NCBI GenBank assembly: GCA_949916125.1
Contig: CATLEJ010000010.1
Coordinates: forward strand, 1-33,468
Origin: an uncultured Oscillospiraceae bacterium
Lineage (GTDB): Bacteria > Bacillota > Clostridia > Oscillospirales > Oscillospiraceae
Length of the DNA: 33,468 nucleotides
Reading direction: 5' to 3'
Shown here: positions 1 to 33,468 of the stretch, in pieces
Layout: each line of letters begins with the position of its first letter
How positions within the stretch are numbered: position 1 is the first letter of the stretch
The notes under the pieces: model-generated
What the model saw: only the letters and a program-made list of their open reading frames with translations
Told to the model about the DNA's origin: nothing
The model's database searches: none
Position numbers and translations under genes: made by a program

Positions 1-149
1 GCGGCATCATCGCCGACGAGCACGGCCTCACCAGCCGGGAGAACGTCTACGCCGGCGGCGACGCGGTGACGGGCGCGGCCACCGTCATCCTGGCCATGGG
101 CGCGGGCAAGACCGCCGCCCAGGCCATTGACGAGGCCCTTTCCAAATAA
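1..149 (+). CDS. C-terminal end of a GltD-like FAD/NAD(P)-binding oxidoreductase (partial)
   Basis: Only the last 48 codons are present, read from base 3 to the TAA at 147-149. The residues YAGGDAVTGAATVI followed by a Met-Gly-Ala-Gly-Lys stretch match the last FAD-binding motif (GD, then a helix that caps the flavin) of the glutamate synthase small subunit and related pyridine nucleotide-disulfide oxidoreductases. In that family the protein passes electrons from NADPH to the glutamate synthase large subunit or a similar partner. A strong hairpin terminator follows directly, so this is the last gene of its operon. The subfamily cannot be fixed from the fragment. Confidence 0.72.
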   Translation, partial: GIIADEHGLTSRENVYAGGDAVTGAATVILAMGAGKTAAQAIDEALSK

Positions 150-164
150 GAAAAGCTGTGTTAT

Positions 165-200
165 AATAACTGCCGGGGTTCGCGCCCCGGCAGTTATTTT
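165..200 (+). terminator. Rho-independent terminator after the oxidoreductase gene
   Basis: A 14-bp perfect stem (165-178 with 185-198, core CTGCCGGGG/CCCCGGCAG) with a 6-nt loop is followed by a T-rich tail. It lies 16 bp after the stop codon and separates the upstream operon from the VOC gene. Confidence 0.9.
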
Positions 201-225
201 TACACGGAAGAATGGGGGACAGTCC

Positions 226-627
226 ATGAAGCTTGATGGAGTCGGCCTGCTTGTCCATGATATGGCGCGGATGATTCGCTTTTATCGGGATGTGCTGGGC
301 TTTGAAATCCAAGAGGCCGAAGATGCGGTAAACGTCTATTTGATCAAAGACGGGACGCTGTTCATGCTTTACGAGCGGAAAAATTTTGAGAAAATGACCG
401 GTAGAAAATACCAATATGTCGCTGGGCTGAACGGCCATTTTGAAATCGCCCTATACGTGGACACCTTCGCGGAGGTCGATCAGCAGTACCGGGAGGCCGT
501 CGGCAAAGGGGCCGTTCCCGTGCTGGAGCCCACAACGGAACCGTGGGGGCAGAGGACGTGCTATATTGCTGACCCGGAAGGTAACTTGATTGAAATCGGC
601 TCATTTGACAGGCCCTTTGCACGGTAA
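226..627 (+). CDS. VOC (glyoxalase/bleomycin-resistance/dioxygenase) family protein
   Basis: 133 residues, a usual length for a single-chain VOC protein made of two beta-alpha-beta-beta-beta units. The start MKLDGVGLLVHDM, the FYRDVLGF motif near residue 20 and the C-terminal IADPEGNLIEIGSF strand are VOC hallmarks; the Glu of NLIEIG is the usual metal ligand and His70 or Glu72 of GHFEIALYV may be another. The ATG at 226 was chosen because GGGGGAC lies just before it; the frame is open further upstream but only through the terminator. Members isomerise or conjugate small electrophiles or bind drugs, and the substrate is not predictable here. Confidence 0.88.
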   Translation: MKLDGVGLLVHDMARMIRFYRDVLGFEIQEAEDAVNVYLIKDGTLFMLYERKNFEKMTGRKYQYVAGLNGHFEIALYVDTFAEVDQQYREAVGKGAVPVLEPTTEPWGQRTCYIADPEGNLIEIGSFDRPFAR

Positions 628-662
628 GTCCCGGTTGATTCCGAAAAAGAAAGGCTGATCCC

Positions 663-1169
663 ATGTATTACGGTTACGCCATCCTCGCCCTCCTGCTGGT
701 TGCCGGCGACCAGCTCACCAAGCTGGTGATCCGCGCCCACATCCCCCTGGGCAGTTCCATCCCCTTCATTCCCCACATTCTGGACCTCACCTACGTCCAG
801 AACACCGGCGCGGCCTTCTCCCTGCTCAATTCCCACACTTGGCTGCTCACCCTGACCTCCGCGGTGGTGGTGTTGGTGATGTGCTGGCTCATCGTCAAAG
901 GCTTTTTCAAAAACGCCCTGGGCCGCTGGGCCGCCGCCCTGGTGCTGGCCGGGGGCGTGGGCAACCTCATCGACCGGGCCGTGTTCGGCTTTGTCACCGA
1001 TATGTTCCAGACCGTGTTCATGGAATTCGCCGTGTTCAACGTGGCCGACTGCTGCATCACCGTCGGCGTGCCCCTGCTGTTCCTGTATGTGCTGCTGTAC
1101 ATGGGCAAGGATGAGAAAAAGGAGGCCAGCCCCGATGACGCTGCCCAGCTTCCCCCTGACGGTACTTGA
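663..1169 (+). CDS. lspA: Lipoprotein signal peptidase (signal peptidase II)
   Basis: 168 residues with four hydrophobic segments. It cleaves the signal peptide of prolipoproteins after lipidation of the conserved cysteine, within the membrane. Family motifs are in order: GDQLTK (15-20), QNTGAAFS (46-53), GGVGNLIDR (97-105) and FNVAD (125-129). The catalytic aspartates are Asp104 and Asp129. The tail beyond residue 150 is charged and variable. The gene overlaps the next one by 35 bp, a typical lspA-pseudouridine synthase pair. The lipoprotein at 14883 in this window is a likely substrate. Confidence 0.96.
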   Translation: MYYGYAILALLLVAGDQLTKLVIRAHIPLGSSIPFIPHILDLTYVQNTGAAFSLLNSHTWLLTLTSAVVVLVMCWLIVKGFFKNALGRWAAALVLAGGVGNLIDRAVFGFVTDMFQTVFMEFAVFNVADCCITVGVPLLFLYVLLYMGKDEKKEASPDDAAQLPPDGT

Positions 1170-2046
1170 GCCCGGGCGGGCGGACGCGGTGATCGCCGCC
1201 GCCCTGGACGGCCTGACCCGCTCGGCGGCAGTGCGCTGGCTGGAGGAGGGCCGGGTGACCCTAAACGGCAGGCCGCTGAAGAAAAACGCCCGCCTCCAGC
1301 CAGGGGACACGGTGCTCCTCACGCCCCCCCAGCCCCAGCCCATTGACCTCATCCCCCAGGACATCCCCCTGGATGTGGCCTATGAGGACGGCGACGTGAT
1401 CGTGGTGAACAAGCCGGTGGGCATGGTGGTCCACCCCGCCCCCGGCCACCCGGACGGCACCCTGGTCAACGCCCTGTTATACCACTGCGGCAATAGCCTG
1501 TCCGGCATCAACGGCGAGCTGCGCCCCGGCATCGTCCACCGCATCGACCGGGACACCTCCGGCCTGATTATCGCCGCGAAAAACGACCGGGCCCACCTGT
1601 CCCTGGCGGCCCAATTGCAGGATCACTCCCTGTTCCGCCTGTACCACGCCGTAGCGGTGGGCGGCTTCAAGGAGGACAGCGGCGTCATTTCCGCCCCCAT
1701 CGCCCGCCACAAGACCGACCGCAAGCGGATGGCGGTCGCACCCGACGGCCGGGAGGCGGTCACCCACTGGCGGGTGGTGGACAGCGCCCACGGCCTCACC
1801 CACCTGACCTGCCGCCTGGAGACGGGCCGCACCCACCAGATCCGCGTCCACCTGGCCCACACCGGCCACCCCCTCTTAGGGGACACGGTGTACGGCGTGA
1901 AAAAGCCCGTCCCGGGCCTGGCGGGCCAGTGCCTCCACGCGGCCCAGCTCACCTTCACCCACCCCGCCACCGGGGAGCGCCTCACGGTGGAGGCCCCCCT
2001 GCCGGACTGGTTCACGGCGGTGCTGAACCGCTATGGCCTGCAATAA
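1135..2046 (+). CDS. rluD: RluA/RluD-family 23S rRNA pseudouridine synthase
   Basis: 303 residues. An N-terminal S4 RNA-binding domain (about 14-65, with VRWLEEGRVTLNGRPLKK) precedes the catalytic domain. The HRIDRDTSGL motif (135-144) carries the catalytic aspartate, Asp140 by analogy with RluD; RTHQIRVHLAH is the second family motif. The enzyme isomerises uridines in 23S rRNA; the exact sites cannot be read from sequence. The ATG at 1135 is preceded by AAGGAGG inside the end of lspA and gives the usual length; the open frame upstream lies in lspA. The overlap implies translational coupling. Confidence 0.93.
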   Translation: MTLPSFPLTVLEPGRADAVIAAALDGLTRSAAVRWLEEGRVTLNGRPLKKNARLQPGDTVLLTPPQPQPIDLIPQDIPLDVAYEDGDVIVVNKPVGMVVHPAPGHPDGTLVNALLYHCGNSLSGINGELRPGIVHRIDRDTSGLIIAAKNDRAHLSLAAQLQDHSLFRLYHAVAVGGFKEDSGVISAPIARHKTDRKRMAVAPDGREAVTHWRVVDSAHGLTHLTCRLETGRTHQIRVHLAHTGHPLLGDTVYGVKKPVPGLAGQCLHAAQLTFTHPATGERLTVEAPLPDWFTAVLNRYGLQ

Positions 2047-2064
2047 TAGGAAGGAGCGGAAACA

Positions 2065-2304
2065 ATGAGCCTCAAACAAGTACAGTACCTGATTTACGCC
2101 CTGTTTGCCGCCTGCATACTGATGGTGGTTCTGCTGGCCTTCACAAAATTCATAGTGTTTCTCTGGTTGACACTGGCCTTTGCCGTAGCCGGCGTGGCGG
2201 TGGACCTCAGACTATGGCGCTGCCCCCACTGCGGCGGGCACCTGGGCCGGGATGTCCCCAAATACTGCCCCAGCTGCGGCCGCCGGCTGGACGATCTGCA
2301 ATAA
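2065..2304 (+). CDS. Small membrane protein with C-terminal zinc ribbon
   Basis: 79 residues. Two hydrophobic segments (about 8-26 and 29-47) are followed by a compact zinc-ribbon: CPHCGG, about 10 residues, then CPSCGRRL. An AAGGAG site lies 9 bp before the ATG. It is 18 bp after the pseudouridine synthase gene and thus probably in the lspA operon. The next gene encodes a paralogue of the same layout. I cannot assign a function; such ribbons may bind metal structurally or hold a partner at the membrane. Confidence 0.75.
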   Translation: MSLKQVQYLIYALFAACILMVVLLAFTKFIVFLWLTLAFAVAGVAVDLRLWRCPHCGGHLGRDVPKYCPSCGRRLDDLQ

Positions 2305-2317
2305 AGGGGCGAGCCTG

Positions 2318-2560
2318 ATGAAGCTCCAACAAGCGCGCAAGGTTATGCGCGGCCTGCTGGGGGCCATGCTCCTGTCCATGGTGCTGGCCGCGCTGTTGGC
2401 CAACATGGTGTTCGCCCTGTTGTCGGTCATCCTCCTGCTGGCGTTTATCAGCTACACCTTTTCCCACTGGCGCTGCCCCCACTGCGGCGAGTTCCTGGGC
2501 TGGAACCTGGGCAAGGGCATCCCCTTCTGCCCCTACTGCCACCAGCGGCTGGATTTATAG
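2318..2560 (+). CDS. Small membrane protein with C-terminal zinc ribbon, paralogue of the preceding gene
   Basis: 80 residues. Two hydrophobic stretches (about 12-30 and 31-46) are followed by RCPHCGEFLG and CPYCHQRL, the same two-CxxC ribbon as in the gene 14 bp upstream. The shared pattern WRCPHCG suggests a tandem gene duplication. The ATG at 2318 has GGGGCGAG before it; the frame stays open to 2252 but that part overlaps the upstream gene. Function unknown. Confidence 0.73.
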   Translation: MKLQQARKVMRGLLGAMLLSMVLAALLANMVFALLSVILLLAFISYTFSHWRCPHCGEFLGWNLGKGIPFCPYCHQRLDL

Positions 2561-2724
2561 CCCCCCTGCAAGCCGCGCGGCATCGTCGTCGTGTCAAAAA
2601 CGTAGAGGTCATAGACACGTTCGTCAGCGAGTTTCAAGTTCTTTTTGGATACTTTTTCTTTCAAGAAAAAGTATCACCCCCTTCGTTCCGGGCAAACTAC
2701 CCCAAAACGGAAGGGGGTTTTCCC
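2561..2724. other. Intergenic stretch with H repeat copy 1
   Basis: 164 bp between the zinc-ribbon genes and ldh. A perfect 12-bp hairpin (2648-2659 with 2664-2675, loop TTCA) lies beside GTTTCAAGTTCTTTTT (2631-2646). Read on the minus strand this is the same hairpin plus A-rich, CTTGAAAC tail seen after ldh and after the lipoprotein gene. No convincing ldh promoter was found. Confidence 0.7.
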
Positions 2725-3672
2725 ATGCTCAACCACCGCAAGGCCGCCGTCATCGGCTGCGGCTTCGTGGGCTCCGCCATCGCCTTCAGCCTGATCCAGC
2801 GGGGCCTGTTCTCCGAGCTGGTCTTGATCGACGCCAACCGGGACAAGGCGGAGGGCGAGGCCATGGACCTCAGCCACGGCCTGCCCTATATCGCCGCCAT
2901 GGACGTATACGCCGGCACCTACGACGACCTGTCCGACTGCGCCCTGGTCATCGTCACCGCCGGGGCCAACCAGAAACCCGGCCAGACCCGCCTGGAGCTC
3001 ATCGGCCAGAACGTAGGCATCCTGAACTCCATTATCCCCCAGATCACCGCCCGCCCCTTCGAGGGCATCCTGCTCATCGTGTCCAACCCGGTGGACGTGC
3101 TGACCTACGCCGCCTTCCGGATCTCCGGCTACCCCGCCCACCGGGTCATCGGCTCGGGGACAGTGCTGGACTCGGCCCGGCTCAAATACCTTTTAGGCGA
3201 GCACCTCAACGTGGACAGCCGGGGCATCCACGCCGTCATCATCGGCGAGCACGGCGACAGCGAGCTGGCGGTGTGGAGCGGGGCCAACGTGTCCGGGGTA
3301 CCGCTGGACGATTTCTGCGCCATGCGGGGCCACACCAACCACCGGGAGGCGGAGCAGCGCCTCTATGAGGAGGTCCGGGACAGCGCCTACGAGATCATCA
3401 AGCGCAAGGGGGCCACCTACTACGGCATCGCCATGGCGGTGGCCCGGATCGCGGAGTGCGTGATGAAGGACGAACGGGCCATCCTGCCGGTGTCGGTGGT
3501 GCTGGGCGGGCAGTACGGCCTGCGGGATCTGGCGCTGTCCATCCCGTCCATTGTGGGCCGCCGTGGGGCGGAGCAGATCCTGGAGATCCCCCTGGCGGAC
3601 AATGAGCGGGAAGCCCTGAACGCCTCCGCCGCCCAGCTCCGGGAGGTCATCGGGGAGTTGGAACTGCCATAA
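2725..3672 (+). CDS. ldh: L-lactate dehydrogenase
   Basis: 315 residues, full family length. It reduces pyruvate to L-lactate with NADH in the cytoplasm and regenerates NAD+ during fermentation. The Rossmann motif is GCGFVGSA (11-18) and Asp36 would bind the NADH ribose. Gln83 in AGANQKPGQTRL marks lactate rather than malate specificity; Arg89, Asp149, Arg152 and catalytic His176 (GEHGDSE) complete the active site. The ATG at 2725 has GGAAGGGGG upstream. The gene stands alone, between two H hairpin repeats. Confidence 0.95.
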   Translation: MLNHRKAAVIGCGFVGSAIAFSLIQRGLFSELVLIDANRDKAEGEAMDLSHGLPYIAAMDVYAGTYDDLSDCALVIVTAGANQKPGQTRLELIGQNVGILNSIIPQITARPFEGILLIVSNPVDVLTYAAFRISGYPAHRVIGSGTVLDSARLKYLLGEHLNVDSRGIHAVIIGEHGDSELAVWSGANVSGVPLDDFCAMRGHTNHREAEQRLYEEVRDSAYEIIKRKGATYYGIAMAVARIAECVMKDERAILPVSVVLGGQYGLRDLALSIPSIVGRRGAEQILEIPLADNEREALNASAAQLREVIGELELP

Positions 3673-3682
3673 GGTCAAAGGC

Positions 3683-3734
3683 CTTCCTTTTTTCTTCGAG
3701 AAGAAAAAAGGAAGCGAAAAAAGAAGCTTGAAGC
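3683..3734 (+). repeat. H repeat copy 2 (hairpin plus CTTGAA tail)
   Basis: A perfect 14-bp stem (3683-3696 with 3701-3714, loop CGAG) is followed by CGAAAAAAGAAGCTTGAAGC. Position, stem core and tail match the copies at 2631-2675 (minus strand) and 15522-15567. It begins 10 bp after the ldh stop. The T-run is in the 5' arm, so it is not an ordinary terminator in this orientation. Confidence 0.7.
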
Positions 3735-3763
3735 TGCGGGGATTGGCGGCTTGGCACAAAGAA

Positions 3764-3797
3764 GGTCCCCGGATTTCTCCGGGGGCCGGGTATTTTT
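3764..3797. terminator. Bidirectional terminator between ldh and the M56 peptidase gene
   Basis: GGTCCCCGGA pairs with TCCGGGGGCC around a short loop. On the plus strand TATTTTT follows; on the minus strand a T-rich stretch follows just after the M56 stop codon. It can serve both convergent genes. Confidence 0.75.
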
Positions 3798-5739
3798 AAT
3801 GATGTCCGCCGTGGTAGCCGTTCCCGTGGTGGGAATCGCTGTGGTGCCCGCTGGACACGGGCGCGGCAGTGGGCGCGGTGTCCGCCTCGTTCCAGGCCGT
3901 CAGGCTCCAGCCCCGGCAGCTCCCGTCGCACACGCCGCCGGGGTGGGCCGCCCCGTTACAGTAGTAGGTCACCCCGTCGTGGTCATGGCACACGGGAATG
4001 TCGCAGCCCTCCACCGGGCAGATGAGCCCCAATACAACGCAGCGATCCTCCCCCCAGTGCTGGTGCATCCGGGTCTCGGTGCAGCCCTCCACCCCGCAGT
4101 TGGTGGTGGGGGCGGTGGGCAGGCCGCAGATGATATCATCGCCCGCCCCGGCGGAATCCTGCGTGCTCGGATCATAATCCGGTACAACCTCGGGCACGGT
4201 CTGCTCCGCGTCCGTCCCGGCGGGGATCTCCCCGTCCCGCAGCTCCCACGGCTCGTAGCTCACCGCCAGCTTCTCCTCATCAGGCAGGGCCCGATACCAG
4301 TCCAGCCACTCCAGCGTCTCCGCCGACAGGTCGGCCCGGTTGTAGGCACGGCCGCGATACACCACGACTTCAGCCCAGCCGTTCTCCTCCGCCGCGGGGA
4401 GAATAAACCCGCTCACCACGGTGGCCGGATCCACGGGGGTCAGCTTGCCGTCCTCGTCCTTATAAAAGACGTTGAAGCCCGGCCGGTAATTGCCGTTTTC
4501 GTCCAAGCTGTCATGAACCAGCCCGCTGTCCTCCTGGAACACCCATTCCAACTCCTCGCCGTTCCCGGAGAGCGCCCGGGCCTGCTCCACAATTCGGTCG
4601 GCCTCCTCCCGGAGCACGGATCCGTCGGCCACCTGCTTGTTCAGGGACTGCTCAAGATAGTCCAGGTTGAGGGCGAAATACCTCAGCCCGTGGTTGCCAT
4701 CGGTGCTCATCCTCCACACACTTGTGCTGGGCGCGGTGGACGTGGTGCTGTCCTCGTCCGGCACAACCTTCGGCCCGCTGGCAAAGGCCACCGTCACCCC
4801 CGCCACCAGCACCAGGGACAAAACCACCCCCAAAACAGTGGTTTTCTTAAATTTCATCACGGATAAAATCCTTTCCTCGGCCGCTTTCCGGCCGAACGTC
4901 CGGCAGAAGGCGGGCTCCGCCCCCGCGGTGGCCAGCGCCACCAGCGTCTCGGCATACTCCGTGCGCCTGTCCGCCCCTAACTTCCTCACCGCCGCCCGGT
5001 CGCAGGCCAGCTCGATGTCCCGCCGCAGCAGCCGCGCCATCAGCCACACCGCCGGGTTCCACCAGTACAAAACCAGCGCCAGCGCCATGGCGTAGTGCCA
5101 CAGGTTATCCCGCCGCCGGGCGTGGGCGCCCTCGTGGACCAGCACGCACTCCAGCGCCCCGCCGTCCAGCCCCGGCGGCACCACCACCGTGGGCCGCGCC
5201 GCCCCGAAGGTGAGGGGCGCGCCGTCCATCACGCCCTCCCGCAGGCGGGCGCATTTGGGCAGGAGGGCATACCGCGGGTCGTCCTTTGGCAGGGGGATGG
5301 CGTCCGCCACCGCCCGCCGGGTGCGGTTCCAGCCCAGCGCGTACCGCGCCGCCAGCAGCAGCCCCACCCCGAGCCACACCGCCAGCACCACCGTCCCCCA
5401 GGGAAAGGCGGCCCCGGCGGGCTTCACGGTTGCAAGGCCGGGGTTGACCGTCCCGGGGGCCGGGGCGGTCAGGTTGGGCAGGTTTCCCCCCGCCCCGCTG
5501 GGCGCGGGAAGCGGGTCGATCACAGGCACTGTCGCCGCGGCGCTCCCCATCCGGAGCAGCAGCCCCCACAGGGACAGCCCGCTTTCCGGAAACGCCGGGG
5601 CCAGCAGCCGCACCAGGCACAGCCCCCACAGGGCCAGCCGGGCCCCTGGCAGCAGCCGCCCCTTCAAGACCCGGCGCAGCAGCGCCGCGGCCAGGATCAG
5701 CGCCGTGCCCAACACGGCGTTTTGCAGCAGCTGGTTCAT
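3796..5739 (-). CDS. BlaR1/MecR1-like M56 family membrane metallopeptidase with Cys/His-rich C-terminus
   Basis: 647 residues. Hydrophobic segments lie at about 5-22, 33-47, 112-130 and 215-235; the zinc protease motif HEGAH is at 202-206, with the third ligand probably Glu243 in DIELACD. A further membrane segment at 303-320 is followed by an outside domain of about 325 residues. No SxxK penicillin-binding motif was seen there, so this is not a standard beta-lactam sensor. The end is rich in CxxxC/CxH pairs and closes with GHHSDSHHGNGYHGGHH, a probable metal-binding tail. The ATG at 5739 overlaps the blaI stop as ATGA. In this family the protease senses a cell-surface signal and inactivates the cognate BlaI repressor; the signal here is unknown. 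Confidence 0.88.
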   Translation of the reverse strand: MNQLLQNAVLGTALILAAALLRRVLKGRLLPGARLALWGLCLVRLLAPAFPESGLSLWGLLLRMGSAAATVPVIDPLPAPSGAGGNLPNLTAPAPGTVNPGLATVKPAGAAFPWGTVVLAVWLGVGLLLAARYALGWNRTRRAVADAIPLPKDDPRYALLPKCARLREGVMDGAPLTFGAARPTVVVPPGLDGGALECVLVHEGAHARRRDNLWHYAMALALVLYWWNPAVWLMARLLRRDIELACDRAAVRKLGADRRTEYAETLVALATAGAEPAFCRTFGRKAAEERILSVMKFKKTTVLGVVLSLVLVAGVTVAFASGPKVVPDEDSTTSTAPSTSVWRMSTDGNHGLRYFALNLDYLEQSLNKQVADGSVLREEADRIVEQARALSGNGEELEWVFQEDSGLVHDSLDENGNYRPGFNVFYKDEDGKLTPVDPATVVSGFILPAAEENGWAEVVVYRGRAYNRADLSAETLEWLDWYRALPDEEKLAVSYEPWELRDGEIPAGTDAEQTVPEVVPDYDPSTQDSAGAGDDIICGLPTAPTTNCGVEGCTETRMHQHWGEDRCVVLGLICPVEGCDIPVCHDHDGVTYYCNGAAHPGGVCDGSCRGWSLTAWNEADTAPTAAPVSSGHHSDSHHGNGYHGGHH

Positions 5740-6107
5740 ACCGCTCCCCCCGTCTCCAGGCTCTGGATGAGCTCCCGCAGCTGGGCGGCCTCCGCCGGGG
5801 TGAGCCCCTTCTCGCTGAGGAAGGCGGAGAGGAACTGGGTTTTCGAGCCGCCGAACAGCCGGGTGATGAGGCTGTCCGTCTCGGCGCGCTGGACGGCCTC
5901 CCGGCTCACCAGCGGCGCGCAGACGAAGCCGGGGTCCGTCCGGCTCACCGCCCCCTTGTCCACCAGCTTTTTGATGACGGTATAGGTGGTGTTCCGGTTC
6001 CAGCCGGCGGACGCCGCCAGCTTTTTGGCCAGCTCCCCCGCGGTCTGCTCCCCGTCCGCCCACAGCGGCTCCATCACCTTCAGCTCCGAATCAAACAGCT
6101 TTTCCAT
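5736..6107 (-). CDS. blaI: BlaI/MecI/CopY-family transcriptional repressor
   Basis: 123 residues. The N-terminal winged helix (about 3-75: LFDSELKVMEPLWADGEQT, then WNRNTTYTVIKKLVDKGAVSR) binds DNA; the C-terminal helices (80-120) form the dimer and hold the site usually cut when the paired M56 protease is activated. The ATG at 6107 follows GGAGGTTATTTCC; the open frame further upstream runs through the operator region. It overlaps the M56 gene by 4 bp. Two palindrome-like sites with GACTATTG lie in the promoter, so it probably represses its own operon. Confidence 0.92.
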   Translation of the reverse strand: MEKLFDSELKVMEPLWADGEQTAGELAKKLAASAGWNRNTTYTVIKKLVDKGAVSRTDPGFVCAPLVSREAVQRAETDSLITRLFGGSKTQFLSAFLSEKGLTPAEAAQLRELIQSLETGGAV

Positions 6108-6142
6108 GGAAATAACCTCCCGGCACGCGGAACGCGCAAAAT

Positions 6143-6194
6143 GACTATTGCAATAGTACACTAAGATACTACTACAATAGTCACCTCTTGTCAA
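6143..6194 (-). promoter_or_regulatory. Promoter of the blaI-M56 operon with two BlaI-type operators
   Basis: On the minus strand, TTGACA (6189-6194), a 17-bp spacer and TAGTAT (6166-6171) form a good promoter. Operator 1 (6167-6182, GACTATTGTAGTAGTA) lies in the spacer and -10. Operator 2 (6143-6157, GACTATTGCAATAGT) is a palindrome just after the likely start of transcription. Both resemble known BlaI/MecI sites, and repressor binding would block polymerase. Confidence 0.85.
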
Positions 6195-6212
6195 GCCCTA
6201 TCCCAAATAAAT

Positions 6213-6647
6213 TCAAAATCCCGTCCCATCCTGTGGGGCCAGAGGCCCGGACGGTTCGATATAGGACGGCACCTGGGACACCCGGAAGTAGGCGTCCACG
6301 CCGCCGTCCGGCCCGTACAGATAGACCGTGTCGTCCACATAGACGGCGGAAAAATCCCCCCCGTCGCCGCTGAGGGAAACCACCCGCCCGTCCACCGTAT
6401 AGGCCCCCTCATGGTGCCGCCGGCCGGAGCTGTCATAGCATACGTACCCGCCGTCCCGGTCGAACGCAAGATAGCAGGGGTCGCCGCGAACCGCCCCGTT
6501 CTCAGCAGTCAGCAGCGCCGTCCCAAACGTGCCCAGCGGGTTCACGCCCAGCGCCCTCCGGGCGGCGGAGGCCCTGGACGCAAGGACGGCGATGAGGACG
6601 GCGGCCACCGCCCAGGAAGAAATCAGCAGCCAGTGCTTTTTCATCAT
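6213..6647 (-). CDS. Small secreted or membrane-anchored protein of unknown function
   Basis: 144 residues starting MMKKHWLLISSWAVAAVLIAVL, a signal peptide or N-terminal anchor. The rest is a predicted beta-rich domain with repeated short strands (YLAFDRDGGYVCYDSSG, then YTVDGRVVSLSG, then AVYVDDTVYLYGPDGG), like a compact cell-surface domain. GGAGGGA precedes the two adjacent ATGs (6647 and 6644). It lies upstream of the blaI promoter on the same strand. I do not recognise the family. Confidence 0.7.
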   Translation of the reverse strand: MMKKHWLLISSWAVAAVLIAVLASRASAARRALGVNPLGTFGTALLTAENGAVRGDPCYLAFDRDGGYVCYDSSGRRHHEGAYTVDGRVVSLSGDGGDFSAVYVDDTVYLYGPDGGVDAYFRVSQVPSYIEPSGPLAPQDGTGF

Positions 6648-6759
6648 GATCTCCCTCCATCCATGCCCATGCGGCTCACTGCCGCTCTTTTCCAATTATA
6701 ACAAATGCCCCCGTCTCTGTCAAATATCTTCTGGTTGATCTGCACAACCTCAGCAGCAA

Positions 6760-6787
6760 ACAGGGGACGGCACCCGCCGTCCCCTGT
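6760..6787 (-). terminator. Hairpin after the hexapeptide acyltransferase gene
   Basis: A perfect 12-bp stem (6760-6771 with 6776-6787, ACAGGGGACGGC) lies 7 bp after the stop codon at 6794. The tail has only three Ts on the minus strand, so it is a weak terminator or an mRNA 3'-end stabiliser. Confidence 0.6.
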
Positions 6788-6793
6788 CTGCTG

Positions 6794-7369
6794 TTATTCT
6801 GCCGGAACCAGCCGTCCGTCCCGGTTCACATACTCCACCCCGTCCATGGTCACCCGGAAGGTGTTGTCCAGCTTTTCCTTCTGGACGATCCGGGTGGGCG
6901 CGCACAGGGCCACCGAATGGTCCGGCATATCCTCATAGACCACGGCGTTGGCCCCCACCCGGCAGTGGCTGCCCAGGGTGACGCCGCCGATGATCTTGGC
7001 CCCCGCGCCGATGTAGGCCCCGTCCCCGATGACGGGGGAGCCAGGGCGCTTGGTGCCCGTTAGCGTGTTGGAGCCGATGGTCACCTGCTGGAAGATCACC
7101 GCGTCCCGCCCGATCACCGCGTTTTTGGAGATGAACACGCCCACGCACCCGTGGGGGAAGCAGGGCGTGCCCGCGATCCGGGCGTCCCGCCCCACATAGC
7201 TGCCCTGGTCCAGGAACCAGCGGTCGCAGGCCCGCCACAGCAGCCGGGAGGGCTTTGCCGTCCCCTGCAGATGCCGCCGCAGCGCCCACCAGTCCCCGAA
7301 CTTTCTCCCCACATACAGCTTGAGGAAGGGGTACAGCAGGGCAAATACGATATTTTTGACGCTTCCCAT
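6794..7369 (-). CDS. Hexapeptide-repeat acyltransferase, serine O-acetyltransferase-like
   Basis: 191 residues. From about residue 75 the chain has left-handed beta-helix hexapeptide repeats (for example AVIGRDAVIFQQVTIGS, VIGDGAYIGAGAKIIGGVTLG, CRVGANAVV). This layout is used by trimeric acetyl-CoA-dependent acyltransferases such as CysE and capsule or lipopolysaccharide O-acetyltransferases. The short N-terminal helical part makes a housekeeping CysE less likely than a surface-sugar or small-molecule transferase. GGAGGG lies before the ATG at 7369; MHNGAEGITM in the longer frame has no better site. It is 19 bp downstream of the GNAT gene and probably cotranscribed. Confidence 0.8.
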   Translation of the reverse strand: MGSVKNIVFALLYPFLKLYVGRKFGDWWALRRHLQGTAKPSRLLWRACDRWFLDQGSYVGRDARIAGTPCFPHGCVGVFISKNAVIGRDAVIFQQVTIGSNTLTGTKRPGSPVIGDGAYIGAGAKIIGGVTLGSHCRVGANAVVYEDMPDHSVALCAPTRIVQKEKLDNTFRVTMDGVEYVNRDGRLVPAE

Positions 7370-7388
7370 TGTGATTCCCTCCGCTCCG

Positions 7389-7883
7389 TTATGCAAACCA
7401 GTAATACACCCGCTCCGCCGTCTCCCGGCGCAGCTCTCCCCCGTTGGCCTCCGCCACCCGCCGGGACGGGGTGTTGTCCGGGTGGACGGTGACCAGCAGC
7501 TCCTCCGTGATGCCCATGCGCCGGGCCTCCTTTATCATCAAACCCAGCAGGGCCTTGCCATAGCCCCGGCCCTGTTTCACGCTGTCCACGGCATAGCCGA
7601 TGTGGCCGCCGCGTTCCCGTAAAATATCGGTAAGCCGGTGGCGCAGGCTGCCCATGGCTACGGGAACGCCATCGTCCATGAGCCAGCAGGTAGTAGAGGG
7701 AACCTGCCAGTCTTCCAAACCGATGCCCTGGGCCATATTCACGCGCTTTGCCAGCCATGCGGGAAATTCGGCATAATTCATCTGGTAAGCGGAATTTTGA
7801 AAGCCGTGCTCCGGCGGGATGCGCTGGAGCATTTCGTACACGTCCCGCCCGTCGGTGAGGGCGGCTTTCTGTAAGTACAGCAT
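7389..7883 (-). CDS. GNAT family N-acetyltransferase
   Basis: 164 residues. The acetyl-CoA-binding motif A is visible as IGYAVDSVKQGRGYGKALLGLMIKEA (QGRGYG is the pyrophosphate loop), followed by a VTVHPDNTPSRRVAEANGG segment, in which the Asn is the usual motif B residue. It transfers an acetyl group from acetyl-CoA to an amine; the substrate is not predictable. GGAGGAAATACA precedes the ATG at 7883. The next gene downstream is another acyltransferase. Confidence 0.88.
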   Translation of the reverse strand: MLYLQKAALTDGRDVYEMLQRIPPEHGFQNSAYQMNYAEFPAWLAKRVNMAQGIGLEDWQVPSTTCWLMDDGVPVAMGSLRHRLTDILRERGGHIGYAVDSVKQGRGYGKALLGLMIKEARRMGITEELLVTVHPDNTPSRRVAEANGGELRRETAERVYYWFA

Positions 7884-7904
7884 TGTATTTCCTCCCTGTG
7901 TCCG

Positions 7905-7985
7905 TTGTAGGGGCGGATATCATCCGCCCACGGTCCTGCCGCCCATGTGCCGTATTACGCGGGCGCATAATATGCGCCCCTACAA
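7905..7985. repeat. MITE-like inverted-repeat element
   Basis: An 81-bp element is bounded by near-identical inverted ends: TTGTAGGGGCGGATATCATC on the left, and the complement of the right end reads TTGTAGGGGCGCATATTATG. Each end is itself a small palindrome (GGGCGGATATCATCCGCCC and GGGCGCATAATATGCGCCC). No coding capacity. It lies between the GNAT start and the pnp terminator. This looks like a non-autonomous miniature element, but no second copy is in the window. Confidence 0.6.
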
Positions 7986-8020
7986 AAGGGCAGGGTGAAC
8001 GATGCGCCACCCTGCCCTTT
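7985..8020 (-). terminator. Terminator of pnp
   Basis: A perfect 13-bp stem (7985-7997 with 8008-8020) lies 15 bp after the pnp stop codon and ends in TTTTG on the minus strand. It touches the edge of the inverted-repeat element. Confidence 0.85.
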
Positions 8021-8035
8021 GCGATACAGACAATA

Positions 8036-10186
8036 TTATTTCACGATCTCGCCCCGGGCCTTCTTCTCCTCAATCTCCCGGAGGGCGTCCTTGTAGGACA
8101 GGTTGACCCGGCCCTTCTCGTCGATGTCGGTGACCTTCACCCAGATCATGTCGCCGATGTTGATCACGTCCTCCACCTTGGCCACCCGGTGGTTGGCCAG
8201 CTTGGAGATGTGGACCATGCCGTCCTTGCCGGGGGCCAGCTCCACGAAGGCGCCGAACTGGAGGATGCGCACCACCTTGCCGTAGTACAGCGCGCCCACC
8301 TCGGGCACGAATACGATGGTGTCGATCATCTTCTTGGCGATCTCGCAGGCCTCGGCGTTGGGGGAGGCGATGTGGATGGTGCCGTCCTCCTCGATGTCGA
8401 TCTGGGCGCCGGACTCGGCGGTGATCTTCTGGATCACGGAGCCGCCCTTGCCGATGACCTCCCGGATCTTGTCCGGGTCGATCTTCACGGTGATCATCTT
8501 GGGGGCGTACTTGCTCACCTCGGGCCGGGGGGCGGCGATGCAAGGCAGCATGATCTCGTCCAGGATGGCGTAGCGGGCGTCCTTCGTGATCTCCAGCGCC
8601 TCCTTGATGATGGCGTGGGACAGGCCGTCGTTCTTCAGATCCATCTGGATGGCAGTGATGCCCTTCTTGGTGCCCGCCACCTTGAAGTCCATCTCGCCGT
8701 GGAAGTCCTCCACGCCCTGGATATCGATGAAGGTGGTGAAGGAGCCGTCGTCGTCCTGGATGAGGCCGCAGGAGATGCCCGCCACCGGGGCCTTGATGGG
8801 CACGCCGGCGTCCATCAGCGCCAGGGTGGAGCCGCAGATGGAGCCCTGGGAGGTGGAGCCGTTGGAGCTCAAGACCTCGGACACCACCCGGATGGCGTAG
8901 GGGAACTCCTCCGCGGAGGGGATCACCGGCTCCAGGGCACGCTCGGCCAGGGCGCCGTGGCCCTTCTCCCGGCGGTTGACGGAGCGGGCCCCCCGGGCCT
9001 CGCCCACGGAGTAGCCGGGGAAGTTGTAGTGGTGCATATACCGCTTCTCGGTCTCCTCCCAGATGGTGTCCAGCTTCTGGGCGGCGGACAGGGTGTTCAG
9101 GGTGCACACGGACAAAACCTGGGTCTGGCCGCGGGTAAAGAGGCCGGAGCCGTGCACCCGGGGCAGCACGCCCACCTCGGCGGCCAGGGGCCGGATCTCG
9201 TTTTTGGCGCGGCCGTCCACCCGGTGGCCCTCCAAGAGCCAGGCCTTGACGATCTTCTTCTGGAACTTGTAGGTGAACTCCTCCAGGTACTTGTCCATGT
9301 CGGGGTATTCTTCCAGGTACTTCTCGTGCCAGTGGTCGATCATGGCGTTCCAGCGCTGCTCCCGGACGTTCTTGTCGTCGGTGTCCATGGCGGCCTTGGC
9401 CTCGTCCAGGAAGTTGGCCACGATGTCGTCGAACAGCTCCTGGTTGAAGTCGGCGTGCTCGTACTCGAACTTGGGCTTGCCGATCTCAGCCACGATCTGG
9501 TTGATGAAGGCCACCTGCTTCTTGATCTCCTCGTGGGCCTCCACGATGCCCTGGTACATGATCTCGTCGGGGATCTCCTTGGCGCCCGCCTCGATCATCA
9601 CCACCTTGCCCATGGTGGCCGCCACGGTGACGTCCATCTGGGAGGTCTTTTTCTGCTCCTGGTTGGGGTTCATGACGATCTTCCCGTCGCAGTAGCCCAC
9701 CTCCATGCAGCCGATGGGGCCGTTCCAGGGGATGTCGGAGTAGGACAGGCAGGCGGACACGCCGATCATGGCGGTGACCTCGGGGGAGCAGTCATAGTCC
9801 ACGCTCATGACGGTGCAGGTCACCACCACGTCGTTGCGCAGGTCGGAGGGGAACAGGGGCCGGATGGGCCGGTCGATGAGGCGGCTGGCCAGCACGGCGG
9901 GGAGGGAGGGCTGGCCCTCCCGGCGCATGAAGGAGCCGGGGATGCGGCCCACGGCGTACAGCTTCTCCTCGAAGTCCACGGACAGGGGGAAGAAGTCGAT
10001 GCCATCCCGGGGGCGGGCGGAGGCGGTGACGGCCACCAGCACGGTAGTCTCGCCGTACTTCACCAGGGCGGAGGCGTTGGCCAGCTCCGCCACCTTGCCC
10101 ACCTCGATGGACAGGGGGCGGCCGGCCACGGTGGTCTCGTACACCTTGTGGTTGACGAACTGCTTGTGCTTGATCACGGTTGACAT
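8036..10186 (-). CDS. pnp: Polyribonucleotide nucleotidyltransferase (PNPase)
   Basis: 716 residues, full length. It degrades RNA 3' to 5' by phosphorolysis and acts in mRNA turnover. Two RNase PH domains (about 10-220 and 320-540) are joined by an all-alpha linker; the first contains RPLFPSDLRNDV and the second YSVGEARGARSVNRREKGHG. A KH domain with IREVIGKGGSVIQKI (about 560-620) and an S1 domain (VGALYYGKVVRILQFGAFVEL, about 620-690) follow. The ATG at 10186 has GAAAGGAG about 10 bp before it. It lies downstream of rpsO on the same strand but with an unusual 434-bp spacer holding two R2 repeats. Confidence 0.97.
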   Translation of the reverse strand: MSTVIKHKQFVNHKVYETTVAGRPLSIEVGKVAELANASALVKYGETTVLVAVTASARPRDGIDFFPLSVDFEEKLYAVGRIPGSFMRREGQPSLPAVLASRLIDRPIRPLFPSDLRNDVVVTCTVMSVDYDCSPEVTAMIGVSACLSYSDIPWNGPIGCMEVGYCDGKIVMNPNQEQKKTSQMDVTVAATMGKVVMIEAGAKEIPDEIMYQGIVEAHEEIKKQVAFINQIVAEIGKPKFEYEHADFNQELFDDIVANFLDEAKAAMDTDDKNVREQRWNAMIDHWHEKYLEEYPDMDKYLEEFTYKFQKKIVKAWLLEGHRVDGRAKNEIRPLAAEVGVLPRVHGSGLFTRGQTQVLSVCTLNTLSAAQKLDTIWEETEKRYMHHYNFPGYSVGEARGARSVNRREKGHGALAERALEPVIPSAEEFPYAIRVVSEVLSSNGSTSQGSICGSTLALMDAGVPIKAPVAGISCGLIQDDDGSFTTFIDIQGVEDFHGEMDFKVAGTKKGITAIQMDLKNDGLSHAIIKEALEITKDARYAILDEIMLPCIAAPRPEVSKYAPKMITVKIDPDKIREVIGKGGSVIQKITAESGAQIDIEEDGTIHIASPNAEACEIAKKMIDTIVFVPEVGALYYGKVVRILQFGAFVELAPGKDGMVHISKLANHRVAKVEDVINIGDMIWVKVTDIDEKGRVNLSYKDALREIEEKKARGEIVK

Positions 10187-10229
10187 TGGGTGTTTGCTCC
10201 TTTCGTATTTTGAAATTTCCCGGGAGCCA

Positions 10230-10367
10230 CCTTGTCACACTCGGATTGGCCGCGCGGCCGGGTCGCTTTCGCTTCGATTCGGATAAAAAACAGATTTGCC
10301 GCGCAAATCCTGGTTTTTCATCCTCACTCCGCTCCAAGCTCCCCTGCGCGGCTATCCTCGCGCTTCC
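10230..10367 (-). repeat. R2 repeat copy E, between rpsO and pnp
   Basis: This is the most divergent R2 copy. On the minus strand it keeps GGAGCGGAGTGAG, GAATCGAAGCGAA and an end like GAGTGTGACAAGG, in the order of the other copies. Its central hairpin is unique and strong (GATTTGC/GCAAATC inside GGAT-AAAAA/TTTTT-ATCC; 10281-10323). It lies in the pnp 5' leader. Confidence 0.6.
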
Positions 10368-10425
10368 TTTTAGCACTTGAACACAAGCCCCGACTGTTGC
10401 CAGGACCCATGTTCAACTGCTAAAA
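10368..10425. repeat. 16-bp inverted repeat in the rpsO-pnp spacer
   Basis: TTTTAGCACTTGAACA (10368-10383) is matched by its inverse complement at 10410-10425 with a single mismatch. The loop is 26 nt. In RNA it would be a long stem suited to RNase III or to protein binding. Its role is not known. Confidence 0.65.
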
Positions 10426-10443
10426 GTGCGGCTCTAATGGGAG

Positions 10444-10471
10444 AGGGCGGCACGGTCACCCGCGCCGCCCT
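10444..10471 (-). terminator. GC-rich hairpin in the rpsO-pnp spacer
   Basis: AGGGCGGC (10444-10451) pairs with GCCGCCCT (10464-10471). On the minus strand there is no clear U-tract after it, so it may attenuate or stabilise the transcript rather than end it fully. Confidence 0.5.
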
Positions 10472-10486
10472 TTGTTTACGGTAACG

Positions 10487-10616
10487 GGCATTGTCACGCT
10501 GCGCCTGTTCGCCACGCGCGGCTTCGCTGCGACTCAGGCAAAACCCGATCCCGCTTTGCGGGCCCTGGGCTTTTGCCTTCGCTCCATCCGCGCTGCTCAC
10601 GACGGCTCCGCGCTTC
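10487..10616 (-). repeat. R2 repeat copy C, directly after rpsO
   Basis: Read on the minus strand it starts 4 bp after the rpsO stop. It holds GAGCCGTCGTGAGC, the stem GCGCGG (10588-10593) with CCGCGC (10516-10521), an inner pair AGGCAAAA/TTTTGCCT, a CCCGC-AAA-GCGGG hairpin and an end like GCGTGACAAT. The same order of blocks is found after nusG. Confidence 0.75.
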
Positions 10617-10620
10617 CTGC

Positions 10621-10887
10621 TTACTTACGAATGCCCAGCTTGGCGATGATGGCGCGGTAGCGCTCGATGTCCTTCTTGGCCAGGTAGTCCAGCAGCTTGC
10701 GGCGCTTACCGATCATCTTGTACAGGCCGCGGCGGCTGTGGTTGTCGTGGATGTGCACCCGCAGGTGCTCGGTGAGCTCCTGGATGCGGGCGGTGAGGAT
10801 TGCGATCTGCACCTCGGGGGAGCCGGTGTCGGTCTCGTGGGTGCGGTTGGCCTCGATGACGGCCGTCTTCTGGTCCTTGCGGATCAT
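10621..10887 (-). CDS. rpsO: 30S ribosomal protein S15
   Basis: 88 residues, the usual length. It binds the 16S rRNA central domain early in 30S assembly. Clear family sequence: [50 protein letters not shown]. The ATG at 10887 is chosen over the GTG at 10899 because it gives the canonical start and AAGGTGG lies 8 bp before it. A promoter and two leader hairpins precede it; pnp follows on the same strand after a long spacer. Confidence 0.97.
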
Positions 10888-10944
10888 GGGGGATTCCACC
10901 TTTCCGATTTGATTGCCCTGCCGCTGGGTGATGGGCGGGTGAGT

Positions 10945-11001
10945 GCCGCGTTTCGCGGCGTTGTCCCAAAACTAAGCCGGCGGGCGCCCCTTATCGGGGC
11001 G
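10945..11001 (-). promoter_or_regulatory. rpsO 5' leader with two hairpins
   Basis: The predicted transcript start near 11004 leaves a leader of about 117 nt. It contains CGCCCC/GGGGCG (10985-11001) and GCCGCG/CGCGGC (10945-10959). S15 represses its own mRNA through structured leaders in many bacteria, so this is a plausible S15-binding leader; the match to any known class was not tested. Confidence 0.5.
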
Positions 11002-11010
11002 TACTTTGGA

Positions 11011-11039
11011 AGCATATCATATTTATTCCCATTTGTAAA
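11011..11039 (-). promoter_or_regulatory. rpsO promoter
   Basis: Minus strand: TTTACA (11034-11039), 17-bp spacer, TATGCT (11011-11016). Confidence 0.8.
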
Positions 11040-11133
11040 GCAGAAATTACCCCCCTATCCCCTTTTTATCGCAAAAAACGAAAGCGGGCCGGTTTCCCGC
11101 CCCGCGTTCCGTCTATATTCCGTTCCGTCCCTG

Positions 11134-11517
11134 TCAGAACACCAGCACCCGGAGGATCATGGCCACCATCACGCCCGCGGCGGACAGGGTGGCCGCCAGC
11201 TCGCCCAGGGCCAGCGCGGCGCGGTGCTTCTGCCGGGGGCGGCGGTGCAGCTCCCGGCCCTCGTAGGCGGCCAGGCCGCTCTCCAAGCCGTCAAAGCCGT
11301 CGGTTTCCTCCGCCACGTCCAGCTCGTCCAGCTCCATCAGGTTCTCCGTCTTCCACGCCGCCAGGTCGATCACCTTGCCCGTCCCGGCCGTGCCGGTCCC
11401 CGTCTCCCACCAGCAGGGCCCCGCCGGCCGCGCCTCGCCGGACGCCCGCTCCAGCCGCTGCCCCTCGGCCCGCTCCCGCCAGGCCGCCTGGTCCGTCAAA
11501 TAAATGGTGTGTTTCAT
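11134..11517 (-). CDS. Small protein with a C-terminal membrane anchor, unknown function
   Basis: 127 residues starting MKHTIYLTDQAAWRERAEGQ. The middle is acidic (LMELDELDVAEETDGFDGLE), a basic patch RRPRQKHR follows, and the last 25 residues form one hydrophobic helix ending VMVAMILRVLVF. This suggests a tail-anchored cytoplasmic protein. GGGAGG precedes the ATG at 11517 and a strong promoter lies 110 bp upstream. I do not recognise the family. Confidence 0.65.
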   Translation of the reverse strand: MKHTIYLTDQAAWRERAEGQRLERASGEARPAGPCWWETGTGTAGTGKVIDLAAWKTENLMELDELDVAEETDGFDGLESGLAAYEGRELHRRPRQKHRAALALGELAATLSAAGVMVAMILRVLVF

Positions 11518-11625
11518 TGCTCAAAGCCTCCCTTTGTTCTGTCTGGCCTCAGCATACCGCATCTCGTGTCCCATAAAGCGGCATATTTTGACGGGGTTCC
11601 TCAAATTTCTGTTCGTTTTTTCTTG

Positions 11626-11654
11626 ATAATAATATGTTAGTTCGAGTTTGTCAA
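11626..11654 (-). promoter_or_regulatory. Promoter of the small tail-anchored protein gene
   Basis: Minus strand: TTGACA (11649-11654), 17-bp spacer, TATTAT (11626-11631). The local sequence is AT-rich. Confidence 0.85.
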
Positions 11655-11684
11655 GGGGTTTTCGGAAATTTGTTCGATATTTTT

Positions 11685-11724
11685 TCAAAAAATTTCGCCC
11701 CCGGCACACGCCGGAGGCGAAATT
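11685..11724 (-). terminator. Terminator of the M23 endopeptidase gene
   Basis: AATTTCGCC-CCGGC pairs with GCCGG-GGCGAAATT (11691-11724) and is followed by six Ts on the minus strand. It starts 17 bp after the stop. Confidence 0.9.
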
Positions 11725-11740
11725 GCGGATTGTCCCAGGC

Positions 11741-13441
11741 TCAGAGGTAATTTCTGGGGTTGACGCTGGTGCCGTTCACCCGCACCTCGAAGTGGCAGTG
11801 GGGGCCGCTGGAGTTCCCGGTGGAACCGGCCCGGGCGATGATCTGCCCCTGGTACACCTTCTGGCCCACGCTCACCAGGGCGGCGGAGTTGTGGCCGTAG
11901 TAGGTGACGATGCCGTTGTCGTGGCGGATGGCCACCAGGATACCGTAGCTGCCGCTCCAGCCCGCCTTGATGACGGTGCCGCCGTCGGCGGCCTTGATGC
12001 CGGTGCCCATGGGGACGGCGATGTCGATCCCCAGGTGGAAGTCATAGCTGCCCCAGAGGTTGCGCCCGCCGAAGTTGGAGGTGATGGTGCCCCGCACCGG
12101 CCAGATGAAGTAGCCGTTGGAGGCGGTGACGGGCCGGGGGGTGGTGCCGGTGTAGGTGTAGGTGGTGGTGGCCTCCTTGGTGGTGGTGCTGCTCAGCACC
12201 TCCCGGTCCATCTCCACGTTGTTCACATAGGTGACCTGGGCGTTGATCAGGGCCATGCCGTCCTCGCCCTGCTCCTTCACCTTGGTGTCGCCCACGTACA
12301 GCTCGGCGGTCTCAATATACTCCACCGGGCTGGGGATCACCTGGTCATAGGTCTCGTTGGTGACCACCCGGACGGACAGGCGGGGCACCGCCTGCTGGAT
12401 GATGAGCTCCTGGCCCACCCACAGCTTGTTGACGATCACGTCCGGGTTGAGGACGGACAGCTCGTTGGGCATCATGTCCAGGGAGTAGGCGATGGCGTTG
12501 AAGGTGTCGCCCTTCTTCACCTCGTAGGTGGCCTGCTCCACCCGCAGGGCGGACAGCTCTGTCCGGATGGACTCCACGTCGAACTGGGTATTGGCCGGCA
12601 GCTCCACGGGGTAGATCTGCACGTCCTCCACAAACTCGTAGCGCACCGCGTCGGCGGGGATATAGGGCTGGGCGATCTCGTCCAGCATCCGGTACAGCTC
12701 CCCCTTGTCGGCGGCGACGCCCAGCTCCACCCCGTCCACCGAGATGGCGTAGGCCGTCATATAGGCCCCCACCTCGTCAAACAGGGCGTCCTCCACCGCC
12801 ACGGCGTCGCACAGGGCGTCGGGGGCGGCGTAGGCCGGGGTAAAGGTGACCTGGGGCTGGTAGTCGTAGTCCTCGCCCAGCACACTGGCGGCCCGGGTTT
12901 CCACATTGGACACGATGGCCTTGCCCTCGTCCTCGTTAGAGACGAGGCCCACCTCCTGCCCGTTGACTTCCATCACATAGGCCCGGGCGTAGGTGCCCTT
13001 GAAGGACACCCAGCCGATGCCCACCGCCAGCACTGTCACATACAGCAGCGGCGACACCGGATGGCGGGCCACCACGCTGCGGATCTTCCCGGCGGCCTGG
13101 CTGACCCTGTCCCAGCCCCCGGCGGTCAGGTCGTTCACCCTGTCCCAGGCGGCCCCGGCGGCAGATAGGGCGGCCTTCCCGGCCTTGCCCGCCCATTTTC
13201 CGGCCCGGTCCAGCGCGGCCCTGGCCTCCTTCTTCACGTCGGGGCCCGCCTGCTTCGGCGGGGCTTCCTCCCGGACCTCCCCCTGCCCCTGGGCAGGCAT
13301 GGTCTGCTCAATATACTGCTTCCAGGACCGGGGCGGTGCGGCCTCCGGCCGGCCGCCCTCCTGGAGATCTTTTGCATCGGCTTCGCCCTTCACGGCGGAT
13401 GTTTCCACGTCTGCGCTTCGGCTGTCGTGTGTGTGCTTCAC
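11741..13441 (-). CDS. Membrane-anchored LysM-G5-M23 peptidoglycan endopeptidase
   Basis: 566 residues with a GTG start; AGGAGGG lies 6 bp before it, while the longer frame begins with a TTG lacking a site. Order: a charged cytoplasmic part (1-125), one membrane segment (about 130-147), an unassigned domain (150-300), LysM (about 306-350, TYEVKKGDTFNAIAYSLD), a G5-like domain (about 358-433) and an M23 domain (about 450-566). The zinc ligands are His469 and Asp473 (HLGIDI) and His550 of HCHFEV; His548 is the likely catalytic partner. It would bind peptidoglycan outside the membrane and cut peptide cross-links during growth or division. Three TGTAAC boxes upstream suggest WalR control. Confidence 0.92.
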   Translation of the reverse strand: MKHTHDSRSADVETSAVKGEADAKDLQEGGRPEAAPPRSWKQYIEQTMPAQGQGEVREEAPPKQAGPDVKKEARAALDRAGKWAGKAGKAALSAAGAAWDRVNDLTAGGWDRVSQAAGKIRSVVARHPVSPLLYVTVLAVGIGWVSFKGTYARAYVMEVNGQEVGLVSNEDEGKAIVSNVETRAASVLGEDYDYQPQVTFTPAYAAPDALCDAVAVEDALFDEVGAYMTAYAISVDGVELGVAADKGELYRMLDEIAQPYIPADAVRYEFVEDVQIYPVELPANTQFDVESIRTELSALRVEQATYEVKKGDTFNAIAYSLDMMPNELSVLNPDVIVNKLWVGQELIIQQAVPRLSVRVVTNETYDQVIPSPVEYIETAELYVGDTKVKEQGEDGMALINAQVTYVNNVEMDREVLSSTTTKEATTTYTYTGTTPRPVTASNGYFIWPVRGTITSNFGGRNLWGSYDFHLGIDIAVPMGTGIKAADGGTVIKAGWSGSYGILVAIRHDNGIVTYYGHNSAALVSVGQKVYQGQIIARAGSTGNSSGPHCHFEVRVNGTSVNPRNYL

Positions 13442-13519
13442 GGCTGTCCCTCCTGTTGCTGTCTTTCTATTCAACAAAACGAACCCGTCATTGTGGGCCC
13501 CGGCGCCTCCGCGCCATCG

Positions 13520-13556
13520 GTTACAAAGCTTCCCAAACAGTTACAAAATGGTTACA
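13520..13556 (-). promoter_or_regulatory. WalR (YycF)-type binding boxes upstream of the M23 gene
   Basis: On the minus strand TGTAAC occurs at 13551-13556, 13540-13545 and 13520-13525. The first two are separated by exactly 5 bp and fit the published WalR box (two TGTWAH hexamers spaced by 5 bp). The third is two helical turns from the second, on the same face. WalRK controls cell-wall hydrolases in Firmicutes, which fits the target. Confidence 0.72.
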
Positions 13557-13754
13557 GTGTTATCCTACACCCATTTCCCCCATTCGTCAACCCCTGATTT
13601 TCCGCCCCCCGGCGGGCCGTCCAGGGGCAGGCGGGCATATCTTGTTATGTTTTGCCGTATTTGGGGGCAGGACGGCACATTCTCTGGTGTATCCGGCAAA
13701 ACCGCCAAAATTTGGTCCCTTTTTTCGTCGCTTTCGCCCCGGCCCCCCGCCCCC
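13557..13754. other. Divergent intergenic region with no gene
   Basis: Between the M23 upstream boxes and the HAD promoter there is no plausible gene. A 9-bp inverted repeat, GTTTTGCCG at 13649-13657 and CGGCAAAAC at 13694-13702, lies in the middle and could be an operator; nothing else stands out. Confidence 0.5.
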
Positions 13755-13783
13755 TTGACAGGGGCACGGCTTTCGTCTACAAT
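13755..13783 (+). promoter_or_regulatory. Promoter of the HAD phosphatase gene
   Basis: TTGACA (13755-13760), 17-bp spacer, TACAAT (13778-13783). The leader is about 90 nt. Confidence 0.85.
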
Positions 13784-13880
13784 GAAAACCGCCGCGGGGC
13801 CGGCTCCGCGGCCCGGGGCCTGCGCCCCACCCCCGGAGCGATCCCCCGCCGGGGAACCTTTCACGTAAGGATTGATTTTT

Positions 13881-14708
13881 GTGGGCAAATTCGACGGAGT
13901 GCTGTTCTACTCCGACTACGACGACACCTTATATAATAGCACCCACACCGTCTCGCCGGAAAACCGCGCCGCCATCCGCTACTTCATGGAAAACGGCGGC
14001 CGCTTCTCCATCGCCACCGGCCGGGCCCACCGCACCTTCACCCCCCAGATCGGGCGGGAACAGCTGGAGCTCAACGCCCCGGTGGTGCTGTCCAACGGCG
14101 CCATGCTGTACGACTATCAGACGGATCGCTGTCTGGTGGAGACCCACCTGGACGGGGACGCCCCCGCCCGGCTGGCCCAGCTGTGCCTGGTGTTCCCCGA
14201 TCTGGCGGTGGAGGCCTACCACGGGGAGGAAATCTACGTCCACAACCCCAACGCCGTCACCACCGCCCATCTGAGCAAGGTGGGCGGGATCCAGATCCCC
14301 CGCCCCATCGGCCAGATGCCCACCCCCTGGATCAAGGTGCTGCTGGAGCAGGACCACCCCTATCTGCTGGCGGTGCAGGCCCACCTGCTGCGGTGCTGGG
14401 GGGACAGCTTCGAGGCCATCTTCTCCAACCCCTACCTGCTGGAGCTCACCGCCAAGGGCTGCCACAAGGGGGCCATGGCGCTGCGGGCGGCGGAGCTTCT
14501 CCACATCCCCCGGTCAAACCTCTACTGCATGGGGGACAACCAGAACGACATCCCCATGCTGGCCCTAAGCGCCCTCCCCTTCGCCCCCGCCAACTGCGCG
14601 CCGGAGGTCAGGGACTGGCTGGCGGCGCGGGGCGCTTCCCCCCTGAGTCACTGTGATGAACACGCCGTGGCCCAGGCCATCAAAGTGCTGGACGGCATCT
14701 ATCCATAA
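13881..14708 (+). CDS. Cof-type HAD-superfamily phosphatase
   Basis: 275 residues. Motif I is FYSDYDDTLYN, with Asp12 the likely nucleophile and Asp14 the acid/base. Motif II lies near SIATGRAHRTF, Lys of TAKGCHKG is motif III, and CMGDNQNDIPML is motif IV. The large middle cap places it in the Cof/IIB group, which hydrolyses sugar phosphates, flavin or PLP-type phosphates in the cytoplasm. The GTG at 13881 lies 9 bp after AAGGA; a TTG at 13872 touches that site and is less likely. Confidence 0.9.
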   Translation: MGKFDGVLFYSDYDDTLYNSTHTVSPENRAAIRYFMENGGRFSIATGRAHRTFTPQIGREQLELNAPVVLSNGAMLYDYQTDRCLVETHLDGDAPARLAQLCLVFPDLAVEAYHGEEIYVHNPNAVTTAHLSKVGGIQIPRPIGQMPTPWIKVLLEQDHPYLLAVQAHLLRCWGDSFEAIFSNPYLLELTAKGCHKGAMALRAAELLHIPRSNLYCMGDNQNDIPMLALSALPFAPANCAPEVRDWLAARGASPLSHCDEHAVAQAIKVLDGIYP

Positions 14709-14711
14709 GGC

Positions 14712-14746
14712 GCGGCCCCCCGCCGGAGGACGGGGGGCCGCTTTTT
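14712..14746 (+). terminator. Terminator of the HAD phosphatase gene
   Basis: GCGGCCCCCCG (14712-14722) pairs perfectly with 14731-14741, followed by TTTTT. Confidence 0.93.
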
Positions 14747-14882
14747 GCCGCTTTCAGAAAATCTTAAGAATCTCCCCTCTTATCAAGTTCACGGCCCTGC
14801 CGACACATAGGTTGGAATCGGACGACGGCGGATTTTCTGCCAAAATCTGGTGAAATTATGAGGATAGGAGCGAGAAAAGCAC

Positions 14883-15521
14883 ATGAATCTGATCAAACGC
14901 GCGACCCTTCTGACCCTGGCCCTGGTGATGGCGCTGGGCCTGACCGCCTGCGACATGATCGGCTCTAAGCCCGATATGCCCATGGAGATCACCATCGATG
15001 GCCACACCATCGCCCTGGGCCAGACCAGCGTCACCGACCTGGCAGGCTGGGGCTGGGACGTGAAGTTCTCCGGCACCCAGAACGAAATCAGGCCGGACGC
15101 TAAGTACGTGGCCTGTTACTTCACCATCCGCAAGAGCGAAAAGGGGTCCGGCGACCAGTTCTCTGTGTCCGTGTGGGTGCCTTTCCAGAAGAACAAGACG
15201 GACGACACCCACGTGAACCTCGACGAGGAGGAGAAGATGGCCAAGGAGGGCGGCGTGGTGTGCCGGGTGGACGTGCGCAAGGACGCCGCCAAAAACTTCA
15301 CCATCATGTACAACGGCAAGGATTACCAGGAGCTCACCTGGGACGACGTGAAGGAGATGGGCGCCACCGAGGCCCAGGGCTCCAACGAATACTCCCCCGT
15401 GTACAAGCTGGAGGTAGCCCAGGGCAGCCTGAATTTCAAGAAGGGCTACACCGGTGAGAACGAGCCGGGCGAGTTCGGCCTGAGCATGAACTCCGGGGCG
15501 TTCTCCAAGCTCCAGAAGTGA
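14883..15521 (+). CDS. Lipoprotein of unknown function
   Basis: 212 residues. The signal peptide MNLIKRATLLTLALVMALG ends in the lipobox LTAC, so Cys23 would be lipidated and the protein anchored outside the membrane. The mature part is soluble, with alternating strands (for example YVACYFTIRK, FSVSVWVPF, FTIMYNGKDYQEL), and has no motif I can name. GGAG lies about 12 bp before the ATG at 14883. The H repeat follows its stop codon directly. LspA from this window would process it. Confidence 0.82.
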   Translation: MNLIKRATLLTLALVMALGLTACDMIGSKPDMPMEITIDGHTIALGQTSVTDLAGWGWDVKFSGTQNEIRPDAKYVACYFTIRKSEKGSGDQFSVSVWVPFQKNKTDDTHVNLDEEEKMAKEGGVVCRVDVRKDAAKNFTIMYNGKDYQELTWDDVKEMGATEAQGSNEYSPVYKLEVAQGSLNFKKGYTGENEPGEFGLSMNSGAFSKLQK

Positions 15522-15567
15522 GTTCCTTTTTCTCGAGAGAAAAAGGAACCGAAAAAGAGCTTGAAAC
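15522..15567 (+). repeat. H repeat copy 3 after the lipoprotein gene
   Basis: GTTCCTTTTTCTC (15522-15534) pairs with GAGAAAAAGGAAC (15537-15549), then CGAAAAAGAGCTTGAAAC follows. It begins with the first base after the stop codon. The layout matches copies at 2631-2675 and 3683-3734. Confidence 0.72.
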
Positions 15568-15628
15568 CGTTACCATAGTAATGCTGAATGATCTGTTTTG
15601 CGTCGGCGTCGGGGCGGGCGCAGGATAG

Positions 15629-15661
15629 AAAAAGGCCCCTTCCCGTTCCTCGGGGAGGGGC
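15629..15661 (-). terminator. Terminator of the HD-domain gene
   Basis: GGCCCCTTCCC pairs with GGGGAGGGGC around a short loop; on the minus strand five Ts follow. It is 7 bp after the stop codon. Confidence 0.88.
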
Positions 15662-15667
15662 TTCTTC

Positions 15668-16249
15668 TTATTTTCCTTCCAGGAAATACGATGCCTCCAT
15701 ATCCGCGGTAGCCAGGGCGAAGGCCAGCGGGTACTGCTGGAGGGCCTGCCCCACCACCCGGTCGTCCTCCGGGCCGGAAAAGCCCATGTGCCAGCGGATG
15801 GCCATGGCCTCCTCCCGGGTGAGGCGCATGAACCCTGAAATAATGTACACCGACTTCTCCCCGTGGCCGTAGGGGAGCTTATCCTCGTAGTAGAAGGTGT
15901 CCACCTTGCTCCATTTGCCGGTGGCGTCGTCCTTCACGTTCCGGGTGCCCGCCCGGTAGCACCCCACCTTGCACAGGTCGTGGAGCAGGGCGGCGATGGC
16001 CACGGATTCCATGGGGTATTCCACCCCGTAGACCTCCTTCACCCGGTCCCGGGCCAGGTACGCCTCCAGGCAGCGGAACACGTTGACGCTGTGGTCGCAC
16101 AGCCCCCCGGCGTAGGAGCCGTGGAACCGTGCGGAGGCGGGGGCGGTGAAAAAGTCGCTCTTGTTTTCCAGATAGTCCAGCAGTTCCTCCGAGCCCTCCC
16201 GGTGGATGTACTCCCGATAGATCCCGATAAATTCCTCTTTCCCGGGCAT
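15668..16249 (-). CDS. HD-domain phosphohydrolase
   Basis: 193 residues. His53 in LCDHSVNV and the His90-Asp91 pair in ALLHDLCKVG form the HD metal site. Such proteins hydrolyse nucleotides or act on tRNA ends or cyclic nucleotides; the specific substrate cannot be read. The short form without other domains resembles small clostridial HD hydrolases. AAGGAGG lies 8 bp before the ATG at 16249; the longer open frame upstream overlaps a palindromic leader and is unlikely to be translated. Confidence 0.85.
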   Translation of the reverse strand: MPGKEEFIGIYREYIHREGSEELLDYLENKSDFFTAPASARFHGSYAGGLCDHSVNVFRCLEAYLARDRVKEVYGVEYPMESVAIAALLHDLCKVGCYRAGTRNVKDDATGKWSKVDTFYYEDKLPYGHGEKSVYIISGFMRLTREEAMAIRWHMGFSGPEDDRVVGQALQQYPLAFALATADMEASYFLEGK

Positions 16250-16325
16250 AATGCGTCCTCCTTCCCACCCCGGCGGGGTGTGTTTTCCATGCGGGCTGCC
16301 GCGCCTGTGCGCGGCGATTGCTGAC

Positions 16326-16424
16326 ATTGTACCACAGGCGCAAAGCGCCGTTGTGGTACATCGGTTCAATCCTGTACGATAAGCCGCTTGCGGCTATTGT
16401 ACCACAAAACGCTCCCCCTGAAAA
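16326..16424 (-). promoter_or_regulatory. HD-gene promoter and palindromic leader with repeated ATTGTACCACA
   Basis: Minus strand: TTTTCA (16419-16424), 17 bp, TACAAT (16396-16401, with an upstream TG). ATTGTACCACA occurs exactly at 16326-16336 and 16396-16406, and its inverse TGTGGTACA at 16352-16360. The segment 16328-16360 is a near-perfect palindrome (TGTACCAC, GGCGC, AAA, GCGCC, GTGGTACA). This looks like an operator or attenuator. Confidence 0.6.
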
Positions 16425-16508
16425 GGGCCTGCGCGGAAATCTCCCACGCCCCCGGCCGGCCCGGCGGCTCCCTAAACAAATCTTCATGATTTCCTAAAGG
16501 AACCTTTG

Positions 16509-16660
16509 TTGCGCTTTTTCCCAAATCCGCTATAATATTAATTCCGGACCGAAAGGTCGGAAGTAATATACGCCATGTTTTGCGGTTGCCGCCGTAGGCG
16601 GCGAGCAAAACGGCTTAAATCAAATGTTATTATTTCCGAATTTCTCATTTGGAAATAATA
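16509..16660 (+). promoter_or_regulatory. Promoter and three-hairpin leader of the VTT membrane protein gene
   Basis: TTGCGC (16509-16514), 16 bp, TATAAT (16531-16536). The leader folds into three stems in series: 16537-16567 (GGACC-GAAA-GGTC with an extended AT part), 16577-16611 (GTTTTGC..GCCGCC-GTA-GGCGGC..GCAAAAC) and 16628-16660 (10-bp TATTATTTCC/GGAAATAATA). A 27-codon frame (16575-16658) with five consecutive Arg codons runs through stems 2 and 3. I cannot match it to a named riboswitch. Confidence 0.6.
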
Positions 16661-16702
16661 TCCACAGGCGGCGTGCAGGCCGCCTGGAAAGCAGGGGTAT
16701 TG

Positions 16703-17386
16703 ATGGAAAGCAAGTGGGGCAAACTCCTTCTCTGGATCCTGACCGCCGCCATTCTGGGCGGCAGCGTGTGGGCGCTGTACGCCACCGGCTTCTTTGAGGC
16801 CGCCGGCTCCCAGGAGAAGCTGGGGGAATATATCGCCCGGTGCGCCCCCTGGTCCCACCTGGCCTATTTCGGCATCCAGCTGGCCTCGGTGGTCATCGCC
16901 CCCATCCCCAGCAACCTCACCGCGGCGGCGGGGGCCTACCTGTTCGGGCTGTGGCCCTCCTTCCTGCTGACCTGGGGGGCGGTGGCTTTGGGCTCCGCCA
17001 TCGTGTTCGGGCTGGCCCGGGCGCTGGGGCAGGGCTTTGTGGGGCAATTCGTCAGCGAAAAGGCGTCGGGCAAGTACCTGGACGTGATCCGCCGGAAGCG
17101 GGACGTGTTCCTGGCCCTGGCCTTCCTGTTCCCCTTCTTCCCCGACGATATCCTGTGCATCCTGGCGGGGCTTACCGACATCTCCTTTAAGCGGTTCTTC
17201 CTGCTGGTGGCGGTCTTCCGGCCCTGGGGGCTGCTGGTGTCCTGCGCGGTGGGCAGCGCCACGGTGGCCATCCCCTGGTGGGGGATGGCCCTGCTGGGGG
17301 CGTTGGGGCTGGCGGCGTTCCTGCTGGCCATGAAGTACGGGGATAAGCTGGAGGACGCGGTGATGAAGCGTCTGGACAAGAAATAA
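16703..17386 (+). CDS. TVP38/TMEM64-type (VTT domain, DedA-like) membrane protein
   Basis: 227 residues with about five to six hydrophobic segments. The VTT core is visible: APIPSNLTAAAGAYLFG near residues 73-90, a glycine-rich re-entrant stretch LTWGAVALGSAIVFGLARALG, then FPFFPDDILCILAGLTDISFKRFFLLV. Family members act in the cytoplasmic membrane, some as undecaprenyl-phosphate or phospholipid flippases. The ATG at 16703 follows CAGGGGT; the frame is open to 16649 but that part is leader. A strong terminator follows. Confidence 0.88.
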   Translation: MESKWGKLLLWILTAAILGGSVWALYATGFFEAAGSQEKLGEYIARCAPWSHLAYFGIQLASVVIAPIPSNLTAAAGAYLFGLWPSFLLTWGAVALGSAIVFGLARALGQGFVGQFVSEKASGKYLDVIRRKRDVFLALAFLFPFFPDDILCILAGLTDISFKRFFLLVAVFRPWGLLVSCAVGSATVAIPWWGMALLGALGLAAFLLAMKYGDKLEDAVMKRLDKK

Positions 17387-17390
17387 GAGG

Positions 17391-17428
17391 CCAAAGGCCG
17401 GCGCTCCTGGCGGAGCGCCGGCCTTTGG
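17391..17428. terminator. Long GC-rich terminator hairpin
   Basis: A perfect 17-bp stem (17391-17407 with 17412-17428) stands between convergent genes. There is no T-run on either side, so termination efficiency is uncertain. Confidence 0.7.
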
Positions 17429-17463
17429 CTGGTTCGAACCGTAACACAGGCGGGTTCAGACGA

Positions 17464-18402
17464 CTACCGGGCGGCGGCGGACTCCGCCCGCTGATCCTGA
17501 TAAAGCGGGTTCACCAGGAGCTCTGCCTTGTCCCCGGCAAACGCTTTTGCGGCGTTCTGGTCACCTTGCAGCTGCCACATAAACCATGCGGTTACGTAGC
17601 CGTCTGGAGCGTACAGAACCTCATTGTGGGCCGTATTGTTTCTGCGTGCCATGATTTTGTGAGCAGGGATATCGCTGTAGATGCTTTTCAGCTGCTCCCC
17701 CGTTACCACCCAATCGTCACCACCGCCTGCCCCGGAGATCAGCAGGATTGGGACGTTCACAAGCGTGGCGTCGTAGTCCCATTCCAGGGCATGGGCCAAT
17801 TCCTTATTTGTGGGAGACAGGGAAACGGCTGCTTTATATGTATCTTTATGCGGCTGGGCTGTAATGGCGTTGAGCACGCCGACGCCGCCTTGGGAGTGCC
17901 CCACAATGCCGACGTTGGACAGATCAATTTTTTGATAAAAGATATTTGCCTTTCCTTCTTCGATCTGCTCATTGTCATTGAGCCTTTGCAGATGCCTGAC
18001 GCTCATCTCCGCGCCAAAGCCGTTCCACGCGTGTTCCTCCTCCGTCCCGATCACGATAAAACCCCAGGAGGCATAGTGCTTTGGCACAGTGGGATATTTT
18101 GAGATGGGCGTTCCGCTCCCGTTGCAGATCACAATTACGGGATACTGCTTCTCCGACGTTTCAAGTTCGGCCGGATAGTAAATCACATATTTTTTGAAAA
18201 CCTGCAATACCGGTTCTTCATAAACGGATACCTCAAAGCTCCCGCTGGCCAGATACGCCGCCTCGATCTCGCCGCCGGTTTCCACCTTCCGCTGATAGTC
18301 TGTGGGCGCGGCGGGCCTGCCCGCCGCGTATTTCAGCAGGACGATGATCACGACGATCCCGATCAGCAGAAGAATACCGGCAATTTTCAGCACGTTTTTC
18401 AC
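17464..18402 (-). CDS. Membrane-anchored alpha/beta hydrolase (chlorophyllase/lipase-like)
   Basis: 312 residues. An N-terminal anchor (about 6-23) is followed by an alpha/beta hydrolase fold. The nucleophile elbow is GHSQGG with Ser170; the acid is probably the Asp of SGAGGGDDWV and the base the His of NTAHNEVLY. PVIVICNGSGTPISKYP gives the oxyanion region. The layout resembles chlorophyllase/PAF-acetylhydrolase-like enzymes that cut esters or lipids outside the membrane. The GTG at 18402 follows GGGAGG; an upstream start would run into the NYN gene. Its codons use more A and T than neighbours, which hints at transfer. Confidence 0.85.
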   Translation of the reverse strand: MKNVLKIAGILLLIGIVVIIVLLKYAAGRPAAPTDYQRKVETGGEIEAAYLASGSFEVSVYEEPVLQVFKKYVIYYPAELETSEKQYPVIVICNGSGTPISKYPTVPKHYASWGFIVIGTEEEHAWNGFGAEMSVRHLQRLNDNEQIEEGKANIFYQKIDLSNVGIVGHSQGGVGVLNAITAQPHKDTYKAAVSLSPTNKELAHALEWDYDATLVNVPILLISGAGGGDDWVVTGEQLKSIYSDIPAHKIMARRNNTAHNEVLYAPDGYVTAWFMWQLQGDQNAAKAFAGDKAELLVNPLYQDQRAESAAAR

Positions 18403-18427
18403 CGCGATCCTCCCGTCGGCTTTTTTC

Positions 18428-19177
18428 TTATTTTTTGTTCCGCACAAATACCTGGGTGCCCTGGTACTTGGCGTTGTGCCGCTCGTCGATCTCGAAGCCG
18501 TCCAGGGCGGCGATGAATTTGGACAGCTTGGCGAAGCCGTAGTTCCGGGCGTCGAAGTCGGGCTGCTTCTTGATCAGCAGGGTGCCCAGGTCGCCCAGGT
18601 AGGCGTAGCCGTCCTCGTCCGCCAGGTCCTCCACCGACTGGGCGATGAGCTCCTGTACCGACAGATCGGAGGACTCCGCCGGGGCGGGGGCTTTCTTTTT
18701 GGCGCTCTTGCCGGCGGGGGCGGGGGGCTGGGGCTTTTCCGCCGCCTTCAGGGACTCGATGTAGACGAACTTGTCGCAGGCCACGATGAAGGGCTTGGGG
18801 GTTTTCTTCTCCCCCATGCCGTACACCTTCATCCCCGCCTCCCGCAGACGGGTGGCCAGCCGGGTGAAGTCGCTGTCGCTGCTCACCAGCACGAAGCCGT
18901 CGCAGTTGCCGGAGTAGAGGATGTCCATAGCGTCGATGATCATGGCCGAGTCGGTGGCGTTTTTGCCGGTGGTATAGCTGTACTGCTGGAAGGGGGTGAT
19001 GGCGTGCTCCAGCAGCAGGGGCTTCCAGCTGCCCATGTTGGGGGCCGTCCAGTCGCCGTAGATGCGCTTGATGGTGGCCGAGCCGTACACCGCCACCTCC
19101 GCCATGATCTCCCGCAGGGCAGTGCGGGGGGCGTTGTCCGCGTCGATGAGGACGGCAAGGCGCAGTTCGTTTTCCAT
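18428..19177 (-). CDS. NYN-domain nuclease-like protein with C-terminal OST-HTH/LOTUS domain
   Basis: 249 residues. The PIN-like NYN domain (about 6-140) keeps its acidic residues: Asp12 and Asp14 in LIDADN, Asp76 in KNATDSAM, Asp101 and Asp103 in SSDSDF. A low-complexity Ala/Pro/Lys linker (145-170) leads to a winged-helix LOTUS-like domain (about 172-249, GYAYLGDLGTLLIKKQPDFD). This architecture (LabA-like) is thought to act on RNA. AAAGGAG precedes the ATG at 19177. The hydrolase gene lies 25 bp downstream on the same strand. Confidence 0.9.
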   Translation of the reverse strand: MENELRLAVLIDADNAPRTALREIMAEVAVYGSATIKRIYGDWTAPNMGSWKPLLLEHAITPFQQYSYTTGKNATDSAMIIDAMDILYSGNCDGFVLVSSDSDFTRLATRLREAGMKVYGMGEKKTPKPFIVACDKFVYIESLKAAEKPQPPAPAGKSAKKKAPAPAESSDLSVQELIAQSVEDLADEDGYAYLGDLGTLLIKKQPDFDARNYGFAKLSKFIAALDGFEIDERHNAKYQGTQVFVRNKK

Positions 19178-19304
19178 AACGGGTTCTCCTTTTCGCATCA
19201 TTGCGCAGTAGGTAAAGATAGTATATCATAGGCGGGAAGAAAAAACCAGAAGAAAAAAACGCGCCCCTGCAACAATCGGCGGGGCTGCGGCGTGTTATAG
19301 GCAG
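19178..19304. other. Divergent spacer between the NYN gene and the sigma factor gene
   Basis: The only promoter-like element is TATACT on the minus strand near 19218-19223, suitable as the NYN -10, without a convincing -35. The rest of the spacer up to 19400 is occupied by an R1 repeat. Confidence 0.45.
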
Positions 19305-19388
19305 AAGGGGCCCCCGCAAAGCCGCCCTTCAGGCTTCGCGGGGGAAGGAGGCGCAGCGGGGCGGACGCGCGGGCTGCGCCGACGAAAG
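19305..19388 (+). repeat. R1 repeat copy a, before the sigma factor gene
   Basis: Hairpin 1: CCCCCGCAAAGCC (19311-19323) with GGCTTCGCGGGGG (19332-19344), loop GCCCTTCA. Hairpin 2: GGCGCAGC (19350-19357) with GCTGCGCC (19373-19380). It ends in GACGAAAGG, which merges with the ribosome-binding site of the sigma factor gene. Confidence 0.75.
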
Positions 19389-19400
19389 GAGGGGAAACCC

Positions 19401-19859
19401 TTGGACCACTCCAACCGGTTGGAAGAATTGGTGAACAAGCATGAAAACACCCTGTACCGCGCCGCCCTGGCCATTCTGGGCGACGCCCAGGAGGCGGAGG
19501 ACGCGGTGCAGGACGCCTACCTGCGCTATCTGGAAAAGCGCCCGGAGCTGCGGGATGGGGAGCACGAAAAGGCGTGGCTGCTGAAGGTGACGGCCAACCG
19601 CTGCAAGAGCATCCTGCGGATGCGCCGCCGCCACCCCGCGGTGGAGCTGTTGGACGTGTACCCGGCCCCCGACGAGGGCGGGCGGGAGCTCATGGAGGCC
19701 ATCCTCACCCTGCCCGCCAACCAGCGCTCGGCGGTACACCTGCACTACTACGAGGGCTATACCTCGGAGGAGATCGGGGCCATCCTGGGCCAGCGGCCCG
19801 GCACGGTGCGCTCCCACCTCAGCCGCGCCCGGGAAGCGCTCAGGCGGTATTTGGAATGA
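19401..19859 (+). CDS. ECF-type RNA polymerase sigma factor
   Basis: 152 residues. Region 2 (about 8-75: LYRAALAILGDAQEAEDAVQDAYLRYLEK, AWLLKVTANRCKSILR) binds core polymerase and the -10 element; region 4 (about 95-150: LPANQRSAVHLHYYEGYTSEEIGAILGQRPGTVRSHLSRARE) binds the -35. The start is TTG, with AAAGGAGGGG ending 6 bp before it; no ATG fits the length. It is followed by a membrane protein with the layout of an anti-sigma factor, so the pair probably forms a signalling unit. Its regulon is not known. Confidence 0.93.
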   Translation: MDHSNRLEELVNKHENTLYRAALAILGDAQEAEDAVQDAYLRYLEKRPELRDGEHEKAWLLKVTANRCKSILRMRRRHPAVELLDVYPAPDEGGRELMEAILTLPANQRSAVHLHYYEGYTSEEIGAILGQRPGTVRSHLSRAREALRRYLE

Positions 19860-19940
19860 GGGGCCCGCGGCAAACGCGGCTCTCCCGTCAGGAGGAAACA
19901 GAGTTGAACGGATCTTGTGGCGACGAAAAGGAGAATAGAT

Positions 19941-21005
19941 ATGAAAAAATACATTGAGTATATGGACGACCGGAAGGTTTCCGACACCCTCCATCAGCGC
20001 CTGCTGAATTTGGAGGCGCCGAACAAGCGCCCGGCGGCCTGGAAGAAGTACGGCGCGGCCGCGGCGGCCTTGGCCCTTGTGGTTGGCGTGGGGGCTTACG
20101 GGCTGGGCCAGGGCGGCTGGAACGCGGTGGCCAATCAATTCCAGCCTGCCGGCCAGCCGGAGGGCACGGAGCTGGGCCAGCCCGACATCGCCATCGAAGG
20201 ACCCGGCGAGAGCCTGGATCCGGGGATGAAAACCATCGGCGGCTACGAGGTGTATGGGGAGGACAACGGCCCGGCTACGGTGGTATCCTACTTCATGCTG
20301 CCCTATATCGAGTACGGCATGGCAAATAGTCAGAGCCAGATGGCGCTGGACTGGGACGTACCCCCCGGCAGCGTGAAGCGGGAGCTCACCCAGGCGGACT
20401 TTGCCGCCCTGTTCGGCGGGGAGGACGCCCTGTCCGCCCACTTGGCCTGGGGGGGGTACGAGATCACCGGCTGGGCCGCGTGGCGAGAGGACGGCTCCTT
20501 CTGGGGCGCGTTCATCAACGGCTACAAGGGGCCGATGGATCATTTTGAGTTTGCCTTCACCGCCGGGGACACCCTTCCCCCCACCTGCATTGGCTACGGG
20601 GAGGACGGCGTGGTCAACCAGCTCTGGGATGTGCCCGTCACCGCCTGGGGCCACGACGGCAGGGATGGCTGTGACCGCCGGGTGGAGTTCCTCCACGACG
20701 GATACGGCTTCCGCTTTGATATCACCGGCTCGGATGTAGACAGTGTCTGCAACCTGGTGAGCCGCGCCGCCCGCTTGATCATCGTGGACGGGGTGGCGGC
20801 CCAGCGTATCACTGCCGACGGCGCGGTGCTGGCCCACCCCTGGGAGGCCGCCCCCAACTACAGCGTGGGCGAGCCCAACTACGAGGACAGCGTGGGTGAT
20901 TACGACAGCGACTGCCCCTACTGCGCGGACGGCACGGTCCACACCCACCCCCAGCTTCCCAAGGAAACCCAGGCCCCTCCCCCCGCCGGCCAGGACAACA
21001 GATGA
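19941..21005 (+). CDS. Probable membrane-bound anti-sigma factor with large extracellular domain
   Basis: 354 residues. The first 35 residues (MKKYIEYMDDRKVSDTLHQ...) are cytoplasmic and fit a sigma-binding helix region. One membrane segment (about 36-55) leads to about 300 outside residues that end in CPYCADGTVHTHP, a possible metal site like the CxxC/HxH tail of the M56 protein. AAAGGAG lies 7 bp before the ATG at 19941. It is 81 bp after the sigma gene. No zinc anti-sigma HxxxCxxC motif was seen, so the assignment rests on topology and context. Confidence 0.75.
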   Translation: MKKYIEYMDDRKVSDTLHQRLLNLEAPNKRPAAWKKYGAAAAALALVVGVGAYGLGQGGWNAVANQFQPAGQPEGTELGQPDIAIEGPGESLDPGMKTIGGYEVYGEDNGPATVVSYFMLPYIEYGMANSQSQMALDWDVPPGSVKRELTQADFAALFGGEDALSAHLAWGGYEITGWAAWREDGSFWGAFINGYKGPMDHFEFAFTAGDTLPPTCIGYGEDGVVNQLWDVPVTAWGHDGRDGCDRRVEFLHDGYGFRFDITGSDVDSVCNLVSRAARLIIVDGVAAQRITADGAVLAHPWEAAPNYSVGEPNYEDSVGDYDSDCPYCADGTVHTHPQLPKETQAPPPAGQDNR

Positions 21006-21103
21006 GGGCAGCCGCGCAGCGGCCGAGAATTGCGCAGGCGGAATTCTTGGCCGCCGAGCATTCAAATCACCGAAGGGTGGAGCGACCAACAGGAGCGAAA
21101 CCC
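21006..21103 (+). other. Structured spacer after the anti-sigma gene
   Basis: GGCCGAGAATT pairs with AATTCTTGGCC around a short GC-rich loop. The segment also has GGGTGGAGCGACC and ends in GAGCGAAACCC. It resembles the R1/R2 style of unit but I cannot align it with confidence. Confidence 0.4.
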
Positions 21104-21140
21104 AAAAAGGAAGACACGCTTACAGCGTGTCTTCCTTTTT
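21104..21140. terminator. Bidirectional terminator between the anti-sigma gene and the tRNA operon
   Basis: A perfect 17-bp stem (21104-21120 with 21124-21140, loop TAC) has five As on one side and five Ts on the other. It ends the sigma/anti-sigma operon on the plus strand and abuts the CCA end of tRNA-Lys on the minus strand. Confidence 0.95.
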
Positions 21141-21215
21141 GGTGACCCAGCGGGGACTCGAACCCCGGACCTTCGCCTTAAAAGGGCGTTGCTCTACCAA
21201 CTGAGCTACTGGGTC
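21140..21215 (-). tRNA. tRNA-Lys (anticodon TTT)
   Basis: 76 nt with encoded CCA. Acceptor GACCCAG/CTGGGTC, D arm with AGCTCAGTTGG, anticodon loop CTTTTAA, T loop TTCGAGT. The outer pair of the anticodon stem is A opposite A. It is the last gene of the operon. Confidence 0.96.
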
Positions 21216-21239
21216 ATATCAGGTTGTGCAAGGGGAGGA

Positions 21240-21470
21240 AATCGAGGCGGCCCAGCCGCAGGCGCAGGCCGCCGATCCGATCTCGACGGGGCCCCGGGCC
21301 GCCGGCCTTCAGGCGGCCTGGGGAAAGGAGGCGCAAAGGATTGATTGGGCTTTGCCCTAACGGGGCCCCCGCAAAGCCGCTCTCCAGGCTTTGTGGGGAA
21401 GCGAAAAAATTTCCCGTCCGGCGCAGCTTTCCGCCGCCCTTCAGGCGGGAAGCGGAGCGGTAAGGGGAAT
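21240..21470 (+). repeat. R1 repeat copies b and c, between tRNA-Lys and tRNA-Gln
   Basis: Copy b: CCCCGGGCCGCC (21292-21303) with GGCGGCCTGGGG (21312-21323), then GCGCAAAG (21331) with CTTTGCCC (21350). Copy c: CCCCGCAAAGCC (21367-21378) with GGCTTTGTGGGG (21387-21398), then AAATTTCCC with GGGGAATTT enclosing GCTTTCCGCC/GGCGGGAAGC around the loop GCCCTTCA. The stem sequences differ between units but pairing is kept. Confidence 0.72.
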
Positions 21471-21478
21471 TTCTGAGC

Positions 21479-21553
21479 TGGCTGGGATGGCTGGACTCGA
21501 ACCAGCGAATGCGGGAGTCAAAGTCCCGTGCCTTACCACTTGGCTACACCCCA
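21479..21553 (-). tRNA. tRNA-Gln (anticodon TTG)
   Basis: 75 nt with encoded CCA. Acceptor TGGGGTG/CATCCCA, anticodon stem CGGGA/TCCCG with loop CTTTGAC, T loop TTCGAGT. Confidence 0.96.
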
Positions 21554-21569
21554 ATATGGCGGTGAGGCA

Positions 21570-21595
21570 AGGGCCGGAGCGGACGCTCCGGCCCT
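21570..21595. repeat. Short perfect hairpin between tRNA-Gln and tRNA-His
   Basis: AGGGCCGGAGC (21570-21580) pairs with 21585-21595, loop GGAC. It fills most of the 53-bp spacer and may guide tRNA precursor processing. Confidence 0.55.
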
Positions 21596-21606
21596 CAGCC
21601 ACGGTA

Positions 21607-21683
21607 TGGGGTGGGTAATGGGGCTCGAACCCACGACACCCGGAACCACAATCCGGTGCTCTGCCATCTGAGCTATACCCACC
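21607..21683 (-). tRNA. tRNA-His (anticodon GTG)
   Basis: 77 nt counting the extra 5' G(-1) at 21683 and encoded CCA. Acceptor GTGGGTA/TACCCAC, anticodon stem CCGGA/TCCGG with loop TTGTGGT, discriminator C, all typical of tRNA-His. Confidence 0.96.
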
Positions 21684-21718
21684 ATATCCAGATTTTGCGC
21701 GAAACAGCGGCCGCCGCC

Positions 21719-21804
21719 CAAAGGGCCCCCGCAAAGCCGCCCTCCAGGCTTTGTGGGGAGAGGCGGGGCAAGGGAACGGAACCAAGCGGAGTCTGCCCCG
21801 ACGA
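21719..21804 (+). repeat. R1 repeat copy d, between tRNA-His and tRNA-Arg
   Basis: Hairpin 1: CCCCGCAAAGCC (21727-21738) with GGCTTTGTGGGG (21747-21758). Hairpin 2: GGGGCA (21765-21770) with TGCCCC (21794-21799), then GACGA. Confidence 0.75.
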
Positions 21805-21806
21805 CC

Positions 21807-21883
<77 letters not shown>

Positions 21884-21897
21884 GTATCAAAAGAGAA

Positions 21898-22048
21898 AAC
21901 GGGGCAGGAAAACGAATCCAAGCGGACTTTGCGCCCAAACGGGGCCCCCGCAAAGCCGCCCTTCGGCTTTGTGGGGAAAGGAAGGGCAAGGGAACGGAGC
22001 GTGGGATACCCGCAGGGCGTCCCACGCGGAATGGACTTTGCCCCGACG
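21898..22048 (+). repeat. R1 repeat copy e with a preceding half unit, between tRNA-Arg and tRNA-Gly
   Basis: A half unit GGGGCA...TTTGCGCCC (21901-21935) precedes the full copy. Hairpin 1: 21946-21957 with 21965-21976. Outer stem 2: GGGCAA (21984-21989) with TTGCCC (22038-22043), enclosing GCGTGGGA (21999-22006) with TCCCACGC (22020-22027). It ends in CGACG. Confidence 0.75.
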
Positions 22049-22049
22049 C

Positions 22050-22123
22050 TGGAGCGGGTGATGGGAATCGAACCCACGCGACCAGCTTGGAAGGCTGGGA
22101 TTCTACCATTGAACTACACCCGC
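22050..22123 (-). tRNA. tRNA-Gly (anticodon TCC)
   Basis: 74 nt with encoded CCA. Acceptor GCGGGTG/CACCCGC, anticodon stem CCAGC/GCTGG with loop CTTCCAA, T loop TTCGATT. First gene of the operon. Confidence 0.96.
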
Positions 22124-22157
22124 ACAAATGGGCGCATCCGCAAACATCAGCTTGCAC

Positions 22158-22186
22158 ATGATAGCACAAACCCCGCCTCTTGTCAA
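22158..22186 (-). promoter_or_regulatory. Promoter of the tRNA operon
   Basis: Minus strand: TTGACA (22181-22186), 17 bp, TATCAT (22158-22163), 35 bp before tRNA-Gly. The remaining 140 bp up to 22326 hold a GCTGCCAG/CTGGCGGC hairpin after the small membrane gene and nothing else. Confidence 0.9.
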
Positions 22187-22326
22187 TCCCTTCTGCCCAA
22201 AAAAGCCAAAAACCCCGCACAAAAAACGGCGCGCGGGCTGGTGTTCCTGGCCCCGGGAGCCGTGGTTTGCGTGCTGAGTATGCTGCCAGGGGGCGCTGGC
22301 GGCCCTTTGGGTGTATGGGAATAATT

Positions 22327-22500
22327 TTATTTCCCGTCCATCAATTCCGGATTCAGTACCGCGAAAGCGATGCCTCCCGGAATGATAACCAGCATTGAGA
22401 CGTTTCCGATAAAGTAATCCAGAATCCATGACAAGACAGCGGAACCAGCCAGCGCGGCTGCGCCAATTATAATTCGTACAGCCTGAGGAAGTTTCTTCAT
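22327..22500 (-). CDS. Small two-helix membrane protein
   Basis: 57 residues: MKKLPQAVRIIIGAAALAG, then two hydrophobic segments (about 8-25 and 30-48). The ATG at 22500 was chosen because CAGGAG lies 9 bp before it; upstream ATGs in the same frame lie in the promoter region or lack a site. It is transcribed divergently from the XRE gene at 22605, from a promoter with an inverted repeat just after the -10. The base composition is AT-rich compared with the flanks. Function unknown; it may be a phage- or toxin-related accessory protein. Confidence 0.6.
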   Translation of the reverse strand: MKKLPQAVRIIIGAAALAGSAVLSWILDYFIGNVSMLVIIPGGIAFAVLNPELMDGK

Positions 22501-22520
22501 TAGGCCCAACTCCTGCATAA

Positions 22521-22586
22521 ATGTTTCTTTATTACGAAACATTATATCACTGGAATTTGCTAAAATCAAGAAAAATTCCTTATAAC
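22521..22586. promoter_or_regulatory. Divergent promoters with a GTTTC/GAAAC inverted repeat
   Basis: Minus strand: TTGATT (22564-22569), 17 bp, TATAAT (22541-22546). Plus strand: TTGCTA (22557-22562), 18 bp, TATAAC (22581-22586). ATGTTTC (22521-22527) and GAAACAT (22536-22542) form a perfect inverted repeat with an 8-bp gap, overlapping the minus -10, a likely operator for the XRE protein. Confidence 0.75.
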
Positions 22587-22604
22587 GAATTTTGCGGTGA
22601 TATC

Positions 22605-22841
22605 ATGCAGAAATTAAGACCTGATTTGGATATTGGGCACAACATCAGTCGGTTGCGCAAGGCTGCAAAGCTGACCCAGGAACAAACCATTGCGAAGATG
22701 CAGATCATGGGGCTTGAGATATCGAAAAGCACCTACGCGAAGCTGGAAACCAATCGGATGAATATCAAAGTAAGTGAATTGGTTGCGCTGAAGCAGATTT
22801 TTGACGTGGAGTTCAACGAGTTTTTTGAGGGATTGGAATGA
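22605..22841 (+). CDS. XRE-family helix-turn-helix regulator
   Basis: 78 residues, almost only the DNA-binding domain: [27 protein letters not shown], then [36 protein letters not shown]. The ATG at 22605 gives the usual start; there is only a weak site (GGTGA) and the leader is about 12 nt. It probably represses the divergent small membrane gene and itself. The AT-rich base use differs from the GC-rich neighbours. Confidence 0.88.
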
Positions 22842-22871
22842 AAAAGCCGCCGGCGATTGCCGGCGGCTTTT
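22842..22871 (+). terminator. Terminator of the XRE gene
   Basis: AAAAGCCGCCGGC pairs perfectly with GCCGGCGGCTTTT, loop GATT. It starts at the stop codon. Confidence 0.95.
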
Positions 22872-22887
22872 CCTCGTATGTTCCCAG

Positions 22888-23018
22888 TTGTCACGCTCGC
22901 GTTGGACACGCTTTCGTTTCGGCTTCCCTCCGACTCGAGCTGGTCTCTGGGGCCTTGCGGCCCCATCGCTCGCTCTCGCTCCGGTCCATCCGAAACGGCG
23001 TGTCTACGCTCGCGCTTC
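22888..23018 (-). repeat. R2 repeat copy D, directly after rplA
   Basis: On the minus strand it follows the rplA stop codon. Stems: GCGTGTC (22998-23004) with GACACGC (22905-22911) and CCGAAACG (22990-22997) with CGTTTCGG (22915-22922). These replace the GCGCGG/CCGCGC stem of the other copies while keeping the GGATGGA and GAAGC edges. The inner hairpin is GGGGCC-GCAA-GGCCCC. It ends in GCGTGACAACT. Confidence 0.78.
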
Positions 23019-23714
23019 TTACGCGAACTTGCCGGTGTTCAGCTTCACGCCGGGGCCCATGGTGGACGCGGCGACGCAGCTCTTGACATACTGGCCCTTG
23101 GCGGCGGCGGGCTTGGCCTTCACGATGGCCGTCATCAGGGCGTTCAGGTTATCGCTGAGCTTCTCCGCGCCGAAGGACACCTTGCCGATGGGGCAGTGGA
23201 TAATGTTGGTCTTGTCCAGGCGGTACTCCACCTTACCGGCCTTGATCTCGTTGACGGCCTGGGTCACGTTGGGGGTGACGGTGCCGGCCTTGGGGGAGGG
23301 CATCAGGCCCTTGGGGCCCAGCACCTTACCCAGGCGGCCCACCACGCCCATCATGTCGGGGGTGGCGACCACCACGTCGAAGTCGAACCAGTTCTCCTTC
23401 TGGATCTTCTCCACCATGTCCATATCGCCCACAAAGTCGGCGCCGGCGGCGCGGGCCTCGTCGGCCTTGTCGCCCTTGGCGAACACCAGCACCCGGGCGG
23501 TCTTACCGGTGCCGTGGGGGAGGACGATGGCGCCGCGGACCTGCTGGTCGGCGTGGCGGGAGTCCACGCCCAGCTTTACGTGCAGCTCCACGGTCTCGTC
23601 GAACTTGGCGGTGGCGGTCTTGATGACCAGGTCCATGGCCTCGTTCACGTCATACTGGGCGGCGCGGTCGATGAGCTTGGCGCTGTCCACATACTTTTTG
23701 CCTTTCTTAGCCAT
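23019..23714 (-). CDS. rplA: 50S ribosomal protein L1
   Basis: 231 residues. It forms the L1 stalk near the E site and in many bacteria represses its own operon. Clear family sequence: [79 protein letters not shown] precedes the ATG. It lies 18 bp after rplK. The rplJ-rplL-rpoB genes that usually follow are absent here: the next features are an R2 repeat and the convergent XRE gene. Confidence 0.98.
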
Positions 23715-23732
23715 TGTTGTTCCTCCTCTCCC

Positions 23733-24158
<426 letters not shown>

Positions 24159-24170
24159 TTGAAACAGCAC

Positions 24171-24251
24171 CTCCTACATGAAATGTGGTGGTTGCGGAGC
24201 CCGCTTCGGGGGCTCCTCCCACGGGCGGGTCTTACCCGCCTCTTGTTTTTG
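24171..24251 (-). promoter_or_regulatory. Two hairpins before rplK
   Basis: GGAGCCC (24196-24202) pairs with GGGCTCC (24210-24216), and GGCGGGT (24224-24230) with ACCCGCC (24234-24240). They sit between the R2 repeat and the rplK start. L1 regulates rplK-rplA through such leaders in other bacteria; whether these hairpins are its target is not shown. Confidence 0.45.
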
Positions 24252-24378
24252 TTATCACGCCTCGCCTGTTCGCGGCGCGCGGCTTCGCTACGACTCGGGC
24301 TGGTCTCCGGCCCGCTTACGCGGCCCTGCGCTCGCCCTCGCTCTGCTCCATCCGCGCTGCTCACGACGGCTCGGACGC
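24252..24378 (-). repeat. R2 repeat copy B, directly after nusG
   Basis: On the minus strand it begins right after the nusG stop with GCGTCCGAGCCGTCGTGAGC. Main stem GCGCGG (24352-24357) with CCGCGC (24277-24282); inner GGGC/GCCC pair and a GGCCGC-GTAA-GCGG type hairpin; end GGCGTGATAAC. It lies inside the nusG-rplK spacer of an otherwise compact operon. Confidence 0.76.
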
Positions 24379-24897
24379 TCAGATCGTCTCGACCTGGTCC
24401 AGCTCCAGCTCCACGGGGGTCTCCCGGCCAAACATGGAAACCACCACGCGGACCTTGCCCCGCTCGGTGTCCAGCTCCTCCACCGTGCCGATGAAGGAGG
24501 TGAGCGCGCCGTCGGTGATCTTTACGCTGTCGCCCACCTTGTAGGCCACCACCACCTCGCGCTTTTCCACGCCCAGGGCGGCGATTTCCTCGTCGGTGAG
24601 GGGGATGGCCTTGTTGGCGGCCCCCACGAAACCGGTGACGCCCCGGATGTTGCGCACCAGGTGCCAGGTCTCGTCGGTCATAATCATCTTCACCAGCACG
24701 TAGCCGGGGAACACCTTGCGCTCCACGGTCTTGGGGCCGTTGTCGGTGATCTCGGTGACGGTCTCCAGGGGGATGGACACCTCGGCGATCAGGTCGTGCA
24801 TATTGCGGTTCTCCACTGCCTGCTCAATGGACACGGCCACGGTATTCTCATAGCCGGAGTAGGTGTGGGCCACATACCACTTCAGTTCGTCCGCCAT
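24379..24897 (-). CDS. nusG: Transcription elongation/antitermination factor NusG
   Basis: 172 residues. The NGN domain (about 3-110: KWYVAHTYSGYENTVAVSIEQ, FPGYVLVKMIMTDETWHLVRNIRGVTGFVG) binds RNA polymerase; the KOW domain (about 120-170: GDSVKITDGALTSFIGTVEELD) contacts ribosomal protein S10 or Rho. The ATG at 24897 gives the standard start; the frame continues upstream only as overlap with secE. No strong ribosome-binding site lies in the 7-bp gap, so it may be coupled to secE translation. Confidence 0.97.
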   Translation of the reverse strand: MADELKWYVAHTYSGYENTVAVSIEQAVENRNMHDLIAEVSIPLETVTEITDNGPKTVERKVFPGYVLVKMIMTDETWHLVRNIRGVTGFVGAANKAIPLTDEEIAALGVEKREVVVAYKVGDSVKITDGALTSFIGTVEELDTERGKVRVVVSMFGRETPVELELDQVETI

Positions 24898-24904
24898 GGC
24901 CGGT

Positions 24905-25195
24905 TCAGCTGAAAAGGTTGAGCAGAGCGTGGACCACCTCGCGGGCCAGGAAGTCGAAGGCCCAGATGAACACGCCCACGATGATGACGCACACGATGAC
25001 AATGCCCACGTTCTTGACGGTATCCTTGGCGGAAGGCCAGGTGACCTTCTTCAGCTCGCCCCTCAGGTCCTTGAGCCAGCGCAGGACGCGGTTTGGCTTC
25101 TTGTCCTTCTTCTTCTCCTTGGGGGCCTTGGCCTTTTTGTCGGAGCTTACGGACTCCTTCTCAGCGGCTTGATCCCGCTTCTCCTGTTCAGACAT
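24905..25195 (-). CDS. secE: Preprotein translocase subunit SecE
   Basis: 96 residues. The long, charged N-terminus (Lys/Glu-rich, 1-37) is followed by the conserved amphipathic helix RVLRWLKDLRGELKKVTWPS and one membrane helix (about 62-82). SecE clamps SecY in the membrane channel. GAAAGAAGGG lies before the ATG at 25195. It lies between rpmG and nusG, the usual order. Confidence 0.95.
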   Translation of the reverse strand: MSEQEKRDQAAEKESVSSDKKAKAPKEKKKDKKPNRVLRWLKDLRGELKKVTWPSAKDTVKNVGIVIVCVIIVGVFIWAFDFLAREVVHALLNLFS

Positions 25196-25231
25196 TCAGT
25201 TTAACCCTTCTTTCGTTTGAGCCGCGGCCCA

Positions 25232-25396
25232 TTACTTGGTTTCGGTGTGCAGGGTGTGCTTCCTGCAGAAGGGGCAGTACTTGTTGAGCTCCAAACGCTC
25301 GGTGGTGTTGCGCTTGTTCTTCTTGGTGTTGTAGTTGCGCTGCTTGCACTCGGAGCAGCGCAGCACGACCTTTACACGGTTCCCGGCTTTCGCCAT
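25232..25396 (-). CDS. rpmG: 50S ribosomal protein L33
   Basis: 54 residues, a normal L33 length. Sequence starts [18 protein letters not shown] and has four Cys (14, 17, 41, 44) in two CxxC pairs, so this is the zinc-binding type. [24 protein letters not shown] is typical of L33. AAAGGAGGTG lies 7 bp before the ATG at 25396. First gene of the secE-nusG-rplK-rplA operon, with a long structured leader. Confidence 0.96.
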
Positions 25397-25604
25397 TCTC
25401 GGCACCTCCTTTTGAATTTGGCCTGACCGGCAAAAAAGCGCCGGACGGCCTATGCCGATCCGACGCCTTACACCGGGCGCAGCACGCCCGGCATACCGCT
25501 ACGGGGGATCGGCGCATTGCCTCCCTGCGGCCTCCCGGGGAGGATCAGGGTTTTTGCGTGCGTCCCGTAAAAACGCGCGCAAAAAGAAAGCCCTGCTCAC
25601 AGGT
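25397..25604 (-). promoter_or_regulatory. Long structured leader of the rpmG-secE-nusG operon
   Basis: About 208 nt between the predicted start and rpmG. From 5' to 3' on the minus strand: an A/U-rich stem with TTTTTGCG facing CGCAAAAA, a long-range pair GCCGATCC/GGATCGGC enclosing a GCCGGGCG/CGCCCGG hairpin, and a CCGGC...GCCGG hairpin around a run of six Ts close to the ribosome-binding site. A regulatory role is inferred from structure alone. Confidence 0.55.
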
Positions 25605-25610
25605 GGAGAT

Positions 25611-25639
25611 AGCATACCACACCTGCGGGGGCTTGTCAA
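25611..25639 (-). promoter_or_regulatory. Promoter of the rpmG-secE-nusG-rplK-rplA operon
   Basis: Minus strand: TTGACA (25634-25639), 17 bp, TATGCT (25611-25616). Confidence 0.9.
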
Positions 25640-25699
25640 GGGCTGTTTTTTTATTTATAATGTGTTCACCAACGCTTCATCATGACGGGAGGGATCGCT

Positions 25700-26119
25700 A
25701 TGCGCGTGATGGCCATCGACTACGGCGACGCCCGCACGGGGGTGGCGGTGTCCGACGCCGCCGGGCTGCTGACAGGGTACACCGCGGTCATCCAGGGACG
25801 CCAGGCCGAACGGGTGGCGGAGGAGATCGCCAAAATCGCGGCGGAGCGCCAGGTGGGGGAGCTGGTGATGGGCTTTCCTCGGAACATGGACGGCACGGAG
25901 GGGCCCAGGGCAGAGCTGTACCGCTCCTTCGCCGCGCTGGTGGAGGAAAAGGCGGGGCTGCCCGTCCGCCTGTGGGACGAACGGCGCACCACCATTGAGG
26001 CCCACCAGATCCTCCACGCCTCGGGGAAGAGGATGAAGGCCCACAAAAAAACCGTGGACGCCGTGGCGGCCTCCCTCATTTTGGAGGGGTACCTTGCCTT
26101 CCGGGCCCGCAATCCGTAA
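25700..26119 (+). CDS. ruvX: Holliday junction resolvase-like RuvX/YqgF nuclease
   Basis: 139 residues, usual length. RNase H-like fold with MRVMAIDYGDARTGVAVSD (Asp7 is the first catalytic Asp), LVMGFPRNMDGTEGPRA, LWDERRTT and a final Asp in KKTVDAVAASLIL. In bacteria it takes part in 16S rRNA 5'-end maturation and perhaps recombination. The ATG at 25700 follows GGGAGGG; the frame starting at 25682 adds MTGGIA without a site. Confidence 0.95.
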   Translation: MRVMAIDYGDARTGVAVSDAAGLLTGYTAVIQGRQAERVAEEIAKIAAERQVGELVMGFPRNMDGTEGPRAELYRSFAALVEEKAGLPVRLWDERRTTIEAHQILHASGKRMKAHKKTVDAVAASLILEGYLAFRARNP

Positions 26120-26124
26120 CGCGA

Positions 26125-26157
26125 AAGGCCCCGGGCCGTCGGCCCGGGGCCTTATTT
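26125..26157. terminator. Terminator between ruvX and transketolase genes
   Basis: AAGGCCCCGGGCC pairs perfectly with 26141-26153, loop GTC, then TTATTTT on the plus strand. The convergent transketolase gene ends 10 bp further on. Confidence 0.9.
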
Positions 26158-26166
26158 TGCCTTATT

Positions 26167-27111
26167 TCAGCCTCGGACAAACGCCTGGGCGGTCTGGGCG
26201 ATGCCCTGCGCGCACAGCCCGAACTGCCGCAGCAGCTCCGCCGCCGGGCCGGAGTGGCCGAACACATCGGGGGTGCCGATGCGCCGCACGGGGGTGGGCC
26301 GCCTCTCGCTGAGGAAGGAGCACACCGCGTCCCCCAGCCCGCCGATGACGGAGTGTTCCTCGCAGGTGACGATCTTCCCGCACTCTTCCGCCGCCTTCAG
26401 CACCAGCTCCTCGTCCAGCGGCTTCACCGTGGCCATGTTGATGATCCGGGCGTCGATCCCCTGGGCGGCCAGCAGTTCCCCGGCCTCCACCGCCTCGGCC
26501 ACCAGCAGGCCGTTGGCGATGATGGCGATATCCCTGCCCTCCCGCATGACCTCGCCTTTGCCGATCTCGAAGCGGAAGGCCGCCTCGTCGTGGAACACCG
26601 GCACCGGGGAGCGGCCGAAGCGCATATACACCGGCCCCTCGTGCTCATAGGCGGCCTTCACCATGGCCCGGGCCTCCACCTCGTCGGCGGGGGACATGAC
26701 CACCATGCCGGGGATGGAGCGCATGAGGGCGAAGTCCTCCAGGCACTGGTGGGTGGCCCCGTCCTCCCCCACGGAAATGCCCCCGTGGGAAGCGCCGATC
26801 TTCACATTCAGTCCGGTGTAGCCGATGGAGTTGCGCACCTGCTCATAGGCCCGCCCCGCCGCGAACATGGCGAAGGACGAGGCAAAGGCCACCATGCCCA
26901 TGGAGGCGGCCCCGGCGGCCACCGCCATCATGTTCCCCTCGGCGATGCCGCAGTTGAAGTGGCGGTTGGGGAACGCCTTGCCGAAGACCGCGGTCTGGGT
27001 GGAGCCCGCCAGGTCCGCGTCAAACACCACCACATTGTCATGCAGCTCGCCCAGCTCCTTCAGCGCCGCGCCGTAGCCCGCGCGGGTGGCAATCTTTTTC
27101 ACGTCCGCCAT
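26167..27111 (-). CDS. Transketolase, C-terminal subunit
   Basis: 314 residues covering the pyrimidine-binding and C-terminal domains of transketolase; with the upstream gene it forms the split enzyme common in anaerobes. It moves two-carbon units between sugar phosphates in the pentose phosphate pathway with thiamine diphosphate. The Glu of FNCGIAEGNMM activates the cofactor; GASHGGISVGEDGATHQ lies in the active site. GGAGGGG lies before the ATG; the two genes are separated by only 1 bp. It is the last gene of the galM-transketolase group. Confidence 0.95.
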   Translation of the reverse strand: MADVKKIATRAGYGAALKELGELHDNVVVFDADLAGSTQTAVFGKAFPNRHFNCGIAEGNMMAVAAGAASMGMVAFASSFAMFAAGRAYEQVRNSIGYTGLNVKIGASHGGISVGEDGATHQCLEDFALMRSIPGMVVMSPADEVEARAMVKAAYEHEGPVYMRFGRSPVPVFHDEAAFRFEIGKGEVMREGRDIAIIANGLLVAEAVEAGELLAAQGIDARIINMATVKPLDEELVLKAAEECGKIVTCEEHSVIGGLGDAVCSFLSERRPTPVRRIGTPDVFGHSGPAAELLRQFGLCAQGIAQTAQAFVRG

Positions 27112-27112
27112 A

Positions 27113-27958
27113 TTACGACCCCTCCAATTCCGCCAGCCTGGCCCTCAGCTCCGCCATGGCGATCTCATACTGCTCCGCGTTGGGGGCCTTGCCGTGCCAG
27201 CCCACCTGGTTTTCCATATAGCTGACCCCCTTGCCCTTGGTGGTCTTCATCAGGATGGCGAAGGGCTTGCCCTTCACCGTCCCCGCCCGGGCGAAGGCCC
27301 CCTCAATGGCGTCGAAGTCGTGGCCGTCGATCTCCGCCGTCTCGAAGCCGAAGGCGGCCAGCTTGTCCAGGATGGGGTAGGAGCTCATCACCTGCTCCAC
27401 CGGGCCGTCGATCTGGAGGCCGTTGTTGTCGATGACCACCCGCAGGTTGTCCAGCTTGTAGTGGTGGGCGAACATAAACGCCTCCCACACCTGGCCCTCC
27501 TCGATCTCGCCGTCGCCCAGCAGGGTGTACACCCGGCAGGGGTTGTTCTGGAGCTTGGCCGCCAGGGCCATGCCGCAGGCGGCGGACACCCCCTGGCCCA
27601 GGGAGCCGGTGGACATATCCACGCCGGGGGTGGAGCGCATATTGGGGTGGCCCTGGAGGTGGGAGCCGATGTGGCGCAGGGTTTTCAGATCCTCCCAGGG
27701 GAAGAAGCCCCGCAGCGCCATGGCGGCATACAGCCCCGGGGCGCAGTGGCCCTTGGACAGCACGAAGCGGTCCCGGTCGGGCTTGTCCGGCTGGGCGGGG
27801 TCGATGTTCAGCTCCTTAAAGTACAGGTAAGTGAACAGGTCGGCGGAGGACAGGCTCCCGCCGGGGTGGCCGGACTTGGCGGCATAGGTGCCCTCGATGA
27901 CGCCCATACGCACCTTGCAGGCGTTGATCTCCAGCGCTCTTTTTTCGTTGGCAGTCAT
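27113..27958 (-). CDS. Transketolase, N-terminal subunit
   Basis: 281 residues, the thiamine-diphosphate-binding half. Motifs: SGHPGGSLSSAD (29-40), SKGHCAPGLYAAM (68-80), and the diphosphate/Mg motif GDGEIEEGQ...NN (GDG at 148-150, Asn178-179). The ATG at 27958 has AAGGA upstream and the normal start MTANEKRALE; the longer frame enters the galM spacer. It is 37 bp after galM, so sugar epimerisation and the non-oxidative pentose phosphate path are probably coexpressed. Confidence 0.95.
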   Translation of the reverse strand: MTANEKRALEINACKVRMGVIEGTYAAKSGHPGGSLSSADLFTYLYFKELNIDPAQPDKPDRDRFVLSKGHCAPGLYAAMALRGFFPWEDLKTLRHIGSHLQGHPNMRSTPGVDMSTGSLGQGVSAACGMALAAKLQNNPCRVYTLLGDGEIEEGQVWEAFMFAHHYKLDNLRVVIDNNGLQIDGPVEQVMSSYPILDKLAAFGFETAEIDGHDFDAIEGAFARAGTVKGKPFAILMKTTKGKGVSYMENQVGWHGKAPNAEQYEIAMAELRARLAELEGS

Positions 27959-27995
27959 GTGATTCCTTCTTTCTGCGGTTTGCGGAAATTGACAG

Positions 27996-29195
27996 TTAAA
28001 GCCGGACGCCCAGGGCCGAGGGCGCGAGGCGGAAAAAGCGGTAGCTGGTGGTGCTCTCGTACGCCTCACCCGCCTTCAGGACACAGGGGGGGAACCCGGG
28101 CTGGTTGGGCGTGTCGGGGAAGAACTGGGTCTCCAGGCAGAAGCCGTGGCGGTTGCCGTATACCGCGCCCCCCTTGCCAGGGGGGCAGCCCTCGATAAAG
28201 TTCCCCGTGTAAAATTGCACCCCGGGCAGGGTGGTATGCGCGGACATGGCGATGCCGGTGTCCGGCGAGAAGGAGAGGGCGGCCAGGCGGAGCTGCTTCT
28301 CCCAGTCGTCCAGCACCAGGTCGCTGACCCTTTGATCGTCAGCCGCCCTGTCGTCCACCACCCAGTTGTGGCGGAGCTGCTTCTCCCAGTCGTCCAGCAC
28401 CAGGTCGCTGACCCTTTGATCGTCAGCCGCCCTGTCGTCCACCACCCAGTTGTGGTCGTACCCCCCCGCCATGGCCAGCTGGTCAAAGGGATCGCCGATG
28501 TGGGCCCCGATGGGCTGGATGGCGCGCAGGTCCATGGGGGTGCCGTCCACCGGGGCGATCTCCCCGGTGGGGATGGAGCCCGGAACCGTGGGGGTGTAGC
28601 GGGAGGCGAACAGCCGGATATACTGGCCCTCCACGCTGCCGCTGTCGTGGCCGGACAGGTTGAAATAGGTGTGGTTGGTGGGATTCAATACGGTATCCTT
28701 GTCACACCTGGCCCGGTAAGTGATGATCAGCCGGCTCATGGATAACTCATAGGTCACATGGATGTCCAGCGTGCCGGGGTAGCCCTCCTGCCCGTCGGGG
28801 CTGACCAGGGAGAGGGTGACGGAATTCCCCGTCAGCTTCTCCACCGTCCACACCCGCTTGTCAAAGCCCACCTTCCCGCCGTGCAGGGAGTTGGGCCCGT
28901 CGTTGGCGGCCAGCCGGTACTCTGTGCCGTTCAGCGTGAACCTCGCCCCGCCGATGCGGTTGGCGTACCGCCCCACCAGCGCGCCCATGTACTTGTCCTG
29001 GGCCATGTAATCCTCCAGCGTGTCGAAGCCCAGGGCCACGTCCACCGGCCTGCCGTCCCTGTCGGGCACGGTCAGGGAGCGCACCGCCCCCCCGTAGGTG
29101 AGGATCCGGCACGCCATAGACCCATCTTGCAGGGTGATCTGATCCACCTGCGTCCCATCTGGCATACGGCCGAAGGCCGTCCTGTTTTCCTCCAT
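27996..29195 (-). CDS. galM: Aldose 1-epimerase (mutarotase) with internal 28-residue duplication
   Basis: 399 residues; GalM proteins are usually about 340-360. It interconverts alpha- and beta-anomers of hexoses. Catalytic residues by family analogy: His105 (NSLHGG), His175 (NPTNHTYFNL), Asp247 (GGYDHN) and a C-terminal Glu in FCLETQFFPD. Residues 248-275 and 276-303 are identical (HNWVVDDRAADDQRVSDLVL and the next eight), encoded by a perfect 84-bp tandem repeat. Removing one copy gives 371 residues. The duplication lies after the substrate-binding Asp and may disturb the fold. A promoter of its own lies upstream. Confidence 0.92.
   Translation of the reverse strand: MEENRTAFGRMPDGTQVDQITLQDGSMACRILTYGGAVRSLTVPDRDGRPVDVALGFDTLEDYMAQDKYMGALVGRYANRIGGARFTLNGTEYRLAANDGPNSLHGGKVGFDKRVWTVEKLTGNSVTLSLVSPDGQEGYPGTLDIHVTYELSMSRLIITYRARCDKDTVLNPTNHTYFNLSGHDSGSVEGQYIRLFASRYTPTVPGSIPTGEIAPVDGTPMDLRAIQPIGAHIGDPFDQLAMAGGYDHNWVVDDRAADDQRVSDLVLDDWEKQLRHNWVVDDRAADDQRVSDLVLDDWEKQLRLAALSFSPDTGIAMSAHTTLPGVQFYTGNFIEGCPPGKGGAVYGNRHGFCLETQFFPDTPNQPGFPPCVLKAGEAYESTTSYRFFRLAPSALGVRL
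28287..28454. repeat. Perfect 84-bp tandem duplication inside galM
   Basis: 28287-28370 and 28371-28454 are identical base for base. 84 is a multiple of three, so the reading frame is kept. No mismatch in 84 bp implies a very recent event, a repeat under expansion/contraction, or an assembly artefact. Confidence 0.97.
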
Positions 29196-29242
29196 AGTCC
29201 CTCCGCTCCGCCGGACGTCCGGCCTGTGTAATATTCACCTGT

Positions 29243-29271
29243 AGTATATCATAGTAACCCGCCGAAAACAA
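29243..29271 (-). promoter_or_regulatory. Promoter of the galM-transketolase operon
   Basis: Minus strand: TTGTTT (29266-29271), 17 bp, TATACT (29243-29248). Confidence 0.8.
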
Positions 29272-29339
29272 CCGCAAACCGCTTTTTTCCGGCTATTTTG
29301 TCGAATTGTCAAGTCTGCCCGGAAATTTCCTTTTTCCCG

Positions 29340-29368
29340 TTGGCATCCCCGCCGCTTTTTGATATAAT
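29340..29368 (+). promoter_or_regulatory. Promoter of the DUF1538-PII operon
   Basis: TTGGCA (29340-29345), 17 bp, TATAAT (29363-29368). A second AT-rich block with TATAAT lies about 20 bp further on and could be a weaker start. Confidence 0.85.
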
Positions 29369-29403
29369 ACCAGAAAGGATTATAATAGTGGGGGTATACC
29401 CTC

Positions 29404-30957
29404 ATGGAAAGGAAGGTGGCGCAGTTGCGCGGTTCCCTCCCGAAATTAAAGGAGAAGCTGATGGAAGCGCTGAAGGCGGTGCTGCCCATTGTGGGCATTG
29501 TGCTGGCGCTGTGCTTCAGCGTGGCCCCCATCTCGCCCAGCATCCTGCTGTGCTTCCTGCTGGGGGCGGCCATGCTTATGGTGGGCATGATGTTCTTCAC
29601 CCTGGGGGCGGAGGCCAGCATGACCCCCATGGGGGAGCGGGTGGGCACCGCCGTCACCCGCAGCCGCAGCCTGCCCGTCATCATCCTCATGGGCTTCCTG
29701 CTGGGCTTCCTCATCACCATCTCCGAGCCGGACCTCCAGGTGCTGGCCGGGCAGGTGCCCTCCGTGCCCAACATGGTGCTGATCCTGTCGGTGGCGGCGG
29801 GGGTGGGGGTGTTCCTGGTGCTGGCGCTGCTGCGTATGCTGCTGGGCGTGGCCCTGCCCCCCATGCTGGTGTGCTCCTACATCGTGGTGTTCCTGCTGGC
29901 CTTTTTTGTGCCCCGGGATTTCCTGGCCGTGGCCTTCGACTCCGGCGGCGTCACCACCGGGCCCATGACCGTCCCCTTCATCATGGCCCTGGGCGTGGGC
30001 ATCTCCGCCATCCGCAACGACCGCCACGCCGCGGACGACAGCTTCGGCCTGGTGGCCCTGTGCTCCATCGGCCCCATCCTGGCGGTGCTGGTGCTGGGCA
30101 TGATCTTCCGCCCGGAGGACGGCGCGTACGCCGCCCCCGTCCTGCCCGAAATCAACGACTCGGTGGAGCTGTGGGCCCTGTTCCGGGACGGCCTGCCCAC
30201 GTACATCAAGGAGATCGCCCTGTCCCTGCTGCCCATTGTGGCGCTGTTCGGCGCGTTCCAGCTGGCGGTGCTGAAGCTGTCCGCCCGGAACCTGAAAAAG
30301 ATCGGCGTGGGCCTGGTCTATACCTATGTGGGCCTGGTGCTGTTCCTCACCGGGGCCAATGTGGGCTTCATGCCCGCGGGCAACTACCTGGGCCAGGTGA
30401 TGGCGGGGCTGGCCCACCCCTGGATCATCATCCCGGTGGGCATGGTCATCGGCTACTTCATCGTCAAGGCGGAGCCCGCCGTCTACGTGCTCAACCGCCA
30501 GGTGGAGGAGATCACCGACGGGGCCGTCTCCTCCTCCGCCATGGGGGCCAGCCTGTCCATCGGCGTGGCGGTGTCCATCGGCCTGGCCATGGTGCGGGTG
30601 CTGACGGGCGTCTCCATCCTGTGGTTCCTCATCCCCGGGTACGCCATCGCCATCGTGCTGTCCTTCTTCGTGCCCAAGATCTTTACCGCCATCGCCTTTG
30701 ACTCGGGCGGCGTGGCCTCCGGGCCCATGACCGCCGCCTTCCTGCTGCCCTTTGCCCAGGGGGCGTGCGCGGCGGTGGGGGGGGACATCGTCACCGACGC
30801 CTTCGGGGTGGTGGCCATGGTGGCCATGACGCCCCTGATCGCCATCCAGGTGCTGGGTATGGTATACACCGCCCGACAGCGCACCGGGGCCAAGGCCCAG
30901 CCCGCCCCGGCCCTGTCCTTCGACGAGCTGGACGACGACGCCATTATCGAGCTATGA
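29404..30957 (+). CDS. DUF1538 family polytopic membrane protein with internal duplication
   Basis: 517 residues with about 12 or more hydrophobic segments. Two halves repeat the same hallmark: VPRDFLAVAFDSGGVTTGPM (169-188) and VPKIFTAIAFDSGGVASGPM (about 424-443), followed by similar glycine-rich segments. The pattern is that of a DUF1538 transporter-like protein with two-fold pseudo-symmetry; Asp in AFDSGG lies within the membrane part and may bind an ion or substrate. The ATG at 29404 fits family N-termini; the ATG at 29461 has the better site (AAAGGAG) and is an alternative. The next gene encodes a tandem PII-like protein, which suggests an ammonium- or carbon-linked transport control unit. 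Confidence 0.88.
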   Translation: MERKVAQLRGSLPKLKEKLMEALKAVLPIVGIVLALCFSVAPISPSILLCFLLGAAMLMVGMMFFTLGAEASMTPMGERVGTAVTRSRSLPVIILMGFLLGFLITISEPDLQVLAGQVPSVPNMVLILSVAAGVGVFLVLALLRMLLGVALPPMLVCSYIVVFLLAFFVPRDFLAVAFDSGGVTTGPMTVPFIMALGVGISAIRNDRHAADDSFGLVALCSIGPILAVLVLGMIFRPEDGAYAAPVLPEINDSVELWALFRDGLPTYIKEIALSLLPIVALFGAFQLAVLKLSARNLKKIGVGLVYTYVGLVLFLTGANVGFMPAGNYLGQVMAGLAHPWIIIPVGMVIGYFIVKAEPAVYVLNRQVEEITDGAVSSSAMGASLSIGVAVSIGLAMVRVLTGVSILWFLIPGYAIAIVLSFFVPKIFTAIAFDSGGVASGPMTAAFLLPFAQGACAAVGGDIVTDAFGVVAMVAMTPLIAIQVLGMVYTARQRTGAKAQPAPALSFDELDDDAIIEL

Positions 30958-31137
30958 GCGCTGAGCCGTCGTGAGCCGCGCGGATGGACCCAATAGGGCC
31001 CCCACAAAGCCGCCTTTTGGCTTTGCGGGGAGAGGAGAAGCAAGGTAGCGAGCGTAGTTTTCGCCAAAGGCGGAAACGGAGTGAAGCGGACTTTGCTTCG
31101 ACGAAAGCCGCGCGTCGCGAACAGGCGAAGCGTGACA
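30958..31137 (+). repeat. R2 repeat copy A with a nested R1 unit
   Basis: R2 arms: GAGCCGTCGTGAGC and GCGCGG (30978-30983) before, CCGCGC (31108-31113) and GCGTGACAACT after. Between them lies a full R1 unit (about 30996-31104): CCCCACAAAGCC with GGCTTTGCGGGG, then GAAGCAA with TTGCTTC enclosing GTTTTCGCC/GGCGGAAAC. The element fills the gap between DUF1538 and PII genes and begins at the DUF1538 stop. Confidence 0.8.
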
Positions 31138-31171
31138 ACTTGGAATTGAGAAAGCGGGGCGAAATTTTCTT

Positions 31172-31870
31172 ATGAACGAACTATACCTCATGGTCTGCAT
31201 CACCGAGCGGCCCCGGATCCGCCAGTTCCTGGAGCTGTTCACCCGGCAGGGCGCCTCCGTCACCCTCAGCGCCCTGGGGGCGGGGACGGCGCGCAGCGAG
31301 CTGCTGGACTACTTCGGCCTGGAGAAGACGGAGAAAGTGGTCACCTTTTCCGTGGTCACCCGCTCCACCTGGCGCGCGGTGAAGTCCGCCATGCAGCGGG
31401 AGCTGAGCATCGACGTGCCCGGCACGGGTATCGCCTTTATCATCCCCCTGAGCAGCATCGGGGGGAAGAAGCCCCTGGCCTTCCTCACCGACGGCCAGGA
31501 TTTTGAAGCGGGGGAGGAATCTGCCTTGAAGGACACCAAATACGAGCTGCTGGTGGTCATCGCCAACCAGGGCTACACCGAGCTGATTATGGACGCCGCC
31601 CGAGAGCAGCAGGCGGGGGGCGGCACCGTCCTCCACGCCAAGGGCACCGGCATGGAGAAGGCGGAGAAATTCCTGGGCTTCTCCCTGGTGAACGAAAAGG
31701 AGATGGTGTTCATCGTGGTGAAGACCTCCACCAAAAACCGGATCATGCGGGCGATTATGGACAAGGCGGGGCTGAACAGCAAGGCCCAGTCCATCGTGTT
31801 CTCCCTGCCCGTCACGGGGACGGCGGGGATGCGCCTGCTGGAGCTGGCCGGGGACGAGACGGACGAATAG
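31172..31870 (+). CDS. Tandem PII-like (P-II family) signalling protein
   Basis: 232 residues made of two PII-like ferredoxin folds (about 4-95 and 124-216). Repeated landmarks: ELLDYFGLEKTEKVV (43-57) and KFLGFSLVNEKEMV (166-179), then GIAFIIPLSSIGG (86-98) and SIVFSLPVTGTAGM (207-220). The usual T-loop Tyr that is uridylylated is not seen, so control by ligand binding rather than modification is likely. PII proteins sense ATP/ADP and 2-oxoglutarate and often gate ammonium channels. It lies downstream of the DUF1538 membrane protein, separated only by the R2/R1 element. The ribosome-binding site (GCGGGG) is weak. Confidence 0.85.
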   Translation: MNELYLMVCITERPRIRQFLELFTRQGASVTLSALGAGTARSELLDYFGLEKTEKVVTFSVVTRSTWRAVKSAMQRELSIDVPGTGIAFIIPLSSIGGKKPLAFLTDGQDFEAGEESALKDTKYELLVVIANQGYTELIMDAAREQQAGGGTVLHAKGTGMEKAEKFLGFSLVNEKEMVFIVVKTSTKNRIMRAIMDKAGLNSKAQSIVFSLPVTGTAGMRLLELAGDETDE

Positions 31871-31883
31871 AAAGGAGAAACCC

Positions 31884-32534
31884 ATGGAACAGAAAAACAA
31901 ATACGCCGTGCTGGTCTACCCCAGCTTCTCCCTCCAGGAGATCACCTGCCTCACCTCCGCCCTGACCGTCTGGTTCGGGGAGGGGATCGACGTGATCGCC
32001 AGTGAACACAGGCCCTATGCCAGCGAGGACGGCTTCCAGGTCACGCCCGCCAAAACGGTGGACGAGGCGGAGCCGTCCGACTACGCCTGCGTCATCCTCC
32101 CCGGCACCGTCAACCCCCTGCCCGCCCTGTTTGACGAGAAGCTGATCGGGTTCCTGCGCCGGGGGAGGGGGGCGGACACCCTGTTCGCCGCCATTTCCTC
32201 CGCCCCGGCCCTTCTGTGTAAAGCGGGGCTGCTGGACGGGAAGGAATTCACCGCCGGGTTCTTCATGCAGTTCGCGGACGCCTTCCCCTTTGTGGACAAA
32301 TCCCATTTTGTCCACCGCCCGGTGGTGGAGGACGAGAACGTCATCACCGCCATCGGGATGTTCTTCCGGGAGTTCGCCCAGTGTGTGCTGAACCGGCTGG
32401 GCTGCGACGTGGGGGAGCATTTCATGGACACCTCCGACCAGGAGTACACCGAGGATGAGCTCACCTTCTACTGGAGCGACGAGGACTACCAGGAGTTCCT
32501 GGGCGAGCTGAAGGAATTTACGGACAAGGACTGA
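31884..32534 (+). CDS. DJ-1/PfpI-like protein without the nucleophilic cysteine
   Basis: 216 residues. The fold markers are NKYAVLVYPSFSLQEITCLTSAL (5-27), VILPGTVNP (70-78) and LFAAISSAPALLCKAGLL (100-117). In PfpI/DJ-1 enzymes the elbow reads AAICxGP; here Ser105 stands at the cysteine position, so the protein is probably not a glyoxalase or protease of the usual kind. Cys112 is nearby but not in the elbow. The acidic tail (YTEDELTFYWSDEDYQEFLGEL) is unusual. GAAAGGAG precedes the ATG; it is 13 bp after the PII gene. Confidence 0.82.
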   Translation: MEQKNKYAVLVYPSFSLQEITCLTSALTVWFGEGIDVIASEHRPYASEDGFQVTPAKTVDEAEPSDYACVILPGTVNPLPALFDEKLIGFLRRGRGADTLFAAISSAPALLCKAGLLDGKEFTAGFFMQFADAFPFVDKSHFVHRPVVEDENVITAIGMFFREFAQCVLNRLGCDVGEHFMDTSDQEYTEDELTFYWSDEDYQEFLGELKEFTDKD

Positions 32535-32538
32535 TAGG

Positions 32539-33468
32539 ATGAAACGGGAAAAAAGCTGCGGGGCCGTGATCTTCCGCGAAGAAAAAACAGGGCGTAATTA
32601 CCTGATCCTCACCAGCACCCTGGGCCACACCACCCTGTGCAAGGGCCACGTGGAGGGGGACGAGACGGAGCGCCAGACCGCCCTGCGTGAAATCCGGGAG
32701 GAAACCGGCCTGGCGGTGGAATTTGTGGACGGCTTCTGGGAGACCATCACCTATTCCCCCAAGCCGGGAATCACCAAGGACGTGGTGTTCTTCCTGGCCC
32801 GCCTGTCGGGCGGGGAGCCGGTCTGTCAGCCCGAGGAGGTGGCGGCCATCCGCTTCCTGCCCCTGGACGAGGCGCTGGCCGCCCTGACCCACGGCTCCGA
32901 CCGGGACACCCTCCGGAAGGCCCACGCCTTTCTGGAGGCGGGCCCCGCGGCGCCCACCCCGCTGTACGATGCCCTGCGGGCCCTGTCGGACAGCCGCCCC
33001 CTGCGGATGGAGATGCCCGGCCACCACGGCGGGCCGCTGCCCGGGGGCATCTCCTGGCCGTCGGAGCTGGACTACACCGAAAACGGCGCCACCGGCAACC
33101 TGTTCGGGGAGGAGCCGGACCAGATCCAGCAGGCGGAGCGCCTCTGGGCGGAGCGGTTTGGCTTTGATTCCTGCCTGTTCCTCACCGGCGGCTCCACCCA
33201 GGGGATCCACACCGGCCTGGCCCTGCTGGCCGGGGCGGGCGGGGCCGTGGCCGTCGACCGGGGCAGCCACCGCTCCGTCTACCACGCCTTGGCCCTGCTG
33301 GACCTGTCCCCCACCTTCCTGTCCCGGCCCTGGCTGGCGGGGGAGGAGGTCACCGGCCCCATCCCGCCGGAGACGGTGGGGGAGACGCTGAGCGCCCGCC
33401 CGGATATTAAAACGGTCTGTATCACCTCGCCCACCTATTACGGCGTGTTGTCCGACATCCCCGCCATC
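32539..33468 (+). CDS. Nudix hydrolase domain fused to an Orn/Lys/Arg decarboxylase-type PLP domain (partial)
   Basis: One uninterrupted frame of 310 codons, open at the window edge. The Nudix box (36-58, starting GHVEGDETERQ and ending REIREETGL) has all conserved residues, so the first 130 residues should hydrolyse a nucleoside diphosphate-linked substrate. From about 140 the sequence changes to the fold-type I PLP enzyme of the Orn/Lys/Arg decarboxylase group: MPGHHGGPLPGG, LDYTENGATGNLFG, LFLTGGSTQGIHTGLALLAG, AVDRGSHRSVYHALALL, ITSPTYYGVLSDIPAI. The catalytic Lys would lie beyond the window. GHHGG replaces the usual GHKGG. AAGGA precedes the ATG, 4 bp after the DJ-1-like gene. Confidence 0.85.
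   Translation, partial: MKREKSCGAVIFREEKTGRNYLILTSTLGHTTLCKGHVEGDETERQTALREIREETGLAVEFVDGFWETITYSPKPGITKDVVFFLARLSGGEPVCQPEEVAAIRFLPLDEALAALTHGSDRDTLRKAHAFLEAGPAAPTPLYDALRALSDSRPLRMEMPGHHGGPLPGGISWPSELDYTENGATGNLFGEEPDQIQQAERLWAERFGFDSCLFLTGGSTQGIHTGLALLAGAGGAVAVDRGSHRSVYHALALLDLSPTFLSRPWLAGEEVTGPIPPETVGETLSARPDIKTVCITSPTYYGVLSDIPAI

Follow-up and report, generated by a model that had tools for sequence, protein, structure and literature searches.

The question raised by this locus is why a structured repeat should recur directly behind the stop codons of several genes. The window, the whole stretch of 33,468 nucleotides that was analysed, contains five copies (A to E) of an intergenic repeat, R2, whose neighbours are by Pfam PNPase, S15, L1, L11, NusG and DUF1538. 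The sequence-only reading of this DNA had located the copies, argued for selection on their structure and offered 3'-end protection, RNase processing or a mobile element as possible roles. Our comparison of sequences within and between genomes makes it likely that R2 is a non-autonomous, mobile or formerly mobile family of REP/MITE-like hairpins specialised for gene 3' ends.

A covariance model was built from 17 copies of the own draft genome (about 95% complete); copies B and C are included in its alignment, and copies A, D and E are not among its rows. The model recovered all five copies at the places and on the strands originally proposed (Table 1). The description of copies C, D, B and A as lying just behind the stops of rpsO, rplA, nusG and the DUF1538 gene, on the coding strand, also stands, with a spacing of 0–4 nt. 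Copy A is an R2 copy at the expected place, but its composite nature had been missed: it is longer than the other copies because a repeat of another family is nested inside it. Matches to window positions 30996–31107 (the nested repeat) occur at many unrelated places in same-genus genomes.

Table 1 R2 copies and the nested repeat in the window (fold z is relative to dinucleotide shuffles)
Feature	Position	Strand	Covariance-model match	Fold z	Remarks
R2 copy E, another outer-stem type	10230..10367	-	10228-10367, 60.4 bits	-4.4	Sense direction, in pnp leader; preceded by a conserved hairpin, not by a stop codon
R2 copy C	10487..10616	-	10487-10617, 135.1 bits	-2.6	Row of model alignment; sense direction, 4 nt between rpsO stop (TAA) and element
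R2 copy D	22888..23018	-	22884-23019, 52.3 bits	-8.0	Sense direction, 0 nt from rplA stop (TAA)
R2 copy B	24252..24378	-	24248-24382, 114.7 bits	-2.4	Row of model alignment; sense direction, 0 nt from nusG stop (TGA), counted to the GCGT/GCGC core
R2 copy A, composite	30958..31137	+	30954-31142, 73.5 bits	-5.6	Sense direction, 0 nt from DUF1538-gene stop (TGA), counted to the GCGT/GCGC core
Other-family repeat nested in copy A	30991..31106, borders approximate	+			Matches elsewhere; window family D1; profile

R2 is a large family in its own genome. The stretch of copy B has at least 35 blastn matches there (best 40 of 61 candidates scored), and the covariance model has at least 85 matches with E ≤ 0.01 (best 150 of 1173 candidates scored). 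Of 12 further 5' ends, eight belong to complete copies that are absent from the scored list, so that 85 is a lower bound. An Rfam scan of the whole window returned five tRNAs only, with no R2 match above the gathering score, and a permissive scan of positions 10150–10700, which hold copies C and E, gave only weak matches outside both copies. Thus, no Rfam family accounts for the copies, in line with the absence of a family name in the earlier reading, and literature searches found no description of R2.

A typical copy starts with (A)GAAGCGC and ends with GCGTGACAA(C), and we infer that these two ends are recognised termini. Between them the element forms a nested hairpin with a short foot, a subtype-specific outer stem, conserved purine-rich internal loops, further stems and an apical hairpin. 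Three size classes occur. Standard copies measure about 127–142 nt. Mini copies of about 38–44 nt comprise the outer stem only (C82, C42, C5, C96 and C39 in the own genome, L234 and L235 in sister species). Composite copies of about 180–190 nt have other palindromic repeats nested inside: a GGGGCCCCCGCAAAGCC-type repeat in copy A and a module with GTGTGTGCCAGTGGCACACG in others. The main R2 type has GTCGYGARCA on both sides of its outer stem, so that a deletion between these direct repeats could yield minis. The 5' part of the element offers stop codons in two frames (GCGCTGA in some copies, GTCGTGA in the main type), as would suit an element that lives at gene ends.

The pairing of R2 is conserved while its sequence changes. 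In the 17-copy alignment, 14 of 32 pairs are changed on both sides, compared with a shuffle mean of 4.9, and none of 500 shuffles reached this number. When pair partners are slid by 1–3 columns, the double-sided changes fall to between 2 and 6. One of the five covariation measures, that of further pair types, is weaker and was reached by 13 of 500 shuffles. Greedy clustering of 70 copies by their 5' arm gave nine clusters, and the 3' arms change along with the 5' arms. In all 70 copies pairing with the own arm is stronger than the mean with arms of different types (−30.6 versus −21.5 kcal/mol), and 95.6% of single cross-type arm pairs are weaker than own-arm pairing. The covariation is strong, and the earlier argument that the stems covary and that structure is under selection is supported by the double-sided pairs and the own-arm preference.

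Wobble pairs suggest which strand folds. Among 100 distinct copies of at least 100 bits, two wobble columns are kept in 98 and 92 sequences; the other columns contain 87 G-U cells versus 29 A-C cells on the sense strand, with 17 columns leaning towards G-U and four towards A-C (because the copies are related, these wobble counts and the pairing statistics are indications and not exact probabilities). The pattern suggests that folding takes place on the sense strand, and the folded sense strand is probably what selection sees.

Genes around the copies were predicted by a codon model that took seven genes of the window as its seed. Seven of the 85 own matches scored under 34 bits and were dropped, leaving 78 of at least 34 bits. 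Nine of these lie inside called reading frames, four in sense and five in antisense (three of the latter in one array). After six array members and three matches with no upstream gene in view had been dropped from the 69 outside frames, 60 remained, of which 54 are in the sense direction of the upstream gene and six follow a gene on the opposite strand. A stop codon is found at the R2 5' end in 41 of the 54 sense copies, abutting the element in 23 and inside its first part in 18. Uniform placement within the same spacers predicts 8.7, and the maximum in 200,000 simulations was 19. This null cannot generate stops inside the element; the abutting copies alone number 23 versus 8.7 in the own genome and 45 versus 13.8 in the loci of other genomes. 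The excess is also present in spacers of at least 60 nt, where 19 of 30 own copies have a stop at the 5' end versus 0.9 expected (33 of 53 versus 1.8 in the other loci).

The other loci form a second set, an uneven sample of 100 loci from contigs of other genomes, including Flavonifractor, Pseudoflavonifractor, Lawsonibacter and Enterenecus. A cultured carrier, Pseudoflavonifractor sp. 60, has an R2 copy at locus L059. It lists 120 of 128 matches, with eight at locus ends left out, and L137–L147 (11 of 111 loci) were also left out. Among the matches listed, 84 of 99 are in sense, and in 63 of these 84 the stop adjoins the 5' end (45) or falls within it (18). With a downstream gene in view, the count among the matches listed is 58 of 78 versus 13.8 expected. 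A second palindromic repeat served as a control in the same loci (28 copies including the one nested in copy A, which makes it a weak control by itself): 11 of 20 copies are in sense, and none of these 11 has a stop at its 5' end. R2 differs from it both in orientation (Fisher p = 0.0015) and in the stop at the 5' end (p = 7e-7). Gene density as the cause of the abutment is ruled out by the placement null and the control repeat; since the latter shows no bias in the same loci, the bias is a property of R2. Both the strand and the position of R2 relative to genes are far from random.

R2 is not in general an intrinsic terminator. A scan for a G+C-rich stem followed by a T run found no sense-strand site in the stretches with copies B, C and D and one site inside copy E; the same scan missed a T-run hairpin that we read by eye behind rplA.

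We compared the orthologous spacers in 42 same-genus genomes, including the own genome. R2 lies behind the nusG stop in 8 of 30 loci, one of them degenerate (L229). Other full copies stand at most 3 nt from the stop in L228, L231, L232 and L233, and L234 and L235 have the mini copies. At the empty sites of L239 and L243 the TGA is directly followed by CAAACAAGAGG, and in the window the order is TGA, element, AAAACAAGAGG. The empty nusG sites indicate a clean insertion behind the stop with no fixed target-site duplication; flanks that match over variable lengths were seen by eye only in some R2 arrays. Behind the DUF1538 gene, 8 of 16 loci read have spacers of 12–15 nt without R2, and in four others R2 directly adjoins the stop, with two outer-stem types represented. 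Complete copies follow rplA in 4 of 30 loci and partial copies in two, again of differing types, and empty sites exist (L303–L316, 14 of 30 loci of one search, were left out of the DUF1538 comparison). At rpsO, R2 lies at most 4 nt from the stop in 5 of 28 readable loci; three types are represented and share one flank downstream. In L267 the stop is followed first by a copy of another type and then by a mini-like copy of the main type.

That different subtypes occupy the same stop codon points to some targeting, or to new copies that replace old ones. One site, which has the stop within the element, rules out insertion exactly at the stop as the sole route: the gene tail there is longer and variable in sister species, and the gene end was therefore lost.

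The distribution of R2 is patchy on a larger scale. The model has matches in at least 15 of 120 genomes of the family and at least 13 of 106 genera, and in at least 7 of 197 genomes of the order, every one of them from this family; these counts are minima, as the filters were strict in both searches and only a few candidates were scored in each genome. The patchy spread, the empty sites, the turnover of subtypes and the arrays make a mobile element the best supported of the three roles first suggested, and we infer that R2 copies move or moved. Against mobility, no movement within a species was observed, and neither a transposase nor an autonomous copy was found. R2 has the MITE trait of being short, non-coding and dispersed in many copies (at least 85 matches). 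As for terminal inverted repeats shared with an autonomous element, the foot of the R2 hairpin pairs, but no autonomous relative turned up among the 12 further 5' ends. Reading onward from these ends for up to 2.5 kb brought no copy with a gene to light: eight were completed within 200 nt as full or composite copies, L387 is a mini-like fusion, and L379, L380 and L180 have no 3' end in the stretch covered. This set thus gives no support to an autonomous parent that carries a gene between its R2 ends.

For such a mobile family the following course can be proposed. Copies would settle at gene 3' ends, directly behind the stop and in sense, or alternatively would take the place of the final codons, with the stop provided by the element's own 5' part. 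Such a copy would then constitute the 3' UTR or the spacer of an operon, and its transcript would be a single long, imperfect hairpin. The sense strand may be selected because a hairpin behind the stop is harmless or useful, for example as a barrier to 3' exonucleases or a substrate of RNase III, or because it is the mobilised form. On the best-supported account, survival at 3' ends reflects the least cost there in sense, and the copies may protect or process the transcript.

A different emphasis would make R2 chiefly a cis-regulatory RNA maintained by the host, which sets half-life, 3' processing or the ratio of genes in an operon, with mobility as its origin only. The sense orientation, the sense-strand wobble, the pairing kept across subtypes and the reoccupation of a given stop codon by other subtypes in sister species are all compatible with it. 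We nevertheless consider it unlikely, since most sister species have no R2 at the same genes (rpsO and nusG, counts above), the neighbouring genes share no evident function, and minis retain only the outer stem.

A more specific form of mobility is insertion coupled to the ends of translated regions, with the sense-strand RNA, or the sense strand exposed behind the last ribosome, as the mobile form. If this were true, copies would land behind stops in sense, at the same nucleotide across species, with new copies replacing old. It would agree with the abutment in spacers of at least 60 nt, the sense wobble, the subtype turnover and the absence of a linked Y1 transposase; the one site where R2 replaced a gene tail speaks against it, and we regard it as a rather improbable reading.

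REPs near stop codons have been linked to ribosome stalling. According to PMC3733652, REPs of several bacteria are found near the 3' ends of the genes upstream, their GTAG ends often give a TAG stop, and their subfamilies have changed complementary stems with frequent GT pairs. R2 resembles the GTAG and CGTC families of REPs in being palindromic, present in many copies and near gene 3' ends. Could R2 then be a REP moved by a Y1 transposase of the RAYT or IS200 type? Its orientation-specific hairpins near gene 3' ends, with no fixed target duplication, would be as in REPs according to the same source. In contrast to the 20–40 bp of REPs, standard copies are far longer and have several internal loops, and only the minis come near REP size. 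In place of a terminal GTAG or CGTC tag, R2 has the ends GAAGCGC and GCGTGACAA in aligned copies, and CGTC occurs inside its outer stem and not at an end. REPs have a linked Y1 (RAYT) transposase, whereas the Y1 family PF01797 has no match in the own draft genome and is rare in R2-rich sister genomes. It is present in 16 of 42 genomes of the genus, and in 3 of the 19 with at least 10 R2-search matches versus 13 of the 23 others (the match count being a rough proxy of R2 richness). This distribution leaves a RAYT/IS200 link unsupported, and we judge the Y1-moved REP to be very improbable.

That R2 copies are integron-like, attC-like recombination sites is scarcely credible: imperfect hairpins behind stops in one orientation and one-orientation arrays are reminiscent of them, but R2 copies are scattered behind contig genes including ribosomal ones and not in a cassette array, the arrays read hold no genes between copies, and the attC core motif was not seen by eye at R2 ends.

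Two other families are similar to R2 by description only. ERIC/RU-1 of enterobacteria is a MITE-like imperfect palindrome of 127 bp that in one case replaces a gene's stop codon, and in the available part of the source (PMC2759123) stop abutment is not reported as a rule; the hosts are unrelated. The bcr repeats of the Bacillus cereus group are structured and intergenic, some of them MITE-like, and occur in UTRs and operon spacers, and bcr3 within a transcript is correlated with its decay rate; these are Gram-positive repeats like R2, with no stop abutment described in the part of PMC3446304 at hand. The way of life of R2 is common to REP, ERIC/RU-1 and bcr, but R2 misses the REP definition in length, tag and transposase.

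Small palindromic repeats are common, and their movers and RNA roles are mostly unknown. The mobile hairpin family proposed here amounts to a natural experiment: its copies number dozens in a genome and have clear ends, they come in mini, standard and nested forms, and empty sites in sister species and a control repeat allow comparison. It provides a test case for how elements settle at gene 3' ends and whether they tune the transcripts of gut Oscillospiraceae.

R2 copies are often not solitary. In a loose pattern search, a further full or partial 5' end lies within about 35 nt behind 32 of the 78 own copies, compared with 8 for the opposite strand of those stretches; the sequence-only reading had missed a second 5' end close behind about a third of the copies. 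In the arrays the copies have one orientation. Distant blastn searches of plasmid and phage records with copy B gave no match. A single IMG/VR contig, on which genes for portal, head and terminase proteins occur, contains an R2 copy behind a TAG stop, which offers a phage as a possible vehicle.

Upstream of pnp stands a nearly invariant hairpin of ~57 nt, and copy E of the R2 hairpin repeat lies directly behind it. The hairpin was matched in 27 of the 30 same-genus loci around pnp (either strand counted), and in the rpsO–pnp spacers that were read it is located before pnp. It has no match in Rfam and could be a leader element of pnp. Copy E itself might attenuate transcription into pnp, because its apical hairpin together with the following GTTTTTTATC scores as terminator-like when scanned in the sense direction.

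R2 also occurs within other leaders. In three leaders of the organism's own genome it is placed between the T-box motif and a terminator hairpin, and so within the loop of the presumed antiterminator. The genes behind them and the T-box evidence for each leader are listed in the table.

Several R2 copies are found at the ends of own-genome contigs (C117, C144, C193, C116 and C2). Thus, the draft assembly breaks at this repeat and the R2 copy number is an underestimate. A copy is also present on an IMG/VR contig that carries phage portal, head and terminase genes, and another R2 copy begins after it.

Besides R2, the window contains a second palindromic repeat that is dispersed, with several copies among the tRNA genes. 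Its orientation looks random, and a stop codon at the 5′ end was found in 0 of 11 sense copies. Several R2 copies also carry a third palindromic module in their interior. Separately, one predicted gene of the window contains an exact tandem duplication, which is codon-phased and corresponds to 28 codons.

Positions of the repeats, hairpins and leaders (L numbers, fetched loci; L010, L018 and L385 are from the own genome)
Feature	Position	Strand	Context
~57-nt hairpin (TTTAGCAGTTGAACA ... TGTTCAAGTGCTAAA)	window ~10368-10430	-	upstream of pnp
Terminator-like site, copy E	window 10292-10310	-	apical hairpin, then GTTTTTTATC
Leader with T-box motif and R2	L010:2541-2893	-	before leuA; Rfam T-box 80.1 bits, below gathering score 93
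Leader with T-box motif and R2	L018:2333-2652	+	before ASCH-domain gene, then alanyl-tRNA synthetase gene; Rfam T-box 33.6 bits
Leader with T-box motif and R2	L385 ~2870-3110	-	before acyltransferase gene, then class II tRNA synthetase gene; T-box motif by eye only
R2 on IMG/VR contig	L388:7380-7600		behind TAG stop
Second palindromic repeat (GGGGCCCCCGCAAAGCC type)	window 19305-19365, 21285-21345, 21360-21420, 21720-21780, 21938-21998, 30992-31052		
Third palindromic module (GTGTGTGCCAGTGGCACACG or variant)	L382, L384, L385		inside R2 copies
84-bp tandem duplication	window 28286-28453		inside predicted gene 27996-29195 (-)
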